Assembly (NCBI RefSeq): GCF_011044975.1
Contig: NZ_JAAKZV010000004.1
Location: 40,548-104,547 of the forward strand
Origin: Streptomyces coryli
GTDB taxonomy: Bacteria; Actinomycetota; Actinomycetes; Streptomycetales; Streptomycetaceae
Length of the DNA stretch: 64,000 nucleotides
Reading direction: 5' to 3'
Made by a program: the position numbers and the translations under genes. Under the pieces are notes generated by a model. The model was not told the origin of the DNA. It saw only the letters and a program-made list of their open reading frames with translations, and did not search any database. Each line of letters starts with the position of its first letter. Position 1 is the stretch's first letter. This document shows positions 1-64,000 of the stretch, in pieces.

Positions 1-1
1 C

Positions 2-43
2 CTGACCGCCCTGCCCGGGCGGGTGCCGGAGGAGACGGGCTGA
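2..43 (+). CDS. 3' tail of a gene cut by the window edge
   Basis: An open frame enters from the left edge and ends at a TGA at 41-43, reading LTALPGRVPEETG. It converges on the decarboxylase gene that ends at 50. Too little is present to name a family, and it could be a chance frame. Confidence 0.35.
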   Translation: MTALPGRVPEETG

Positions 44-49
44 GGAGCG

Positions 50-1525
50 TTACGCCGCCTCGGCCACGACGCGGACAGTGTCGAGCCGGCTGTCCGCCGC
101 GTCCGGCAGATGCATGCCGGCCGCGACGCCGGTGGTGAGATAGCGCAGGACCGGAGCGGTGAGCCGTTCACCGGGGACGACGACCGGAATGCCGGGCGGG
201 TACGGAGTGATCATCTCGGCGGCGATACGACCTGCGGCCTGCGAGGTGGGAACGTCGGTGTGCCGGTTGAAGTAGGCGTCGCGCGGCAGCATGGCCTGCT
301 CCATCCGCAGGCCGGTGGGGGAGGGGACCGCGACCTCGGGGCCGCCGCGCAACTCATCCGCGTGCGCGGCCAGATCGCGCAGCGCGGTCAGCAGACGCCC
401 GGTGGTGGCCTCGTCGTCGGCGTGGGTGATCTGGGCGCTGATGCGCCGGTGGTCGAAGAGGTGGGTGTCGACGCGGTGGTGGGTGCGCAGCCAGTCGGCC
501 GCCCGGTAGCCGGTCACGTTCAGGGCACCGATGTCCATGACGACGGGCAGCGGGTCGAAGTCGGCGGCCCGGCCGGGCCCGCAGAAGTCGTCCCGGTCGT
601 TGACGTGGAAGCCGTCGATGCCCTCGATGGCCGTCCGCGTCCGTGCCGCGAGCTCCAGCGCCCGGCCGATGAGGTCGGTGCCGTGCTGGATCATTTGCCG
701 GCGCCAGGCGTCGATGCCGGCGTAGATCAGGACGTTGGGACTGGTGGTGCCCAGCAGATCGGCGCGGGAGGCGAGCTCCGCCACGTCGATGCGGTCGCCC
801 TGGAGATGGAACACCGAGCCCTGCTCCAGGCCGCTGCCCATCTTGTGGATGCTGGTGACGCAGATGTCCGCGCCCGCGTCCATCGCCCAGGACGGCAGCT
901 GCTCGTGGAAGGGCAGGTGGGCACCCCACGCCTCGTCCACGATCAACGGCTTGGCGCGCCGGTGGCACACCTCGGCCAGGGCGGCGAGATCGGCCGCGCT
1001 GCCGTACGGGGTGGGGCTGGTGACCAGCGCGCCGTCGGCGTCGGGATGCCGGGTGAAGGCGTCGTCGAAGGCGGCCGGGGTGGGGGCATGGGCGAGGTGC
1101 CGCTCGGCGTCCCAGGCGGGTTCGACCCACACCGGTTCGACGCCGGAGAGGATGAGCCCGGCGATCACCGACTTGTGCGCGTCCCGGCCGACGAGCAGGC
1201 TGCGCCCGGTGCACGTGACCGCGAGCATGGCCGCTTTCACCGACAGCGAGCTGCCGCAGGTCGAGAAGAAGGTGTGCTCGGCATGGACCGCGTCGGCCAT
1301 CAGCGCTTCGGCCCGCTTCAGTACGCGCCCGCGGGTCAGCCGGTCGTCCAGGCCGCCATTGGCCAGCACATCCCCGTAGAACACGGCGTCCCCGAGCACC
1401 GCCCGCGCCCGTGGATCCGCGCCCCGGGCCTGCTTGTGACCGGGAGGCGTGAAACCCAGCCGCTCCGCGGCGTGATACTCGGCGAGGGCGTCCAGCACGG
1501 GCGCTTCATCGTGGTTCATGACCAT
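50..1525 (-). CDS. Orn/Lys/Arg decarboxylase family PLP enzyme
   Basis: Cytoplasmic pyridoxal-phosphate enzyme of 491 aa, related to the ornithine/lysine/arginine decarboxylases (aspartate-aminotransferase fold). The cofactor region is clear: VDEAWGAH near residues 196-203 supplies the Asp that contacts the pyridine ring, and SIHKMGSG near 225-232 carries the probable Schiff-base Lys228. The length fits the short bacterial class (450-500 aa) without the long N-terminal wing domain of the E. coli inducible enzymes. The ATG at 1525 has only a weak upstream GGGAC; a second ATG two codons later is equally possible. It lies 57 bp downstream of the PucR regulator on the same strand. The substrate cannot be read from sequence; lysine or arginine are the usual ones, and some members are annotated only as aminotransferases. 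Confidence 0.85.
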   Translation of the reverse strand: MVMNHDEAPVLDALAEYHAAERLGFTPPGHKQARGADPRARAVLGDAVFYGDVLANGGLDDRLTRGRVLKRAEALMADAVHAEHTFFSTCGSSLSVKAAMLAVTCTGRSLLVGRDAHKSVIAGLILSGVEPVWVEPAWDAERHLAHAPTPAAFDDAFTRHPDADGALVTSPTPYGSAADLAALAEVCHRRAKPLIVDEAWGAHLPFHEQLPSWAMDAGADICVTSIHKMGSGLEQGSVFHLQGDRIDVAELASRADLLGTTSPNVLIYAGIDAWRRQMIQHGTDLIGRALELAARTRTAIEGIDGFHVNDRDDFCGPGRAADFDPLPVVMDIGALNVTGYRAADWLRTHHRVDTHLFDHRRISAQITHADDEATTGRLLTALRDLAAHADELRGGPEVAVPSPTGLRMEQAMLPRDAYFNRHTDVPTSQAAGRIAAEMITPYPPGIPVVVPGERLTAPVLRYLTTGVAAGMHLPDAADSRLDTVRVVAEAA

Positions 1526-1582
1526 CGTCCCACTATGGCGGACGGGTCGATCTTCGTCGTTGATCTGCGAGGGGACGGGCGG

Positions 1583-3154
1583 TCAGGGGTCGAGCCGCAG
1601 GTGGAGCATCGCCTCGAAGCGGGCTTCGGGGGTGGTGAGATCGAGCCCGGACACGGTGGCGAGGCGTTTGAGGCGGTAGCGGAACGTGTTGGGGTGGACG
1701 TGCATGGCGGCCGCGGCGGAGATGACGTCGCCGAAGGCGTCGAGCCAGGCGGCGAGGGTCTCGGTCAGGGTCGTGCCGTGCTCGGCGTCGTAGGTGCGCA
1801 GCCGGGCGATCGGGCTGTCCGGCGGGCCGCCGTCGGCGGCGATCCGGTCGGCGAGTTCGAGGAGCAGGGCGTCCACGTAGACGGCGGCAAGGCCGGCGGT
1901 ACGCAGGTCAGGGCGGCGGCCGCGCAGGACCCGGAGCGCCCGGTCGGCTTCGGCGCGGGAGCGGCGCAGGTCCTCGGGTCTGGCCGCGACGCCGCCGATT
2001 CCGATGACGGCCGACGCCCGGTCGCCGAGCCGTTCGAGGAAGGACGCCGCGACCCGGCGGGCCGCCTCGTCCGACGCGGCGGGCAGCACCGCATACGTGA
2101 CGCCGCCGAGGGTGGCGGTGGCCGTCCGCGGGTGGATCGCGTTGAGGTGAAGGGCGAGCGCGCCCGCGATCCGGTCGGCGGCCACCACCCGGTCGGCGGC
2201 CGGAGCGGTGTCGGTCGCCGCCAGGGCCAGCACGCACGCGGGCTGGGCGGACAGACCGAGCCTGGCGGCGGCCCCCGGCGCGCCCTCGCCGCCCTCCAGG
2301 AGGGTGGCGAGCAGGTCGGCGCGGAGCCGGTGCCCCACGTCCTCGCCCGCCCTGCGGCGCAGCAGATGCAGGGCGGCGACCTTCGCCGCGTCGCTCAGCG
2401 CGCGCTCGCTGTCCCCGGTCAGCGGACCCTTGACCACGACCCAGATGGAGCCGAGGATCTCCCCGCCCGCGCGGACCGCGATCGCGACCCGGGGCTTCGC
2501 CGCGATCCCCTCCAGATACAGCGGCTCGTCGTTGCGGTAGAGCGAGCGGAAGGCACCGCGCTCCTCCAGGGCCCGCAGCTTCTCCGCCGGGACCTGGCGG
2601 TCGAGGATCGTCGCGATCCTGGCCTCGTCGCCCTCCTCCTGGCGGCTGGAGAAGGCCAGCACCCGGCCGTCCCGGTCCTCGACGGTCACCGGCCCGTCGA
2701 GGAGCGCGGAAATCGCGTTGGCCAGCGCGAACAGGTCGCCGGCGAGCGGCTCTTCGGCCGGCTCCCCGACGAGCTCGCCGACCGAGAGCATCGACCGCAG
2801 CAGCGCGGCGACCTGCGCCCAGGACGCCCCCGCCATCAGCCCGAGCACCGGGATCGCGGCCTTGCGGACGGCCGCCTCCACCCTGGCGTCCACGGCGACC
2901 GGGGCCCGTACGATCACGGCCGCCGCGCCGAGCCCGGCCGCCCGCTCGACCAAGGTGGTGACCTCGTCCGCGCCGTAGACGCCGACGCCGAGGACGATCG
3001 CCCCCGGCAGCCGGGCCGGGGCGTCCTGCGGGTCGTGGATGAGCACGCCGCCGACCGGCCGGGCCGGGTCCGGTTCGCCGACCGTGGACACGATGAAGGT
3101 CGAGCCCAGGTCGGCGAGGACGCGGCCGAGCGGGGCCTGCTCCCGCCCGGTCAT
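1583..3154 (-). CDS. PucR family transcriptional regulator
   Basis: Predicted DNA-binding regulator of 523 aa. An N-terminal PucR-like sensory domain (about residues 1-130) is followed by a GGDEF-like middle region and a C-terminal PucR helix-turn-helix, seen in AAAMHVHPNTFRYRLKRL near the end, which is the family signature. The open frame runs further upstream, but the product starts naturally at the ATG (MTGREQ) 28 bp after the acetyltransferase stop, because upstream residues are low-complexity arginine-rich sequence overlapping that gene. Family members respond to small metabolites such as purines or amino acids. Candidate targets are the adjacent decarboxylase or acetyltransferase, which is inference only. 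Confidence 0.85.
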   Translation of the reverse strand: MTGREQAPLGRVLADLGSTFIVSTVGEPDPARPVGGVLIHDPQDAPARLPGAIVLGVGVYGADEVTTLVERAAGLGAAAVIVRAPVAVDARVEAAVRKAAIPVLGLMAGASWAQVAALLRSMLSVGELVGEPAEEPLAGDLFALANAISALLDGPVTVEDRDGRVLAFSSRQEEGDEARIATILDRQVPAEKLRALEERGAFRSLYRNDEPLYLEGIAAKPRVAIAVRAGGEILGSIWVVVKGPLTGDSERALSDAAKVAALHLLRRRAGEDVGHRLRADLLATLLEGGEGAPGAAARLGLSAQPACVLALAATDTAPAADRVVAADRIAGALALHLNAIHPRTATATLGGVTYAVLPAASDEAARRVAASFLERLGDRASAVIGIGGVAARPEDLRRSRAEADRALRVLRGRRPDLRTAGLAAVYVDALLLELADRIAADGGPPDSPIARLRTYDAEHGTTLTETLAAWLDAFGDVISAAAAMHVHPNTFRYRLKRLATVSGLDLTTPEARFEAMLHLRLDP

Positions 3155-3182
3155 GCCCGTATCCGCGGTACGTCGTCCGTCC

Positions 3183-4022
3183 TCATCGGTCTCCCTTCCG
3201 CTCGACGAAGTACCGGCCGTCGCGGGTGAATCCGGTGACGGCCGCGCCGTCGGCGAGCAGGCCGCCGAGGATATCCCGTAGCGCCGACCGCCAGGCCTGC
3301 GCGACCGCCGGCCGCGCGCCGCGCAGTGCCTCGATGTCGGACGGGACGCGGACACTGAGGCAGGTGGCGTCGAGCGGTCCGCGGACCGGCAGCCCGTCCG
3401 CGTCCGCGTCGAGCCCCGCCACGGCATCCGGTGGCACCGGCGCCTGATGGTGCGACCGTACGCAGGCCTCGGCGACGGCGGGATCGGCCAGGTTCCAGCC
3501 GACGAGCAGCCGGTCGGAGCCCTGGCCCTTGTTGACGCCGTCGTCCATGACGCCGTAGAAGTCCGGCAGATACTCCTCGGCCACCGCGCCCAGCTTCGCG
3601 AGGTTGAAGTAGGCGTTGCGGCTGACCAGCGGATCGTAGGTCCAGGTCACCTTGGTGAGGGCGCGCTCCAGCGCCCAGGCCCGCTGGTGCACCTTCAGCG
3701 CGAACCCGATGTTACGGCCGCGGGCCCGCGCGTCGACCCCCGCGATGTGCGAGTGCAGCCCGGCGTCCGAGAGGAAGCCGATGCAGACACCGATCAGCCG
3801 GTCCGCCTCGTACGCGCCGGCCACATAACTGCCCGCGTGCTGAAAGCCGCGCAGCAGCGCCATGGTGATCAGCGGGCTGCCCGGCGGCGGCCGCCAGACC
3901 CGGTCGAGCAGATCGCAGGCGGCCCGGAACTCCGCCTCCCGCGACAGCTGCCTGATGGCCACGCCGGACCGTCGCTGAGCCAGGTCGGACGCCGCCGCGG
4001 CCGCCTCGACGATGTCGCTCAC
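3183..4022 (-). CDS. GNAT family N-acetyltransferase
   Basis: Protein of 279 aa resembling the COG3375-type GNAT acetyltransferases. The acetyl-CoA binding segment is around IAGVDARARGRNIGFALKVHQ, with the R/Q-x-x-G-x-G/A pattern in modified form (ARGRNIGF), and is followed by the typical AYFNLAKLG segment. Translation starts at GTG 4022 (VSDIVEA), preceded by a strong GGGAGGAG. It is followed after 28 bp by the PucR gene, so the two are probably co-transcribed. The acyl acceptor is unknown. Confidence 0.75.
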   Translation of the reverse strand: MSDIVEAAAAASDLAQRRSGVAIRQLSREAEFRAACDLLDRVWRPPPGSPLITMALLRGFQHAGSYVAGAYEADRLIGVCIGFLSDAGLHSHIAGVDARARGRNIGFALKVHQRAWALERALTKVTWTYDPLVSRNAYFNLAKLGAVAEEYLPDFYGVMDDGVNKGQGSDRLLVGWNLADPAVAEACVRSHHQAPVPPDAVAGLDADADGLPVRGPLDATCLSVRVPSDIEALRGARPAVAQAWRSALRDILGGLLADGAAVTGFTRDGRYFVERKGDR

Positions 4023-4093
4023 ACCTCCTCCCGTACGAACGCGTGGATCTGCCATGTGGGGTGCTGAATCAAGGTCGCCTCGCGGGTGTCCGG

Positions 4094-5329
4094 TCAGGAG
4101 AGCTGCAGGGGGCGGGTCGCCGGGCGGTCGGCAGCGGGCTCGCCGCCGATGTCGGTGCGGGCGCCCGAGGCGGGACAGAAGACCGCCTCCATCGCGGCGG
4201 TGGAGATGCCGCCCTGATCGACCCAGTCGCCGTTGATGTTGACGCTGGCGAGCTTCGATCCGTCGCGCTGGCCCATCGTCCACGACAGCGAGCCGTGGAT
4301 CGTGCCGCCGTGGCCCCACACCTGCACGCCGCAGGACAGCTTCTGGGCGATCATGCCGAGGCCGTAGGCGGTGTTGGGTATCCAGTTCACGGTCGGCACC
4401 GCGGTGAACATCGCCTTCTGCTCGGCGGCACGCAGCAGCCGGCCGCTGAGCAGGGCGCTGTAGAACCGGTTGATGTCGCCCGCCGTGGAGATCATGTCTC
4501 CGGCCGAGCCGGCCCAGGTCGCGCTCATCTCGGTCACGTCGTGCACCGGGGCGGCGGGGTCGGCCACCATGAGCTTGGAGTACGCCCTGCCGTGCGGCCC
4601 GGAGATGCTCGTGCTGCGGCCCGGGAGGTACGTGTTGGACAGCCCGAGCGGCACGATGATGCGGCGGGTCACCTCGGTGGCGAGGGAGCGGCCCGTCACC
4701 TTCTCGGCGAGCATCCCGGCGAGGATGAAGTTGGTGTTGGAGTACGCCCACGACGTGCCTGGCGCGAAGTCCGGCGCATGGCTCATCGCCGTCTTGACGA
4801 GCTCCTCGGGGCTGACGCTGTCGAAGCGGTGGTCGAGGAAGCCCTGGCCGACCAGCTTGGCCAGGATGTCCGGGTCGTTCGTGTAGTTGAAGATGCCGCT
4901 GGTGTGGTTGAGCAGCTGCCGCACGGTGATCGCGCCGCCGTCGTGGCCATTGCCCGTCACCACACCGGGCAGCCACTTCTCGACGGTGTCATCGAGGCTG
5001 AGTCGCCCCTCACCCACCAGCTGCAGCAGGACCGTGGCGGTGAACGTCTTGGTCGTGCTGCCGATCCGGTAGCGGTCGCGGGAGGTCAGCTTGCGGCCGG
5101 ACGAGGTGTCCGCGACGCCCGCGGTGCCGAACCACCGGGCGGAGCCCTTCTTGACCTCGGCGAGAATGCCGGGGGCCCCGCCCTCGCTCACCGCTCGGTC
5201 CAGCACCCGCTGGACGGCGTCGTTCTTCGTCGCGGTGTCCGGGGACGCGCCCTGGGACACAGCCGGTGCCGCGACCATCACCATGGCCGCGATGCTCGCG
5301 GTGAGGACAGCTCTGGAACGACGGAGCAT
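4094..5329 (-). CDS. Secreted serine hydrolase, beta-lactamase/D-Ala-D-Ala carboxypeptidase (S12) family
   Basis: Exported 411-aa serine hydrolase. Residues 1-28 are a signal peptide (RRSR, then a hydrophobic core, then VSQGA). The penicillin-binding motifs follow in order: SxxK as STTK (GSTTKTFTATVL), YxN as YSNTNF, and an HGG third motif in GHGGTIHGS. This is the class-C/esterase type of S12 enzyme, commonly annotated D-alanyl-D-alanine carboxypeptidase. The start has AAAGGAA at good spacing. It stands alone, divergent from the peptide-transport operon. Whether it acts on cell-wall peptides, beta-lactams or esters cannot be decided from sequence. Confidence 0.88.
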   Translation of the reverse strand: MLRRSRAVLTASIAAMVMVAAPAVSQGASPDTATKNDAVQRVLDRAVSEGGAPGILAEVKKGSARWFGTAGVADTSSGRKLTSRDRYRIGSTTKTFTATVLLQLVGEGRLSLDDTVEKWLPGVVTGNGHDGGAITVRQLLNHTSGIFNYTNDPDILAKLVGQGFLDHRFDSVSPEELVKTAMSHAPDFAPGTSWAYSNTNFILAGMLAEKVTGRSLATEVTRRIIVPLGLSNTYLPGRSTSISGPHGRAYSKLMVADPAAPVHDVTEMSATWAGSAGDMISTAGDINRFYSALLSGRLLRAAEQKAMFTAVPTVNWIPNTAYGLGMIAQKLSCGVQVWGHGGTIHGSLSWTMGQRDGSKLASVNINGDWVDQGGISTAAMEAVFCPASGARTDIGGEPAADRPATRPLQLS

Positions 5330-5637
5330 GGGGTTCCTTTCGTAGCGAGGCCGGCAGGGACGTACACCCGGGCATTGCTTCCGGGAGCCGACATCGTCAC
5401 CGGCGCCGGCACCCCCTGGCTAAGGACGGCCGGACGAAATCCCGGCCATCGATTGGTGCGGGCGGATGAACCCGGCCGGGCGGCGTGCCCCCGTCGGCAC
5501 CGCCAAGTGCCCTTTGGACGCCCGCACATACCGGGACGCCTCCCTTCGTACGACGGTCCGAAGAGGCGCCCCGGCGGCTGCCCTAGCGTTCGCAGCCTCA
5601 ACTTGGATGCGCTGCCGTCCGACCTGGAGGTCCTCCC
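5330..5637. other. Divergent intergenic region between the S12 hydrolase and the peptide importer
   Basis: About 308 bp holding the two outward promoters. It contains an inverted repeat GGCCGG/CCGGCC at 5428-5433 and 5442-5447 and a GGCAC/GTGCC dyad at 5496-5511. The GGAGG of the importer gene sits in a perfect GGAGG-T-CCTCC palindrome just before the ATG, so it could be hidden in a small hairpin. No convincing -35/-10 pair or small gene was found. Confidence 0.4.
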
Positions 5638-7206
5638 ATGGCGACCCGTACCAACCTGACGGCCCTGCTGCTCGCCACCGCCCTGCCGCTTGCCGCCTGC
5701 TCCGGTGACGGCTCGCGCACACCGGCGGCCGGTGACGGGACGCTGGTCATCGACACGTCCTTCGATCTCAAGACGGCCGACCCGGGGCGGATGTACGAGA
5801 CGACCGGCATGTTCGTCAACAAGGCCCTTTACGACACGCTGCTCACCTTCGACGGCTCCGATGTGAAGAAGCCGGTGCCGGCGCTGGCCAAGTCGTTCGA
5901 GCTGTCGGACGACGGCAAGGTGCTGACGCTCAAGCTCCGTTCGGGGGTGAAGTTCAGCGACGGATCGCCGCTCACCGCGGACGACGTGGTCTTCTCGCTG
6001 AATCGCGTACGCGGCATGAAGGGCACCCCGTCCTTCCTGCTGGAGGGGGTGGAGGTGGCCAAGACCGACGCCACCACGGTCACGATGACGTCGAAGGTGC
6101 CCAACCCGGCGCTGCCGTACATCCTGCCGAACCCCGTGCTCAGCATCCTCAACAGCAAGGTCGTCATGAAGCACGGCGGGACCACCGACCCGAAGGACAA
6201 GGCGGAGAAGTACCTCAACTCCGCGTCGGCCGGCTCGGGTCCGTACAAGCTGGAGTCCTTGAGCGTCAGCAGCAAGGTGGTGCTGCGGGCGAACCCGGAG
6301 TACTACGGCCGCAAGCCCGCCTACGGCAAGGTTGTGATCCGTAACGTCGAGGCGGCGACGCAGAAGCTCAACGTGCAGCGCGGCGACAGCCAGGTGGCGC
6401 TGAACCTCTCCGGCGACCAGGTCAAGACCGTGGCCGGCAGCCTGGAGGTGCTGAAGACCGCGTCGGCGAATGTGATCTACCTGCACGCCACCCGGAACAA
6501 GTCGGTCAGCAAGACCACGCCGAACCCGAAGTTCGCGGAGGCGGTGCGCAAGGGTGTCGACTACCAGGGGCTGCTGGAACTGGCCGGCGCGGGCTCGGTG
6601 CAGGCGCCGGGCATGATCCCCTCGCAGATCCTCGGCGCACTCCCGCAGGACCAGGCCGCCAAACGGGATGTGGCGGGCGCCAAGGCGGCGCTGAAGGCGA
6701 GCGGGCTGAAGAATCCGAAGGTCAAGCTGGAATACCCGAGCGAGATCACCGTCAACGGCCTGCCCTTCCAGCCGCTGGCCGAGCGCATCCAGTCCAACCT
6801 CAAGGATGTCGGCATCACCGTCGATCTCGCGCCCGCCCCCATCTCCACCGCGGCGGACAACTACCGCACCGGCAAGGAGGAGATGGGCCTGTGGTACTGG
6901 GGCCCGGACTATCCCGACCCCAGCGACTACCTGGTGTTCCTGCCCGGCAAGCCCGTGGGCCAGCGCGTCGGCTGGAAGCCGGGCACGGACAAGGCGGTGG
7001 AGGACGCGGGCGAGAAGGCCGCCACGGTGCTCGGCGAGGCCGAGCGCCGGCAGGCCTACCACGACATGCAGACCGAGCTGAACGACTCGGGCCCCTTCAT
7101 CCCGCTCATCCAGCCCAGCCAGAACATCGTGTCGGCCACCTCGGTGACCGGCCTGAAGTACCACCCGGTGTGGACCGTCGATGTCGCCGACCTCGGTGCC
7201 AAGTGA
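5638..7206 (+). CDS. Peptide/nickel-type ABC transporter substrate-binding lipoprotein (SBP family 5)
   Basis: Extracytoplasmic 522-aa receptor of a peptide importer. Signal peptide and lipobox are clear: hydrophobic residues 8-20 end in LAAC with the lipidated Cys at about 21. The family-5 signature follows (KFSDGSPLTADDVVFSLNRV at about 105-124), as does WYWGPDYPDPSDYLVF in the second lobe. The start has GGAGG seven bases upstream. It is the first gene of a five-gene operon with permeases and ATPases packed behind it. The ligand is probably an oligopeptide, but family 5 also binds other solutes. Confidence 0.92.
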   Translation: MATRTNLTALLLATALPLAACSGDGSRTPAAGDGTLVIDTSFDLKTADPGRMYETTGMFVNKALYDTLLTFDGSDVKKPVPALAKSFELSDDGKVLTLKLRSGVKFSDGSPLTADDVVFSLNRVRGMKGTPSFLLEGVEVAKTDATTVTMTSKVPNPALPYILPNPVLSILNSKVVMKHGGTTDPKDKAEKYLNSASAGSGPYKLESLSVSSKVVLRANPEYYGRKPAYGKVVIRNVEAATQKLNVQRGDSQVALNLSGDQVKTVAGSLEVLKTASANVIYLHATRNKSVSKTTPNPKFAEAVRKGVDYQGLLELAGAGSVQAPGMIPSQILGALPQDQAAKRDVAGAKAALKASGLKNPKVKLEYPSEITVNGLPFQPLAERIQSNLKDVGITVDLAPAPISTAADNYRTGKEEMGLWYWGPDYPDPSDYLVFLPGKPVGQRVGWKPGTDKAVEDAGEKAATVLGEAERRQAYHDMQTELNDSGPFIPLIQPSQNIVSATSVTGLKYHPVWTVDVADLGAK

Positions 7207-7207
7207 C

Positions 7208-8260
7208 GTGACCGCGCTTCGAGACCGGGTCCGGCGGCTCCGCCCGTTCGCCGGCTTCCTCGCCCGCAGGGTCCTCATCGCGGTCCTGCTGGCCTGGGGC
7301 ATCACGCTGGTGACGTTCGTGCTGACCAACATGGTGCCGGGCGACCCTGTGGCGGCGAACCTGGGCCAGCGGGCGCTCGGCGACGAGACGATCGTGGCGC
7401 AGTGGCGGGCCGAGCACGGGCTCGACAAGTCGCCCCCGGAGCAGTACCTGATGCACCTTCAGGCGCTGCTCCACGGCGACCTGGGCATGAGCCAGCAGTC
7501 CCACCGGCCGGTCGGCGACGACCTGGCGGAATTCGTACCGGCGACGCTGGAACTGGCCGGCGTGGCGATCGTGGTGTCGCTGGTCCTGGGCGTGGCGTTC
7601 GGAATGATCGCGGCGCTGCGCCGGGACCGTCCGGCGGACCACGCGCTGCGGATGCTGAGCCTGATCGGCATCTCGGTGCCGACGTTCTGGCTGGCGCTGC
7701 TGGCCTTCTACGTCTTCTTCTACCGCCTGCAGCTCACCCCGGGCAGCGGCCGCGTCGACCCCGGACTCGGCGCGCCGGAGTCCGTCACCGGGCTGCACAC
7801 CGTGGACGCGGCGCTGGCCGGCCAGTGGGACGTCTTTGCCAGCGCGCTCGGCCACTTGATCCTGCCGGCGCTGGTGCTGTCGCTCTACACGATCGCGCTG
7901 CTGACGCGCTTCACGCGCAGCGCCGTTCTGGAGGTGCTCGGCCAGGACCATGTCCGGGCCGGCCGGGCCAAGGGACTGCCCCGCCGGGTGATCCTCAGGA
8001 GTTACGTGCTGCGCTCCGCGCTGGTGCCGATCATCACGGTGGCGGGGCTGGCGTTCGGCAGCCTCCTGTCGGGCACCGTCCTGGTCGAGGCGATCTTCGC
8101 GTGGCCGGGCATCGGCCAGTACGCGTACAAGAGCGCCACCACCCTCGACCTACCCGCGATCATGGGCGTCGGCCTGGTCGTGGGCATCGTCTACCTGGTC
8201 ATCAACCTGATCGTGGACGTCCTGTACGGCGTCATCGACCCCCGAGTGAGGCTGCGTTGA
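7208..8260 (+). CDS. Peptide ABC transporter permease, DppB type
   Basis: Inner-membrane permease, 350 aa, of the BPD_transp_1 (DppB/OppB) family. It shows an N-terminal membrane helix (LARRVLIAVLLAWGITLVTF), the characteristic MVPGDPVAANLG loop and the EAA-type cytoplasmic loop around VRAGRAKGLPRRVILRSYVLR. GTG 7208 begins two bases after the binding-protein stop. An ATG at 7181 would add nine residues and overlap the upstream gene by 26 bp, so the exact start is uncertain. Confidence 0.92.
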   Translation: MTALRDRVRRLRPFAGFLARRVLIAVLLAWGITLVTFVLTNMVPGDPVAANLGQRALGDETIVAQWRAEHGLDKSPPEQYLMHLQALLHGDLGMSQQSHRPVGDDLAEFVPATLELAGVAIVVSLVLGVAFGMIAALRRDRPADHALRMLSLIGISVPTFWLALLAFYVFFYRLQLTPGSGRVDPGLGAPESVTGLHTVDAALAGQWDVFASALGHLILPALVLSLYTIALLTRFTRSAVLEVLGQDHVRAGRAKGLPRRVILRSYVLRSALVPIITVAGLAFGSLLSGTVLVEAIFAWPGIGQYAYKSATTLDLPAIMGVGLVVGIVYLVINLIVDVLYGVIDPRVRLR

Positions 8261-9120
8261 GACGGCTACCCCAAGCGTGGCGGCGGCTCCCCGAGGCCTG
8301 GCGGCGGCCGCTGGCCGTCACCGGCGGCATCATGGCGCTCGCCTGGGTGGTGATCGCTCTCGCCGCGCCGCTGCTGGCGCCGCACGATCCCCTCGCCCAG
8401 GATCTGCCGCGCCTCGCCGGGCCGGGGCCCGGGCACTGGTTCGGCACCGACCAGCTCGGCCGCGACATCCTCAGCCGGGTCGTGTACGGGGCCCGGGTAT
8501 CGCTCCCGCTCACCCTGCTGCTGGTCGCCCTCTCGGTGCTGATCGGCGGGCTTCTCGGCGCCATCGCCGGGTACTTCGGCAGGTGGGCGGACGAGGCGAT
8601 CATGCGGCTGGCCGACCTCGTCTTCGCCTTCCCGACGATCATCCTGGCCATGGTGGTGGCCGCCGCGCTCGGCCCCAGCCTCGGCAACGCGGTGCTCGCC
8701 GTCCTCGTCGTGGCCTGGGCGTCGTACGCGCGTGTCAGCCGCGGCCTGGTGCTGGCGGTGCGCGGGCAGGAATACGTGCTCAGCGGGCGGCTGCTCGGCT
8801 TCTCGACCTGGCGCTCGCTGCGGGTGGACGTGCTGCCCAACGTGACCGGGCCGATCCTGGTGCTGGCCACGCTCGACATGGGTACGGCGCTGCTGCTGCT
8901 GTCCGGCCTGTCGTTCCTGGGCCTCGGTGCCAAGCCGCCGTCCGCCGAGTGGGGGGCGATGGTCGCGTCGGGGGTGGAGGTGTTCGACAGCTGGTGGGTG
9001 GCGACCTTCCCGGGGCTGGCGATCCTGACCGTGGTGCTGGCGTTCAACTTCCTCGGCGACACGCTGCGCGACGCGCTCGATCCCCGTACGGCCCGCGCCA
9101 TCAAGGAGCGTGCGCTGTGA
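8257..9120 (+). CDS. Peptide ABC transporter permease, DppC type
   Basis: Second permease subunit, 287 aa, DppC/OppC family. Family marks are the LLAPHDPLAQDL segment, GTDQLGRDILSRVVYGAR at about 68-85, and the conserved GLSFLGLGAKPPSAEWGAM near the C-terminus. The start is a TTG at 8257 overlapping the DppB stop (TTGA), which implies translational coupling. Together with DppB it forms the membrane channel. Confidence 0.9.
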   Translation: MRRLPQAWRRLPEAWRRPLAVTGGIMALAWVVIALAAPLLAPHDPLAQDLPRLAGPGPGHWFGTDQLGRDILSRVVYGARVSLPLTLLLVALSVLIGGLLGAIAGYFGRWADEAIMRLADLVFAFPTIILAMVVAAALGPSLGNAVLAVLVVAWASYARVSRGLVLAVRGQEYVLSGRLLGFSTWRSLRVDVLPNVTGPILVLATLDMGTALLLLSGLSFLGLGAKPPSAEWGAMVASGVEVFDSWWVATFPGLAILTVVLAFNFLGDTLRDALDPRTARAIKERAL

Positions 9121-9875
9121 CGTTCACGATCACCGAGCTGCGGGTGACGATCCGCGGGACCGAGATCCTGCGCGGCGTCGACCTCGATGTCCAGAAGGGG
9201 CAGGTGCACGGGGTCGCCGGGGAGAGCGGGTCCGGCAAGACCATGACGGGTCTCGCCGTCCTCGGCCTGCTGCCGCACGGCGCGGTGGCGAGCGGGCGGG
9301 TCGAACTCGCGGGGCGGGACCTGCTCGGGCTCCCGGACAAGGACCTGGGCCGGGTGCGCGGCAACGAGATCGCCATGGTCTTCCAGGACCCGGCCACCAG
9401 CCTGCACCCCATGCTCAGCGTCGGCCGGCAGCTGACCGAGCACATGCGCTCGCATCTGGGCCTGAGCAGGGCGGAGGCGCGGGAGCGCGCCGCAGAGCTG
9501 CTGGCCAAGGTCCGTATCCCCGGCCCGGCGGAGGCGCTGACGCGCTACCCGCACCAGTTCTCGGGCGGCATGCGGCAGCGCATCGCCATCGCGGTGGCGC
9601 TGGCCTGCGATCCGCAGGTGCTCATCGCCGACGAGCCCACCACCGCGCTCGACGTGACCGTGCAGGCCGGAATCCTGCGGCTGCTGCGCGGCCTGTGCGA
9701 CGAGCTGGGTCTTGCCATCATGCTCATCACCCACGATCTGGGCGTCATGTCCGCGATCGCCGACGAGGTGAGCGTGATGCGCTCCGGCGCCGTCGTGGAA
9801 TCCGGCCCGCGGGACACCGTGCTGCGCGCGCCGTCCCATCCCTACACCCGCTCGCTGCTGGAGGCCCTGCCGTGA
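9117..9875 (+). CDS. Peptide ABC transporter ATPase, DppD type
   Basis: Cytoplasmic ATPase, 252 aa. Walker A is GESGSGKT, the Q-loop is in [11 protein letters not shown], the ABC signature is FSGGMRQR, Walker B is [12 protein letters not shown] and the switch His is in LITHDLGV. It starts at GTG overlapping the DppC stop (GTGA). It lacks the C-terminal oligopeptide extension with cysteines often found in DppD, ending soon after [13 protein letters not shown], so this subunit is short. The partner ATPase has the extension. Confidence 0.92.
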
Positions 9876-10783
9876 CCCTGCTCAGCATCGACGACCTCGT
9901 CGTCGAGCACCGGACCCCCGGGCGGCCCACGGTCAGGGCGGTCGCGGGCGTGGGCCTCACGGTGGCCAAGGGCGAAGTCGTCGGCCTGGTCGGCGAGTCG
10001 GGGTGCGGCAAGTCGACGCTGGCCCGCGCCGTCTGCGGGCTGCACCCGGCGGCGGGCGGCTCCATCACCTTCGACGGCCGCGCTGTCACCCCGCTCGGCC
10101 TGCGGCGCAGAACGCTGACCGGCATCCAGATGGTCTTCCAGGACCCCTACTCCTCGCTGAACCCGCGACGCCGGGCCGGCGACCAGATCGCCGACGGCCT
10201 GCGCGCCGGCGGCGGCCCCGGCACGCCGGCCGACCTTCTTGAACGCGTCGGCCTTCCGCGAGACTTCGCCGCCCGCCATCCGCACGAGCTCTCCGGCGGC
10301 CAGCGCCAGCGCGTCGCCATCGCCCGCGCCCTGGCCGCCAGCCCGCGCCTGCTGATCGGCGACGAACCGATCTCGTCACTCGACGCCTCGGCCCAGTCTC
10401 AGGTCGCCACCCTCATGCGCGATCTGGCCGTGGACTCGGGCGCCGGGCTGCTCTTCATCAGCCACGACCTGTCCGTGGTCCGGCTGATCGCCGACCGGAT
10501 CGCGGTCATGTACCTCGGCAAGATGGTCGAGGTCGGCGCGACCGAAACGGTCTGGAACGATCCGCAACACCCGTATACCCAGGCCCTGTTGAGCGCCATC
10601 CCGCACCCCGACGCCCTCGGTAATCTGCCCGCCGAACTGCCAGGGGACGTCCCCGACCCGGCCGACCCGCCCTCAGGGTGCCGGTTCCACGCGCGCTGCC
10701 CGCACGCGATGGACGTGTGCGGCGTACGGGAACCCGACTTCGGGCCCGCCGCCTGCTGGCTGCACGCACCGGCGCTGCCGTAG
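9872..10783 (+). CDS. Peptide ABC transporter ATPase, DppF type
   Basis: Second ATPase, 303 aa. It has Walker A GESGCGKS, the Q-loop VFQDPYSSLNPR, signature LSGGQRQR, Walker B LLIGDEPISSLD and switch LFISHDLSV. The oligopeptide/dipeptide C-terminal extension is present with the paired-cysteine pattern GCRFHARCPHAMDVC, which in related transporters binds an iron-sulfur cluster. It starts at a GTGA overlap with DppD and closes the operon; the next gene converges 12 bp away. Confidence 0.92.
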   Translation: MTLLSIDDLVVEHRTPGRPTVRAVAGVGLTVAKGEVVGLVGESGCGKSTLARAVCGLHPAAGGSITFDGRAVTPLGLRRRTLTGIQMVFQDPYSSLNPRRRAGDQIADGLRAGGGPGTPADLLERVGLPRDFAARHPHELSGGQRQRVAIARALAASPRLLIGDEPISSLDASAQSQVATLMRDLAVDSGAGLLFISHDLSVVRLIADRIAVMYLGKMVEVGATETVWNDPQHPYTQALLSAIPHPDALGNLPAELPGDVPDPADPPSGCRFHARCPHAMDVCGVREPDFGPAACWLHAPALP

Positions 10784-10795
10784 CCGGGGCCGTCC

Positions 10796-11794
10796 TCAGG
10801 AGGACGCCCACGCCCGCTGCCGCAGCCAGGTGTCGACCGCGTCGTAGGCGCGTGCGCGTACGTCGCTGCGGGAGAGGAAGACGTCGTGGCGGGCTCCGGG
10901 GACCGGGACGACCGTGGTCTCGCCGCCGAGGCAGCCGGCCCAGCGGGCGATCTGCGCGACGTCCAGGATCAGGTCGGCGCGGTCGCTCAACTCCGAGTAC
11001 CGGGTGGAGAAATGGGTCCGGTCCGAGCGCAGGATCAGCGACGGCACCCCGATGTCGAGGCCCCGGTGCAGGGCGGCGTGGCCGCGGCGGATGGCGTTGA
11101 GCCAGCCGACGGTGACCGGGAAGCCCTGCAGCGGCTTGAGTTCGAGGTCGAAGTCCCATTCGCCGGTGCGGCTCCGGTGCAGCGTGTCGCCGTACGGGCT
11201 GGCCGGCAGCCGCAGCGCGCGCAGCGGGACCGCCCTGGCCGCCAGCCGCAGCAGCTGGGTGACCGGGCCGCGCTGCGCCGCGCCGCCCTGCAGGTCGAAC
11301 CAGGGGCTGTTCAAGATCAGGCCGGAGACCGGGGCCGGCGAGCCGGCCGCGCGGCGGCGCTGCAGCCACAGCGGGAGGATCAGGCCGCCGGTGGAGTGGG
11401 CGGCCAGCAGCAGGGGCACATCCGGGTGCTCCGCGGCGATGGCCGCGACGGCGAGGTCGAGCTCCTGGTCGTAGCGGGCCAGGTCGCTGACGTAGTGGGC
11501 GGTCTGACCCGGACGCCGGGCGCGGCCGCACTTGCGCAGGTCGAGGGCGTAGAAAGCGAACCCGCGGGCGGCGAAGAAGTCGGCCAGCTCGGTCTGGAAG
11601 AAGTAGTCGGAGAAGCCGTGGGTGTAGAGGACGGCGCCGCGTACGGGTACCGCGTCGTCGGGCTCCTTGCGCACCAGCACCGCGGCCGCCGTGCCTTCGC
11701 CGTCGGGGTCGCGGCCGAGGTCGAAGGTGTGCTGCTGGAAGCCGTCCAGCAGGTCCGGCTTCCAGTCGAGCGGGATGTGCGCCACGCCCGTCAC
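10796..11794 (-). CDS. Alpha/beta hydrolase (serine aminopeptidase S33 / monoglyceride-lipase type)
   Basis: Cytoplasmic 332-aa alpha/beta hydrolase. The N-terminal strand region is followed by YTHGFSDYF (oxyanion loop HG), the nucleophile elbow AAHSTGG, and a C-terminal PGARHDVFLS that probably supplies the catalytic His. Start GTG 11794 overlaps the TGA of the upstream monooxygenase (GTGTGACG), so the pair is translationally coupled. Such pairing suggests hydrolysis of an ester made by the Baeyer-Villiger-type enzyme, which is inference. Physiological substrate unknown. Confidence 0.85.
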   Translation of the reverse strand: MTGVAHIPLDWKPDLLDGFQQHTFDLGRDPDGEGTAAAVLVRKEPDDAVPVRGAVLYTHGFSDYFFQTELADFFAARGFAFYALDLRKCGRARRPGQTAHYVSDLARYDQELDLAVAAIAAEHPDVPLLLAAHSTGGLILPLWLQRRRAAGSPAPVSGLILNSPWFDLQGGAAQRGPVTQLLRLAARAVPLRALRLPASPYGDTLHRSRTGEWDFDLELKPLQGFPVTVGWLNAIRRGHAALHRGLDIGVPSLILRSDRTHFSTRYSELSDRADLILDVAQIARWAGCLGGETTVVPVPGARHDVFLSRSDVRARAYDAVDTWLRQRAWASS

Positions 11795-13296
11795 ACCCCG
11801 GCCTTCGTGGCAGCGGCGGCGTGCGCCGGGCTGCGCGACAGCCGCAGCTCCGGGTCGTCCACCGGCAGCTTGCGCAGCAGCTTCACGTCCTTCGTGTACT
11901 GCATGGAGGTCAGCCACGGCGCGCGGTCGCCCTGCCGGGGCAGCCGGTCCACGGCGCGGCGGACGTACCCGGCCTGGAAGTCGAGGAGCGGGCGCAGCGG
12001 CATGCCCGGGTCGGCGACCTCCGGGCAGGCGGTGTCATAGCCGCCCTCGTCCATGCGTGCCAGCAGCCGGCACAGGTGCTCGCAGAGCAGGCCGACCTTC
12101 AGGGTCCAGGAGGAGTTGGTGTAGCCGATCGCGTAGGAGAAGTTCGGCACCCCGGAGAGCATCATGCCCTTGTACGCGACCGTGTCGGCGAGGTCGACCG
12201 GGCGGCCGTCGACGCTCAGTGTGATGGCGCCCATGGCCTGGACGTTGAGGCCGGTGGCGGTGACCACGACATCGGCGGGCAGCTCGCGGCCGGAGGCGAG
12301 TCGCAGGCCGGTCTCGGTGTAGGTGTCGATCCGGTCGGTCACCACGCTCGCGTGGCCGCGGCGGATGGCGCGGAAGAGATCGCCGTTCGGTGCGGCGCAC
12401 AGCCGCTGGTCCCACGGGTCGTACGGCGGGCTGAAGTGCTCGTCGACCGGGTAACCGTCGGGCAGCACCTTGACGTTGGCGAGCCGGATGAGCTTGCGCG
12501 CGGTCTTGGGGAAGCGCTGGCAGAAGCGCCAGACGGCGGCCTGCTTGAGGATGTTCTTGCGCCGGGCGAGGGCGTGGCCGCGCCGGTCGCCGAGGACCTT
12601 CTTGAGGCGTTCGGCGATCTTGTCGCCGGCCGGCACCGGCATCACATAGCTCGGCGTGCGCTGCAGCATCGTCACGTGCTCGGCCGTGGCGGCCATCGCC
12701 GGCACCACGGTGACCGCGGTGGCGCCGCTGCCGATGACGACGACGCGCTTGCCGGTGTAGTCGAGGTCGGCGGGCCAGTGCTGCGGGTGCACGATGCGGC
12801 CGCGGAAGTCCTCGCGCCCGGCGAAGTGCGGAGTGAAGCCCTCGTCGTAGCGGTAGTAGCCGGCCGCGCAGAACAGCCAGGAGCAGGTGAGCGTGGACCG
12901 CTCGCCGGTGTCGGCCCGCTCCACCACCACGGTCCACCGGGCCCGCTCCGCCGACCAGTCCGCGCTGATCACCTTGGTGTGGAAGCGGATGTGGCGGTCG
13001 ATGCCGCGCTCCTCCGCCGTCTCCCGTAGATACGCGAGGATCTTGTCGCCGTCGGCGATCGCGTCCTTGTCCCGCCAGGGCTTGAACTCGTAACCGAAGG
13101 TGTGCAGGTCGGAGTCCGAGCGGATGCCGGGGTAGCGGAAGAGGTCCCAGGTGCCGCCCAGGGCGCCGCGCGACTCGAGGATCGCGTACGTGCGCCGCGG
13201 GTGCTCGCGCTGGAGGTAGTGGGCGGCGCCGATCCCGGAGATGCCGGCGCCGACGATCAGCACGTCGAGCTCGGTGGCGGCGGCTTGCGAAGACAT
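11791..13296 (-). CDS. Flavin-containing Baeyer-Villiger-type monooxygenase (EtaA/MymA-like)
   Basis: Cytoplasmic NADPH/FAD monooxygenase, 501 aa. The FAD Rossmann motif GAGISGIG is at about 16-23 and the NADPH motif GSGATAV at about 189-195. Between them lies a perfect Baeyer-Villiger fingerprint FxGxxxHxxxW (FRGRIVHPQHW, 164-174). The segment YPGIRSDSDLHTFGYEFKPW is typical of the EthA/MymA branch. The start ATG has GGGAG upstream. It is divergent from a PucR-type regulator across 149 bp and coupled to a downstream hydrolase. Likely reaction: oxygen insertion into a ketone to give an ester, or S-oxidation as in EthA. Confidence 0.9.
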   Translation of the reverse strand: MSSQAAATELDVLIVGAGISGIGAAHYLQREHPRRTYAILESRGALGGTWDLFRYPGIRSDSDLHTFGYEFKPWRDKDAIADGDKILAYLRETAEERGIDRHIRFHTKVISADWSAERARWTVVVERADTGERSTLTCSWLFCAAGYYRYDEGFTPHFAGREDFRGRIVHPQHWPADLDYTGKRVVVIGSGATAVTVVPAMAATAEHVTMLQRTPSYVMPVPAGDKIAERLKKVLGDRRGHALARRKNILKQAAVWRFCQRFPKTARKLIRLANVKVLPDGYPVDEHFSPPYDPWDQRLCAAPNGDLFRAIRRGHASVVTDRIDTYTETGLRLASGRELPADVVVTATGLNVQAMGAITLSVDGRPVDLADTVAYKGMMLSGVPNFSYAIGYTNSSWTLKVGLLCEHLCRLLARMDEGGYDTACPEVADPGMPLRPLLDFQAGYVRRAVDRLPRQGDRAPWLTSMQYTKDVKLLRKLPVDDPELRLSRSPAHAAAATKAGV

Positions 13297-13380
13297 GGGT
13301 GTCAGCTCCCGTACGGACGGAGGATCAGTGGCGGCGGCGCGGCAGTGACCATTGTCCGGTGATCGGCGTCGCGCCCGCCA

Positions 13381-13395
13381 GGTGCAAACTGCACC
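13381..13395. promoter_or_regulatory. Candidate operator, GGTGCA-N3-TGCACC
   Basis: A perfect 6-bp dyad (GGTGCA aac TGCACC) sits between the monooxygenase and the divergent PucR-like gene, 50 bp before the latter's ATG. Its position in a shared promoter region suggests a regulator site, most simply for the neighbouring PucR-like protein. No footprint is known. Confidence 0.4.
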
Positions 13396-13445
13396 AGCAA
13401 GCAGAGTCTCTGGAGCAATATGCCCCGCCTCGCTAGGCTGCTGCC

Positions 13446-14663
13446 ATGTCCTGGGAGCCGCCGTCACCGCGGATACGCGAGCTGATCCGGGAGGGCGCGC
13501 GGCTGGCGCTCGACCCGCCGGAGGAGTGGCTGCGTGAGCTCGACGAGGCCACCCTCTCGGGCCCGCAGCGCGGGCAGCTCAGCCACGACCCGGCACTCGC
13601 GGCCGCCACCCGCCGCGCCAACCGGGCGAACCTGCACTTCTGGGCCGTGGCCAATGTCGACCGGCCCGGCGAGCGGGTCGCGCCGAACACCGGCGATGTA
13701 CCGGTGGCGGTCGCCCGCGAGCTGGTGCGCCGCGGGTTCAACGAAAGCGGCCTGGACGCCTACCGGGCCGGCCAGGGCGTCGCCGTCCGGCGCTGGACCG
13801 AGCTCTGCCTCTCCCTCACCTCCGACGTCGGCGAGCTGCGCGAACTCCTCGACGTCTCCTGCCGCTCGATCACCACCTTCGTCGACGACACGATCGCGGC
13901 CGTCGCCGGCCTCATCGCCGAACAGCGCGACGACCTCGCCCAGGCCACCCACGCCGAACGCCGCGAGACCGTCAGCCTGCTGCTGCACGGGGCGCCGCTG
14001 CCACGGGACCGGGCCGAGCAGCGCCTCGGCTACCGGCTGGCGGGACGGCACACCGCCGCCATCGTCTGGACCGAGGAGCCGCACGCCGACGCCGCTGCCC
14101 TCGGCCGGGTCACCGACCTGATCGCCGCCAGTGCCGCGGACCCGCACCCGCTGACGGTGCTGGCCGGCGAGGCGACCCGCTGGCTGTGGCTGCACGGCCG
14201 CCCGGATCCGGGCGCGCTGCGCGAGCAGCTGACCGCCGAGCCGGGGGTACGGGCGGCCATCGGCTCCACCGGCGCTGACCTGGCGGGCTTCTGCCGCAGC
14301 CACCTCGACAGCCTCACCGTCCAGCGGATGCTCGCCCGCCTCGCCTCACCCCAGCAGCTGGCCACCCACGACGAAGTGGAGCTCATCGCCCTGGCCACCT
14401 CCGACGTGGAGGCCGCCGACAGCTTCGTCCGCCGCGTCCTCGGCGACCTCGCCCGCGCAGAGCCCGGCATCCGCGAGGCGGCCCGGATCTTCATCGCCGC
14501 CCAGTGCAACGCCTCCCGCGCCGCCGACCGCCTCTACATCCACCGCAACACCCTGCTCCGCCGCCTGGCCCAGGCCGACCGGCTGCTGCCCCGGCCCCTG
14601 GCCGAGGACGTCATCGCCATCGGCGCCGCGCTGGAGGTGCTGCGGTGGCGCGGCACGGGCTGA
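13446..14663 (+). CDS. PucR/CdaR-type transcriptional regulator
   Basis: Regulator of 405 aa. The N-terminal two thirds resemble RsbT/CdaR-like sensing regions (helical, with GGDEF-like middle). The C-terminus has the PucR helix-turn-helix in AAQCNASRAADRLYIHRNTLLRRL at about 353-376, spelled with the diagnostic 'HRNTLLRRL'. It is transcribed away from the monooxygenase/hydrolase pair, the classic arrangement for a dedicated regulator. Its effector is unknown. Confidence 0.82.
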   Translation: MSWEPPSPRIRELIREGARLALDPPEEWLRELDEATLSGPQRGQLSHDPALAAATRRANRANLHFWAVANVDRPGERVAPNTGDVPVAVARELVRRGFNESGLDAYRAGQGVAVRRWTELCLSLTSDVGELRELLDVSCRSITTFVDDTIAAVAGLIAEQRDDLAQATHAERRETVSLLLHGAPLPRDRAEQRLGYRLAGRHTAAIVWTEEPHADAAALGRVTDLIAASAADPHPLTVLAGEATRWLWLHGRPDPGALREQLTAEPGVRAAIGSTGADLAGFCRSHLDSLTVQRMLARLASPQQLATHDEVELIALATSDVEAADSFVRRVLGDLARAEPGIREAARIFIAAQCNASRAADRLYIHRNTLLRRLAQADRLLPRPLAEDVIAIGAALEVLRWRGTG

Positions 14664-14676
14664 GACCCGGTGCGCG

Positions 14677-15981
14677 CTACTCGTCAGCGAGCCACAGGGA
14701 ACGCGTGCCGAGCCCGGCCACGTCCAGGGCCAGTTCCGCGTACATCGCGTTGGCCCAGGAGAACCAAGGCCGGGTGAACCGGTGCGGGTCGTCCTTGTGG
14801 AAGGACTCGTGCATCGCGCCCGTACCGGCGTCGGTGTCGATCAGCATGCGCAGCGACTCCAGGCGCCGGGCCGGGTCCTCGCTCGTCAGACCCGCGACGG
14901 CGATCGCGATGGGCCAGATGTGCCCGTCCGGGGTGTGCGGGCTGCCGACACCCTCGGCGGCCGTTCCGCGATACCAGGTCGGATTGGCCGGGGAGAGCAC
15001 GAATTTACGGGTCGCCAGGTACTGCGGGTCGCCCGGCGGGATCTTCGCCACCAGCGGGAGCGACAGCAGGCTCGGCATGTTGGCGTCGTCCATCAGCAGC
15101 GCATTACCGCGCCCGTCGACCTCGTAGGCATAGATCCGGCCGTACTCGGGATGATCCACGGTGCCGTGCTGCCCGACCGCCGCCCGCAGCTCGGCCGCCA
15201 ATGCCGCGGCGTCGGCGGCGAGTTCGGTCTCCCGTACGTGCTCCGCCATCGCGGCCACGCCGTCGAGGGCGGCCGCCGCGCACAGGTTCGCGGGCACGTT
15301 GTACCCGTAGTCGCACGCGTCGTCGCTGGGCCGGAATCCGCTCCAGGTCATTCCGGTACGGGCCACAGGGGTGCCGCGCCCCGCGTTCGGCAGGGTGTCG
15401 GTCGGCGGCCCGTCCGAGCGCACGAAGCGATAGGCCGATCGGTGCTCGTGGTCCTGCTCCGTGCGCCACAGCGAGACGACGGTGCGCGCCGTTTGGACCG
15501 CCTGCGGCAGGTGGTCGGCACGCCCCGTCGCCGCCCAGAAGCGATGGGCGAGCAGCAGCGGGAAGGCGAGGGAGTCGACCTCGTATTTCTCCTCCCACAC
15601 CCACGGGTCGTCGCAGAGGTCGTCCTGATCGTGGGCCTGCCCGGAGGGTTCGGCGTTGAAGGCATTGGCGTACGGGTTGTGGGCGATCTGCCCGAACTGC
15701 CGCCGCAGCACGGCGAGCAGGAGCTCCTGCAGTGCGGTGTCGTCCCGTAGCAGCGCCAGATACGGCATCAGCTGCGTGGACGAGTCGCGCAGCCACATGG
15801 CCGGGATGTCGCCGGTCACGACGAACGCGGTGCCGTCGGGCATCGGCCGGATGGTGCGCGCCAGGGTGTCGTCCAGGCAGCGCAGCAGCGTCTCCCCGAA
15901 GCGGGGGGCGCCGAGGCCGTCGAGGCGGCGGACCGCCTCGTGGATGACCGGGTTGTCCTTGACGGTGGTGGGGAAGTGCAT
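14677..15981 (-). CDS. Glycoside hydrolase family 125, exo-alpha-1,6-mannosidase
   Basis: Cytoplasmic (no signal peptide) 434-aa enzyme of family GH125, which releases mannose from alpha-1,6-linked mannosides by inversion and needs no metal. Family marks are the GDIPAMWLRDSSTQ segment at about 57-70, the NAEPSG/DPWVWEEKYEVDSL block, FRPSDDAC, and MDDANMPSLLSLP near 295-307. It is the last gene of the mannose operon, 14 bp after the LacI gene, with a GAAGG ribosome site. The released mannose would be phosphorylated and isomerised by the two upstream enzymes. Confidence 0.88.
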   Translation of the reverse strand: MHFPTTVKDNPVIHEAVRRLDGLGAPRFGETLLRCLDDTLARTIRPMPDGTAFVVTGDIPAMWLRDSSTQLMPYLALLRDDTALQELLLAVLRRQFGQIAHNPYANAFNAEPSGQAHDQDDLCDDPWVWEEKYEVDSLAFPLLLAHRFWAATGRADHLPQAVQTARTVVSLWRTEQDHEHRSAYRFVRSDGPPTDTLPNAGRGTPVARTGMTWSGFRPSDDACDYGYNVPANLCAAAALDGVAAMAEHVRETELAADAAALAAELRAAVGQHGTVDHPEYGRIYAYEVDGRGNALLMDDANMPSLLSLPLVAKIPPGDPQYLATRKFVLSPANPTWYRGTAAEGVGSPHTPDGHIWPIAIAVAGLTSEDPARRLESLRMLIDTDAGTGAMHESFHKDDPHRFTRPWFSWANAMYAELALDVAGLGTRSLWLADE

Positions 15982-15995
15982 CGTCGGCCTTCGGG

Positions 15996-16997
15996 TTACG
16001 CGCCGTAGCGGATGACGCGGGTCGGGACGGTGACGCGGCGGGAGGCGGGCGGCTCCGCGTCGCGCTGTGCGACGCGGTCGATCAGCAGGCGGGCGGCCTG
16101 GCGGCCGATCTCGTCCGCGTCGTACGAGACGACGGTCAGCGGGATGCCGAGGACGTCGGACAGGTCGAAGTCGTCGAAGCCGGCGACGGGGAGGGTGGTC
16201 TCCGCCTTGTAGAGAGCCCGGATCGCGCCTTGGCTGATGCGGTTGTTGGTGCAGAACAGCGCGGTGGGCTGTGCGTCCCGTTCCAGCAGTTCGCGGGTCG
16301 CCCGCTCCGCCGTACCGGCGTCGACCAGGCCCTGGCGGATGAGGTCGTGGACTGGTTCGATGCCGGCCTCTTCGTGCGCCGCCCAGAATCCGCGCAGCCG
16401 CTCGGCGCCGGTGTAGAGCGCCGGCGGGTTGCCGAGAAAGGCGATCCGGGTGTGTCCCTCGGCCAGCAGGCCGGCGGTGGCCTCGCGGGCGCCGTGGAAG
16501 TCCTCGACCAGGACGCAGTCGGTGTCGAGCCCTGCGGGCGGCCGGGCGGCGAGGACGACCGGGACGTGCCGCATGGCATCGGCCAGGTGCTGCTGGCGGC
16601 TGCCGGTCGGAACGACGATCAGGCCCTCGACCGAGTGGTCGATGAGGTCGTCAATCAGGTCGGGTTCGCGCTCGGCCTGCTCGGCGGAGTTGCTGAGCAG
16701 CATGCGGAAGCCGTACTCCGTGGCGACTTCCTGGACGCCGAGGGCGAGGCGCGAATAGAACGGGTTGGCAAGGTTGGTGACGACCAGACCGATCATGCCG
16801 CTGCCGCCGAGGCGCAGGCTGCGCGCGGTCTGATTGCGCCGGTAGCCCAGCCGGTCGACCGCGGCGAAGACCCGCTCGCGGGTCGCCTCGGAGACGCCGG
16901 GGTCGTTCTTCAGCACGCGTGACACGGTCATGGCGCTGACCTGCGCGAGCTTGCCGACGTCATGCATGGTCGGCCCACCGCCGCGGCGAGCGGTCAT
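15996..16997 (-). CDS. LacI family transcriptional repressor of the mannoside operon
   Basis: LacI-type repressor, 333 aa: an N-terminal HTH (MHDVGKLAQVSAMTVSRVLK) joined by a hinge to a periplasmic-binding-protein-like effector domain. ATG 16997 is preceded by a good AGGAAGGGA. An in-frame ATG at 17045 overlaps the ROK stop (ATGA) and would add 16 residues, so coupled translation from there is also possible. Lying inside the isomerase-kinase-mannosidase operon, it probably controls that operon through the GTTAACGATAAC-like sites at 19729-19890. Confidence 0.88.
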   Translation of the reverse strand: MTARRGGGPTMHDVGKLAQVSAMTVSRVLKNDPGVSEATRERVFAAVDRLGYRRNQTARSLRLGGSGMIGLVVTNLANPFYSRLALGVQEVATEYGFRMLLSNSAEQAEREPDLIDDLIDHSVEGLIVVPTGSRQQHLADAMRHVPVVLAARPPAGLDTDCVLVEDFHGAREATAGLLAEGHTRIAFLGNPPALYTGAERLRGFWAAHEEAGIEPVHDLIRQGLVDAGTAERATRELLERDAQPTALFCTNNRISQGAIRALYKAETTLPVAGFDDFDLSDVLGIPLTVVSYDADEIGRQAARLLIDRVAQRDAEPPASRRVTVPTRVIRYGA

Positions 16998-17041
16998 GAC
17001 CCTGTCCCTTCCTCTGCCTGCCGGTTCCGGCGCCCCGGTGG

Positions 17042-17977
17042 TCATCGGGCGCCGGGTGTGTCCTGCGCCCAGTGGGCGGCTCCGATCAACGGTGCCTCCG
17101 CGGGCTGCCTGGCGGGCAGCACCGGCACGTCCGCGCCGCCGGCCGCAGCCAGTCCGGTGGCGAACGCCGGGTGGACCAGGTCCCACGACCGGGCCATGGA
17201 ACCACCGACGACCACCGCGGTGGCCTCGAAGCGCTCGATCCACGGGCCGAGGGCCTGGCCAAGTGCGTCGAAAGCGTAGCGGAAGGCTTCCGCCGCGCAG
17301 GCGTTGCCCTGCTTGGCGCGCGCCGCGATCTCATGGACGTCGGGGAGGTCGTGAGCGTCGGCCGGCGCGGTGCGGTTGGCGTAGTGGGTGCGGATGCCGC
17401 GGCGCGAGATGGTGTCCTCCAGGGGGCGGCCGTGCACGGTCAAATGGTGCACATGCCCGCTCGGCGGCACCCGGGAGCCGTCGTGCACCGGCCGGCCGGC
17501 GGACAGGAACGCGGACCCCACGCCCGTACCGAGCGTCAGGCAGACCGCCCGGTCGTGACCGGCGGCGGCGCCGGCCCGGTACTCGCCGATCGCGAAGGCG
17601 TCGGCGTCATTGAGGAAGCGCAGCCGCTCGGCCCGGCCGGTCAGCCGCTGCCGCAGGCCGGCGCCGACATCGATGCCGGACAGGGACTCGAACTTCCCGA
17701 TGCCGGTGAAGAGGCCGATCCCGGTGTCGTAGTCGAAGGGCCCCGGCATGGCCACGCCCCAGTGCGGGCGGTGGCCGGCCGGCAGCTCCAGCGCGGCGTC
17801 GGCGATGGCATCGAGGATGCCGTCGGCCGCGGCGTGCGCCCGCAGCGGCCGGCGCGTCACCGACGACGCGATGGGGTGGCTGCTTGCGGGATCGACGAGT
17901 GCGGCCGTCACATGGGTCCCGCCGACCTCGAGTACGGGTATGGGCGCGAGCGCTCCCCGCACGGAGGTCGCGGTCAC
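17042..17977 (-). CDS. ROK family sugar kinase (probable mannokinase/fructokinase)
   Basis: Cytoplasmic 311-aa ROK-type protein. The phosphate-1 motif reads LEVGGTHVTAALVD instead of the usual D-x-G-G-T. The catalytic-loop Asp is in FLNDADAFAIGEY, and LTLGTGVGSAF and VVVGGSMA are further ATP-site elements. The Cys-rich zinc motif CxCGxxGCxE of many ROK kinases is absent, with PLEDTISRRGI in that place. The GTG start overlaps the isomerase stop. Context (mannose-6-phosphate isomerase upstream, alpha-mannosidase downstream) suggests mannose as substrate. Confidence 0.8.
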   Translation of the reverse strand: MTATSVRGALAPIPVLEVGGTHVTAALVDPASSHPIASSVTRRPLRAHAAADGILDAIADAALELPAGHRPHWGVAMPGPFDYDTGIGLFTGIGKFESLSGIDVGAGLRQRLTGRAERLRFLNDADAFAIGEYRAGAAAGHDRAVCLTLGTGVGSAFLSAGRPVHDGSRVPPSGHVHHLTVHGRPLEDTISRRGIRTHYANRTAPADAHDLPDVHEIAARAKQGNACAAEAFRYAFDALGQALGPWIERFEATAVVVGGSMARSWDLVHPAFATGLAAAGGADVPVLPARQPAEAPLIGAAHWAQDTPGAR

Positions 17978-19698
17978 GGCTCTACCACCAGGGCCTTGAC
18001 GATCCGCACCTCGCCCGAGCCCACCGCGCGCACGCGGTAGGCGCCGGTCGCGGCGGGCACCGTGATGGTCTCCGCGAAGGCCAGGAAGTGGGTGCGGCCG
18101 TCGTGGGTCTCGATGACGGCGCCCTCGCCCGCGGCGACGTTGAGGAGGTGGAAGCGGCCCTCGGTGTCGTCGGCGATGTCCGCGTCCGGCGCCACGACGA
18201 GGCGGTGCACCGCGCAGAACATCTCCGGAAGCGCACCGATCACTTCCTCGCGCCACCCTTCGCCCGCGCGCAGCGTCCGCGGTTGCTGGACCAGGTCCTT
18301 GGTCACGTCCTCGCCGCGCCGGGTGGTGTCCAGGTTGGCGAAGCCGTGCTCGTACGGCAGCGGCCGGGAGTGGCCGGCGGCGTCCTGGCGCAGCCAGTCG
18401 TAGAAGCGCAGCGAGTAGAGATACGGCGTCGCACTCACCTCCAGCACCAGGTTGCCCGCGCCGGAGGCGTGCGGGGTGCCCGCGGGAATCATGAACAGCT
18501 GGCCCACCGTGGCCGGATGGCTCTGGACATGGTCCTCGACCGGCATCGGCGTGCCCTTGGCAATGGCATCCTGCACCTGGTGGCGCATGGTGTCGACATC
18601 CGCCTCCTCGGTGAGCCCGAGCAGCACCTTCGCGCCCGGCTCGCAGGCCGTGACGTAATACGTCTCGTGCTGCGTGTACGGCCAGCCGAACACCTCCCGC
18701 ATGTACTGCTCCTGCGGGTGCAGGTGCAGGGACAGATTGCCGCCCCCCATCGTGTCCAGGTAGTCGAACCGGATCGGGAACGCGGTGCCGAACCGGCGGT
18801 GCACTCGCTCGCCGAGCATGTCCTCGGGGTGCCACACGCACAGCAGCTGGAACGGGGCCTCGACCTGCGCTCCGCCGGCCGCGCCGATGAGGACGCCCGC
18901 CTCGGGGGCGATCAGCTCGTAGCCCAGGGCCGTATTGCCGGCCTGCGGGGTGAAGCCCAGCTCGCTCGCCGCCCATTGCCCGCCCCACGGCGTGGAGTTG
19001 AAGTACGGGCGGGTGCGCACCGGGCCCCCGGCCAGGTGCGCGAAGGTCGCCCGCAGCGCGTCGCCGCGTACCGAAGCGGGCGCGGCCGGGTCCTGCATGT
19101 CGATCCAGCGCTCGACGCCGGCCGCGATCGCGTCGCGGTGCCGGTCCAGGACCGGCCAGTCGGTGTAGAAGAGGCGCAGCAGTTCACCGGGCTCGCCGGG
19201 ACGTCCCAGATTCACGCCGACCGGCAGGTCGCCCTTGGTGATCGCCCCCTCGGCGTACCGCTTGGGCAGGTCCGCGTACCAGAGCACATCGGGACCGCAG
19301 AGCGAGGCGCCCGGTCCGAAGACCACCAGGACGGTGTCGGCGGCCGGACGTCCGGGCTGTGGGACGGTGTCGAAGAGGTCCGCGACCTGCGCCTCGGACA
19401 GCGGGGTGAAGAAGGTGTCGTCGGCGGGGACGGGCTGCGCGGTCAGCCGCTCGTGGGCCGCCGCCGCGTAGTGGCCGCGGATGTCCAGCGAGGTCGCCGT
19501 GCGTCCCGCCGCGCGCAGCGCCGCCGCGAGGCCGTCGGCGAGCACCGCCCAGTCCAGGGCCGCGGGACCGTCGACGGCCAGGAGGAGCGGGCCGGGCGGC
19601 AGATCGGCGACAGCGGCGGCCCACCCGGCCACTACCTGGCCTTCGACCGGCTCGTAGCTGGGGTGGGGATCGTACGAACGAGACGCGGGGACGGGCAC
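17974..19698 (-). CDS. Class I mannose-6-phosphate isomerase-like protein with N-terminal extension
   Basis: Converts mannose-6-phosphate to fructose-6-phosphate if the assignment is right. The 574-aa chain is longer than the usual 300-400 aa. Residues about 1-180 form an extra domain that resembles a uridine-kinase-like fold without a clear P-loop. The cupin isomerase follows, with metal-ligand region GGGNLSLHLHPQEQYMREVF and a second ligand segment MIPAGTPHASG. GTG 19698 has AAGGAG five bases away. First gene of the four-gene mannose operon. The N-terminal domain's role is unknown. Confidence 0.8.
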   Translation of the reverse strand: MPVPASRSYDPHPSYEPVEGQVVAGWAAAVADLPPGPLLLAVDGPAALDWAVLADGLAAALRAAGRTATSLDIRGHYAAAAHERLTAQPVPADDTFFTPLSEAQVADLFDTVPQPGRPAADTVLVVFGPGASLCGPDVLWYADLPKRYAEGAITKGDLPVGVNLGRPGEPGELLRLFYTDWPVLDRHRDAIAAGVERWIDMQDPAAPASVRGDALRATFAHLAGGPVRTRPYFNSTPWGGQWAASELGFTPQAGNTALGYELIAPEAGVLIGAAGGAQVEAPFQLLCVWHPEDMLGERVHRRFGTAFPIRFDYLDTMGGGNLSLHLHPQEQYMREVFGWPYTQHETYYVTACEPGAKVLLGLTEEADVDTMRHQVQDAIAKGTPMPVEDHVQSHPATVGQLFMIPAGTPHASGAGNLVLEVSATPYLYSLRFYDWLRQDAAGHSRPLPYEHGFANLDTTRRGEDVTKDLVQQPRTLRAGEGWREEVIGALPEMFCAVHRLVVAPDADIADDTEGRFHLLNVAAGEGAVIETHDGRTHFLAFAETITVPAATGAYRVRAVGSGEVRIVKALVVEP

Positions 19699-19728
19699 TG
19701 CTGCTCCTTGGTCGGCTTCAGGATGCTC

Positions 19729-19740
19729 GTTAACGATAAC
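19729..19740. promoter_or_regulatory. LacI-like operator 1, GTTAACGATAAC
   Basis: A 12-bp AT-rich dyad-like site in very GC-rich DNA, 31 bp upstream of the isomerase start. Together with the site at 19845 it gives a shared core AACGATAAC, in opposite orientation. LacI-family regulators typically bind such central-CG palindromes, and the operon encodes one. Confidence 0.5.
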
Positions 19741-19844
19741 AATGCTTGGCGGAAAGGATTCACGAGCTGGAGCAGGGAGACCGGCGACGCATTTAGGCGT
19801 CTGACCGGCAAAGCTATCAAGCAGCGGATCCCAGGATGCGCTCC

Positions 19845-19857
19845 GTTATCGTTGAAC
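19845..19857. promoter_or_regulatory. LacI-like operator 2, GTTATCGTTGAAC
   Basis: Read on the minus strand this is GTTCAACGATAAC, matching the AACGATAAC core of operator 1. It lies between the mannose operon and the oppositely oriented alpha-mannosidase pseudogene, about 116 bp from operator 1. Confidence 0.45.
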
Positions 19858-19879
19858 TCTTGATGTTCCCGGAATGGTG

Positions 19880-19888
19880 TCGTTAACG
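19880..19888. promoter_or_regulatory. Possible third operator half, TCGTTAACG
   Basis: TCGTTAACG repeats the left part of operator 1 (TCGTTAACGATAAC). It lies 70 bp before the start of the GH38-like pseudogene and could have served that gene's promoter. Confidence 0.35.
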
Positions 19889-19957
19889 TACTGACAATAC
19901 GCAGCGGGCAACTCCGGGTTTTCCAGGGAAGGTGGCCCGATTCCGTAAAGGTGATCA

Positions 19958-20755
19958 ATGTCAGCACGGGAGCAGGACCAGCAGCGCGGCCGGGCCACTT
20001 GCCCGGCGTCGCTTCCTTGCCGGGATGGCCGCCGGCGCGGCCGCCCTGACGGCGGGAGGCTGCGCCCGCACCCGCCGCCTACGCGTGACCGTGCACCTGC
20101 CGCATGACGCCGCCCGTATCGACATAGCGAACCGGATCGACAAGTCCGCGACGCTGACCAACGGGAGCGCGTACTTCGGCCACCGGCGGCGTCACCGGCA
20201 CCGGGCTGGAGACCGTGCCCGGGTCTGCCACCCACATGCGCGCCATCCGCCGCTGGACCGGCCTCAGCGACAGCACCCACCACGCCGTGCTCGCCACGAT
20301 CGACACCCCGCTCTTCCAGCTCGGCGGCATCGCCATCCCTTACATCCCGTACCCGCAGTCGCTGCCGCAGCACGAACCGGCCACCGTCTACGCCGCCACC
20401 TTCGGCACGCCCGTAAGCGGGGAGCAATTGGCCGCCCGCACGGCAGCCGTCACGGGCCACCCCCTGGTACCGGTCCGGGCCCGCGCCGCAGCCGAGGCCG
20501 AGCCGCCGGCACAGCAGCACTTCCTGACGGTGGACGACTCCGGCGTAGGCCTGGTCGGCCTCACCGCCCCGGGCGAGGGCACCCTGCCGCCTGACCACAC
20601 CCTTCACCATCACCCGCGCCTTCAACACCAACTACCTCGGCCTCGCCCCGACCGAACTGGCCCTGGATCCGGACGGAGCGATCCCGGTCAACGTGCCCCC
20701 ACTCGGCACCGCCGCCGTCACCCTCCAGCTGTTTGATGTGACACTGCAGGAGTGA
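19958..20755 (+). pseudogene. Decayed secreted GH38-like alpha-mannosidase
   Basis: Remnant of an exported mannosidase broken over at least four frame segments. A good ribosome site AAAGGTGA precedes ATG 19958 in one frame. The Tat/lipoprotein signal (ARRRFLAGMAAGAAALTAGGC) is in the next frame, followed by RIDIANRIDKSATLTNGSAYF, a GH38-like C-terminal-domain pattern. The frame then shifts near 20178 to TGGVTGTGLETVPGSATHMRAIRRWTG and DTPLFQLGGIAIPY, and shifts again near 20590 to LTTPFTITRAFNTNYLGLAPTEL up to the TGA at 20755. The catalytic domain, several hundred residues, is missing. Only the C-terminal beta domains are recognisable, so the GH38 call is moderate. It faces the mannose operon across shared operators. 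Confidence 0.65.
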
Positions 20756-21654
20756 TCGAAGTACCGGACGCCGTACGCAACATGGCTCGCTCAGCCGGTG
20801 CCGAAGACTGGCTCGAGCGCCTGCCCGCGCTTGTCTCGAGCCTCGAGGCCGACTGGTCGATCAGCGTGGGGCGGCCGTACACGGGCGGGTCCGGGGCCTA
20901 TGTGGCCGAAGCGACCCGGGCGGACGGAGCCGCAGCGATTCTCAAGGTGCTGGTGCCGGGCCTGGGGAACGACTCCTCCAACGAGGCGATGGTGCTCCGC
21001 ATCGTTGGAGGAGAAGGCTGCCCGGCGCTCTACCGGCATGACGCCGACCGGGACGCCCTGCTCATGGAACGACTGGGGCGGCCGATGTTCGAGCTCGGCC
21101 TGCCGCTCGCGCGTCGCCTCGAGATTCTCTGCGATACGGCGGCGCACATCTGGCGGCCCGCGCCGGGCTGCGGGCTGCCCACCGGTGCCGAGAAGGCCCG
21201 GTGGCTCGCCGACTTCATTGTGAGGTTGTGGGAGGAACTCGATCACCCCTGTTCCGAGAAGGCGGTCGAGCACGCCCTCGCCTCGGCCCGACGGCGGGAG
21301 CAAGCGCACCGCGACGAGAAAGCCGTAGTGGTCCACGGCGACGTGCACCAGCTGAACGCGCTGCAGAGCGATGGCGGCTTCAAGCTGATCGATCCGCACG
21401 GTGTCCTTGCTGAGGCCGAGTACGACCTCGGTGTCCTGATGCGTGGAGACCCGGTCGAGCTGCTCGCCGGCGACCCCTTCGAGCGGGCCCGTTGGCTGGC
21501 CGCCCGGACGGGGCTCGATCCCGTGGCCACCTGGGAGTGGGGCGTGATCGAGCGGGTGAAGACGGCACTGCTCTGCACGCGGATTCACCTTCAGCCTCTC
21601 GGCAGGGACACGCTCCGGGCAGCGGAGGCCGTCGCTGGTTTGTCGATGTCGTAG
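20752..21654 (+). CDS. Aminoglycoside/hydroxyurea phosphotransferase, streptomycin 6-kinase-like
   Basis: Cytoplasmic 300-aa kinase of the APH(6)/hydroxyurea kinase family. The opening VIEVPDAVRNMARSAG and WLERLPALV parallel known streptomycin 6-kinases and support GTG 20752 as start. That GTG overlaps the pseudogene's TGA. The catalytic loop is VVHGDVHQLNAL (HGDxxxxN) and the metal-binding Asp is in KLIDPHG. It may phosphorylate streptomycin or a related aminoglycoside, or an endogenous metabolite. It lies 13 bp outside the left end of the IS5-family transposon and so is not part of its cargo. Confidence 0.8.
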   Translation: MIEVPDAVRNMARSAGAEDWLERLPALVSSLEADWSISVGRPYTGGSGAYVAEATRADGAAAILKVLVPGLGNDSSNEAMVLRIVGGEGCPALYRHDADRDALLMERLGRPMFELGLPLARRLEILCDTAAHIWRPAPGCGLPTGAEKARWLADFIVRLWEELDHPCSEKAVEHALASARRREQAHRDEKAVVVHGDVHQLNALQSDGGFKLIDPHGVLAEAEYDLGVLMRGDPVELLAGDPFERARWLAARTGLDPVATWEWGVIERVKTALLCTRIHLQPLGRDTLRAAEAVAGLSMS

Positions 21655-21667
21655 GCGCCCAGCGCTA

Positions 21668-21687
21668 GGGCCTTTCTTTTGGATCAG
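21668..21687 (+). repeat. Left terminal inverted repeat of the IS5-family element
   Basis: Sequence GGGCCTTTCTTTTGGATCAG. It pairs with the right end at 18 of 20 positions and overlaps the transposase stop codon at 21684-21686. The preceding bases 21664-21667 are GCTA. Confidence 0.75.
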
Positions 21688-22529
21688 GTGATGGACCACA
21701 GGAAGATGCCGACGATGAGGAGTCCAGCGCCGTAGATGGTTGCGGTCTTGTCGTAGCGGGTGGCGATGCCGCGCCACTGTTTCAGGCGGTTGATGCACCG
21801 TTCGACGGTGTTGCGCTGTCGGTAGGCATCGCGGTCGAAGGCGGGTGGTCTGCCGCCACGGCTGCCCCGACGTTTGCGGTGGACTTGCTGGTCAGCCGGT
21901 AGGGGGATCACCGCACGAATCCCGCGTCTGCGCAGGTACGTGCGAATGGCGCGGGATGAGTACGCCTTGTCCGCCAGGACCACATCCGGACGCGTTCGCG
22001 GTCTCCCATGGACGCGCGGGACCCGTAAGGCCGCCATGACCTGCTCGAAGGCAGGGGCGTCCCCTGCCTGGCCGGGGGTGAGCACGAAGGCCAGCGGCCG
22101 GCATCGTCCGTCTGCAGCCAGATGGATCTTCGTAGTCAGGCCGCCGCGTGACCGGCCCAACGCATGGTGATTTGGTTCGCCTTCCAGGGCCCCTTCCTTG
22201 CGGGCCCCGGCGGCGTGCTGGTGGGCACGCACAACGGTGGAGTCCACGGCCACCACCCACTCCAGATCCGCCTCGGCGTCTGCCTGAGCCAGCAATGCGG
22301 TGAAGATTCGCTGCCAGGTGCCGTCTATCGCCCAGTTCCGCAGCCGTGTGTATACGCCCTTCCAGGAACCGTATCGCTCAGGCAGTTGCGGCCACGGCGA
22401 GCCGGTCTGGAACTTCCAGGCGATCGCATCGATCACTTGCCGGTGATCTCGCCACCGGCCGCCCCGAGTGGGCGCGCGATCGGGAAGCAGTGGCTCGAGC
22501 CGCACCCACTGCCCGTCCGTCAAAGGCAT
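21684..22529 (-). CDS. IS5 family transposase
   Basis: DDE transposase, 281 aa, apparently intact as a single frame. The N-terminal IS5-type helical domain begins MPLTDGQWVRLEPLLP, with the WPQLPERYGSWKGVYTRLRNW segment. The acidic triad is visible in VAVDSTVVRAH, VVLADKAYSS and NTVERCINRLKQWRGIATRYDKT. ATG 22529 has AAGG seven bases upstream; an in-frame ATG at 22562 is possible. Being full length, it could still be active. Confidence 0.9.
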   Translation of the reverse strand: MPLTDGQWVRLEPLLPDRAPTRGGRWRDHRQVIDAIAWKFQTGSPWPQLPERYGSWKGVYTRLRNWAIDGTWQRIFTALLAQADAEADLEWVVAVDSTVVRAHQHAAGARKEGALEGEPNHHALGRSRGGLTTKIHLAADGRCRPLAFVLTPGQAGDAPAFEQVMAALRVPRVHGRPRTRPDVVLADKAYSSRAIRTYLRRRGIRAVIPLPADQQVHRKRRGSRGGRPPAFDRDAYRQRNTVERCINRLKQWRGIATRYDKTATIYGAGLLIVGIFLWSIT

Positions 22530-22566
22530 GTTCGGCCTTGACAGCGGACAATCAGACGGCATGGGG

Positions 22567-23865
22567 TCAGGGGATGCGTCGCCATACGCGCATCCGCCAG
22601 CGCAGGTAGCCGGGGCGGCCATCATCATCGAAATCGAAAAATGCCACCGGCCCGGCCGGTGAAGTGAACGTGAGGCGGTCCTGCGGGGCGAGGGTGAGGT
22701 CTGGCAGTCCGGCTGCCCGCACGAGCAGTCCGTCGCCGACGCGTTGGACGTCGAGGGGAGTGACGTGCGACGCATAGCGACCCGTGTAGCCGTCGAGGTT
22801 CGATGCGGCGGACTCGTGGGCGTGGTGGTGTGAGGGAGTGGGAGGGTCGAGGAGGGAAGTGGCGGCGTCAATGCCCTGCCGGGAGTTGGTCAGGACGACG
22901 ATCGCGGCTCCGTTTTCGGGGTCGGCGGTGATAATGCCGGACTGGCCAGGGTAGGCGCCTCCGATGCGGACGCTGGAGTACCGCGCGTTGCTCCACAGCA
23001 TCCAGCCGAGGCCCGGCCCGCGCATGGTGGGCACGCCGCCGGGCGCCGGGACCTGAAGGGCCCGCATGATCTCGGTGCCGGGCTCATCCAGGTGGGCGCG
23101 GGTGAATCGGGCCAGGTCCGCGGCGGTGGTGACCAGTGTGCTTCCGGCCGGAGCGAGCGACGGCGTGCACATCGGGTCCCCAACCGGGAGCGGGAGCGGC
23201 AGGGCTCGGCTGTCGCGGACGTCGTGGCCCCGGGCCGCGTCCGGGTCCTGGGCAGCCTCGGAGTCCCGGAGGAAGCTGGTATTGGCCATGCCGGCCGGGT
23301 CGAGGACGCGGGTGCGCAGGGCGTGCTCAAAGGGCTGGCCGAGGACGAGTTCGAGGATGCGTCCGGCCAGAACGAAGCCGCCGTTGCAGTAGGAGAAGGC
23401 GGTGCCGGGCGGGAAGAGCGAGCCGACGGTAGTCAGGTGGTCGGCGTAACGGGCGAGACGGTCGTCGCTGTCACCGGTGTCGAGGAAGAGATCACCGGCG
23501 TCCAGGCCGCTGGTGTGTCCGATCAGATGACGCAGCCGCAGGTCGTCGGGCCACGGGCCGGGGAGGTAGCGGGAGACGGGATCTTCCAGGCTGAGCTCAC
23601 CCTTGTCGGCACAGTGCACCACGAGGCCGGCGGTGAGCAGTTTGGTGATGGAGCCAGGGCGGAACCGTGTGCGGGGCAGTACGGGCTGCTCGGACTCCAG
23701 GTCGGTGAGGCCGGCGACCCCAGTCCGGATTGCACCGTCGAGGACGCCCGCAGTCTGAACGCCCGGGATGTGCGGCAGGCTGGCCAGTCGGTCGGCGAGG
23801 GCCTGCGGGTCCGCGGCCAGCTCACGGAGGGGGTGCACTATGCGGTTATCGATGGGGTTATGCAT
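22567..23865 (-). CDS. Passenger serine hydrolase, beta-lactamase (S12) family
   Basis: Predicted 432-aa hydrolase without an obvious signal peptide. SxxK is SITK (RPGSITKLLTAGLVV), YxN is YCN (FSYCNGGFVLAGRILE), and the third motif region is GGAYPGQSG. A C-terminal lipocalin-like domain follows (DGYTGRYASHV..., about 340-432). The ATG at 23865 lies inside the 12-bp repeats of the divergent promoter; GTG at 23838 is an alternative that would leave them upstream. It is carried between the transposon ends, 37 bp upstream of the transposase. Substrate unknown; cytoplasmic S12 esterases/peptidases are common. Confidence 0.8.
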   Translation of the reverse strand: MHNPIDNRIVHPLRELAADPQALADRLASLPHIPGVQTAGVLDGAIRTGVAGLTDLESEQPVLPRTRFRPGSITKLLTAGLVVHCADKGELSLEDPVSRYLPGPWPDDLRLRHLIGHTSGLDAGDLFLDTGDSDDRLARYADHLTTVGSLFPPGTAFSYCNGGFVLAGRILELVLGQPFEHALRTRVLDPAGMANTSFLRDSEAAQDPDAARGHDVRDSRALPLPLPVGDPMCTPSLAPAGSTLVTTAADLARFTRAHLDEPGTEIMRALQVPAPGGVPTMRGPGLGWMLWSNARYSSVRIGGAYPGQSGIITADPENGAAIVVLTNSRQGIDAATSLLDPPTPSHHHAHESAASNLDGYTGRYASHVTPLDVQRVGDGLLVRAAGLPDLTLAPQDRLTFTSPAGPVAFFDFDDDGRPGYLRWRMRVWRRIP

Positions 23866-23880
23866 GGGGGTATAGTCTGG
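23844..23880 (+). promoter_or_regulatory. 12-bp direct repeats and leaderless promoter of the RHH/Clp-N gene
   Basis: Two adjacent 12-mers, GGTTATCGATGG (23844-23855) and GGTTATGCATGG (23856-23867), are followed by a partial third, GGGTATAG. The -10-like TATAGT at 23871-23876 lies ten bases before the ATG at 23887, so the transcript would start at or next to the start codon (leaderless). Direct repeats of this kind are what ribbon-helix-helix autorepressors bind, and the downstream product begins with such a domain. Confidence 0.5.
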
Positions 23881-23886
23881 GGTGTC

Positions 23887-24543
23887 ATGGGAAAAGTCAA
23901 CGTCTATCTGCCGAACGACCTCGAACGCGCCGTGCGAGCAGCCGGACTGTCGATCTCGGCGATCTGCCAGGCGGCGCTCCAGCGGGAACTGTCCGCGCTG
24001 GAACGGCTGCGGTCCGAGGGACAGGCGCCGTACACACCGCGCCTGCGCGCCATCCTGGACGGGGCCAAGGCCGACCAGGCGAGGCAGGGCCGAGATGTCA
24101 CCGCCCTCGACCTGGCGGGCGCGATCGCCCGCCACGGCGAGAACCTCGGAGCCCGCACACTTACAGCCCTCGGGATCGAGCTGCCGGAACCGCAGCCAGA
24201 GAGCGCGGCAGCAGCCACCGACGGTCACAGCCGACTGGCGCCGGATGCCGTCGATGTACTGACCGCCGCCTACAAGGTGGCCGCGGAAATGCGGCACCAG
24301 CACCTCGGCACGGAACATGTGGTGATCGCCCTGGCCGCCGAGGACTCCCCGCTGCATGACGTGTTCAGCGTGCTCGGCATCAGCGATCGACTGGTGCAGC
24401 AGCAGGTCGAGCGCCTGCTCGACAACCCCTGGACCACCGACCACGCTGCCCCGGAGGACAACACGGCACGGCTGGACCGCCTCGATCAGGAAGTCCAGCG
24501 AATCGCCGCCGAGATCGCCAACCTCCGCGCCACCGACGCCTGA
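23887..24543 (+). CDS. RHH/CcdA-like DNA-binding protein fused to a Clp N-terminal domain
   Basis: Passenger protein of 218 aa. Residues 1-40 (MGKVNVYLPNDLERAVRAAG, then LSISAICQAALQREL) have the beta-strand/helix/helix pattern of a ribbon-helix-helix or CcdA-antitoxin fold. Residues about 115-185 (VDVLTAAYKVAAEMRHQHLG, then TEHVVIALA) match the Clp N repeat of ClpA/ClpC-type chaperones. The C-terminus (ARLDRLDQEVQRIAAEIANL) looks like a short coiled coil. No toxin partner is adjacent. Role unknown: possibly an autorepressor that also contacts the Clp protease. It is divergent from the serine hydrolase. Confidence 0.7.
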   Translation: MGKVNVYLPNDLERAVRAAGLSISAICQAALQRELSALERLRSEGQAPYTPRLRAILDGAKADQARQGRDVTALDLAGAIARHGENLGARTLTALGIELPEPQPESAAAATDGHSRLAPDAVDVLTAAYKVAAEMRHQHLGTEHVVIALAAEDSPLHDVFSVLGISDRLVQQQVERLLDNPWTTDHAAPEDNTARLDRLDQEVQRIAAEIANLRATDA

Positions 24544-24629
24544 CCCGCCAACCTGCGCCCCCGAGCGGGCATGACACAACGGCCCGGTAGCTTCCAGCGC
24601 AGTCACGACCTGCAGGGCGAATCAGCAAG

Positions 24630-24649
24630 CTGATCCAAGAGAAGGGCCC
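24630..24649 (-). repeat. Right terminal inverted repeat of the IS5-family element
   Basis: Its reverse complement reads GGGCCCTTCTCTTGGATCAG and differs from the left end at only two positions. It is followed by TAGC, with TA at 24650-24651 as the target duplicate. Confidence 0.75.
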
Positions 24650-25884
24650 TAGCCCTCCTCCCGCAGCCCCCACGGCGACCCGTACTCCTCCAGCAGGTCG
24701 ACGAACGGCCGGGCCGGCAGTGCCTCCGGGCCGAGCACCCCGGTGCTCGTCCAGGTGCTGCCGGCCAGTAGCTCGAGGGCGATGACCGGGTTGATGGCGG
24801 TCTGCCAGACCACGGCCTGGCAGCCGTATTCGCGCATCGACCACTCGTTGTCGACGACGTGGTAGAGGTACACCTCGCGTGCGGCGCCGTCCTTGGTGCC
24901 CTTGACCCACGTGCCTGCACACGTCTTCCCCGTCATACGGTCGCCCAGTGCCGCCGGGTCGGGGAGGCAGGCGGCGACCACGTCGCGCGGGGAGACCTCG
25001 GCGGGACGGCCGTCGGCGCCGGGGACGGTGACCTTGGCGGTGGAGTCGAGGCCGAGTGCGTGGAGGGTCTTGAGCTTGGCGATGAAGTCGTCGCCTAGGC
25101 CGTATTTGAAGGTGACGCGGCGGGCGTCGACCCAGCGGGGGATGAGCAGCACCTCCTCGTGCTCGACGTTGACGCACTCCACCGGGCCGATGCCCTCCGG
25201 GAAGTCGAAGACCTCCGGCTCGCTGAAGGGCGCGGTGGTGAACCAGCCGCGGTCCTTCTCGTAGATCACGGGTGGATTGAGGCACTCCTCGATGGTGGTC
25301 CAGATGCTGAAGGAGGGGGCGAAGTCATAGCCCTCGACCGTCAGATTGGCGCCGTCGCGGACGCCGATCTCCTCGATCTCGTCGAAGAGTTCGTCGGCCG
25401 CGTGCCGGGCGAAGACGTCCGACAGACCCGGCTCCACGCCCATGCCGACCAGGGCCAGCCGGCCCGCGCGGTCCCACTGCTCGGCCAGCGCGAACTGGCC
25501 GTCGCCGAGCTTCGTCCCGCAGTTCTCGTACGGGCGGGTGGCGTGCGGCGCGGACAGCGACATCGCCATGTCCAGGTAGTGGATGCCGGCGGCCAGCGCG
25601 GCGCGGAACAGCGGCATGACGAAGCGCGGGTCGACGGCGTTGAGGAGGACGTCGCAGCGGGTCTCGGCGATGAGCCGGCGCACGGCCTCCTCGTCGGAGG
25701 CGTCGAGGTGCCGGGCGGAGAAGCGCTCCGCGTGCCCGTCGTAGTCCTTGAGCGCGGCGACGGCCGCCTCGGCGCGGGCGGGGTCGTGGTCGGCGACGAC
25801 CATGTGGGTCAGGAAGTCGCGGCGGGCCGCGATCCGGGTGATGGCGGTACCGACGCCGCCCGCGCCCACGAGGAGTACGCGCAT
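24649..25884 (-). CDS. Saccharopine dehydrogenase family protein
   Basis: NAD(P)-dependent oxidoreductase of 411 aa. A perfect N-terminal Rossmann motif, MRVLLVGAGGVGTAI, is followed by saccharopine-dehydrogenase blocks (DVLLNAVDPRFVMPLFRAALAAGIHYLDMA; GMGVEPGLSDVFARH). Relatives include lysine 6-dehydrogenase and carboxynorspermidine synthase; the substrate cannot be fixed here. The ATG has AAAGGTG upstream. The TAG stop is formed at the edge of the transposon (TA from the target duplicate, G from the terminal repeat), and the same stop would exist in the empty site. Divergent from a TetR regulator. Confidence 0.85.
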   Translation of the reverse strand: MRVLLVGAGGVGTAITRIAARRDFLTHMVVADHDPARAEAAVAALKDYDGHAERFSARHLDASDEEAVRRLIAETRCDVLLNAVDPRFVMPLFRAALAAGIHYLDMAMSLSAPHATRPYENCGTKLGDGQFALAEQWDRAGRLALVGMGVEPGLSDVFARHAADELFDEIEEIGVRDGANLTVEGYDFAPSFSIWTTIEECLNPPVIYEKDRGWFTTAPFSEPEVFDFPEGIGPVECVNVEHEEVLLIPRWVDARRVTFKYGLGDDFIAKLKTLHALGLDSTAKVTVPGADGRPAEVSPRDVVAACLPDPAALGDRMTGKTCAGTWVKGTKDGAAREVYLYHVVDNEWSMREYGCQAVVWQTAINPVIALELLAGSTWTSTGVLGPEALPARPFVDLLEEYGSPWGLREEG

Positions 25885-25955
25885 GTCACACACCTTTCGT
25901 TGCGGAGCTGCCTGGTCGAGGTGACTCGATGCAACGCGACCCGACCCGTTAAGGT

Positions 25956-25966
25956 CAACGCCGTTG
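25956..25966. promoter_or_regulatory. Candidate TetR operator, CAACG-C-CGTTG
   Basis: A perfect 5-bp-arm palindrome in the 110-bp space between the dehydrogenase and the divergent TetR gene, flanked by TTAAGG and GCATAA. It fits an autoregulatory TetR site in position only. Confidence 0.35.
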
Positions 25967-25994
25967 GCATAAGAAACGGGGAGGGCGGGGCGCG

Positions 25995-26711
25995 ATGGCG
26001 AAGAAGGTCGTACGGGAGGGGGAGCGGCGCCGGCGGCGGCCGACCCGGCAGGGCACCGTGCTGTCCGAGCGGCTGATCGTCGAGACGGCGCTGCGGATGC
26101 TGCGCGAGCACGGCAGCGCCGGGCTGACCGCACGGCGGCTCGGGGTCGCGCTCGGCGCCGATCCGAGCACGCTCTACCGGTACTTCGCCGGTCTCGACGA
26201 CCTGACCCGGGCGATCGGCGATGAGCTGATGGGGCACGCCCTCGACGGCTGGCGCGCCACGGGGGAGTGGCGCGCCGACCTGCGTGCGCTGGGGCTCGCC
26301 ATCCACGCCTCCTACCTCGCGCATCCGCAGGCCGCCGTGCTCACCGCGAGCCGGGTCACCGGCCGTCCCCGGGAGATCGAGGTCGACGAGACGATCCTCG
26401 GCATCCTCCGCGGCGCCGGCTTCCCGGATCAGGACGCCGTCGGCGTCTACCACGCCTTCATCGACCTGAGCCTGGCCTTCGCCGCCCTGGACGCGGGCGC
26501 CCTGACGCTCACCGACCAAGTCCGCGAGACCGACGAGCAGATGTGGGACTCCACCTACGCCCGCCTCCCCGCCGACACCCATCCCCACATCGCCGCCACG
26601 GCGCCGCTGCTGGCCGGACGGATGACGCGCAGCGCGTATCCGGAGGTGCTGGAGACGCTGCTGGAGGGGGCGGCGGCGCGACTCGGGCGGCGGGCGCGGC
26701 GGGGCGGGTGA
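25995..26711 (+). CDS. TetR/AcrR family transcriptional regulator
   Basis: Regulator of 238 aa. After a basic N-terminal tail comes the TetR helix-turn-helix (ERLIVETALRMLREHGSAGL and TARRLGVALGADPSTLYRYF, about 24-63), then a helical ligand domain of TetR_C type. It is divergent from the saccharopine-dehydrogenase-like gene, which is the likely target. Confidence 0.88.
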   Translation: MAKKVVREGERRRRRPTRQGTVLSERLIVETALRMLREHGSAGLTARRLGVALGADPSTLYRYFAGLDDLTRAIGDELMGHALDGWRATGEWRADLRALGLAIHASYLAHPQAAVLTASRVTGRPREIEVDETILGILRGAGFPDQDAVGVYHAFIDLSLAFAALDAGALTLTDQVRETDEQMWDSTYARLPADTHPHIAATAPLLAGRMTRSAYPEVLETLLEGAAARLGRRARRGG

Positions 26712-26761
26712 GTAGTCCGCTGCGAGCGTCCGCTATGCGAACAGGCGCGTCCGGTTTCTGA

Positions 26762-28171
<1,410 letters not shown>

Positions 28172-28176
28172 GATCA

Positions 28177-28221
28177 GCGGACGACCATGGACCGAGCTCC
28201 GGCTCGCTTGTGGTCGTCCGC
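28177..28221 (+). terminator. Stem-loop after the aminopeptidase gene
   Basis: Perfect 11-bp inverted repeat GCGGACGACCA / TGGTCGTCCGC with an inner CGAGC/GCTCG stem, starting five bases after the stop codon. There is no strong T-run, which is common for actinobacterial intrinsic terminators. Confidence 0.7.
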
Positions 28222-28243
28222 ACTCCGTTATTTTGACACGCGC

Positions 28244-28272
28244 TTGACAAATTGCGCCGGGCTCGACAGCAT
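28244..28272 (+). promoter_or_regulatory. Putative sigma-70-type promoter of the sugar dehydrogenase operon
   Basis: A consensus -35 TTGACA at 28244-28249 is followed after 17 bp by CAGCAT as a weak -10. A second TTGACA lies at 28233-28238. About 100 bp of leader would precede the gene at 28374. Confidence 0.4.
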
Positions 28273-28373
28273 GCAACTCGCCAGCCCAGAGCCGCAATTT
28301 GTTGGCACACGCATGTAATTTCTCTGCAGAGCGCCATGCCTGACCTCTCCCCAGCACGTCAGGAGGAAGCTCC

Positions 28374-31205
28374 ATGCCCGCACGCCCTCATGCCTTACGT
28401 TCCGTCGTCTGCGTCCTCGCCCTGCTGCTGGGCGCCGCCGCGGCCGCCGGACCCCCGGCCACCGCCATGCCCGACGCACCCGGCGCCCAGCCCGCGGCGA
28501 TCCCCGCGGCCGACTACCAGCAGGTCCAACTCGCCACCGGAGCCGCCGAAATAGGCGAGGCGATGTCCCTGACCGTGCTCCCCGACCGGTCGGTCCTGCA
28601 CACCGCCCGCGACGGCACCGTCCGCTTCACCGACGCCGCCGGCAACACCAAGGTCGCGGGCAAGCTCGCCGTCTACACCCACGATGAGGAAGGCCTGCAG
28701 GGCATCGCCGCCGACCCGGGCTTCGCCAGCAACCGGCACGTGTGGGTGTACTACTCGCCCAAGCTCAACACCCCCGCGGGAGACGCCCCGACCTCCGGCT
28801 CGGCCGCCGACTTCGAGCCGTACAAGGGCCACCTCAACCTCTCCCGCTTCACCCTCAAAGCCGACGGCACCCTCGACCTGGCCAGCGAGAAGGTGACCCT
28901 CGAGGTCGCCAACGACCGCGGGCAGTGCTGCCATGTCGGCGGCGACATCGACTTCGACAAGAACGGCAACCTCTACCTGACCACCGGGGACGACACGAAC
29001 CCCTTCGAGTCCAGCGGCTACACGCCGATCGACGAACGCGCCGACCGCAACCCGCAGTTCGACGCCCAGCGCTCCTCCGGCAACACGAACGACCTGCGCG
29101 GCAAGCTGCTGCGCATCAAGCCCACCGCGGACGGCGGCTACACCGTCCCGGCCGGCAACCTCTTCGCCCCGGGCACCGCTAAGACCCGCCCGGAGATCTA
29201 CGCGATGGGCTTCCGCAACCCGTTCCGGATGTCCGTCGACAAGCCGACCGGCACGGTCTATCTCGGCGACTACGGCCCGGACGCCGGCACCACGAACGCG
29301 AGCCGCGGCCCCAGCGGCCAGGTCGAGTTCGACCGGATCACCGCCCCGGGCAACTACGGCTGGCCGTACTGCACCGGCACCAACTCCGCCGCCGAGACCT
29401 ACACCGAGTACACCTTCCCCAGCGGCCCGTCCGGCGCCAAGTACGACTGCGCGGGCGGCGCGACGAACAACTCCCCGCGCAACACCGGCCAGAGCAAGCT
29501 CCCGGCGGCCAAGTCCTCCTGGATCCGCTACGGCGGCGACGCCGGCTCCCCGCCGGAGTTCGGCAGCGGCTCCGAGTCCCCGATGGGCGGCGAGGTCTAC
29601 CGCTACGACGCGGGCTCCAGCTCCACGGTCAAATTCCCGCAGTCCCTCGACGGCCGCTACTTCGCCACCGAGTACGGCCGCAAGTGGATCAAGGCGGTCA
29701 CGGTGAACGCCGACGGCTCGCCCGGCACCATCGAGGACTTCCCCTGGAGCGGCACCCAGATCATCGACAGCGACTTCGGCCCCGACGGGGCGCTGTACGT
29801 CCTGGACTACGGCACCGGCGGCGGCAACCAGGCGCTGTACCGCATCGAGTACCTGGGCGGCGCCAACCGCAACCCGGTCGCCAAAGCCGCCGCCGACAAG
29901 ACCTCGGGCCAGGCCCCGCTCGCCGTGAAGTTCTCCTCCGCGGGCAGCTCCGACCCCGAGGGCGGCGCCCTGACCTACTCCTGGGACTTCGGCGACGGCA
30001 CAAAGTCCACCGAGGCCAATCCGTCGCACACGTACACCGCCAACGGCACCTTCAAGCCGACCCTGACGGTCAAGGACCCGCAGGGCCTGACCGGCACCGC
30101 CAGCCTCGTCGTCACCGTCGGCAACACCGCCCCGACCGTGACCCTGAAGACCCCGGCGAACGGCGCCCTCTTCGCCTTCGGCGACACCGTGCCCTTCACC
30201 ATTACGGCGAGCGACCCCGAGGACGGCCAGATCGACTGCTCGAAGGTCAAGCTCACCTATCTCCTCGGCCACGACAGCCACGAGCACCAGATCACCAGCA
30301 CCACCGGCTGCTCCGGCACGCTCACCGTGCCCAAGGACGGCGAGCACGACGCCGCCGCAAACCTCTACGGCGTCTTCGACGCCTCGTACACCGACGCCGG
30401 CGGCCTGACCGGGCACAGCAAGAACGTCCTGCAGCCCCGCCACCGCCAGGCCGAGCACTTCACCGGCCAGTCCGGCGTCCAGCTCGCCTCCCACGCACCC
30501 GCCGAGGGCGGCAAGACCGTGGGTTATACGGATGACGGCGACTGGATCGCCTTCAAGCCGTACGAGCTGAGCAAGGCCAACGGCATCAGCGCCCGGGTGT
30601 CCTCCGGCGGCGCCGGCGGCAAGCTCGAGGTCCGGGCCGGCTCGCCGACGGGCACCCTGCTGGGCACCGCCACCGTGCCGGTGACCGGCGGCTGGGAGAC
30701 CTTCACCGACGTCACCGCCCCGCTCGCGGGCGCACCCGCCGGCACCGCCGAGCTCTACCTGGTCTTCCGCGGCCCGACAGGCCAGGGCAACCTCTTCGAC
30801 CTGGACGCCTTCACCCTCACCTCCAGTACGCAGACGGTCGAGGGCGAGGCGTACACCTCGAGCTCCGGGGTGCAGGTGGCCAATCACGGCCCGGCGAGCG
30901 GCGGCAAGACCCTCGGCTACATCGACAACGGCGACTGGGCCGGCTACGCGGGCGTCAGCGCCACCGGCGCCAAGAGCTTCAGCGCCAAGGTGTCGTCGGC
31001 GGGTGCCGGCGGCACCGTCACCATCCGCGCCGGATCGGCGACGGGGACGGTGCTGGGCTCGGTGAGTGTGCCGCAGACCGGGGGCTGGGAGACGTTCACG
31101 ACGGTGAACACCGGGCTGAGCGCCGGCACCGGGCCGGTCTATCTGACTTTCAGCGGCGGCACCGGGTCGCTGTTCGACATCGACACCTTCACCGTCAGCC
31201 GCTGA
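28374..31205 (+). CDS. Secreted PQQ-type sugar dehydrogenase with PKD and two CBM6 domains
   Basis: Exported 943-aa multidomain protein. A signal peptide (1-31) precedes a soluble glucose/sorbosone dehydrogenase beta-propeller (about 45-490; motifs HDEEGLQGIAADPGF, YAMGFRNPFRM, DSDFGPDGALYVLDYG). A PKD domain (about 497-583, YSWDFGDGTKSTEANPSHTY) and an Ig-like segment follow, then two carbohydrate-binding CBM6-like modules (about 690-815 and 820-942). The ATG has AGGAGG. It is followed after 12 bp by the ThuA/GH99 gene, so they form an operon. It probably oxidises sugars or glycan ends while held to polysaccharide; PQQ binding is a family inference. Confidence 0.88.
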   Translation: MPARPHALRSVVCVLALLLGAAAAAGPPATAMPDAPGAQPAAIPAADYQQVQLATGAAEIGEAMSLTVLPDRSVLHTARDGTVRFTDAAGNTKVAGKLAVYTHDEEGLQGIAADPGFASNRHVWVYYSPKLNTPAGDAPTSGSAADFEPYKGHLNLSRFTLKADGTLDLASEKVTLEVANDRGQCCHVGGDIDFDKNGNLYLTTGDDTNPFESSGYTPIDERADRNPQFDAQRSSGNTNDLRGKLLRIKPTADGGYTVPAGNLFAPGTAKTRPEIYAMGFRNPFRMSVDKPTGTVYLGDYGPDAGTTNASRGPSGQVEFDRITAPGNYGWPYCTGTNSAAETYTEYTFPSGPSGAKYDCAGGATNNSPRNTGQSKLPAAKSSWIRYGGDAGSPPEFGSGSESPMGGEVYRYDAGSSSTVKFPQSLDGRYFATEYGRKWIKAVTVNADGSPGTIEDFPWSGTQIIDSDFGPDGALYVLDYGTGGGNQALYRIEYLGGANRNPVAKAAADKTSGQAPLAVKFSSAGSSDPEGGALTYSWDFGDGTKSTEANPSHTYTANGTFKPTLTVKDPQGLTGTASLVVTVGNTAPTVTLKTPANGALFAFGDTVPFTITASDPEDGQIDCSKVKLTYLLGHDSHEHQITSTTGCSGTLTVPKDGEHDAAANLYGVFDASYTDAGGLTGHSKNVLQPRHRQAEHFTGQSGVQLASHAPAEGGKTVGYTDDGDWIAFKPYELSKANGISARVSSGGAGGKLEVRAGSPTGTLLGTATVPVTGGWETFTDVTAPLAGAPAGTAELYLVFRGPTGQGNLFDLDAFTLTSSTQTVEGEAYTSSSGVQVANHGPASGGKTLGYIDNGDWAGYAGVSATGAKSFSAKVSSAGAGGTVTIRAGSATGTVLGSVSVPQTGGWETFTTVNTGLSAGTGPVYLTFSGGTGSLFDIDTFTVSR
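30834..31195 (+). repeat. CBM6 module, copy 1 of an intragenic/intergenic duplication
   Basis: The DNA coding the last CBM6 module is nearly identical over its first ~110 bp to the CBM6 DNA in the next gene (32028 onward), with only a few third-position changes, and remains similar to the module end. This implies recent duplication or gene conversion. Confidence 0.8.
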
Positions 31206-31217
31206 CAGGAGCAGCAC

Positions 31218-33380
31218 ATGATGAAGCTCAGATCCTTACGCCGCGGTGCCACCGCCGCCGTGCTGGCCGTCGCCGCCGGCCTGTTGAGCCCGACGGCCCC
31301 GGCGCACGCGGCCCCGGTGACCGACGCCGCGGCCTCGTTCGACGTCCTCGTCTTCTCCCGCACGGCCGGCTTCCGGCACGACTCCATCCCCGCCGGCATC
31401 AACGCCATCCGCGCCCTGGGAACGGCGAACGACTTCACGGTCACCGCCACCGAGGACCCGGCGGCCTTCACCCCCGGCAACCTGGCCGGCTACGAGGCGA
31501 TCGTCTTCCTCTCGACGACTGGCGACGTCCTCAACGACAGCCAGCAATCGGCGCTGCAGGCCCGCATCGACGGCGGCGGCGGTTTCGTCGGCGTGCACGC
31601 GGCCGCCGACACCGAATACGACTGGCCGTACTACGGCGACCTGGTCGGCGCCCGCTTCAAGAGCCACCCCGCCATCCAGCAGGCCAAGGTCGTCAACGAG
31701 GACCGCAGCCATCCGGCCACCGCCCACCTGGGCGCGACCTGGACCCGTACCGACGAGTGGTACAACTACCGCGCCAACCCCCGCTCCTCGGTGCACGTCC
31801 TGCAGAGCCTCGACGAAAGCTCCTACAGCGGTGGCGAGATGGGCGGCGACCACCCCATCACCTGGTGCCACCGGCAGGGCAGCGGCCGGTCCTTCTATAC
31901 CGGTCTCGGGCATACGGCCGAGTCGTATGCGGATCCGGCCTTCCGGGCGGAGCTGCTGGGTGCGCTGCGGTACGCGTCCGGCGTGGCGCCGGCCGATTGC
32001 GCGCCGCCCGCCGGGGAGAGCAAGCGGACGGTCGAGGGCGAGGCGTACACCTCGAGCTCCGGGGTGCAGGTGGCCAATCACGGCCCGGCGAGCGGCGGGA
32101 AGACCCTCGGCTATATCGACAACGGCGACTGGGCCGGTTATGCGTCCGTCCCGGCGGCAGGGGCGACGCACTTCAACGCCCGGGTCTCCTCCGCCGGCGC
32201 CGGCGGCACCATCGACGTCCGGTCGGGCTCCGCCACCGGCACCGTCCTGGGCTCGGTGAGCGTGCCGAAGACCGGGAGCTGGGAGACGTTCACGACGGTC
32301 GGGACGGCGCTGCGCGGCGGCACCGGGCCGCTGTATCTGACCTTCCGCGGCGGCTCCGGCTCGCTCTTCGACGTGGACACCTTCACCGTGACGTACGCGA
32401 GCACGCCCAAGGCGCTCGCGTCCGACGTCCACCTCTTCTACTACCCGTGGTACGGCAGCCCGGCCGGGCACGGCAGCTGGCGCCATTGGCAGCAGGGCGG
32501 CCGCACGCCACCGGACGACATCGGCGCGAACTTCTACCCGGCCCTGGGCCCGTACGACTCCGGTGACTTCGCCGGCGCCGTCGCGGAGCAGATGAAGTGG
32601 GTGCGGCGCTCCGGCGCCGGCGTCATCGTCTACAGCTGGTGGGGCCGCGGCGGCTACGAGGACGGGCTGGCCCGCGGCGTGCTGGACGCCGCGGCGAAGG
32701 AGGGCGTGAAGGTGGCCTGGCACCTGGAGCCGTACGGCGATCGCACCGCCGCCTCGACAGTCGCCGACATCAATTACATCAACGACACGTACGGCGGCCA
32801 TCCGGCCTTCTACCGGGACGCGGCGCACGGCAACAAGGGCGCGTACTACGTCTTCGAGTCCCTGAAGATCGCCGACTGGTCGGCGCTCGACCAGGTCACC
32901 GATGACAGCATCGTCCTGGCCCAGACGACGGACACCACCAAGATCGCCCACTTCTCCGGGATGTACACCTACGACGGCATCGCCGGCGCCACGGCGCCGG
33001 GCTGGAAGCAGGCCGGCGACTACGCGAAGGCGAACAACCTGATCTGGGCGCCCTCGGTGGCCCCGGGCTATGTCGACGACCGAGCCGTGCCCGGCAACAC
33101 CACCCCGACCCTGACCCGCGACAACGGCGCGGCCTACGACAAACAATGGAACAACGCCCTCGACCCGTCGATCGGCGGCTCACCGACCTGGGTCTCGGTG
33201 ACGTCCTTCAACGAATGGCATGAGGGCAGCATCATCGAACCAGCGGACAGCACCCCGCCCGCCGGCCACGGCTACGAGACGTACGACGGCGCGTACGGGC
33301 GGACCGGCGCGGACGCGGAGACGGCGTATCTGGACCGGACGGCGTACTGGGTCGGGCGATTCACGGGGACGGGAGGCTGA
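31218..33380 (+). CDS. Secreted ThuA-CBM6-GH99 fusion (putative endo-alpha-mannosidase)
   Basis: Exported 720-aa three-domain protein. A signal peptide (1-31) is followed by a ThuA-like domain (about 40-262; DVLVFSRTAGFRHDSIP, GGGGFVGVHAAADTEYDWPYY, GDHPITWCHRQGSGR). Next come a CBM6-like module (about 270-392) and a C-terminal GH99-like catalytic domain (about 400-720; FYYPWYGSPAGHGSWRHW, VIVYSWWGRGG, WVSVTSFNEWHEGSIIEP with the candidate acidic residues). GH99 enzymes cleave alpha-mannosides internally, which fits the mannose operon at 14.7-19.7 kb. The ThuA domain's chemistry is unclear. The second gene of the operon starts 12 bp after the dehydrogenase, with AGGAG. Confidence 0.85.
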   Translation: MMKLRSLRRGATAAVLAVAAGLLSPTAPAHAAPVTDAAASFDVLVFSRTAGFRHDSIPAGINAIRALGTANDFTVTATEDPAAFTPGNLAGYEAIVFLSTTGDVLNDSQQSALQARIDGGGGFVGVHAAADTEYDWPYYGDLVGARFKSHPAIQQAKVVNEDRSHPATAHLGATWTRTDEWYNYRANPRSSVHVLQSLDESSYSGGEMGGDHPITWCHRQGSGRSFYTGLGHTAESYADPAFRAELLGALRYASGVAPADCAPPAGESKRTVEGEAYTSSSGVQVANHGPASGGKTLGYIDNGDWAGYASVPAAGATHFNARVSSAGAGGTIDVRSGSATGTVLGSVSVPKTGSWETFTTVGTALRGGTGPLYLTFRGGSGSLFDVDTFTVTYASTPKALASDVHLFYYPWYGSPAGHGSWRHWQQGGRTPPDDIGANFYPALGPYDSGDFAGAVAEQMKWVRRSGAGVIVYSWWGRGGYEDGLARGVLDAAAKEGVKVAWHLEPYGDRTAASTVADINYINDTYGGHPAFYRDAAHGNKGAYYVFESLKIADWSALDQVTDDSIVLAQTTDTTKIAHFSGMYTYDGIAGATAPGWKQAGDYAKANNLIWAPSVAPGYVDDRAVPGNTTPTLTRDNGAAYDKQWNNALDPSIGGSPTWVSVTSFNEWHEGSIIEPADSTPPAGHGYETYDGAYGRTGADAETAYLDRTAYWVGRFTGTGG
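32028..32398 (+). repeat. CBM6 module, copy 2 of the duplication
   Basis: Partner of 30834-31195. The first ~110 bp are almost identical, beginning ACGGTCGAGGGCGAGGCGTA, and later blocks such as the VLGSVSVP coding stretch also match. Confidence 0.8.
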
Positions 33381-33410
33381 GGCCTGCGGGACGGCCGCCT
33401 CCCGGGCCGC

Positions 33411-34220
33411 TCAGTCGGCGTAGGCCCCGCGGCTGCGCGGGGACCGTTCGCCGGGGCGGCGGCCGTCTGGCAGGAACAGGACCGAGTTGACGTAGCGCGG
33501 GCCGCGGAAGGGGCCCACGCGGCGGAGCAGGCCCCGCTGGGCCAGGTGGGCGGTGGCGGCCTGGTGGCGGGCGAGGTCGAAGTGGTCCAGTGGGACCCAG
33601 GCGTGTGCGGGCAGTATCCAGCCCCGGTAGGCGTGGTCCGCCAGCTGCTTGATGACCGGTTCCAGCGGCTGGATACGGGCCTCCAGCTCGACGATCAGGG
33701 CCGGGCGGTCCCGGGTGAGGAGGTGCTGGGCGCCGCGCAGGACGGGGAGTTCGTTGCCGTCCACGTCGATCTTGATGAAGTCGACGCGGCCGGTCTCGGC
33801 GTTGGCGATCTCGTCGAGGGTCAGGCACCGCACGTCCAGGGCGTTGGCGTGGATGTCCCGGCGCACCAGGGAGGACACGCCGCGGTCGCCGCGGTCCCCG
33901 GCCGGCAGCCAGAGCCGGGCCGTGCCCGGGCGGTCGGTGGCCGCTGCCTCGACCACGCGGACATTACCGGGCGTGGCCGCGGCCAGACTCCGGGCCAGGT
34001 GCGGCACCGGCTCCACGGCGACTACCTTGCGGGCGCGCGGGGCGAGCCGGCGCGTCCACGGCCCGTACCAGCCGCCGACGTCGAGGGCGAGGTCGCAGTC
34101 GGGCGGGCAGAAGTCGCCGAGCCGGGCGAGCTCGGGCTCGAAGCGCGGATACATCCAGTGCGCGAGCGCGCCCGTGAGGCGCGTGGGCAGCAGCGGACCG
34201 ATGCGGGATGCGATGGTCAT
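33411..34220 (-). CDS. FkbM family methyltransferase
   Basis: SAM-dependent methyltransferase of 269 aa. Motif I is LALDVGGWYGPWTRRLA at about 45-61, an acidic strand-2 end is in VVAVEPVP, and the FkbM-specific VDFIKIDVDGNELPVLRGA lies at about 146-164. Family members methylate hydroxyls on sugars or polyketides; the acceptor is unknown. The ATG lacks a clear ribosome site but overlaps (ATGA) the end of a 23-codon upstream frame, so it may be translated by coupling. Confidence 0.85.
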   Translation of the reverse strand: MTIASRIGPLLPTRLTGALAHWMYPRFEPELARLGDFCPPDCDLALDVGGWYGPWTRRLAPRARKVVAVEPVPHLARSLAAATPGNVRVVEAAATDRPGTARLWLPAGDRGDRGVSSLVRRDIHANALDVRCLTLDEIANAETGRVDFIKIDVDGNELPVLRGAQHLLTRDRPALIVELEARIQPLEPVIKQLADHAYRGWILPAHAWVPLDHFDLARHQAATAHLAQRGLLRRVGPFRGPRYVNSVLFLPDGRRPGERSPRSRGAYAD

Positions 34221-34287
34221 GACGGACCGACTGCCTGGGTGGCTTCGGTGCGGGCGAGGGTCTCCAGCACGGTGGTGTGGGGGTTCA
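34217..34287 (-). CDS. Possible 23-residue leader ORF coupled to the methyltransferase
   Basis: A short frame beginning MNPHTTVLETLARTEATQAV, with AAGGAG about 12 bases upstream of its ATG at 34287, ends in a TGA that overlaps the methyltransferase ATG. The methyltransferase itself lacks a ribosome site, which makes coupling plausible. The frame could be fortuitous. Confidence 0.3.
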
Positions 34288-34452
34288 TGAACCGGCTCAA
34301 CTCCTTGGGCCAGGTGTGGGCGTGATCCTTGTGATCCTTCGGCCGGTGCGGGGGCGCTCGGCGACCAGCATGCCGGTGCGGGGCGTGCTTTGGAACATTA
34401 GTCAGGATCAATAACCCTGCCTGAGCACAGGGCAGTTCGCTACTCTCCCACC

Positions 34453-36414
34453 ATGATCGAGGGCGGGGACGGGCAGGTCGTCGACGGACGCTTCGAGCTG
34501 CTCGAGCGGCTCGGCAGCGGTGGGATGGGCACCGTATGGCGGGCGCGGGACCAAGCGCTGGACCGGGAGGTCGCGCTCAAACAGGTCCGCCCGCTCGCAC
34601 CGGAACTCGCCCCCGAGGGCTCGGCCGCCTCCCGGGTGCTGCGCGAACGCATGCTGCGCGAGGCGCGGGCGCTGGCCCGGATCAGCCACCCGAATGTCGT
34701 GACGATCCATCACGTCGTCGACGACGGCGAAGCCGCGTATCCGTGGCTGGTGATGGAGCTGGTGCCGGGACGCAGCCTCGCCGAGCGGCTGGCCGACGGG
34801 GCGCTGCCGCCGACGGAGGCCGCCCGGATCGGCCGCCAGGTGCTGGCCGGCCTGCGTACCGCACACGCCGCCGGGATCTGCCACCGCGACGTCAAGCCCG
34901 CCAACGTAATGCTGCGCCCGGACGGCGCCGCCGTCCTCACCGACTTCGGCATCGCGGCGCTCCAGCGCACCGGCCAGGTGGACCCGGCGGTCGGCTCCGC
35001 GTCGCTGACCGCGACCGGCGAACTCATCGGTACCCCTGACTACCTCGCCCCCGAGCGCATCCGCGGCACGGACGACGAACCCGCCTCGGATCTGTGGTCG
35101 CTCGGGATGCTGCTGTACGTCGCCGTGGAGGGCCACAACCCGCTGCGCCGGACCACTCCGCTGGCCACGCTTGCGGCGGTTCTCGACGGTGAGGTGCCGC
35201 CGCCGGTACGGGCCGGGGCGCTGACGCCCGTACTGGCTGAACTGCTCGTGCGGGACCCGGCGGCTCGGCCGTCGGCGGCGCGGCTGGACGAGATGCTGGG
35301 TGCGGCGGCGGAGGCGGGCGGGCTGGCGACGGCTCCGCTCGCCGAGGCGGAGGAGCGGACGCTGACGGCCACGCAGCCGGTGTCGCAATCGACCCCGCAG
35401 CCGGCCCCGCAACCGGCCGCGCAGCCGGCGCAGCCGTCCGAGCCCGCCGCCGAGGCACCGCCCGCCGCCCCTGTTCCCGCGCCCCGCCGCAGGCGCGCAT
35501 GGCTCACCGCCGGGGCTGCCGTCTTGGCAGCGGTGCTGGTGGCGATCACGGCGTACTCCCTGGGCGACACCGGCGGCGACGGCGGGGACGGTGGCTCGGA
35601 TGCCAAGAACAAGCTCGACCTCGTGCAGCCGGGCACCCTCACCGTCGCCGTGAGCGGCGACCGCAGCGGCAGCGCACACCACCTCACCTATGCCGCCAGC
35701 GACAGCGGCTGGCTGGAAGACGCCAGCCCCGGCCCGAAGGAGGGCGACTGGATCGGCCCGGACCCCGAGCTGGCCAAGGCGCTCGCGGAGCGGCTCGGTC
35801 TGCGGGTGAAGGTCGTCGGCATCGATATGTTCGGCCCCGGAGACCCGTTCGACGCGCTGGGCAGAGACTACGACGTGGTGATGCCGAGCACGGAGTTCTC
35901 CACCTTCGACGCGAAGGAGCGGAGGGGCGTCGACTTCATCCACTACTTCGATTACGCCCACACCCTCTACGCCCGGTGGAAGACCGCCAGCAAGATCCGT
36001 TCGTGGGACGACCTGTGCGGCCTGAAGGTCGCCCCGTTCGAAGATGACGACAAGGACGCACTCCGCGACATTTCCTACAAGGTGTGCGGCCCTGACCCGA
36101 TCAAGGTGACCAACGTCAGCATCTTCGACCTTCCCGAGCCGCTCCAGAAGGGTTCGATCGACGCGGTGGTCAGCGACCTCCCGTTCGCCGTCGTGCAGGC
36201 GAAGGAATCCGACGGCGAATTCCACCTCCCCGCCGCCGACCTGACCGACGCCGGCCCGCTCGGCATGGCGGTGAAGGGCTCCAACACCACGCTGCGCAAG
36301 GCCCTCACAAGCGGCTTCGACAAGCTCATCACCGGCGGCGACTACACCACCATCCTCAAGAACTGGAACCTGGAACACGGCGCCGTCCGCGCCACCAGGA
36401 TCATCCGCGACTGA
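34453..36414 (+). CDS. Membrane Ser/Thr protein kinase with extracellular solute-binding (SBP family 3) domain
   Basis: Hanks-type kinase sensor, 653 aa. The cytoplasmic kinase (about 14-280) has the glycine loop LGSGGMGTVW, Lys43, HRDVKPAN (144-151) and DFG (164-166), all intact. A Pro/Ala/Gln-rich linker leads to one membrane helix (about 350-370). The exterior carries a family-3 amino-acid-binding-protein-like domain (about 385-645; DPELAKALAERLG, DVVMPSTEFSTFDAKERRGVDF). Ligand binding outside presumably controls phosphorylation inside. Most actinobacterial kinases of this class carry PASTA or propeller sensors instead. It converges on the LacI gene with 16 bp between. Confidence 0.9.
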   Translation: MIEGGDGQVVDGRFELLERLGSGGMGTVWRARDQALDREVALKQVRPLAPELAPEGSAASRVLRERMLREARALARISHPNVVTIHHVVDDGEAAYPWLVMELVPGRSLAERLADGALPPTEAARIGRQVLAGLRTAHAAGICHRDVKPANVMLRPDGAAVLTDFGIAALQRTGQVDPAVGSASLTATGELIGTPDYLAPERIRGTDDEPASDLWSLGMLLYVAVEGHNPLRRTTPLATLAAVLDGEVPPPVRAGALTPVLAELLVRDPAARPSAARLDEMLGAAAEAGGLATAPLAEAEERTLTATQPVSQSTPQPAPQPAAQPAQPSEPAAEAPPAAPVPAPRRRRAWLTAGAAVLAAVLVAITAYSLGDTGGDGGDGGSDAKNKLDLVQPGTLTVAVSGDRSGSAHHLTYAASDSGWLEDASPGPKEGDWIGPDPELAKALAERLGLRVKVVGIDMFGPGDPFDALGRDYDVVMPSTEFSTFDAKERRGVDFIHYFDYAHTLYARWKTASKIRSWDDLCGLKVAPFEDDDKDALRDISYKVCGPDPIKVTNVSIFDLPEPLQKGSIDAVVSDLPFAVVQAKESDGEFHLPAADLTDAGPLGMAVKGSNTTLRKALTSGFDKLITGGDYTTILKNWNLEHGAVRATRIIRD

Positions 36415-36430
36415 TCCAGGCAGATGACGA

Positions 36431-37474
36431 TCAGCCTCCGCCAGCACGCTCCATGGCATCCGTGCCCACCGTGCTCTCCCGCGCCATCACCTCGAATCCC
36501 GCGACCACCTGCCGCGCCGGGCGGTTGGCGCCCTCGATGCGTTCGGTGAGCATATTGACCGCCGTACGGGCGATGCCCTGCTTGTCCGGTGCGATGGAGG
36601 ACAGCGAGGGGGTCGACAGGCGCGCGCCCTCGACGTCGTCGACTCCGATGACGGCGATGTCGTCCGGCACGCGGACGCCGCGGGTGCGGAGCTCGCGCAG
36701 GGTGGCCAGCGCGGTGCGGTCGTTGAAGCAGAAGATGGCGTCCGGTGGGTCCGGCTGCGCCAGGAGGTGATCCACCACGGCCTCGGTGACGTCGTGCGGG
36801 GCGTTCGGCTGGTGGTGGGCGACCAGCGCGGGATCGGGCTCGATCCCGGCCGCGGTGAGGGCGGCGAGATAGCCGGCGTGCCGCCGTCGCGGCTCCGGCG
36901 GGGCGCCGGTGCGCTTGGTCAGCGGCGGGCCGATGGCGCCGATCCGCCGGCGGCCGAGGCCCACCAGGTGCTCGATGGCCGCGGCCACTGCCGCCTTGCT
37001 GTCGATCGCCACGCTGTCCGCGGACTGGACCTTGCGCTCGCCGAGCAGCACCAGCGGGGTGCGGTCGGCGCGGTTGCGCAGATACGTGGCGGACAGCGAC
37101 CACGGCTGCAGGATCATGCCGTCCAGCAGCTGACTGCGGAAACCCTCGGCGACGTGCTTCTCCCGTTCCAGATCGCCCTCGGTGCAGTCGATCAGCACGG
37201 TCAGGCCGCGGTCCTGGGCCTCCCTGACGATCAGGTGCGCGATCTCGGCGAAGTACGGATTCATGGTCGTCGGGACGGCCAGCGCGATGAGGCCGGTGCG
37301 GCCGCTGCGCAGGTTGCGCGCGGCGATGTTGGGCCGGTAGTTCAGCTCTGCCAGCGCCCGCTCCACCTTGCCCCGGGTCTCAGGCGTCAGATGCGGATAG
37401 CCATTGAGGACGTTGGACACGGTCTTCATGGACACGCCCGCAAGCTTGGCCACGTCTTTGATTGTTGCGCTCAT
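36431..37474 (-). CDS. LacI family regulator of the sulfatase/arabinofuranosidase locus (proposed)
   Basis: LacI-type regulator, 347 aa: an N-terminal HTH (TIKDVAKLAGVSMKTVSNVL) and a sugar-binding effector domain (GLIALAVPTTMNPYFAEIAH... IGVDDVEGARLSTPSLSSI). ATG 37474 is chosen because GGAGGAG lies seven bases upstream; a start six codons earlier is possible. It sits next to the secreted arabinofuranosidase and is the only DNA-binding gene in 36.4-55.6 kb, so it is the natural candidate to bind the TGTACAACG repeats in that locus. Confidence 0.88.
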   Translation of the reverse strand: MSATIKDVAKLAGVSMKTVSNVLNGYPHLTPETRGKVERALAELNYRPNIAARNLRSGRTGLIALAVPTTMNPYFAEIAHLIVREAQDRGLTVLIDCTEGDLEREKHVAEGFRSQLLDGMILQPWSLSATYLRNRADRTPLVLLGERKVQSADSVAIDSKAAVAAAIEHLVGLGRRRIGAIGPPLTKRTGAPPEPRRRHAGYLAALTAAGIEPDPALVAHHQPNAPHDVTEAVVDHLLAQPDPPDAIFCFNDRTALATLRELRTRGVRVPDDIAVIGVDDVEGARLSTPSLSSIAPDKQGIARTAVNMLTERIEGANRPARQVVAGFEVMARESTVGTDAMERAGGG

Positions 37475-37581
37475 TGCCGCACTCCTCCGCACCCCGCCGA
37501 ACAGGCGGGACCCCGCCGACTCGAAGCATTCTGCACTGGGAGGAGCGGGTCCGCACCGGCGGGCCCGCCCCCCCCGTCATC

Positions 37582-39456
37582 TCACACGGGCACCTCGAAC
37601 AGCGTGACGGAATGTGCGGGGAAGGTGTGCCGGCCACCGCCGCCGACATCCTTCTCGGCCGTGGTCACCTTGAGGGCGTCGGGGTCATCCGCGCTGTTGT
37701 AACTGGAGATCTCGGCCCCGTTGAGGGTGTGCACCTTCGCCTTGCCCCCGGCTCCCGGCGGCAGGGCGAGGCCGGCGGTCACGGCCTGCTCGCGGTCCCG
37801 GTTCAGTACGAGCAGCCGCACCGTGCCGTCCTCGGCGCGGGTGCTCAGCACCCGAAGGGCCGGATAGCCGCCGCCGGTGGCCTGCGGGTTGTTCTGCACC
37901 TCGCGCTGCACCGGCGTCGAACCGGCCAGCTTGCTGACCAGGCCGAGCATGCGGGCCCGTCCGGTGTCGGTGAAGTCGGGGGCGCCGCCGAAGAGCTCAC
38001 CGGCCACCGGCCGGTCGGCGTTGAGGTTCGAGGAGATGGCGAGGGGCACGCTGTGGTCGGCCATGCCGATGACGTGTCCGGCCTGGATGAGCACGTTGGT
38101 CATCGACCCGGCCCATCCCGCCGGGGCATCGTCCGGATTGCCGGAGTTGATCGTCCCGTACTCGCTCACCTCGAGGAACGGCCGCTTGTCGCCGCCCGGT
38201 CCGTACTGCTTGATGGCGGCCTCGAGCGCGTCGAGCTCCCCGTCCACGACCTTGTCCGCCTCCGGCATGAACCGGTCGTGGATCTCGGCGGAGGTGCCGG
38301 CCACCGCGCGGTTCAGATAGAGGTGCGGGCCGATGCAGTCGTACGCGTGCTCGCGGCCCATCAGCTGCACGAAGGCGGGTTTCTCCCAGGGTGAGCAGAC
38401 CGAGATCGACGGGTCGGCCTTCTTCATCGCCGCGTAGAAGTCGGTGAATCCGGCGTGCGGCCCTGAGTCGTAGTCGGCGCGGATCGGGGCGTCCGCGGGT
38501 GGGATACGGCCGTGTGTGCCGTCGCCGAAGCGCACCTGCCCGGTCTTGGCGTTCAGCTCGTACACGGCGGCGTCGGACGCGGCGGCACCGAGGTCGGCGA
38601 CCCGGCGCCAGGCCTCGCCGCCGACCCGTACCGTCGCGCTGCCGGGGACCACGGGCGGATACCAGACCTGGAATTCCTGCCCGGCCGAGCCGTCGCTCTT
38701 CCCGGCCTCCGGCCGGTGGTCGCACGCGGAGCCGAGCGGCTGGTCCTGCTGCCGCTGGGTGCCGCCGAAGGCGAACTGACGGAGCCGGGTGTCGAGGTTC
38801 TCGGCGCGCCAGTATGCCTGGTTGGGGAGGTACAGCTCGTTGCCGACCTCCCATACGCGGACGTCGTACGGGCCCTGGTGGCCGTTGTCCGCGCGTACCT
38901 TGGCCCAGTCGGTGCCGCCGTTGGGGTTGGCGCCGACCTCGGCGTTCATGTACTCGACGTAGTCGCCGGCGTCCCGCGGGGTCTGGGTGGTGCCGTTGGT
39001 CATGACGGTGGTGCGGGCGCCGATCGCCTCGACGAAGCGCTCGTTCTCGTCCGGCCCGTACCGGCTGTCCATCGGCTCGCCGCCCCCGCCGACGAAGCCG
39101 CCGCCGACCTGGCAACCGCGTTTGTGCTGCGGGCCGATGGCCCGCTTCCAGTCGTAGAGGTTGGCGACGGTGCCGCCGGGATAGCGGACGAGCTTCAGCC
39201 TGGTCTGCTTGGCGAGCTCGACCATGCGGGCCGACGGCTCGTTCCGCGCGGTGTCCCACATCCCGAGCCCGTCGCGCGGCCAGCGGTGATTCGCGCCGAC
39301 GATCTGATCGCGGACGGTGGCGGCGGTCGCCTCGGTGCCGACGGTGATCGTGACGTCGGCCGCTTCCGCGCGAGGGGCGGCGGGTGCCGCCTGGGCGATG
39401 GTGGTGAACACGAGCAAGCCGCCGAGTGCGGTGGCGAGCGCTGTACGTCGGTGCAT
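37582..39456 (-). CDS. Secreted GH51-like alpha-L-arabinofuranosidase
   Basis: Exported 624-aa glycoside hydrolase of clan GH-A. A signal peptide (1-23, TTIAQAA) is followed by a (beta/alpha)8 catalytic domain: KLVRYPGGTVANLYDW, the acid/base Glu in VWEVGNELYLP (about E207), and a probable nucleophile in FLEVSEYGTINSG. A roughly 80-residue insert lies between them. A beta-sandwich ending in HTFPAHSVTLFEVPV is shared with the cytoplasmic GH51 protein at 53892. The ATG has GGAGGGG. It is the only exported enzyme of the locus and would trim side chains outside the cell. Family assignment near GH51/GH79 is fairly sure; substrate is inferred. Confidence 0.78.
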   Translation of the reverse strand: MHRRTALATALGGLLVFTTIAQAAPAAPRAEAADVTITVGTEATAATVRDQIVGANHRWPRDGLGMWDTARNEPSARMVELAKQTRLKLVRYPGGTVANLYDWKRAIGPQHKRGCQVGGGFVGGGGEPMDSRYGPDENERFVEAIGARTTVMTNGTTQTPRDAGDYVEYMNAEVGANPNGGTDWAKVRADNGHQGPYDVRVWEVGNELYLPNQAYWRAENLDTRLRQFAFGGTQRQQDQPLGSACDHRPEAGKSDGSAGQEFQVWYPPVVPGSATVRVGGEAWRRVADLGAAASDAAVYELNAKTGQVRFGDGTHGRIPPADAPIRADYDSGPHAGFTDFYAAMKKADPSISVCSPWEKPAFVQLMGREHAYDCIGPHLYLNRAVAGTSAEIHDRFMPEADKVVDGELDALEAAIKQYGPGGDKRPFLEVSEYGTINSGNPDDAPAGWAGSMTNVLIQAGHVIGMADHSVPLAISSNLNADRPVAGELFGGAPDFTDTGRARMLGLVSKLAGSTPVQREVQNNPQATGGGYPALRVLSTRAEDGTVRLLVLNRDREQAVTAGLALPPGAGGKAKVHTLNGAEISSYNSADDPDALKVTTAEKDVGGGGRHTFPAHSVTLFEVPV

Positions 39457-39493
39457 CCGTCCCCTCCGGGGTAGCGGGTTCACTGCCGTTGTG

Positions 39494-39520
39494 TGTACAA
39501 CGCTGTGTACAACGTAATAG
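39494..39520 (+). promoter_or_regulatory. Shared operator/promoter A: two TGTACAACG repeats plus TAATAG
   Basis: TGTACAACG occurs at 39494-39502 and 39506-39514 (12-bp period) and runs directly into TAATAG (39515-39520), a -10-like box for the sulfatase at 39568. The -35 position (17 bp upstream) is TGTGTA, inside the repeat. It lies between the secreted arabinofuranosidase and this sulfatase. The same arrangement recurs at 43991 and 53827. Confidence 0.6.
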
Positions 39521-39567
39521 AACCGGGAGCAAGGCCAACTGCACACACGAGCCCAGGAGGTGGCGGG

Positions 39568-40983
39568 ATGCCCGGGAAGCGGCCCGCGGTGTTGTTGATC
39601 ACGGCGGATCAGCTGCGGCGGGATGCGCTGGGCTGTTACGGGGGCCGGGCGGTGGCGACGCCGCATCTGGACCGGCTGGCGGGGGAGGGGACGGTCTTCG
39701 ACCGGGCGTATACGGCGAGTCCGACCTGCCTGCCGAGCCGCAGCTCGCTGCTGACCGGGCGCTATCCGCGCAACCACGGGGCGTACAGCAACTTCCGGGA
39801 TGTGGCGTGGCTGTCTCCTGAACTGCCGAATCTGTACCGGGCGTTCGGGGAAGCGGGCTACGAGGTGGGCCATGTGGGCAAGTGCCACTTCGCGCCGGTC
39901 CCGTACGGGAATACGCGGCCGGACGCCACGCTCCCGTACGACGATTTCTTCGAGCACTACCGCAAGCTCGGCATCGATCACCTGGCGCTGCAGGACGGCA
40001 AACATGTCTCCGTGTGGTTCCGCGACGACTTCTCGGCGGAGCTGGAGGCGGCCGGGTACCTGGACGCGTACCGGAAGGCCATGTGGGACCAGGAGGCGCG
40101 GAAGGTCTTCACCTTCCCCGGCCCGGCGGAGTGGCACCCGGACGCGTGGGTGGGGCGCAAAGCGGTCGAGCTGATCACATCGCGTGCGACCGGGGACGGC
40201 CCGCTGTTCGCGTGGGTCTCGTTCAGCGGGCCGCATTTCCCGTTCGATCCGCCGGCGGAGTATCTGGAGCGGGTGGACGAGGCGGAGCTGGGTGAGCCGC
40301 GGATCGACCCCGAGGAGTGGACCGATCCCGCGCGCCTGCACTACCGCAGCTTCCACGGTCCGTCGAAGGGACGGGTGGAGGGCGGCGGCGACCGGCACAA
40401 CGAGCCGGAGTACTGGCGGCGGCTGCGCAAACACTACGCGGCGAATGTGGCGCTGATCGACGACCAGGTGGGCGCGGTGGTGGCCGCGGCGAAGGAGCGT
40501 TACGGCGACGACCTGGTGGTGGCCTTCACCTGCGACCACGGCGAGATGCTCGGCAACCACGGCTTCTGGGGCAAGCTGCGCTGCTATTACGACGACGTGC
40601 TGCGCGTGCCGCTGATCGTCCGCCGCCCGGGCGGCGTCGGGGCGGGGGAGCGGAGCGATCGCCTGACGAGTCTGGTCGACGTCTACCCGACGCTACGGGC
40701 CGCGGCAGGGCTGGCGCCGGACGCCGGCTGCGACGGCCGGCACGTGGACGAGACCGGACACGCGCACGTCTTCGCCGAGGGCGAGGGCTTCACGACCGTG
40801 ACAGACGGCCGCCACAAGCTGGCCACCGCCCGCGCCGAGGGCATGACGCACACGGAGCTGCACGACACGGCCTCCGACCCCGGCGAGGTCCACAACCTCG
40901 CCGGGCTGCCGGAGGCCGCCGCCGTACAGCGCGATCTGCAGGCGGCCACGCTAGACGCGCTGCTGCGCACCACGCTTCCGTGA
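39568..40983 (+). CDS. Type I sulfatase (cytoplasmic), paralogue 1
   Basis: Sulfate-ester hydrolase, 471 aa, alkaline-phosphatase fold. The formylglycine signature C-x-P-S-R is at Cys54 (SPTCLPSRSSLLTGR). Metal-binding blocks are LLITADQLRRD near the N-terminus and TCDHGEMLGNHG at about 325. The DQ rather than DD at the first metal site is typical of choline-sulfatase/heparan-sulfatase-like branches. There is no signal peptide. The ATG has AGGAGG. Very similar to the sulfatase at 44065. Its stop lies one base from the stop of the convergent binding-protein gene. Maturation needs a formylglycine-generating enzyme not found in this window. Confidence 0.9.
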   Translation: MPGKRPAVLLITADQLRRDALGCYGGRAVATPHLDRLAGEGTVFDRAYTASPTCLPSRSSLLTGRYPRNHGAYSNFRDVAWLSPELPNLYRAFGEAGYEVGHVGKCHFAPVPYGNTRPDATLPYDDFFEHYRKLGIDHLALQDGKHVSVWFRDDFSAELEAAGYLDAYRKAMWDQEARKVFTFPGPAEWHPDAWVGRKAVELITSRATGDGPLFAWVSFSGPHFPFDPPAEYLERVDEAELGEPRIDPEEWTDPARLHYRSFHGPSKGRVEGGGDRHNEPEYWRRLRKHYAANVALIDDQVGAVVAAAKERYGDDLVVAFTCDHGEMLGNHGFWGKLRCYYDDVLRVPLIVRRPGGVGAGERSDRLTSLVDVYPTLRAAAGLAPDAGCDGRHVDETGHAHVFAEGEGFTTVTDGRHKLATARAEGMTHTELHDTASDPGEVHNLAGLPEAAAVQRDLQAATLDALLRTTLP

Positions 40984-40984
40984 G

Positions 40985-42454
40985 CTACGCCTTCTCGTAC
41001 ATGTCCGCCGTGTAGTCCTTCCTCGGCTCCCAGTTGGGGAAGGCCCAGTCCTCGAGGTCCACCTTCGCGCCCTTCTTCTTCGCGGCGGCCAGCGCCTGCT
41101 CGCGGTTCTTCTCGCTGCGGTCGCTCAGCTTCTTGAGCTCGCCGCGCACGGAGGTCAGGTCGCCGCTGAACAGTCCCTGCACGACCTCCCCCAGCTGCGG
41201 CTGCATCTCCTTCTGCTCCGCCTGCACCATGGCCACGTCCGGGTTGCGCTTGGCGGGCGCAGGGGCCTTGAAGACCGCGTCCTGGAAGAGCCCGACGACC
41301 TTCTTGTATGCCGGGTGCACGTCGGCCTTGTCGATCGCGGAGAGGTCGAGCGGCGGCTGGTCCATCTTGGCCGCGAGCTTCACGTAGTGCTCCGGCATGG
41401 TGAAGTACTCGAGCAGCTTGCTCGCGTCCCGTACCCGCTTCGAATGCCCCGAGATGTAGAAGACACCCTCCTGCGGTGGCCGGTAGGCCGTCACCGGCTT
41501 GCCCTTGTCGGGCACCAGCATCGGTCCGACGCCCAGCTTGCCGGTGAACTGCTTCAGGTCCCGCGTCACGACGCCGGCGCACCACGGCCCGTCGAAGTAG
41601 TAGGCGGCGCTGCCGGCCGCCCAGCGTGCCCGCGCATCCTTGTCGACGAACGACTCGGTGCCGGGCACCAGAAGCTTGTCCTTCTTCAGCGACAGCCAGA
41701 ACTCCACGGCGTGGACGTACGCATCGTCGTGGTAGGCGAACTCCCCTGTCCGGTAGCGGATGCCGTCGAGGTTGTGCCCCTCGAAGCCGCCTGCCTGGGC
41801 CATGAACCCGATCTGCTCGCGAAGCCGCGGCGGCTGGCCGAGGGCGAGCATCCAGGCATACGCGTCTCCGCCGCCCTTGGTCCGCACGGCCAGGGCAGCC
41901 TTCCGGAACTCGTCGTACGTCTCGGGCGGGCTGTCCGGATCGAGGCCCGCCTGTTCCACGAGCTCCTTGTTGAACCAGGTGGCCGCCCAGTATTGACGCA
42001 GGTCGAACAGCGGGAAGCTGTACACCTTCCCGTCGATGACGTTGACTCCGTCGACGAACTCTTCCTTGGGCAGCCGGGCGCGCGCCTTGTCGCTCAGCTC
42101 CATCGGCTGGTACCAGCCGGCCTTGATCAGCGCCTGCAGCGGCTGCTGCAACCCGGCGTTGGTGTGCACATCCGGCAGCTGCTTGCTCTGCCGGGCCAGC
42201 TGCAGCGCCTGCCCCATCTTGCCGGTCTGCTGCGGCGTGTACTCCACCGGTATCCCGGTGTCCTTCTGGTACTGGGCGAAGACCTCCTTGTGCAGGTCCT
42301 GCAGCGGGTTGAAGTGGTCCCACCACTTCAGCGTGTTCCCGCCGCCGGCGGAGTTCTTGCCGGAGCCCGGTGCCGTATTGCACGCTCCCAGCGCGGTGGC
42401 CGCTCCCGCGGCTCCGATGGCGCTGAGCAGGGTGCGGCGGCTCAGTGCGGTCAT
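40985..42454 (-). CDS. Sugar ABC transporter substrate-binding lipoprotein (SBP family 1), paralogue 1
   Basis: Exported receptor of 489 aa for a carbohydrate importer. A Tat-like signal (LSRRTLLSAIGAAGAATALG) ends in the lipobox LGAC. The family-1 fold is indicated by WWDHFNPLQDLHKEVFAQYQ, FPLFDLRQYWAATWFNKELVEQAG and AAGSAAYYFDGPW. ATG 42454 overlaps the stop of the upstream sulfatase (ATGA) and has GGAGGAG. It is a paralogue of the protein at 45485; both end in DYTADMY-x-KA. The ligand is presumably a sulfated oligosaccharide, inferred from five sulfatase neighbours. Confidence 0.9.
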   Translation of the reverse strand: MTALSRRTLLSAIGAAGAATALGACNTAPGSGKNSAGGGNTLKWWDHFNPLQDLHKEVFAQYQKDTGIPVEYTPQQTGKMGQALQLARQSKQLPDVHTNAGLQQPLQALIKAGWYQPMELSDKARARLPKEEFVDGVNVIDGKVYSFPLFDLRQYWAATWFNKELVEQAGLDPDSPPETYDEFRKAALAVRTKGGGDAYAWMLALGQPPRLREQIGFMAQAGGFEGHNLDGIRYRTGEFAYHDDAYVHAVEFWLSLKKDKLLVPGTESFVDKDARARWAAGSAAYYFDGPWCAGVVTRDLKQFTGKLGVGPMLVPDKGKPVTAYRPPQEGVFYISGHSKRVRDASKLLEYFTMPEHYVKLAAKMDQPPLDLSAIDKADVHPAYKKVVGLFQDAVFKAPAPAKRNPDVAMVQAEQKEMQPQLGEVVQGLFSGDLTSVRGELKKLSDRSEKNREQALAAAKKKGAKVDLEDWAFPNWEPRKDYTADMYEKA

Positions 42455-43968
42455 TGCTCCTCCAGCTGATAGGCCTTGTCAGGGGTGAGGCCGGCGGCGA
42501 CTGTCCCGAAGACGTCGGCGACCTCCTCGGCGAGCAGCCGGCGCAGCTCGGCGCGGTGCGCCGCGTACTGCGGGCCGGCGGCGCGGTTGTGCTGCTCGTG
42601 GGGGTCGTCGGTGTGGTCGTAGAGCTCGTCGATGTCGCGCGAGCGGTAGATGTAGCGGAGCTGCGGGGTGCGGATGGAGAGGTTGAGGGCGTCCGTGGCG
42701 GGGTCCCAGGTGGCCGGATCCACGTACTGGCCCGCGGCGTCGGCCGACATCCCGTACAGCACGGACTCCGACGTCACATGCGCCCGCGTGGCGCGGGCGT
42801 GTGGGGCGCCCACCATGGCCGCCGCGGAGATCCCGTCGTCCGCTTCGTCCCAGGGCACCCCCGCCAGCTCGGCGAGGGTGGCGGCCACGTCCACGACGGA
42901 GACGGGATTGCTCGTACGGACGCCGCCGCCGGTCGCGTCCGGGTGGCGGATGAGCAGGGGGACGCGCAGCGCCTCCTCGTAGTGGAGGAGGTGTCCCTTC
43001 TCCATGAGGCCGTGGGCGCCCATCATGTCGCCGTGGTCGGAGGTGAAGACGACGATGGTGTGGTCCAGGTCGCCCGACCGGCGCAGGTGCTCGAGGACCG
43101 TCCCCACCTGCGTATCGATGAGGGCGCACAGGCCGAGATAGTGGGCGATGAGCTCGGTCCAGCCGTGCTCGTCGAGCCCGGCGTAGCGGTGCGCGAACCC
43201 CGAGTCGGCGACCTCGCGCGGCTTGCCGGCGCCGGCTGTCCCCAGGCCGGCGGGCAGCCGGATGCGTTCGCGGTCGATGATCCGGTCGTACGGCTCGGGC
43301 ACGATCATCGGGAAGTGCGGGGCGTTGTACGAGCAGACCGCCAGCCAGGGTTGGTCGTCGGGCCGCCGGTCGAGGGCTCGTAAGAACTCGCCGGTCTGCC
43401 AGGGCTCGAGGAAGTGCTCGTACGGGATGCGTGCCGTGCCGCGGTGCGGGGTCTGGCGAAGGGCGTGTGCGTCGGCCGCGGTGAGGTTCTCGATGTGGTC
43501 GTCCAGCAGGTCGTAGCCGAGGCCGGAGGCGTGGGCGCGGTACGGCTCGATGTAGCGGCCGCGGTCCTTGCCGTTCAGCACGGCCGGGATCGCGGCGGTG
43601 TCCGCGAAGCCCATGCGCTGCGGGGTGGTGCCCGGGACATGCCACTTGCCGCAGTAGAGCGTGTGGTAGCCGGCGGCTCGGAAGGCCTGGGCGAGTCCCC
43701 CGTCGGCGAGGTCGGGGCGGATGGCGCGCCAGTTGCCGAGGACGTGGTGGTGCCGTGGCATGCGGCCGGTCCACAGGCTGGTGCGGGACGGGCAGCACAG
43801 CGGGAAGGGCGTGTAGCAGGCGTCGAAGGACGTGGACTCCTGCGCGAGAGCGTCCAGATGAGAGGTGCGGGCGGCGGGATTTCCGGCGTGGCCGAGGGTG
43901 TCCCAGCGCTGCTCGTCGCTCATCAGAATCAGCACATTCGGGCGGGTGCGCGGCGCTGCAGCCGTCAT
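42451..43968 (-). CDS. Type I sulfatase (cytoplasmic)
   Basis: Sulfatase of 505 aa without signal peptide. NVLILMSDEQRWDTLGH is the first metal block; the signature at about Cys58 reads C-C-P-S-R (FPLCCPSRTSLWTGR); TSDHGDMMGAHG is the second metal block. GAGGAG precedes the ATG. First gene of a two-gene operon with the binding protein, divergent from the sulfatase at 44065 across operator B. It is not close to the 39568/44065 pair, so it probably removes a different sulfate. Confidence 0.9.
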   Translation of the reverse strand: MTAAAPRTRPNVLILMSDEQRWDTLGHAGNPAARTSHLDALAQESTSFDACYTPFPLCCPSRTSLWTGRMPRHHHVLGNWRAIRPDLADGGLAQAFRAAGYHTLYCGKWHVPGTTPQRMGFADTAAIPAVLNGKDRGRYIEPYRAHASGLGYDLLDDHIENLTAADAHALRQTPHRGTARIPYEHFLEPWQTGEFLRALDRRPDDQPWLAVCSYNAPHFPMIVPEPYDRIIDRERIRLPAGLGTAGAGKPREVADSGFAHRYAGLDEHGWTELIAHYLGLCALIDTQVGTVLEHLRRSGDLDHTIVVFTSDHGDMMGAHGLMEKGHLLHYEEALRVPLLIRHPDATGGGVRTSNPVSVVDVAATLAELAGVPWDEADDGISAAAMVGAPHARATRAHVTSESVLYGMSADAAGQYVDPATWDPATDALNLSIRTPQLRYIYRSRDIDELYDHTDDPHEQHNRAAGPQYAAHRAELRRLLAEEVADVFGTVAAGLTPDKAYQLEEQ

Positions 43969-43990
43969 GCAACTCCTCAGGCAGGAGGTG

Positions 43991-44017
43991 TTTACAGCGA
44001 TGTGTACAACGTAATAG
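43991..44017 (+). promoter_or_regulatory. Shared operator/promoter B: TTTACAGCG, TGTACAACG, TAATAG
   Basis: A degenerate repeat TTTACAGCG (43991-43999) and an exact TGTACAACG (44003-44011) at the 12-bp period lead directly into TAATAG (44012-44017). The downstream leader to the sulfatase ATG at 44065 is nearly the same as at site A, as expected from the duplication. Confidence 0.6.
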
Positions 44018-44064
44018 AACCGGTGGCAAGGCCAACTGCACACACGAGCCCAGGAGGTGGCGGG

Positions 44065-45483
44065 ATGCCCGGGAAGCGGCCCGCGGTGTTGTTGATCACG
44101 GCGGATCAGCTCCGGCGGGACGCGCTGGGCTGTTACGGGGGCCGGGCGGTGGCGACGCCGCATCTGGACCGGCTGGCGGGGGAGGGGACGGTCTTCGACC
44201 GGGCGTACACGGCGAGTCCGTGGTGCCTGCCGAGCCGCAGCTCGCTGCTCACGGGCCGCTACCCGCGCAACCACCGGGCGTACAGCAACTTCCGGGAGGA
44301 GGCGTGGCTTTCGCCCGACCTGCCGAATCTGTACCGAGGGTTCGGCGAGGCGGGATACGAGGTGGGGCACGTCGGCAAGTGCCACTTCGCGCCCGTGCCG
44401 TACGACAGCACGCGACCGGATGCCACCCTCCCGTACGACGACTTCCACGAGCACTACCGCAAGCTCGGCATCGATCACTTGGCGCTCCAGGACGACAAGC
44501 AGGTCTCGGTCTGGTTCCGCGACGACTACGCACGCGAGCTGGAGGCGGCCGGGCACCTGGCGGCGTACCGGGAAGCGGTCTGGAACCGCGAGGCGCGAAA
44601 GGTCTTCACCTTTCCGGGCCCGGCGGAGTGGCACCCGGACAGCTGGGTGGGACGGAAGGCGGTGGAGTGGATCGCGGAGGCGGACGACACCGACGATCGT
44701 CCCTTGTTCGGGTGGATCTCCTTCAGCGGGCCGCATTTCCCGTTCGATCCGCCGGCGGAGTATCTGGAGCGGGTGGACGAGGCCGAGTTGGGCGAGCCGC
44801 GGATCGACCCCGAGGAGTGGACCGACCCCTCCCGCCTGCACTACCGCAGCTTCCACGGCCCGTCCGGTGGCAGGGTTGAAGGCGGCGGCGACCGGCACAA
44901 CGAGCCCGAGTACTGGCGGCGGCTGCGCAAGCATTACGCGGCGAACGTGGCCCTGATCGACGACCAGCTCGGCCGCATCCTGGCGGCGGCCGAGCAGCGC
45001 TTCGGCGATGACCTGGTCGTGATCTTCACCTGCGACCACGGCGAGATGCTCGGCAATCACGGCTTCTGGGGCAAGAACCGCTGCTATTACGACGACGTGC
45101 TGCGGGTGCCGCTGATCGTCCGCCGCCCGGGCGGCGCAGGCGCCGGTGAGCGGAGCGACCGCCTGACCAGCCTCGTCGACGTCTACCCGACGCTGCTGGG
45201 CGCGGCAGAGCTGCCGCCGGACGCGGACTGCGACGGCCGCCCCATGGACGACACCGGCCACCCGCATGTCTTCGCCGAAGGCGAGGGCTTCTCCACGGTG
45301 ACGGACGGCCGCCACAAGCTCGCCATCGCACACGCGGAAGGCGTCACGTACACCGAGCTGCACGACACGGCCTCCGACCCCGGCGAGGTCCACAACCTCG
45401 CCGGACTGCCGGAGGCCGCGGCCGTACAACGCGACCTCCAGGCCGCGACCCTCGACGCCCTGCTCCGCACCACGCTTCCGTGA
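44065..45483 (+). CDS. Type I sulfatase (cytoplasmic), paralogue 2
   Basis: Sulfatase of 472 aa, closely matching the protein at 39568 along its whole length. The signature Cys54 is in SPWCLPSRSSLLTGR; metal blocks are LLITADQLRRD and TCDHGEMLGNHG. It has the same leader and the same AGGAGG site. Differences are scattered (for instance Thr-to-Trp just before the active Cys and TSRATGDGP versus EADDTDDRP), so substrate preference may have shifted. Converges with the second binding-protein gene at one base distance. Confidence 0.9.
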   Translation: MPGKRPAVLLITADQLRRDALGCYGGRAVATPHLDRLAGEGTVFDRAYTASPWCLPSRSSLLTGRYPRNHRAYSNFREEAWLSPDLPNLYRGFGEAGYEVGHVGKCHFAPVPYDSTRPDATLPYDDFHEHYRKLGIDHLALQDDKQVSVWFRDDYARELEAAGHLAAYREAVWNREARKVFTFPGPAEWHPDSWVGRKAVEWIAEADDTDDRPLFGWISFSGPHFPFDPPAEYLERVDEAELGEPRIDPEEWTDPSRLHYRSFHGPSGGRVEGGGDRHNEPEYWRRLRKHYAANVALIDDQLGRILAAAEQRFGDDLVVIFTCDHGEMLGNHGFWGKNRCYYDDVLRVPLIVRRPGGAGAGERSDRLTSLVDVYPTLLGAAELPPDADCDGRPMDDTGHPHVFAEGEGFSTVTDGRHKLAIAHAEGVTYTELHDTASDPGEVHNLAGLPEAAAVQRDLQAATLDALLRTTLP

Positions 45484-45484
45484 G

Positions 45485-46957
45485 CTAGGCCTTCTTGTAC
45501 ATGTCCGCCGTGTAGTCCTTCCCGGGCTCCCAGTCCGGGAAGGCGAAGTCGTCCAGCTCCACCTTGGCGCCCTTCTTCTTCGCCTTGGCGAGGCACTTCT
45601 CGCGGTTCTTCGAGGCCCGGTCGCTGAGGCTCTTGAGCTCCTTGCGCGGGTTCGAGAGGTCGCCGCTGAAGAGGCCCTGGATGACCTGGCCCAGGTCCGG
45701 GTCGATGCCGCCGTCCTGGGCCCAGACCTTGTCGATCTCGGGGTTCTTCCGCATCGGCATGGGGGCGTAGAACGCCTGCTCCTGGAACCAGCCCACGAGC
45801 TTCTTCCAGGCCGGGTGCACGTCCGCCTTGTCGATCGCGGAGATGTCGAGGGGCGGCTGGGCCATCCCGTTGGCGATGTCGACGTAGTACTGCTGCGTGG
45901 TCAGGCCGGCGAGCAGCACGTTGGCGTCATCGGCCTTCTGGGTCTGCTTGTTCAGCCAGTACATGCCGCCCTGCACCGGCCGGTGGACCTGGACCGGCAT
46001 GCCGGTCTCCGGCACCAGCAGCGGAGCGACGTCGAGCTTCTCCAGGAATTGCGGGGCGTCGCCCGACAGCGTGCCCGGGCACCAAGGGCCGTCGATGAAG
46101 AAGCCCGCCGCGCCGGCCGCCCACTTCACCCGGCCGGTGTTGTCGTCGAGCGTGGACGAGCCCGGGAAGAGCAGGCCGTCCTTCTTCAGCGAGAGCAGGA
46201 ACTCGAGCGCATCCACGTAGGCGTCGTGGTGGTAGGTGATCTCACCCGTCCTGAAGAGCGTCCCGCCCTGCGACCCGCTGCCGTGACTGCCGGGGAAGCC
46301 CGCACCCTGGGCCAGGTAGCCCATGTGCTCGACCAGGCGGTCCGGCTGGTTCAGATTGAAGATCCAGCCGTACGTGTCACCGCCCTCGGATTTCTGGATC
46401 TTACGGGCCGCGGTGCGGAAGCTGTCGTACGTCGTCGGCGGCTCCGCGCCCGCCTTCTCGAGCATGTCCTTGTTGTACCAAGTGGCCGTCCAGTACTGCC
46501 GGTCGTTGAAGAACGGCACCGTGTACGGCTTGCCGCCGAAGACGTGCACGCCGTCCACCAGCGCGCCCTTCGGCAGCCGGGCGAGTGCCTCCTCACCGAT
46601 GTCCCACGGCCGGAACCAGCCGTCCGCGATGAGCTTGCTCGTCGGCGTCTTGCCGAGGCCGGCGAGAGAGTGAACGTCAGGCCGCTGATTGCTCTGCTTG
46701 GCGAGCTGCAGCGCCTGCCCCATCTTCGCGGTCTGGTGCTGGGTGTACTCGACCGCACGGCCGGTCTTCTTCTGGAAGGCCTTGAAGTTGCGCTTGTTGG
46801 CGGCCTGGAGATTGGGTGTGTGATCCCACCAGGTCAGCGGGCCGTTCTTGCTCTGCGTCGCCTTGCCTCCTGGCGCTGTGTTGCACGCCGCCAGCATGGC
46901 GGCGGCGCCTATCGCGCCGGTGGCCGCGAAGAACTCGCGGCGGGTCGGTCCTGTCAT
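45485..46957 (-). CDS. Sugar ABC transporter substrate-binding lipoprotein (SBP family 1), paralogue 2
   Basis: Exported receptor of 490 aa. A twin-Arg signal (TRREFFAATGAIGAAAMLAAC) carries the lipobox LAAC. WWDHTPNLQAANKRNFKAFQ, VPFFNDRQYWTATWYNKDML and AAGAAGFFIDGPW align with the first paralogue. The ATG has GAGGAA upstream and lies two bases after the preceding sulfatase stop. Two receptors with only one permease pair suggests that both feed the MalF/MalG-type channel at 51.8-53.7 kb. Confidence 0.9.
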   Translation of the reverse strand: MTGPTRREFFAATGAIGAAAMLAACNTAPGGKATQSKNGPLTWWDHTPNLQAANKRNFKAFQKKTGRAVEYTQHQTAKMGQALQLAKQSNQRPDVHSLAGLGKTPTSKLIADGWFRPWDIGEEALARLPKGALVDGVHVFGGKPYTVPFFNDRQYWTATWYNKDMLEKAGAEPPTTYDSFRTAARKIQKSEGGDTYGWIFNLNQPDRLVEHMGYLAQGAGFPGSHGSGSQGGTLFRTGEITYHHDAYVDALEFLLSLKKDGLLFPGSSTLDDNTGRVKWAAGAAGFFIDGPWCPGTLSGDAPQFLEKLDVAPLLVPETGMPVQVHRPVQGGMYWLNKQTQKADDANVLLAGLTTQQYYVDIANGMAQPPLDISAIDKADVHPAWKKLVGWFQEQAFYAPMPMRKNPEIDKVWAQDGGIDPDLGQVIQGLFSGDLSNPRKELKSLSDRASKNREKCLAKAKKKGAKVELDDFAFPDWEPGKDYTADMYKKA

Positions 46958-46959
46958 GA

Positions 46960-48441
46960 TCAGTTCCTCCGAGACGTCCGGTGCCAGTTGTGCCGGGGGA
47001 GGTTGGGGTCGTAGTTCCCGCGCGGCAGGTCGTCGGTGAGGCGGAGCGACCAGCGCTGCAGGCGCGCCTGCAGCGCGGCTTTGACGTGCCCCAGCCCGGG
47101 GTCGTCCCAGCGGTCGGCCAGCTCCATCGGGTCGGCGTCCACGTCGTACAGCTCGCCGGTGCCGTCGACGTGCGCGTACAGCTTGTAGCGGTCGTGCCGC
47201 AGCATCCGCGACGAGCCGCTCTGCGTGACGGTGTTGAGCTCGTCGTACGTGCTGCCCTCGTACGGGAAGTGCAGCTCGGGGCGGGCGTCCTCCGGATACG
47301 GCAGGCCGCCGTAGCCCCGCTCCGCGCACACGTCGGCGAACTCCTCCGCCGGATAGTCGCCGCCGGTGAGCATCGGCCACAGGCTGCGGCCCTGCACCCC
47401 CAGCGGGACGGGCCGGCCGACGGCCTCGCACAGCGTCGGGAAGAGATCGGCGAGGGAGACGAAGTCGCGTGCGTTGTCGCGCCGGTCGATGCCGGGGCCG
47501 TGCACCACCATCGGGATGCGCACCAGCGCCTCCGGCATGCCGGCGCCCTTGCGCTGCAGGCCGTAGTCGCCGACGTAGTCCCCGTGGTCGGTGAGGAAGA
47601 TCAGCACGGTGTTGTCCCACTCGCCCTGGTCCTCGAGGTGGTCTACGAGGCGGCGCAGCTGGTCGTCGATCAGGCGCAGCATGCCGCAGTACGTGGCCCG
47701 GTAGCGGCGCCACATCGCGTCGTATCCCGGGCGCTTCTCCTCGACCAGATCGCGCAGCCACTTGTACGCGCCGCCCTTGGCCTCCGCCGCCTCGGGCCCG
47801 CAGGCGCGCTCCGGGACCTCGTCCTCACCGAAGAGCGAGAAGTACGGCTCCGGCGCCTGGTAGGGGTTGTGCGGTTCGGGCAGCGACAGCCAGGAGAAGA
47901 AGGGCCGGTCCCGGTCCCGCGCGTCGAGCTGCGCGATCGCGTCCGACACGATCCGGTGCGGGAACTGGCACTCCAGCGGGAACGGGGTCGGCTCCGTCGT
48001 CGGGCCGTGGTCGATGGACTTCAGCCACTCCGCGAAGGCCCGCTGCTGGTCGGTCCCGTCCGGACCGTTCACATGCCAGTACGGGCCGGAGAAGGCGTCG
48101 AAGTCCTCCTTGCCGCGGTACATGTGCGTCTTGCCGGCGAAGAACGTCTGGTAGCCGGCGTCGCCCAGCACATCCAGCAGGTCCTCGCCGCGGATCACCG
48201 CCTCCGGCGTGGAGTTCTGCCGCACCCGGTGCGCGGACGGCCAGCGGCCGGTGAGCAGGCTGGTGCGGGCCGGGACGCAGGCCGGGGCCGTGGTGTACGC
48301 GCGGCGCAGCCGCGTCCCCGCCGCGGCCAGCGAGTCGAGGAACGGCATCGTGTCCAGGCCGAAGCCCTCGCCCTTGGTGAAGCCGGCGCGGTGCTGGTCC
48401 GTCATCACCAGCACGATGTTCGGCGCGGCCGGGGCCGTCAC
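46960..48441 (-). CDS. Type I sulfatase (cytoplasmic)
   Basis: Sulfatase of 493 aa with no signal peptide. NIVLVMTDQHRAG is the first metal block; the C-x-P-A-R signature at about Cys55 is in APACVPARTSLLTGR, the Ala variant; LTDHGDYVGDYG is the second block. The GTG start overlaps the GH2 stop (GTGA), so desulfation and glycoside cleavage are translationally linked. The binding-protein gene follows two bases later. Confidence 0.9.
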   Translation of the reverse strand: MTAPAAPNIVLVMTDQHRAGFTKGEGFGLDTMPFLDSLAAAGTRLRRAYTTAPACVPARTSLLTGRWPSAHRVRQNSTPEAVIRGEDLLDVLGDAGYQTFFAGKTHMYRGKEDFDAFSGPYWHVNGPDGTDQQRAFAEWLKSIDHGPTTEPTPFPLECQFPHRIVSDAIAQLDARDRDRPFFSWLSLPEPHNPYQAPEPYFSLFGEDEVPERACGPEAAEAKGGAYKWLRDLVEEKRPGYDAMWRRYRATYCGMLRLIDDQLRRLVDHLEDQGEWDNTVLIFLTDHGDYVGDYGLQRKGAGMPEALVRIPMVVHGPGIDRRDNARDFVSLADLFPTLCEAVGRPVPLGVQGRSLWPMLTGGDYPAEEFADVCAERGYGGLPYPEDARPELHFPYEGSTYDELNTVTQSGSSRMLRHDRYKLYAHVDGTGELYDVDADPMELADRWDDPGLGHVKAALQARLQRWSLRLTDDLPRGNYDPNLPRHNWHRTSRRN

Positions 48442-50324
48442 GGGGCACCTGCGTCGCCGGCCGCGCGCGCGGCCGTCCGGCGGTGCGCGTCCACCGCCTC
48501 CGAGGGCAGCGCCCGGCTGGGCCGGGCCACGATCGCGCGGATCTCCTCTGGCGGCAGCTTCGGGCGGCGGTCCTCGGTCAGCAGGCCGTTCTTCTCCTGC
48601 CGGGTGTCGGTGAGCTGGGTGTAACAGAAGCCGGACACCCCGGGCGCGTCCAGGATCGCGCCGACCAGCGCGCCGAACTGCTCCCGCAGCTCCTCGGGGG
48701 TGCCGACGGTGCCGTAGCCGAACCACTTCTGGCCGGCCTCCGGCAGATACGACAGACCGCCGAACTCGGTGATCACCACCGGCTGTCCGTTCCGCTCCGT
48801 GGCCTCCAGGTGCACCTTCCAGCGGCCGGGCCCGGCGCCGTGCAGCGTCTCGGCGAGCGCGGCGGCGTCGCCGTACCGGCGGGTGAGGCTGGCCGGGTCC
48901 GGGGTGTAGTCGTGTACGCCCCAGATGTCGCTGACGGCGTGCTCCCAGCCCTCGTTGGAGAGCGCCGGGCGGGTCGGGTCGAGCGCCTTCGTGAGGTGGT
49001 AGAGCGCGGAGAGGTAGGCGCGCTGCTGTGCGGATGCCGTGAGCTGCGGTGTGCCCCAGCTCTCGTTCAGCGGCACCCAGGTGACGATGCAGGGGTGGCT
49101 GTGGTCGCGCCGCATGAGCGCCTGCCACTCCGTGGTCAGCCGGGTCACCGCCCGCTCGGAGAACTCGAAGGCGTTCGCCATCTCGCCCCACACCAGCAGC
49201 CCGAGCCGGTCGCACCAGTACAGGAACCGGGGGTCCTCGGCCTTCTGGTGGATGCGCGCGCCGGTGAAGCCCAGCTCCTTGATCAGCTCCACCTCGCGGC
49301 GCAGCGCCTCCTCGCCGGGCGCCGCCAGATGCGACTCCGGCCAGAAGCCCTGCTCCAGGGCCATCCGCAGGTAGTACGGGCGGCCGTTGAGCAGGAAGAA
49401 GCCGTCGCGATAGCCGGTGCTGCGCAGCCCCACATAGCCGGTCACCCGGTCCGCGGGCGCACTCGGAATCTCCTCCAGCACCACCTCGGCGTCGATCAGA
49501 GTCGGGTCCTCCGGCGACCAGAGCAGTCCGGGGCGGTCCGGGCCGCCGAGCGCCGGTATGTCGACCGTCATCCGGACCGTGTCCCGGTCGACGCGGCCGG
49601 ACCGCTCGGCGAGAACCTCGCCGTCGGGGCCGGTGAGGCGGACGCGCAGGGTGCGCGGCCCGTCCGGGTCGCGGCTCAGCTCCGCGTCCAGGACCACCGC
49701 TCCGGCCGCCAGGTCCGGGGTCCAGGCGAGCCGGGACAGGTGGACGGCGGGTACCCGCTCCAGCCAGACCGGCTGCCAGATGCCGGAGGTGCGGTCGTAG
49801 AAGACGGCGTGCGGCTCGGCCTTCCAGGTCTGCTTGCCGCGCGGCTGGGTCACGTCGCGCGGCCGGTCCTCGGCCCGTACGACAAGGGACTGCGCGTCCA
49901 GGGCCGGGTCGAGATCGTCGGTGATGTCGAGGGTGAACGGGCTCTGGCCGCCTTCGTGTTCGCCGCGGCGGCGGCCGTTCACCCACACGGTCGCCCGATA
50001 GTCGACGGCGCCGAAGTGCAGCAGCACCCGCTCGCCCGCCGCCGGGGCGGCCACCGGCACCGCGCGCTCGTACCACATCACCGGGTGGAAGCCCGGCTCG
50101 TGCACCCCGCTGAGCTTCGACTCCGGCGGGTACGGGACGACGATCGTGCGGTCGAACGGGTCGGGGCCGCCGGAGCCCACCTCGTACCAGCGCTGGTCCA
50201 CGCCGCGGTCGTCGTCGTCGAAGGCGAAGCGCCAGGTTCCGCCGAGATCGGTCCAGTTGTCGCGCTGGAACTGCGGCCTGGGGTGGAGGGCGGTGGCGGG
50301 CGAGTGGGGGTGCGCGTCGGTCAC
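48438..50324 (-). CDS. Glycoside hydrolase family 2 (beta-galactosidase/beta-glucuronidase type)
   Basis: Cytoplasmic 628-aa GH2 enzyme: an N-terminal sugar-binding jelly roll (NWTDLGGTWRFAFDD; FGAVDYRATVWVNGRRRGEH), an Ig-like domain, and a TIM barrel with the acid/base Glu in VPLNESWG and the nucleophile Glu in ITEFGGLSY. The length is typical of short GH2 glucuronidases/galactosidases. GTG 50324 has GAAGGGA. Upstream (50336-50359) are three tandem copies of GGATACGG/GGATGCGG. It is coupled to a sulfatase and so probably acts on imported desulfated oligosaccharides. The sugar cleaved cannot be told. Confidence 0.88.
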   Translation of the reverse strand: MTDAHPHSPATALHPRPQFQRDNWTDLGGTWRFAFDDDDRGVDQRWYEVGSGGPDPFDRTIVVPYPPESKLSGVHEPGFHPVMWYERAVPVAAPAAGERVLLHFGAVDYRATVWVNGRRRGEHEGGQSPFTLDITDDLDPALDAQSLVVRAEDRPRDVTQPRGKQTWKAEPHAVFYDRTSGIWQPVWLERVPAVHLSRLAWTPDLAAGAVVLDAELSRDPDGPRTLRVRLTGPDGEVLAERSGRVDRDTVRMTVDIPALGGPDRPGLLWSPEDPTLIDAEVVLEEIPSAPADRVTGYVGLRSTGYRDGFFLLNGRPYYLRMALEQGFWPESHLAAPGEEALRREVELIKELGFTGARIHQKAEDPRFLYWCDRLGLLVWGEMANAFEFSERAVTRLTTEWQALMRRDHSHPCIVTWVPLNESWGTPQLTASAQQRAYLSALYHLTKALDPTRPALSNEGWEHAVSDIWGVHDYTPDPASLTRRYGDAAALAETLHGAGPGRWKVHLEATERNGQPVVITEFGGLSYLPEAGQKWFGYGTVGTPEELREQFGALVGAILDAPGVSGFCYTQLTDTRQEKNGLLTEDRRPKLPPEEIRAIVARPSRALPSEAVDAHRRTAARAAGDAGAP

Positions 50325-50335
50325 GGTGTCCCTTC

Positions 50336-50359
50336 GGATACGGGGATACGGGGATGCGG
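50336..50359. repeat. Triple 8-bp tandem repeat upstream of the GH2 gene
   Basis: GGATACGG GGATACGG GGATGCGG sits between the sulfatase stop (50382) and the GH2 start. It could affect local translation or simply be a slippage product. Confidence 0.5.
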
Positions 50360-50381
50360 TCGGGCGGGAGGGGGCGGCGCG

Positions 50382-51845
50382 TCACCAGTACGCGTCGCGC
50401 GGCTGCGTCCGGTCCTCGGTGGCGACGAGGACGTCCAGCAGCCGCTCCTGCATCGCGGCACGGAGCTGGGCGTGACGGGGGTCGCCCCACAGGTTGACCA
50501 GCTCCTGCGGATCCGCCCGCAGGTCGTACAGCTCGCCGGTGCGCGCCCGGCCGGTGGCCGGGTCGCCGTGGTGGACGACGAGCTTGAGGTTGCCGCGGCG
50601 CAGCATGGTGGTGTGCACGGGCGGGTCGTACGGGTGGCCGCTGTTGCGGTACTCGCACAGCGCCCAGTCCCGCCAGTCGGTGGCCGCGCCCGCGTCGCCG
50701 CGGGCCAGCGGCAGCAGGCTTTCGCCCTGGCCGCGGGGGAGCGGCGGCAGGCCGGCGGCGTCCAGGAGGGTGGCCGTCAGATCGATCCACTGCACCAGCT
50801 CGCGGCGGCGCACCCCCGCCGGCAGCGTGCCCGGCAGCCGCAGCAGAAGCGGAACCCGGACGGCGCAGTCGTACATCATCGGGCCCTTGAGCATCAGCTG
50901 GTGGTCGCCGAGCATCTCGCCGTGGTCGCTGGTGAAAACGACCAGGGTGGAGTCGGTCAGCCCTTCCTCATCGAGGGTGTCGAGGATGCGGCCGACCTCG
51001 TCGTCGACGAGCGTGACCATGGCGTAGTACGCGGCCTTGGTCTCCTGCAGTTCCTCGGGGGTGTACGCGACGTAGCCCTTGGCATGGCCCCCGTAGGACT
51101 CCTTCGAGGCGTCGGTGTAGATGGGCGGCTTGGACTTGAGCTCGTCCGGTGTGGTGACCGGCCGGGACAGGGTGTCGGGGTCGTAGCGCCGGACGTACTC
51201 CTCGGGGGCGCCGAAGCCGTGGTGCGGGTCGAAGAAGTTGGCGATGAAGCAGAACGGCTTGTCGTGCTCCCGGCCGGTGCGCAGGAACTCCACCGTCTCG
51301 TCGCCGATCCAGTGGCTGTAGTGCGCCTCGGTCGGCATCGAGTCGAAGTCGACGTCCGTGTCCTTGGCCGTCGCCGCCTCGTACAGGCCGGGATGGCGGG
51401 CGCGCAGCCAGCGGTGGTAGGCGTTCTCGGACGAGCCCGGATACGGGTCGTGGGCCCAGCGGAAGACCCGCAGGCCGTCGTCGAGGCGCGGTTCGGTGCG
51501 GCCGCCGAAGCAGGCCGCCAGGTGCAGTTTGCCGACCAGGCCGCAGTCGTAGCCGGCGTCCGCCAGCTCCCGGGTGAACAGGCGCTCGTGGTCGGGGAGT
51601 TGGACGCCGTTGGCCCAGAGGCCGTGGCTGTGCACGTAGCGGCCGGTCATCAGCGAGCCGCGGGACGGGCCGCAGACCGGGCTCTGCACGTAGGCGTTCT
51701 CGAAGAGCACGCCCTGGGCGGCGAGGCGGTCGAGGTGGGGGGTGTGGATCTCCGGGTTGCCGTAGGCCTGGACGGCGTCGAAGCGCTGCTGGTCGGTGCA
51801 GATCAGCAGGATGTTCGGCGCGGCCTGCGCGGGTTGGGGGGTCAC
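50382..51845 (-). CDS. Type I sulfatase (cytoplasmic)
   Basis: Sulfatase of 487 aa without signal peptide. NILLICTDQQRFDAVQ is the first metal block; the signature C-G-P-S-R at about Cys58 is in SPVCGPSRGSLMTGR; TSDHGEMLGDHQ is the second block. The GTG start overlaps the stop of the MalG-type permease, so the enzyme is made together with the importer. This strongly suggests it acts on incoming sugar. Confidence 0.9.
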   Translation of the reverse strand: MTPQPAQAAPNILLICTDQQRFDAVQAYGNPEIHTPHLDRLAAQGVLFENAYVQSPVCGPSRGSLMTGRYVHSHGLWANGVQLPDHERLFTRELADAGYDCGLVGKLHLAACFGGRTEPRLDDGLRVFRWAHDPYPGSSENAYHRWLRARHPGLYEAATAKDTDVDFDSMPTEAHYSHWIGDETVEFLRTGREHDKPFCFIANFFDPHHGFGAPEEYVRRYDPDTLSRPVTTPDELKSKPPIYTDASKESYGGHAKGYVAYTPEELQETKAAYYAMVTLVDDEVGRILDTLDEEGLTDSTLVVFTSDHGEMLGDHQLMLKGPMMYDCAVRVPLLLRLPGTLPAGVRRRELVQWIDLTATLLDAAGLPPLPRGQGESLLPLARGDAGAATDWRDWALCEYRNSGHPYDPPVHTTMLRRGNLKLVVHHGDPATGRARTGELYDLRADPQELVNLWGDPRHAQLRAAMQERLLDVLVATEDRTQPRDAYW

Positions 51846-52774
51846 GATTTCACCGCTCCCGCGATGCCGTCGATGAACTGGCGCTGCATGAGGATGAAGA
51901 GGACGACCACCGGCAGCAGCGAGATCGTCGCGGCCGCCGCCATGCCCGACCAGTCGGTGGAGTTCTCGCCGACGAACGCCGTCATGCCGACGCTGAGCGT
52001 GCGCAGCTCGGGCCGGGAGAACGTGAACACCAGCGGCAGGAAGTAGGCGTTCCAGGTCGCCAGGAAGGTGGTCAGCACGACCGTGGCGGTCACCGGGCGG
52101 GCCATGGGGAGCATGACCTTGAAGAAGATGGTGAAGAACCCGGCGCCGTCGAGGATCGCCGCCTCCTGCAGCTCCTTCGGGATGGACCGGAAGTAGCCGG
52201 CGTACAGCAGGATGCCGACCACGTGCGCGCTGCCGCTGAGCGCGACGACCATGCCGGTGAGGGAGTTGAGCAGGCCGAGCTTCATGGAGATGTCGACGAC
52301 CGGGATGATCGTGTAGCCGGTCGGGGCGACCAGGGTGATCAGCAGGATCGCCATGATCAGCTTGCGGCCGCGGAAGGAGTAGCGGCCCAGGACATAGCCG
52401 GCCGTCGCGCAGCGCAGCACCACCAGGATGACCGTCGCGAAGGTGACGATCACCGTGTTGAGCATGTACTGGCCGAAGCCGGCGTCGTTCCAGGCGCGGC
52501 CGTAGTTCTCCCAGGCCGGGGAGTCGGGGATCAGGGAGAGGCCGGAGCCGAAGATCTCCAGCTGGGACTTCAGCGACGCGGCGACCATCCAGGCGAAGGG
52601 ATAGACCCACAGCAGACAGCCGCCCGCCATCAGGAGCGCCGCGGTCCACCAGGGCAGCCGGCGGAGTATCCAGGGCCAGGTCCAGCGGTTGCTGCGGGCC
52701 TGGTCCGTACGGGCCCGTGGCCGCCGCAGCATGCCGGTGCGGGTGGCCTCGGTCGGTTCGCGGGTGATGGTCAC
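51842..52774 (-). CDS. Carbohydrate ABC transporter permease, MalG type
   Basis: Inner-membrane permease of 310 aa. After a polar N-terminus come six predicted helices (first WWTAALLMAGGCLLWVYPF). The EAA loop is FRSIPKELQEAAILDGAGFFTIFFKVMLP. The start is a GTGA overlap with the MalF-type gene. There is no ATPase gene in the locus; Streptomyces sugar importers usually share the MsiK ATPase encoded elsewhere. Confidence 0.92.
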   Translation of the reverse strand: MTITREPTEATRTGMLRRPRARTDQARSNRWTWPWILRRLPWWTAALLMAGGCLLWVYPFAWMVAASLKSQLEIFGSGLSLIPDSPAWENYGRAWNDAGFGQYMLNTVIVTFATVILVVLRCATAGYVLGRYSFRGRKLIMAILLITLVAPTGYTIIPVVDISMKLGLLNSLTGMVVALSGSAHVVGILLYAGYFRSIPKELQEAAILDGAGFFTIFFKVMLPMARPVTATVVLTTFLATWNAYFLPLVFTFSRPELRTLSVGMTAFVGENSTDWSGMAAAATISLLPVVVLFILMQRQFIDGIAGAVKS

Positions 52775-53736
52775 TGTGCACCTCTGGCCTTCTGCGCCGC
52801 CCGGACGCCGAGGAGTTGGAGAGCGCCGACCACGCAGACGAAGAGCCCGAAGATCACGGCGGCCGCGGAGGCGAAGCCGAGCTGCGGGACGGTGGCGGCG
52901 AAGGCCCAGCGGTAGATGTAGATCTCCACGACTTCGGAGGAGTAGTAGGGCCCGCCGCCGGTCATCGTCTGCATCAGGTCGAAGACCTTCAGCGCGGACT
53001 CGAGCGACAGCAGCGTGATGATGATCAGGAAGGGCTTGAGCAGCGGCAGCGTGATGTGCCGCAGCAGCTGCCGGGGGCCGCAGCCGTCGATCCGCGCGGC
53101 CTCCAACACGTCGTCGGGGACGGTCTGCAGGGCGGCCAGCCAGTAGATCAGGGTGATCCCGAACCACTTCCAGATGTAGACCAGGCAGACGGTCCACAGC
53201 GAGGTCGAGGAGCCGCCGAGGAAGTTCACGCCCTCGGACAGGCCGAACTTGCGCAGGAGTTCATTCACCGGCCCGCTCGACGGGTCGAAGATGAACTGCA
53301 TGACGACGCCGACGATCGCGGTCGTGGTGACCACGGGCAGGAAGAGCGCGGTGCGGAAGAGCGTGCGCATCGGCATCTTCGGGGAGTTCAGCATGATCGC
53401 CGCGAACAGGGTCAGGAAGACCTTGAGCGGCACCACCACGAGCATGAACAGCATCGTGATCTTGAACGAGTTCCAGAACAGCGGGTCGGCGAAGACCTCT
53501 TGGTAGTTGCGCAGCCCGACGAACTTCTTCTCGCCCTCGAAGCCGTTCCACTCGACGAGCGAGTACCAGTAGCTCGCGACGACCGGGTAAACGGTGTAAA
53601 GCCCGTACAGCACGATCGTCGGGGTGAGGAAGCCCCAGATCCACAGCGTGACGCGCGATCGCCCGCGGTCCCGGGGTGCCGCCTCGGCCTTGCCCGGCGG
53701 CGGGGCTTTCTGCCTGCTCAGTGACGCGATGCTCAT
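52771..53736 (-). CDS. Carbohydrate ABC transporter permease, MalF type
   Basis: Inner-membrane permease of 321 aa. The first helix is WIWGFLTPTIVLYGLYTVYPV, and the EAA loop reads VPDDVLEAARIDGCGPRQLLRHITLPLLKP. First gene of the operon MalF-MalG-sulfatase, which starts from operator C. It forms the channel with the MalG-type protein for sugars delivered by one or both lipoprotein receptors. Confidence 0.92.
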   Translation of the reverse strand: MSIASLSRQKAPPPGKAEAAPRDRGRSRVTLWIWGFLTPTIVLYGLYTVYPVVASYWYSLVEWNGFEGEKKFVGLRNYQEVFADPLFWNSFKITMLFMLVVVPLKVFLTLFAAIMLNSPKMPMRTLFRTALFLPVVTTTAIVGVVMQFIFDPSSGPVNELLRKFGLSEGVNFLGGSSTSLWTVCLVYIWKWFGITLIYWLAALQTVPDDVLEAARIDGCGPRQLLRHITLPLLKPFLIIITLLSLESALKVFDLMQTMTGGGPYYSSEVVEIYIYRWAFAATVPQLGFASAAAVIFGLFVCVVGALQLLGVRAAQKARGAQ

Positions 53737-53826
53737 GGGCGCGCTCCAGGGTTGTCTCGTCCTCGACGGCCGGCGCCGGGTCAACCACGCGGGAACACCA
53801 CGGGGGTTGACGTCCACGGGCAGCAA

Positions 53827-53853
53827 GTATCACGTTGTCTACTACGTTGTACA
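53827..53853 (-). promoter_or_regulatory. Shared operator/promoter C: TGTACAACG, TAGACAACG, TGATAC
   Basis: On the minus strand TGTACAACG (53853-53845) and TAGACAACG (53841-53833) repeat at the 12-bp period and run into TGATAC (53832-53827), a -10-like box about 90 bp upstream of the MalF-type gene. Same layout as sites A and B. It also lies in front of the divergent GH51 gene. Confidence 0.6.
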
Positions 53854-53891
53854 AGCCTTGTGCAGCGGCCCCTAGGAGAGGCGGTCGGCGC

Positions 53892-55559
53892 GTGAGCCGG
53901 ATCCCGGAAGCCCATCCCGTACAAGCCGTGATCGAGGTCGACACCCGGCATCCGGCCGGTCGTATCGAGCGCGACATCTACGGCCATTTCCTGGAGTCGG
54001 CGTTCTTCGGGAACATCGAGGGCGGGGTCTTCGACGACGGGTCTCCGCTGTCCGACGGCGGACCCGGGGTGCGGGCCGGCTTCCGCCAGGATGTGCTGGC
54101 CCTCTGCCGCGAGCTGGGCATTCCCAACGTCCGCTGGCCCGGCGGCAACTTCACCTCCCCGTACCACTGGGAGGACGGCATCGGCGACCGCGACGCCCGG
54201 CCGCGGCGGCTGGAGCTGGCCTGGGGGAGCGAGGAGTCGAACCGCTTCGGCACCGACGAATTCCTCGCCTGGTGCGCGGACGTGGGCGCGGAGCCGTTCC
54301 TGGTGCACGGCTGCCGCAGCGTGGACGACGCGGTGCGCTGGGTCGAGTACACCAACTACGCGGGCGACACCGCCTACACCCGCCGCCGCAAGGACAACGG
54401 CCACCCGGACCCGTACCGCGTGCGCTACTGGGGCGTCGGCAACGAGCCGTACGGCCCCTGGCAGATGGGCCACCGCCCGGCGGCCGAATACGCGGCGGCG
54501 GCGCGCGAGCACGCCCGCTTCATGCGCCTGGTCGACCCGGAGATCAAGCTCGTGGCCTGCGGCAGCCCCTGGCAGCAGGAGGAGTGGACGCGCCCGGTGC
54601 TGCAGCAGACGGGCCGGCTGATCGACTATCTCTCGCTGCATCTGTACGGGGCCGCCACGCACTCGTACACAGGGCGGCATGGTGACGATGACTACGAGGC
54701 GGTGGTCGCCCAGCCGGTCTATTTCGAGCAGCGGATCGAGGAGTACGCGCATCTCGTCGCCGAGCTGTCGGCGGAGGCCGGGCTGGAGCGGCCGCCGGCG
54801 CTGGCGCTGGATGAGTGGAACATCCGCCATCTGGAGCCGGCCGAGTGGCCAGAGCCGTGCCCCGGACCCGACGGTGGCACGGGCGTGCGCGAGCTGCCGG
54901 AGGGTGCGCCGGCGGATGGAGCGCGGGGGCTACGGGTCAACCGCTACAGTCCCCGAACCCTCGCTGACGCCCTGTTCTACGCGGGTGTCTTCCACACGCT
55001 GCATCGGTCCAGCGCGCTGCCGGCGCCGGTGACGATGGCCAACACGGTGAACCTGGTGAACGCGAACGGACTGATCGTCGCCCGGCCGAACGGAGCGGTG
55101 AAGTCTGCCTCGTATCACGTGTGGGACCTGTACCAGAACCACACCGGACCGGTGGCGCTGCCGACGACGGTCGAGGGCCCGGCCCGCACCGCCGCCGTCC
55201 GCCAGGGCGACAATCGCGGACCCGGCGGCGACTTCGCCACCCGGCTCGGCGTCGTGCCGCACCTCGATGCGAGCGCCATGCTGTCCGCCGACGGCCGCCG
55301 CCTCCACGTCGCGGTCGTCAACCGCCATCGCGATGCCGCGGTGTCGGCGCGGGTCGTCCGCGACGGCGACCCGGGCGGTCTCCCGGCGGTGGCCGAGGTC
55401 CGCGACCTGGGCGTGGAGGTGGACGACATGCTGGCCGCGAACAGCCTGAGCGACCCGGACCGGGTGGCGGTGCGCCACCGACGAGCGGTGGAGACGCCGG
55501 GCGGCTGCTATGCCTTCCCGGCCCACTCGGTCACGGTGCTCGCCTTCGATCTGGACTGA
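53892..55559 (+). CDS. Cytoplasmic GH51 alpha-L-arabinofuranosidase
   Basis: Intracellular 555-aa GH51 enzyme, no signal peptide. RDIYGHFLESAFFGNIEGG and NVRWPGGNFTSPYHW are early family blocks. The acid/base Glu is in GVGNEPYG (about E185) and the nucleophile Glu in LALDEWNIRH (about E308). The C-terminal beta-sandwich ends PGGCYAFPAHSVTVLAFDL. GTG 53892 is preceded by TAGGAGAGG. It shares the operator-C region with the importer operon and would remove arabinofuranosyl (or similar) ends from imported oligosaccharides. Confidence 0.92.
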   Translation: MSRIPEAHPVQAVIEVDTRHPAGRIERDIYGHFLESAFFGNIEGGVFDDGSPLSDGGPGVRAGFRQDVLALCRELGIPNVRWPGGNFTSPYHWEDGIGDRDARPRRLELAWGSEESNRFGTDEFLAWCADVGAEPFLVHGCRSVDDAVRWVEYTNYAGDTAYTRRRKDNGHPDPYRVRYWGVGNEPYGPWQMGHRPAAEYAAAAREHARFMRLVDPEIKLVACGSPWQQEEWTRPVLQQTGRLIDYLSLHLYGAATHSYTGRHGDDDYEAVVAQPVYFEQRIEEYAHLVAELSAEAGLERPPALALDEWNIRHLEPAEWPEPCPGPDGGTGVRELPEGAPADGARGLRVNRYSPRTLADALFYAGVFHTLHRSSALPAPVTMANTVNLVNANGLIVARPNGAVKSASYHVWDLYQNHTGPVALPTTVEGPARTAAVRQGDNRGPGGDFATRLGVVPHLDASAMLSADGRRLHVAVVNRHRDAAVSARVVRDGDPGGLPAVAEVRDLGVEVDDMLAANSLSDPDRVAVRHRRAVETPGGCYAFPAHSVTVLAFDLD

Positions 55560-55566
55560 TTCACGG
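55463..55566 (+). repeat. 3' end of the GH51 gene, parent of a downstream decayed copy
   Basis: The last ~100 bp of the GH51 gene, including the stop codon and the following ATTCACGG, recurs at 57036-57122 with a 17-bp deletion and several substitutions. Confidence 0.8.
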
Positions 55567-55623
55567 GCGTTGTGCGGGGGTGTCGCGTGCGCGGGACCCC
55601 TCGCTCTCGAAGAGATCGAGCGG

Positions 55624-56058
55624 CTAGCGAGGTGCCGCGAGTACGTCCCGGAGTACGTTCTCGAGCGTGACGCGGGCCAGCTCGTGTCTCACGGTGTCCT
55701 CGATGCCCTCGTAGATGCTCTGCATTGCCGGCTGGATGCCGTGACCCACCACGCATCCCTGGTCCGGGGTGGTGCGGTGCATTGCGAACAGCGGGCCGGG
55801 TTCCACTGCCTCGTACACGTCGAGCAGGGTCATCGACTCCAGCTCGCGTGCCAGCGACCAGCCGGCGCCCACGCCCCGCCGGGACTCCACGAGCCCGGCC
55901 CTGCGCAGCTCGCCGAGCAGCCGTCTGATCACCACGGGGTTGGTGTTCGCGCTGGTCGCGATCTGCTCGGAGGTGGCGACCTCATGGCCCTGGCCCTGGT
56001 AGAGGCCGATCCAGGCCAGCGCGTGGGCGGCGATGGTCAGCCTGCTGTTGGCGCTCAT
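55624..56058 (-). CDS. Rrf2 family transcriptional regulator
   Basis: Small regulator of 144 aa. The winged HTH (LTIAAHALAWIGLYQGQGHE and VATSEQIATSANTNPVVIRR) and the VGAGWSLAR wing are typical of Rrf2/YwnA-type proteins. The three-cysteine iron-sulfur motif of IscR is absent; only one Cys (QGCVVGHG) is seen, so a redox-thiol or other effector is more likely. Strong GAGGAGG site before ATG 56058. Divergent from a short-chain dehydrogenase with two dyad sites between. Confidence 0.88.
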   Translation of the reverse strand: MSANSRLTIAAHALAWIGLYQGQGHEVATSEQIATSANTNPVVIRRLLGELRRAGLVESRRGVGAGWSLARELESMTLLDVYEAVEPGPLFAMHRTTPDQGCVVGHGIQPAMQSIYEGIEDTVRHELARVTLENVLRDVLAAPR

Positions 56059-56096
56059 GGGCTCCTCCTCTCGGCCACACGCTTCATGATACGGCA

Positions 56097-56119
56097 GTCG
56101 TAACAGTGAAGGTTGCAAC
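56097..56119. promoter_or_regulatory. Rrf2 operator 1 (23-bp dyad)
   Basis: GTCGTAAC-N7-GTTGCAAC, an imperfect palindrome repeated 28 bp further right as operator 2. It lies between the Rrf2 gene and the dehydrogenase. Confidence 0.55.
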
Positions 56120-56124
56120 CGGCT

Positions 56125-56147
56125 GTCGTAACAATTAACGTTGCGAC
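56125..56147. promoter_or_regulatory. Rrf2 operator 2 (23-bp dyad)
   Basis: GTCGTAAC-N7-GTTGCGAC; its arms pair at 7 of 8 positions. Same spacing as operator 1. Two equal dyads in one divergent promoter argue for control of both genes by the Rrf2 protein. Confidence 0.55.
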
Positions 56148-56180
56148 TGTCGGAAAGGGTCAATCAACGAGGTGAGAAGA

Positions 56181-56936
56181 ATGAGCAAGCCACTCACGGG
56201 CAAGGTCGCCCTGGTCACCGGGGGGTCGCGCGGACTGGGAGCCGCGACCGTACGGCTGCTGGCCGAGCAGGGCGCCGACGTCGCCTTCACCTACGTCAGC
56301 TCCGAAAAGCTGGCGCAGGCCGTCGTCGACGAGGTGCACGGCAAGGGAGCCAAGGCCGTCGCCTTCAAGTCCGACCAGGCGGACACGAGCCGGGCGCCGG
56401 CGCTGATCGACGACGTGGTCGCGCACTTCGGCGGCCTGGACATACTCGTCAACAACGCGGCGATCTCGGTGGAGCAGGGCCGCACGGTGGACGACCCGGA
56501 CGCCGACACCGCCGCACTGGACCGGATGCACGCCACCAACTACCTCGGCGTGATCGCCGTCATCCGGGCCGCCTCCCGAGTGCTGCGCACGGGCGGCCGC
56601 ATCATCACGGTGAGTTCCGGACTGGGCTCCCGGGTCGGCATCCCGGGCGTCGCCGACTACTCGGCGACCAAGTCAGGCGTCGAGAGGTACACCATGGGGG
56701 TCGCACGCGACCTCAGGCCCCGCGACATCACGGCCAACGTCGTGGAAGCCGGGCTGATGGACAGCGACATGCAACCGCCGGACCCCGACACCCTCAAGGC
56801 CCTGCTCAGCTCGCTGTCCCTGCAACGCATGGGACACCCCGACGAAATCGCCGCGGCGATCGCCTTCCTGGCGAGCCCCGCCGCGTCGTACGTCACGGGC
56901 GCGGTGCTGGACGCCCACGGCGGCTACAACGCCTGA
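56181..56936 (+). CDS. Short-chain dehydrogenase/reductase (classical SDR)
   Basis: NAD(P)-dependent oxidoreductase, 251 aa. Cofactor motif TGGSRGLG at about 15-22, NNAAIS structural motif, catalytic Ser in ITVSSGLGS and YxxxK as YSATK, all in place. ATG 56181 has GAGGTGAG upstream; a GTG three codons earlier is possible. Probably induced through the neighbouring Rrf2 regulator. Substrate unknown. Confidence 0.9.
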   Translation: MSKPLTGKVALVTGGSRGLGAATVRLLAEQGADVAFTYVSSEKLAQAVVDEVHGKGAKAVAFKSDQADTSRAPALIDDVVAHFGGLDILVNNAAISVEQGRTVDDPDADTAALDRMHATNYLGVIAVIRAASRVLRTGGRIITVSSGLGSRVGIPGVADYSATKSGVERYTMGVARDLRPRDITANVVEAGLMDSDMQPPDPDTLKALLSSLSLQRMGHPDEIAAAIAFLASPAASYVTGAVLDAHGGYNA

Positions 56937-57035
56937 ACCCGAACCCCTGCCGCGTAGACGCGCCTCAAGAAGCCCGGATCGTGATCGTGTTACGAGCCCA
57001 AAGGCAGTCATGTCCACAACCCGATGGCTCGTCCT

Positions 57036-57122
57036 GGTGGCGGTGCGCCACGCCGGGCGGCTGCTACGCCTTTCCGGTCCACTCGGTCACGGTGCTCGTC
57101 TTTGATCTGAACTGAATCACGG
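57036..57122 (+). pseudogene. Decayed duplicate of the GH51 C-terminus
   Basis: The frame reads PGGCYAFPVHSVTVLVFDLN and stops at 57115. It matches the end of the GH51 enzyme (PGGCYAFPAHSVTVLAFDLD) and its flanking bases. A 17-bp deletion separates the preceding GGTGGCGGTGCGCCAC match from the rest. The 56937-57035 stretch before it shows no other gene. Confidence 0.75.
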
Positions 57123-57218
57123 TGCCTTCGCTGCCGGATGGCGCACTATGGATCACAGGGGGCGATACCGCCTCAGCACGTGCGTCGCCGCATCGGGCGG
57201 CGAGGTGGAGGAGGAACG

Positions 57219-58184
57219 GTGGACGGGTGGCAGACGAAGGTAGCCGAGCAGATGCGGGAGGCGGTGCATGCGCTGCTTTCCGTGCTGGAGCCCGAGCAGG
57301 TGCGTGAGTTGTGTGCGGGGCCCGCCCGGCTGGATGCGCCTGGGCTGCGGGAGTGGACGTATCTGCCGGGGCCGCGGCCCGGGTTGCCCACCGAGGGGCT
57401 CGGTAGTCGGCAGCGTGAGGCTGTTGATGCGCTGCTGGCCGCGGCGCACAGCGCGCCGGGGGCGGAGCTGGCGCGCGGGGCGATCGAGGTGGAGAGGCAC
57501 CGTCGCGCCATGGCCGGTGGCACGGGGGGCGACCGGTACTGGGTGCGGCTTCTGGGCGACCCGGATGGCGACGGTCCCTGGGCGTGGCGGATGAACGGCC
57601 ATCACCTCGCCGTCCATGTCGTGGTCACGGCGGCCGGGATTCGGGTGACGCCGCACTTCATCGGTGCGGAGCCGGCCCGTATCGCGGAGGGGCCGCAGGC
57701 CGGCCGCCGGCTGCTGGGGCCGGAGGAGGACCTGGCCCGGGAGCTGGTCACGGATCTGGACGCCGGGCGGCGGACGACGGCGGTCTTCGCCGCCGCGCCG
57801 CCGGACGACATCCTGACCCGCGCGGACCCCTTCGCCGATCCTGACCTGCTGCCGGCCGGCCTGCGATACGGCGACATGGCCCCCGGTCAGCAGCGGCTGC
57901 TCGAGCGCCTGGTGCGCCGCTACCTCGACCGCGCGCCTGAGGCGTACGCGGAGGAGTGCTGGTCCGACACCGTGGCGCGTGGCCTGGACGCCCTCTCCTT
58001 CGCCTGGGCCGGCGGCCTCGCACCCGGCGACCGGCACTACTACTGCGTCCGGGCTCCGGACTTCCTCATCGAGTACGACAACACCCAGGACAACGGCAAC
58101 CACGCCCACTCGGTCTGGCGCCACCTCCGCCACGACTGGGGCGCCGATCTGCTCCGCGCGCACTACACGGAGCAGCACGGATAG
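57219..58184 (+). CDS. DUF3500-like protein of unknown function
   Basis: Predicted soluble 321-aa protein. Its layout (SRQREAVDALLAAA early, then GDRYWVRLLGD, WAWRMNGHHLAVHVVV, HFIGAEPARI, and C-terminal YDNTQDNGNHAHSVWRHLRHDWG) resembles the DUF3500 family, which has no assigned biochemical function. GTG 57219 is selected for the GGAGGAGGAAC just upstream. No signal peptide or membrane helix. The gene is followed 42 bp later by a SnoaL-like gene. Confidence 0.75.
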   Translation: MDGWQTKVAEQMREAVHALLSVLEPEQVRELCAGPARLDAPGLREWTYLPGPRPGLPTEGLGSRQREAVDALLAAAHSAPGAELARGAIEVERHRRAMAGGTGGDRYWVRLLGDPDGDGPWAWRMNGHHLAVHVVVTAAGIRVTPHFIGAEPARIAEGPQAGRRLLGPEEDLARELVTDLDAGRRTTAVFAAAPPDDILTRADPFADPDLLPAGLRYGDMAPGQQRLLERLVRRYLDRAPEAYAEECWSDTVARGLDALSFAWAGGLAPGDRHYYCVRAPDFLIEYDNTQDNGNHAHSVWRHLRHDWGADLLRAHYTEQHG

Positions 58185-58226
58185 AGCTGTGACGAGCGCA
58201 CGCGCGACGGCTGATATTACTGGGGC

Positions 58227-58604
58227 ATGCAGGAAGAGACGGCATGCTCCGCGATCGACACGTTCATCTCCGCGTTCAACGCCTCGGACGACAGTTATGT
58301 GACTGCCCTGCTCGCCCAGGCCCTGACCTCGGACGTGGTCTTCTGGGGGCCGTTGGGTCGCAGTGAGGGAATCGCGGCGGTCGAGCGGTTCGTGCTGGAC
58401 ATCCGGCACCACCCGGCGGGGACCGGCACGATGGTGCGCTGCTCAGCGGTGGACATGCCTGACGAGTGGGCCCGGTACCAGTGGGTCTTCACCACGCCGG
58501 ATGGAGGCCCCCGCTTGGCGGGAACGGACGTCGTCCATCTGCGGCGGAGCCTCATCGACCAGGTCATCGTCTTTGCGGGAGAGATCGAGCCGTCCGCCTC
58601 CTGA
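58227..58604 (+). CDS. SnoaL-like / NTF2-fold protein
   Basis: Small 125-aa protein with the cone-shaped NTF2/SnoaL pattern: an N-terminal helix pair (AIDTFISAFNASDDSYVTAL), VFWGPLGRSEGIAAVERFV and a C-terminal strand series. Members include cyclases, isomerases and stress-type proteins; nothing nearby fixes a role. Confidence 0.65.
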   Translation: MQEETACSAIDTFISAFNASDDSYVTALLAQALTSDVVFWGPLGRSEGIAAVERFVLDIRHHPAGTGTMVRCSAVDMPDEWARYQWVFTTPDGGPRLAGTDVVHLRRSLIDQVIVFAGEIEPSAS

Positions 58605-58631
58605 GTCGTCCGACCACCAACCCGATCGCCG

Positions 58632-58645
58632 CCCGCCTTCGCGGG
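58632..58645. terminator. Short hairpin between converging genes
   Basis: CCCGC-CTTC-GCGGG, a tight stem with a four-base loop, lies between the SnoaL-like stop (58604) and the LysR stop (58646). It would work as a weak bidirectional terminator. Confidence 0.45.
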
Positions 58646-59572
58646 TCAGGCCGGATCGTGGTCTTCGGCCGCATGTCCTGGGGTGATCCGGCAAAGGGTT
58701 TCGCCGAACTTCCGCACCCGCGCGGTGTAGCCGTCGCACCGCCACATCAGGCCGTAGTCGAGAGGTGGTGCGTCGCGGAGCGGGACGTAGGTGAGGCTGG
58801 GGCGGGCGTAGTAGCGGGCGGCGCGCAGTGACGCGATGGAGACGCCCTGGCCGGAGGCGACGAGTGAGGGCACCTCCATCCAGTATCTGAAGGCGGGGCC
58901 CTGGGGGATGGGTCTGCCCTGCGGTGTCTTGCGGGGCCAGATGTAATCGGTCCAGTACGCCGGGCTGTCGCCGGTGACGGCGATCAGCGGGGCGTGGGCC
59001 AGGTCTTCCTGGCAGACCGATTCCTGCCGGGCGAAGGGATGGTCCGCGGGCACCATCAGAGCCCGGGGCTCGGAGAAGATCACCGGTCCGGCCACCAGGT
59101 CCGGCTCCTCCATCGGGAACTCGGTGAGCTGCAGGTCCAGCTCGCCGGCACGGAGCGGGCCGAACGTGTCGCAGAGCGGGACCTCCTGGATCTCGACCAG
59201 ACAGCCGGGATGCGTGCGCCGGAAGGACTCCGCGGTCCTGAGCACCGCGTCACTCGCCCACGCCGAGGAGAAGCCCACGCGCAGCGTCCCGGTCACGCCC
59301 TTGCCCACCGCCAGCGCCTTCCCGACGGCCTCCTGGATCTGCTGGTGGGCCGGGGCCAGACCGTCGTACAGCTGCTGCCCGGCGGGGGTCAGGATGACCT
59401 TGCGGCTGGTACGGGTGAACAGCGGGACGCCCAGGCGGCGTTCGAGACGGCCGACGATCTGACTCACGCGCCCCTGGGCCAGCCCGAGCCGCTCGGTGGC
59501 GCGCCGGAAGTGCAGCTCCTCGGCCACGGCCAGGAACGCCTCGATCTCATGCCGCTCCAGCACCGGTGTCAC
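58646..59572 (-). CDS. LysR family transcriptional regulator
   Basis: Regulator of 308 aa: an N-terminal winged HTH (LAVAEELHFRRATERLGLAQ and GRVSQIVGRLERRLGVPLF, about 14-52) and a type-2 periplasmic-binding effector domain. The start is GTG 59572. Divergent from the deacetylase-MFS-SGNH operon across 95 bp that contain a dyad, so it is the likely regulator of that operon. Confidence 0.9.
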   Translation of the reverse strand: MTPVLERHEIEAFLAVAEELHFRRATERLGLAQGRVSQIVGRLERRLGVPLFTRTSRKVILTPAGQQLYDGLAPAHQQIQEAVGKALAVGKGVTGTLRVGFSSAWASDAVLRTAESFRRTHPGCLVEIQEVPLCDTFGPLRAGELDLQLTEFPMEEPDLVAGPVIFSEPRALMVPADHPFARQESVCQEDLAHAPLIAVTGDSPAYWTDYIWPRKTPQGRPIPQGPAFRYWMEVPSLVASGQGVSIASLRAARYYARPSLTYVPLRDAPPLDYGLMWRCDGYTARVRKFGETLCRITPGHAAEDHDPA

Positions 59573-59608
59573 CCCCGCCCCCGGAAACCGAACTGGTGAG
59601 CTTCGCGC

Positions 59609-59630
59609 ACCGATCGTAGAGCAGATCGGT
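59609..59630. promoter_or_regulatory. Candidate LysR box, ACCGATC-N8-GATCGGT
   Basis: Perfect 7-bp inverted repeat in the LysR/deacetylase divergent region, close to the ATC-N9-GAT style of LysR sites (here N8). Confidence 0.5.
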
Positions 59631-59667
59631 CTCGTTCCGGGAAGATCCCGTGCGCAGCATGTGAGGC

Positions 59668-60552
59668 ATGCCGTCAGACAACGAGCTCTACGACTACAGC
59701 CCGATCACTGAGCGGGCGCCCTTCAGCTGGCCAGGCGACGCCCGGGTGGCGTTCTATGTGGGGCTGAACATCGAGCACTTCCGGCTCGGCACGCCCTCGA
59801 CCAGCCTGAACGAGGCGACGGCCGCCCTCGTGCCGGACCCGCTGAACCACGGTTGGCGCGAATACGGCGTCCGGGTCGGCATCTGGCGGGTGATGCAGGC
59901 CCTGGACCGGCATGGCGTACGCGCCAGCGCGCTGCTCAACTCCGCTGTCTGCGAGCACTATCCGCAGATCATCGAGGCCGGCCTGGCCCGCGACTGGGCC
60001 TGGCTCGCGCACGGCCGCGACAACTCCACACTGCAGGCCGGGATGGCCGAGGACGACGAACGCGCCTACCTGACCGACGTCGTCGAGACGATCGAGAAGG
60101 CCACCGGGCGACGCCCGCGCGGCTGGCTCGGCCCGGCGCTCACCGAGACGTTCCGGACGCCCGCGCTGCTCGCCGAGCTCGGCCTCGAGTACGTGCTCGA
60201 CTGGACCAACGACGACCAGCCGTACCCGCTGAACGTCCCCGGGATGCTGAGCGTGCCGTACTCGGTCGAGCTCAACGACCTCGGCCTGTTCACGATGCAC
60301 GGCATGACAGGACCCGACTTCGTGCAGCTGGTAAAGGACCAGGTCGATCAGCTGTACGCCGACTCGGCGGTCAGCGGCCGGGTGCTGGCGCTGGCCCTGC
60401 ATCCGTTCGTCATCGGCCAGCCGTTCCGGACCAAGTACCTCGAGCAGGCGCTGGATTACGTCACGAACCACCCCGGCGTGTGGTCGGCCACGAGCGACGA
60501 GATCGTCGAGCACTACCTCCGCATCAACTCTCACAGGAGACCCACCACATGA
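59668..60552 (+). CDS. Polysaccharide deacetylase family protein (PuuE/allantoinase-like)
   Basis: Predicted 294-aa NodB-fold hydrolase, no signal peptide. Family traits: ARVAFYVGLNIEHFRLG at the start, SALLNSAVCEHYPQI, GRRPRGWLGPALTET and LALHPFVIGQPFR with the late His. Closest in style to cofactor-light allantoinase PuuE-type members rather than exported chitin deacetylases. The stop overlaps the start of the MFS gene (ATGA). Substrate unknown. Confidence 0.8.
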   Translation: MPSDNELYDYSPITERAPFSWPGDARVAFYVGLNIEHFRLGTPSTSLNEATAALVPDPLNHGWREYGVRVGIWRVMQALDRHGVRASALLNSAVCEHYPQIIEAGLARDWAWLAHGRDNSTLQAGMAEDDERAYLTDVVETIEKATGRRPRGWLGPALTETFRTPALLAELGLEYVLDWTNDDQPYPLNVPGMLSVPYSVELNDLGLFTMHGMTGPDFVQLVKDQVDQLYADSAVSGRVLALALHPFVIGQPFRTKYLEQALDYVTNHPGVWSATSDEIVEHYLRINSHRRPTT

Positions 60553-61970
60553 CTGATACGGCGATCCCCGACGGGATCAAGCAGGGCCCCGGCGAAGTCT
60601 CGCCCCAGGCCGCCATCAGGACCACCGTGCTGCTGTGCGCGGCCGCCTTCATGACCATGCTGGACCTGTTCATCGTGAACGTGGCGTTCGAATCGATCGG
60701 CGAGACCTACTCCGGAGCCTCGCTGGCCGGGCTCAGCTGGGTGCTCAACGCCTACATCGTCGTATACGCCGCGTGCCTCATACCGGCGGGTAGCCTCTCC
60801 GACCGCTACGGACGTAAGCAGGGATTCCTGGTCGGTCTCGGCCTTTTCACGGTCGCCAGCATCGGCTGTGCGGCAGCACCCACCCTGGAGGTCCTGATCG
60901 TCTCCCGGGTCGCCCAAGCGGCCGGCGCGGCGATTCTGACCCCGGCAAGTCTCGGGCTGATCCTCAGCGTGCTGCCCGTGTCGCGACGTGCGGGCGCGGT
61001 GAAGATCTGGGCTACGAGTTCGTCCTTCGCGGGCGCGCTCGGGCCGGTGGTCGGAGGTCTGCTGGCCGAGAGTTCGTGGCGGTGGGCGTTCCTGCTCAAC
61101 CTGCCCATCGGCGTGATCGCGTATCTGATGGCCGTACGACTGATCCCCAAGGGCGCGCCGGCCTCGCACACGCGGGTTCCCGACGCAGTGGGCGCGGTCG
61201 CCATTGCGGTCGCGATCGGCGCGCTGTCGCTGGGCCTGGTGCGGGCCGAGGACTGGGGATGGGGTTCGGCGCAGATGTTGTCGACCGCCGTGATCGTCGT
61301 GGGCGCCCTGGCGGTGCTGATCCACCGCGTCCGTACCCACCCGGCCCCGGTCGTGTCCCCGCGACTGTTCCGCGTGCCCAGCTTCACCGTCGCGAACGTC
61401 ACGACCCTGATCTTCACCGGGGCCTTCGGCGCCGTCTTCCTGGGCGTGTCCCTGTGGCTCGAGACCGCCGCCGACTACGGCCCGCTACGAGCCGGACTGG
61501 CGCTGGTCCCCGGCCCGTTGGCCGTGCCGGTCTTCGCGACGCTCACGCAGCGCTGGGCCAAGAACGTGCCGCCCAGGTTCGTCGTCTCCGCCGGCCTCGC
61601 CATCTTCGCGCTCGGCTCGCTGCTCCTGGCCACCCAGGGCGGAGCGCACTACGCCACCGACATTCTCCCCGGCTGGATCGTCATCGGCGTGGGGATCGGC
61701 ATCGCCATGCCCACCCTCATCGGCACTGCCACCGCCGACCTCGCCCCGGCGGAGGCCGCCACGGGCAGCGCGGTCGTCAACACGGCCCGCCAAGCGGGCT
61801 ACGCCCTGGGCGTTGCCGGCCTGGTGGCGATCCTGGGCAGCCAGGACCGCCTGCACACCGGTGACACCTTCCAGAACGGCTGGATCTTCGTCACCGCGCT
61901 GGTCCTCGTCAGCGCGGCGACCGCACTCCGGATCCGCCCGCAGCAGAGCCACCGGACCGAGGACGAGTGA
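60549..61970 (+). CDS. MFS transporter, DHA2 (14-helix drug:H+ antiporter) family
   Basis: Membrane protein of 473 aa. Motif A is GSLSDRYGRKQGF, motif D is in LDLFIVNVAFESI, motif C-like glycine run in SFAGALGPVVGGLL; 13-14 helices can be counted. Exporters of this family expel drugs or metabolites. It is coupled to the deacetylase gene and overlaps or abuts the SGNH hydrolase, suggesting one pathway. Confidence 0.9.
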   Translation: MTDTAIPDGIKQGPGEVSPQAAIRTTVLLCAAAFMTMLDLFIVNVAFESIGETYSGASLAGLSWVLNAYIVVYAACLIPAGSLSDRYGRKQGFLVGLGLFTVASIGCAAAPTLEVLIVSRVAQAAGAAILTPASLGLILSVLPVSRRAGAVKIWATSSSFAGALGPVVGGLLAESSWRWAFLLNLPIGVIAYLMAVRLIPKGAPASHTRVPDAVGAVAIAVAIGALSLGLVRAEDWGWGSAQMLSTAVIVVGALAVLIHRVRTHPAPVVSPRLFRVPSFTVANVTTLIFTGAFGAVFLGVSLWLETAADYGPLRAGLALVPGPLAVPVFATLTQRWAKNVPPRFVVSAGLAIFALGSLLLATQGGAHYATDILPGWIVIGVGIGIAMPTLIGTATADLAPAEAATGSAVVNTARQAGYALGVAGLVAILGSQDRLHTGDTFQNGWIFVTALVLVSAATALRIRPQQSHRTEDE

Positions 61971-61978
61971 AGGAAGCG

Positions 61979-62671
61979 ATGACCATGCAGCCGACGGTCC
62001 TGACCGAAGCCACCGATCCCGACGTCCTCTCGCCGAAGGCGGGCGCGAGAATCCTCGCGGCTGCCCCGTGGCGGCGATTCGGCGTCTTCGGCGACAGCCT
62101 TTCGCTCGGGGTCGGGGACGCGACACCGGGTTACGACCCCCTGGGATGGCCGGCGCGGGTGGAGCGCGCGCTGCGGCGAGTCCATCCCGACCTTGCCCAT
62201 ATCAATACGGCGCGGGTCGGCGTGACCACCGCGCAGGCACTCCAGGAGCAGGCGGAGCGGATCGACGAGTTCGGCCCGGATCTGTTGCACCTCAACAGCG
62301 GCGCGAACGACATCATGCGACGCAAGCCCGACTGGGAGCGGATCGAGGACGACCTGCGCGCGATGTACGCATGGGCCGCGAGGACGGGCGCTCAGCTGAG
62401 CGTATTCACCCTGGGCCGGGCCTTCGTTGTGCCGGCGTTCCCCGACTTCAGCGACCGCGTCGCGCGCCTCAATGACGTGACGCGCAGGCTGGCGGCGGAG
62501 TACGGCGCGGCCGTCGGCGACTGCTGGGCTCACCCATTGAACGACCGACCGAACCTGCTCAGCGAAGATCGAATCCACTTCGCCGCGACGGGACAGGCGA
62601 TCATCGCGAGCGTGATGATCGAGGCGCTCGGAGCGCGCCTGCGCGAATCCGGACGCGAGGTCAGCCGCTAG
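61979..62671 (+). CDS. SGNH/GDSL hydrolase
   Basis: Cytoplasmic esterase-type hydrolase of 230 aa. Block I nucleophile FGDSLSLGVGD, block III SGANDI with oxyanion Asn, block V SEDRIHFAATG with catalytic Asp and His. ATG 61979 is chosen for AAGGA five bases upstream; GTG 61967 overlapping the MFS stop is an alternative. Third gene of the LysR-linked operon. Confidence 0.85.
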   Translation: MTMQPTVLTEATDPDVLSPKAGARILAAAPWRRFGVFGDSLSLGVGDATPGYDPLGWPARVERALRRVHPDLAHINTARVGVTTAQALQEQAERIDEFGPDLLHLNSGANDIMRRKPDWERIEDDLRAMYAWAARTGAQLSVFTLGRAFVVPAFPDFSDRVARLNDVTRRLAAEYGAAVGDCWAHPLNDRPNLLSEDRIHFAATGQAIIASVMIEALGARLRESGREVSR

Positions 62672-62714
62672 CCCTTAGCGGAAGCGGGCGGGGGGCGGTG
62701 CCCGGACGGGGCGG

Positions 62715-62734
62715 ATTCACCCGTACGAGTGAAT
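62715..62734. promoter_or_regulatory. Dyad ATTCAC-N8-GTGAAT upstream of the phosphatase gene
   Basis: Perfect 6-bp arms, followed by GTGTGAAC and GTTGAATT which echo the half-site. It lies about 80 bp before the phosphatase start. Regulator unknown. Confidence 0.35.
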
Positions 62735-62812
62735 GTGTGAACGGTTGAATTCTGCGTCGCGGTACTCTCCGCGCGCAGCAACGACCGGCCCCCGGATGCG
62801 TGGAGTACTGCT

Positions 62813-63967
62813 GTGGCCTTCATGCCGCCGACCACCATCCTGGTGGTGGATGACAACGAAGCCAACCGCTTCGCCGTCGGCGCCGTCCTGCGCCGCGACG
62901 GCCATCACGTGGTCGAGGCCGAGGACGGATCCGGCGCACTCCGGGCGCTGTCCGACCCGGCCCGGCTCCCGGACCTGGCCCTGCTGGACGTGCGACTGCC
63001 CGACATGAGCGGCTTCGACGTCTGCTCCCGGATCAAGTCGGTGCCGGCCACCGCCGACATCCCCGTCGTACACATCTCGGCCGCCGCCACCGAGCTCACC
63101 GACCACTGCCACGGTCTCAACGCGGGCGCCGACGCCTATCTGTTCTCGCCCGTCCTCCCCGAGCAACTGCTCGCCACCGTACGCGCCGCGCTGCGCCGCA
63201 CCTGGGGCTCCCGGCAGGCCACGCTCCGCGCCACCGAGGCGATGCGCGCGTACGACGAGGAGCGTCGGCTCGCCCAGTTGCTGCAGCGCAGCCTGCTGCC
63301 CGGCTTCGAGACGCTGCCGCCGGTCGCCGGGCTTGAGCTGTCCGTCGGCTACCGGCCCCGATGCGACGTCGTGCAGATCGGCGGCGACTTCTATACGGCG
63401 GTGCAGACCGATGAGCGGGTGTGCGTCGCCATCGGGGACGTGGCCGGCCACTCCTGGACGGCCTCGCGCGTGATGGTCGACCTGTGGCACGCCGTGCGCG
63501 TCTACTCCCTCGAAGGCCACTCCCCGGACGAGATTCTGCGGCGCCTCGACCGGCTGCTGACCCGCCTGCACGACGGCTACACCGCCACCATGCTCATCGC
63601 GCACATCGACCCGGCCAGGGGTCGCATGGAATTGGCCAGCGCGGGCCACCTCCCGCCGCTGCTGTGCCGGGGGGAGGACGGGACGGCGGGCTACCTCGAT
63701 GTCGAGGGTCCGCTGCTGGGGCTGGAGATGCACCGCCCAGAACCCACCGAGGCGAAGCTCGACGCGGGCGACAGGCTGCTGATGTTCACCGACGGACTGA
63801 TCGAGCAGCGCGGCGTGGACCTCACCCACTCCATGGAGCGGCTCAGCCGCGCAGCCGCCCGTGCGGCCGACGGTGAACTCGACGCGATGCGGGACCGGCT
63901 GCTCAGCTCGTACGACACGCAGAGCAATGACGATGACGCCGCCGTCCTGCTGCTGCGCCTCGCCTGA
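62813..63967 (+). CDS. Response regulator fused to PP2C/SpoIIE-type phosphatase
   Basis: Cytoplasmic signalling protein, 384 aa. The receiver domain (about 8-125) has acidic DD at 13-14 and phospho-acceptor Asp59 in LLDVRLPD; the conserved Lys near the end is replaced by Ser (YLFSP). A linker helix (EERRLAQLLQRSLLP) leads to a SpoIIE-like phosphatase with GGDFY, GDVAGHS, FTDGLIE and NDDDAAVLLL; the Asp usually after GGD-x-Y is Thr195 here. It probably dephosphorylates an anti-anti-sigma factor; altered residues may reduce activity or change its control. GTG start with GGAG. Confidence 0.85.
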   Translation: MAFMPPTTILVVDDNEANRFAVGAVLRRDGHHVVEAEDGSGALRALSDPARLPDLALLDVRLPDMSGFDVCSRIKSVPATADIPVVHISAAATELTDHCHGLNAGADAYLFSPVLPEQLLATVRAALRRTWGSRQATLRATEAMRAYDEERRLAQLLQRSLLPGFETLPPVAGLELSVGYRPRCDVVQIGGDFYTAVQTDERVCVAIGDVAGHSWTASRVMVDLWHAVRVYSLEGHSPDEILRRLDRLLTRLHDGYTATMLIAHIDPARGRMELASAGHLPPLLCRGEDGTAGYLDVEGPLLGLEMHRPEPTEAKLDAGDRLLMFTDGLIEQRGVDLTHSMERLSRAAARAADGELDAMRDRLLSSYDTQSNDDDAAVLLLRLA

Positions 63968-63986
63968 ACAGGCGGGCAGGGGCTGG

Positions 63987-64000
63987 CTGTCTCTTATACA
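63987..64000. other. Residual Nextera/Tn5 mosaic-end adapter at the sequence end
   Basis: The last 14 bases, CTGTCTCTTATACA, equal the first 14 bases of the Nextera transposase adapter (19-bp Tn5 mosaic end). They are AT-rich compared with the DNA around them and sit exactly at the edge, so they are most likely untrimmed library sequence, not genome. Confidence 0.85.

Follow-up and report, generated by a model that had tools for sequence, protein, structure and literature searches.

Most glycan sulfatases encoded in Bacteroidetes loci are periplasmic or exported enzymes. In Bacteroidetes-type PULs with S1 sulfatases, for example the one for use of sulfated AGP in Bacteroides plebeius (PMC8406133, as far as its accessible text goes), sulfatases, glycosidases, uptake and a regulator are clustered, as they are in the locus described here. 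In contrast to the B. plebeius type, our locus carries an ABC importer with two lipoprotein receptors and its sulfatases are predicted to be cytoplasmic. Import of sulfated sugars by ABC transporters and intracellular sulfatases are each already known, judging from the accessible parts of two reports (PMC6837340, PMC7326374). Streptobacillus moniliformis takes up sulfated GAG disaccharides unmodified by an ABC transporter with a solute-binding protein, a likeness to our locus; however, the glycan is a different one (PMC6837340), and in our locus the genes for importer, sulfatases and furanosidases are colinear. Bifidobacterium breve UCC2003, also a Gram-positive actinobacterium, has an intracellular sulfatase for GlcNAc-6-sulfate, but this is a mucin-derived monosaccharide and furanosidases are not mentioned in the accessible text (PMC7326374). 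Streptomyces JHA19 encodes a GH51 (ORF2125) acting on alpha-L-Araf and beta-D-Galf and a GH2 of the same group as ours, although that GH2 belongs to GH2_18 and bears a signal peptide, and the string 'sulfat' is absent from the accessible text of that paper (PMC4560423). New here are a shared 16-mer, synteny in other genera, affinity to GH2_19, duplication of a sulfatase–receptor pair (S1–SBP1) and several sulfatase orthologues without space for a signal peptide.

Gene content and proposed pathway

The locus lies in a 64-kb stretch of DNA, analysed as a whole and called the window below. Five formylglycine-type sulfatases (S1–S5), two lipoprotein receptors (SBP1, SBP2), a MalF/MalG pair, a GH2, a cytoplasmic GH51, a secreted GH51-like enzyme and a LacI regulator were confirmed. 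The overlaps by which the first-pass annotation had tied sulfatases to permease, receptor and GH2 were all re-found in the sequence: GTGA at 48438–48441 (GH2/S4) and 51842–51845 (MalG/S5), ATGA at 42451–42454 (S2/SBP1). Furthermore, the SBP2 start at 46957 lies 2 bp past the S4 stop at 46960. S1–SBP1 is a tandem copy of S3–SBP2, S1 and S3 being 88% identical. Both receptors, SBP1 (40985..42454, −; PF13416, 1e-21) and SBP2 (45485..46957, −; PF01547, 1e-16), belong to the SBP_bac_1/8 families and have Tat-like N-termini; the lipobox was detected by script in SBP2 and by eye (LGAC) in SBP1. The permease proteins MalG (51842..52774, −; 1e-15) and MalF (52771..53736, −; 1e-16) both match PF00528.

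We consider it probable that these genes form one LacI-controlled regulon for a sulfated polysaccharide with furanose sugars (alpha-L-arabinofuranose and/or beta-D-galactofuranose), of which the sequence itself shows the gene set, the protein motifs, the motif common to the promoters, the synteny, the absence of signal peptides and the group affinity of the GH2; the identity of the substrate and the order of steps we infer. Outside the cell an enzyme, for which the secreted GH51-like protein is a candidate, would trim the polymer, and SBP1 and SBP2 would bind the still-sulfated oligosaccharides and deliver them to the single MalF/MalG importer, powered by an ATPase presumably encoded elsewhere. 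Inside the cell, formylglycine sulfatases of as many as four kinds (S1/S3, S2, S4, S5) would strip sulfates at different positions, after which the GH2_19-type and GH51 exo-furanosidases would free the sugars. If true, Gram-positive bacteria would have a route for sulfated glycans that combines ABC import with several intracellular sulfatases, and four further actinomycete genera carry related sets. A clade of GH2 furanosidases would then also be linked with sulfated substrates, and candidate sulfatases would become available for positions on furanosides, a specificity absent from the literature consulted here.

Sulfatases and their predicted location

All five sulfatases match PF00884 (E 5e-46 to 1e-49, 158–170 bits, cut-off 25) and carry maturation motifs conforming to C-x-[PA]-[SA]-R: S1 CLPSR (39568..40983, +), S2 CCPSR (42451..43968, −), S3 CLPSR (44065..45483, +), S4 CVPAR (46960..48441, −) and S5 CGPSR (50382..51845, −). 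GKxH, a PH dipeptide, DHG[DE] and a downstream Lys, which we take to be further catalytic signatures of type I sulfatases (S1 family), are likewise present in each. The likely starts (S1 39568, S2 43968 (−), S3 44065, S4 48441 (−), S5 51845 (−)) are not those of the longest open reading frames. Maturation would be the task of a formylglycine-generating enzyme (FGE). None is encoded within the 64-kb window; a PF03781 protein is present in all six relatives examined, and the one of Phytoactinopolyspora scores as high as 388 bits with solved FGEs.

The first-pass annotation had called these five type I sulfatases without signal peptides and had named export as an observation that would speak against its reading. 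We looked for signal peptides in S1–S5 of the window by N-terminal hydropathy and saw none. Several orthologues of S2, S3 and S4 have their frame closed by a stop codon at most about 10 codons upstream of the core, with no room left for a signal peptide. The predicted location is based on hydropathy and these closed frames.

Enzymes for choline sulfate had been named as a second observation of this kind. The sulfatases could serve in scavenging, with small esters like aryl sulfates or choline sulfate as a source of sulfur or carbon, and generic arylsulfatase and choline-sulfatase models do match all five proteins. However, the scores stay far below the cut-offs (199–256 versus 481 for the arylsulfatase model; 160–218 bits versus 433.45 for the choline-sulfatase model TIGR03417, which none reaches), and choline-sulfatase identity was rejected for S1–S5 on these scores. 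Since the genes of the five enzymes also share a promoter motif with those of sugar receptors and glycosidases among which they lie, we regard scavenging as extremely improbable.

Some of the five might instead be phosphodiesterases or phosphonate monoester hydrolases (PMHs), acting for example on phospho-substituents of Galf-containing fungal or bacterial glycans. S5 is not separated from PMHs by fold alone, and the GH99 and GH125 genes found elsewhere in the 64-kb window would fit galactomannan; these genes, however, lie outside the three motif-bearing promoters. The NCBIfam model PehA (phosphoric/sulfuric ester hydrolase, PMH-like) scores S1–S5 at 140–220 bits against a cut-off of 900, and S2 and S3 are nearest to carbohydrate sulfatases, all of which makes phosphoesterases improbable.

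The nearest solved structure is the exo-2S-iota-carrageenan sulfatase 6PT4 for S2 (167 bits) and BT1918 of S1_46 (7OZ8, 165 bits) for S3, and S5 lies near S1_25 with 22–34% identity to the structures listed. As these relatives act on pyranosides, the sulfated glycan could be mainly pyranose (carrageenan-, porphyran-, ulvan- or glycosaminoglycan-like), with furanosidases that trim side chains or are passengers; the backbone of the sulfated arabinans of Cladophora, which contain beta-D-Galf, is likewise pyranose. But the identities, as computed for S5, are too low for transfer of specificity, and among the neighbourhood genes scanned there is no agarase, carrageenase or lyase family; the hydrolases recurring beside sulfatases are GH2_19-type and GH51. 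We therefore hold a mainly pyranose glycan to be unlikely.

Furanosidases and the candidate substrate

For the GH2 (48438..50324, −) the best PDB match is 7XYR (372 bits), followed by 9J6N (225), 7SF2 (221) and then a drop to 87; the best match of its predicted structure (model pLDDT only 68) is 7XYR as well. 7XYR is assigned to GH2_19, and is uncharacterised there, in the accessible text of PMC12243196; 'beta-glucuronidase' is its deposit title. 9J6N is a beta-D-galactofuranosidase of GH2_18. The closest relatives form the furanosidase group, and on this ground a generic beta-glucuronidase/galactosidase reading was rejected. The intact NE pair Asn420-Glu421, as well as Glu520 and Thr569, is conserved without exception (28 of 28), and Thr569, as read from alignments, appears to be the Thr that replaces the Trp of the −1 subsite, a trait of group III (PMC12243196, accessible text). 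The protein is thus best placed in the furanosidase group, closest to GH2_19, and is predicted to be a cytoplasmic exo-furanosidase. About 10% of GH2_19 are described as secreted (PMC12243196). In a tree of GH2s the window protein falls in a supported clade of six rows, each adjoining a sulfatase gene. A label test on this tree gave 5 changes versus 9.9 when shuffled (0/500), a contrast inflated by near-copies; 5 of the 37 rows, on contigs <9 kb, are in no group. Neighbouring sulfatases were identified by tblastn with the window proteins at >70 bits, a threshold at which distant ones could be missed in the 18 loci scored 'none'.

The GH51 without signal peptide (53892..55559, +; PF06964 2e-14, PF22848 9e-9) reaches 314 bits to the PDB GH51 3UG3 and 289 bits with the ArfA model, under the cut-off of 625, and is ArfA-like; it has the acid/base motif GNE at 183 and the nucleophile Glu in LDEWN at 306, as expected of GH51. 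The first-pass annotation had listed a cytoplasmic GH51 and a secreted GH51-like enzyme and had spoken of two arabinofuranosidases. The secreted enzyme (37582..39456, −; Tat-like N-terminus) does not qualify as a full GH51: it scores 22.0 against a cut-off of 22.2 for ASD1 (PF22848), and the best PDB GH51 alignments cover stretches of about 130–150 residues, part of the protein only. It carries GNE at 205 and VSEYG at 430 and is only a divergent, 'GH51-like' relative. A phage origin of its mid-protein insert was considered and dropped (NCBIfam baseplate model 52 bits versus a cut-off of 155.8; no PHROGs family).

Furanosides are indicated by both the GH2 and the GH51 and, less strongly, by the secreted protein. 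GH2_18/GH2_19 and GH51 have members active on beta-D-Galf as well as alpha-L-Araf (accessible parts of PMC12243196 and PMC4560423), and given the closeness of the GH2 to GH2_19, Galf and Araf are equally likely. Of the earlier proposal, an import locus with cytoplasmic sulfatases is supported, with an operator-like motif in common and conservation in other actinomycetes, whereas 'arabinan' does not hold as the sole option. Algal polymers of the Chaetomorpha type, with 5-linked alpha-L-Araf carrying 2- or 3-sulfate as a natural sulfated furanoside, or of the Cladophora type would fit. More tentatively, and with some doubt on our side, this may be a dedicated cytoplasmic pathway for sulfated furanosides, in which the sulfatases act on sulfated alpha-L-Araf/beta-D-Galf and the exo-enzyme to go with them comes from the GH2_19 clade flanked by sulfatases; candidates for the polymer are an algal glycan of Cladophorales type and a sulfated actinomycete Galf exopolysaccharide. 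A search of the open-licence PMC literature yielded no paper combining 'galactofuranosidase' with 'sulfatase'.

Promoter motif and conservation in other genomes

The 16-mer TGTACAACGTARTAGA (≤3 mismatches) has 3 matches in the 64 kb versus 0.06 expected, one in each of the three divergent promoters of the locus and none elsewhere. These putative operators lie between the secreted GH51-like gene and S1 (39494..39521, +; TGTACAACGTAATAGA plus an upstream repeat), between S2 and S3 (44003..44018, +) and between MalF and GH51 (53838..53853, −; TGTACAACGTAGTAGA). A LacI-family gene (36431..37492, −; PF00356 8e-19, PF13377 4e-37) and a palindromic motif common to the promoters, as expected of a LacI regulon, are thus both present; LacI may bind the putative operators and would hold the three promoter regions repressed until a sugar inducer appears.

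The order MalF-MalG-S5-GH2-S4 is conserved in Actinopolymorpha and Phytoactinopolyspora (loci L085 and L002) and partially in Jiangella and Microlunatus (L090 and L092); locus-like gene sets exist in four other actinomycete genera. LacI orthologues share 64% (L002) and 67% (L085) identity. Palindromes with ≤3 mismatches to TGTACNACGTNGTACA, weaker than the window motif, are found at equivalent places. Phytoactinopolyspora, Jiangella and Microlunatus have them in the S2|S3, S2 or S3 promoter; Actinopolymorpha, and again Phytoactinopolyspora, before MalF. A pattern-based scan of genome contigs, which reaches close relatives only, returned no Streptomyces among its matches.

Relatives of S3 occur in four other actinomycete genera, Paenibacillus and Chloroflexi. 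In 10 Chloroflexi loci the sulfatase follows a MalF-MalG pair and there is no match to GH2 or GH51, and S3 by itself is therefore no marker of a furanoside substrate. Near a haloarchaeal relative of S5 lie ABC transporter genes, a gene for an arabinofuranosidase and two GH2-like proteins. This distribution bears on the idea that the substrate is the actinomycetes' own sulfated Galf exopolysaccharide, like that predicted for the Actinoplanes wps-1 cluster: according to the accessible text of PMC13390465, Actinoplanes missouriensis is predicted to have a sulfated polysaccharide made up of galactofuranose and glucose units, and our locus is present in several actinomycetes. However, the wps-1 polymer is itself a prediction, and related parts in Paenibacillus, Chloroflexi and a haloarchaeon suggest a more widespread substrate, so that we give an exopolysaccharide of this kind a slim chance.

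With the GH125 protein, a draw across the phylum at an overly strict limit gave 0 of 396. A search of plasmid DNA revealed no near copy of the locus, with short matches only, in 5 records. Next to the locus lies a kinase gene whose matches, at 64%, are plasmid genes of Streptomyces.

Gene content, duplication and promoter motifs

Analysis of ORFs with actinomycete codon bias, motif search and domain scans confirmed the gene list of the first-pass annotation, and the gene overlaps it had claimed are present in the sequence. The minus strand carries, from 53736 downwards, the permease genes MalF and MalG, the sulfatase S5, GH2, the sulfatase S4 and the lipoprotein sugar receptor SBP2, then S2, the second receptor SBP1, the secreted GH51-like enzyme (37582..39456) and the LacI regulator (36431..37492); S1, S3 and the cytoplasmic GH51 (53892..55559) lie on the plus strand. 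Gene starts were picked by eye using conserved cores and upstream sequence. All catalytic signatures checked were present in each of the five sulfatases. S1 and S3 share 88% identity and the other pairs 32–40%, hence the locus contains four distinct sulfatase types and one copy.

The block 39491–~42450 repeats at 43988–~46957 with an offset of 4.5 kb. DNA identity per 150-column bin is 80–96% in promoter and sulfatase and 51–74% in the receptor part, with 54% protein identity between SBP1 and SBP2. This pattern suggests that a promoter-sulfatase-receptor unit was copied and its receptors then diverged, or that the sulfatase half was homogenised later.

The motif TGTACAACGTARTAGA occurs in three exact copies in the window, in the intergenic regions GH51-like/S1, S2/S3 and MalF/GH51, which could serve transcription of every locus gene but LacI. 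With up to three mismatches allowed, these remained the only matches in the 64,000-base window, against an expectation of 0.06; none of 100 shuffles reached three. Of 99 loci searched for the core 11-mer of this motif, four contained it. The four overlap or lie close together in the Phytoactinopolyspora genome, where the 11-mer is found at the promoters of GH2, S2/S3 and MalF/receptor. In Jiangella, the palindrome TGTACNACGTNGTACA (≤3 mismatches) is present at three promoters, those of the GH51-like gene (L003:8705), S3 (L003:9929) and S2 (L091:3679). It was also observed in the S2/S3 region of Microlunatus (L004:9971) and directly upstream of MalF in Actinopolymorpha (L085:6475). Single three-mismatch matches are weak, since shuffles yield 0.05–0.45 matches per source. 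Matches away from promoters were found at 24851 in the window, within a Phytoactinopolyspora receptor gene (L002:12482), at L004:608 and at L085:6039; both matches in the locus L086 are distant from its S3/GH51 pair, and none was found in L089 or L090.

Conservation and sulfatase location

S3 was used as query in a pattern-based scan of 84,980 species genomes, which yielded 50 loci. The best four (62–69%) belong to Actinopolymorpha, Phytoactinopolyspora, Jiangella and Microlunatus, the next 15 (51–57%) to Paenibacillus, other Bacillota and Chloroflexi, and the remainder reach 26–35%. The order MalF-MalG-S5-GH2-S4 is colinear in the Actinopolymorpha and Phytoactinopolyspora loci (L085, L002). 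What is left of S5 in Jiangella is a match of 84 residues between MalG and GH2 (L090:8695-8946), probably a decayed copy, and S4 was not found in the Microlunatus locus L092. Proteins of ~1400 aa of the GH2 family, distinct from the GH2_19-type gene, adjoin the locus in Jiangella (L090:2431-6633) and Microlunatus (L092:7255-11499). Ten Chloroflexi MAGs (L006, L007, L009-L013, L016, L018 and L019) carry MalF-MalG-sulfatase (S3-like) sets, in L018 with an additional receptor gene upstream; judged by gene content, such a set would be a minimal import-and-desulfate unit.

Among 33 GH2-bearing loci, 10 had a sulfatase match and 18 had none, the contig being too short to judge in five. The GH2 tree (37 rows) places the window in a six-row clade (support 95/96) in which a sulfatase gene adjoins every GH2. 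The sulfatase-neighbour label requires 5 changes on this tree. Shuffled labels averaged 9.9, and none of 500 shuffles gave so few; near-copies inflate this test. Near two Deinococcus GH2 genes (54–55%) no annotated sulfatase was found; the D. aetherius neighbourhood includes a sugar ABC importer. The locus-bearing genomes G001-G004 encode 20, 26, 62 and 10 sulfatases, two Paenibacillus genomes 54 and 50, and G375, G349 and G285, drawn for their GH2 relatives, 0, 1 and 2; 81 of 149 drawn Actinomycetota were without a sulfatase at E 1e-25. FGE-type genes (PF03781) are present in all six relatives, and one was compared against solved FGEs. A haloarchaeal plasmid carries a relative of S5 (42%) in the same neighbourhood as a gene annotated as arabinofuranosidase, several for ABC transporters and those for two LamG proteins that align to the window GH2 at 29–31%.

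N-terminal hydropathy maxima of the sulfatases range from 0.3 to 1.4, those of the receptors and secreted enzyme from 1.6 to 2.2. In several orthologues a stop lies at most ~10 codons upstream of the core (S4 in L090; S3 in L092, L008 and L014; S2 in L002 and L017). The remaining ones have longer upstream open frames of mostly low hydropathy; some Chloroflexi S3 frames, with the MalG gene directly upstream, reach 1.1–1.7. For S5 the closest stop is 17 codons off (L089) and the other frames stay at or below 1.06. As far as N-terminal sequences can tell, these sulfatases are thus likely to be cytoplasmic as a family. The principle is not new: import of a sulfated disaccharide by an ABC transporter is already known (excerpt of PMC6837340), as is a Gram-positive actinobacterium with a sulfatase inside the cell (excerpt of PMC7326374). 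Several cytoplasmic sulfatases with two receptors, GH2_19 and GH51 under one promoter motif were not found in the searches made of the open-licence literature.

Glycosidases and candidate substrates

Among solved structures the window GH2 matched 7XYR best (372 bits), followed by 9J6N (a Streptomyces beta-D-galactofuranosidase; 225), 7SF2 (221) and a next match at 87 bits; a structure model (pLDDT 68) again matched 7XYR best. Asn420-Glu421, Glu520 and Thr569 are invariant across 28 aligned relatives. A Streptomyces GH51 is active on Araf and Galf alike, according to an excerpt of PMC4560423. GH2 and GH51 thus point to furanosides, the GH51-like protein more weakly, without distinction between Araf and Galf; the arabinan-type substrate proposed in the first-pass annotation is one option among these.

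Candidate substrates are algal sulfated furanosides, described jointly in excerpts of PMC7550628, PMC5694217 and PMC9695659: 5-linked alpha-L-Araf sulfated on C-2 or C-3 in Chaetomorpha linum, a Cladophorales polymer (apparently of C. rupestris) whose Galf is 6-linked and/or 6-sulfated, and sulfated arabinans with beta-D-Galf side chains in Cladophora falklandica and Codium; in freshwater C. surera Galf is only minor. A sulfated Galf-containing exopolysaccharide predicted for Actinoplanes (excerpt of PMC13390465) is a further candidate.

An insert in the GH51-like protein (residues 211-332; window 38461-38826) resembles a baseplate-assembly model at 52 bits, below cut-off, and no PHROGs match was found for it. 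Downstream of the locus, beyond genes for an Rrf2-type regulator and a dehydrogenase, an 83-bp stretch (57040-57122) shares 88% identity with the 3′ end of the cytoplasmic GH51 gene (21 residues, 86%); it is perhaps a remnant of a second GH51 copy or a trace left by an insertion.

Genes beside the locus

Two multidomain proteins, GSDH-PKD-CBM6 and ThuA-CBM6-GH99, are encoded at 28374-33380, and a ThuA-GSDH-PKD-CBM6 protein lies close to the Jiangella sulfatase block (L091:12175-15279). Beside the locus, 34453-36414 encodes a Ser/Thr protein kinase fused to a SBP_bac_3-like solute-binding domain (25.6 bits versus a cut-off of 26.4), with relatives on Streptomyces plasmids.
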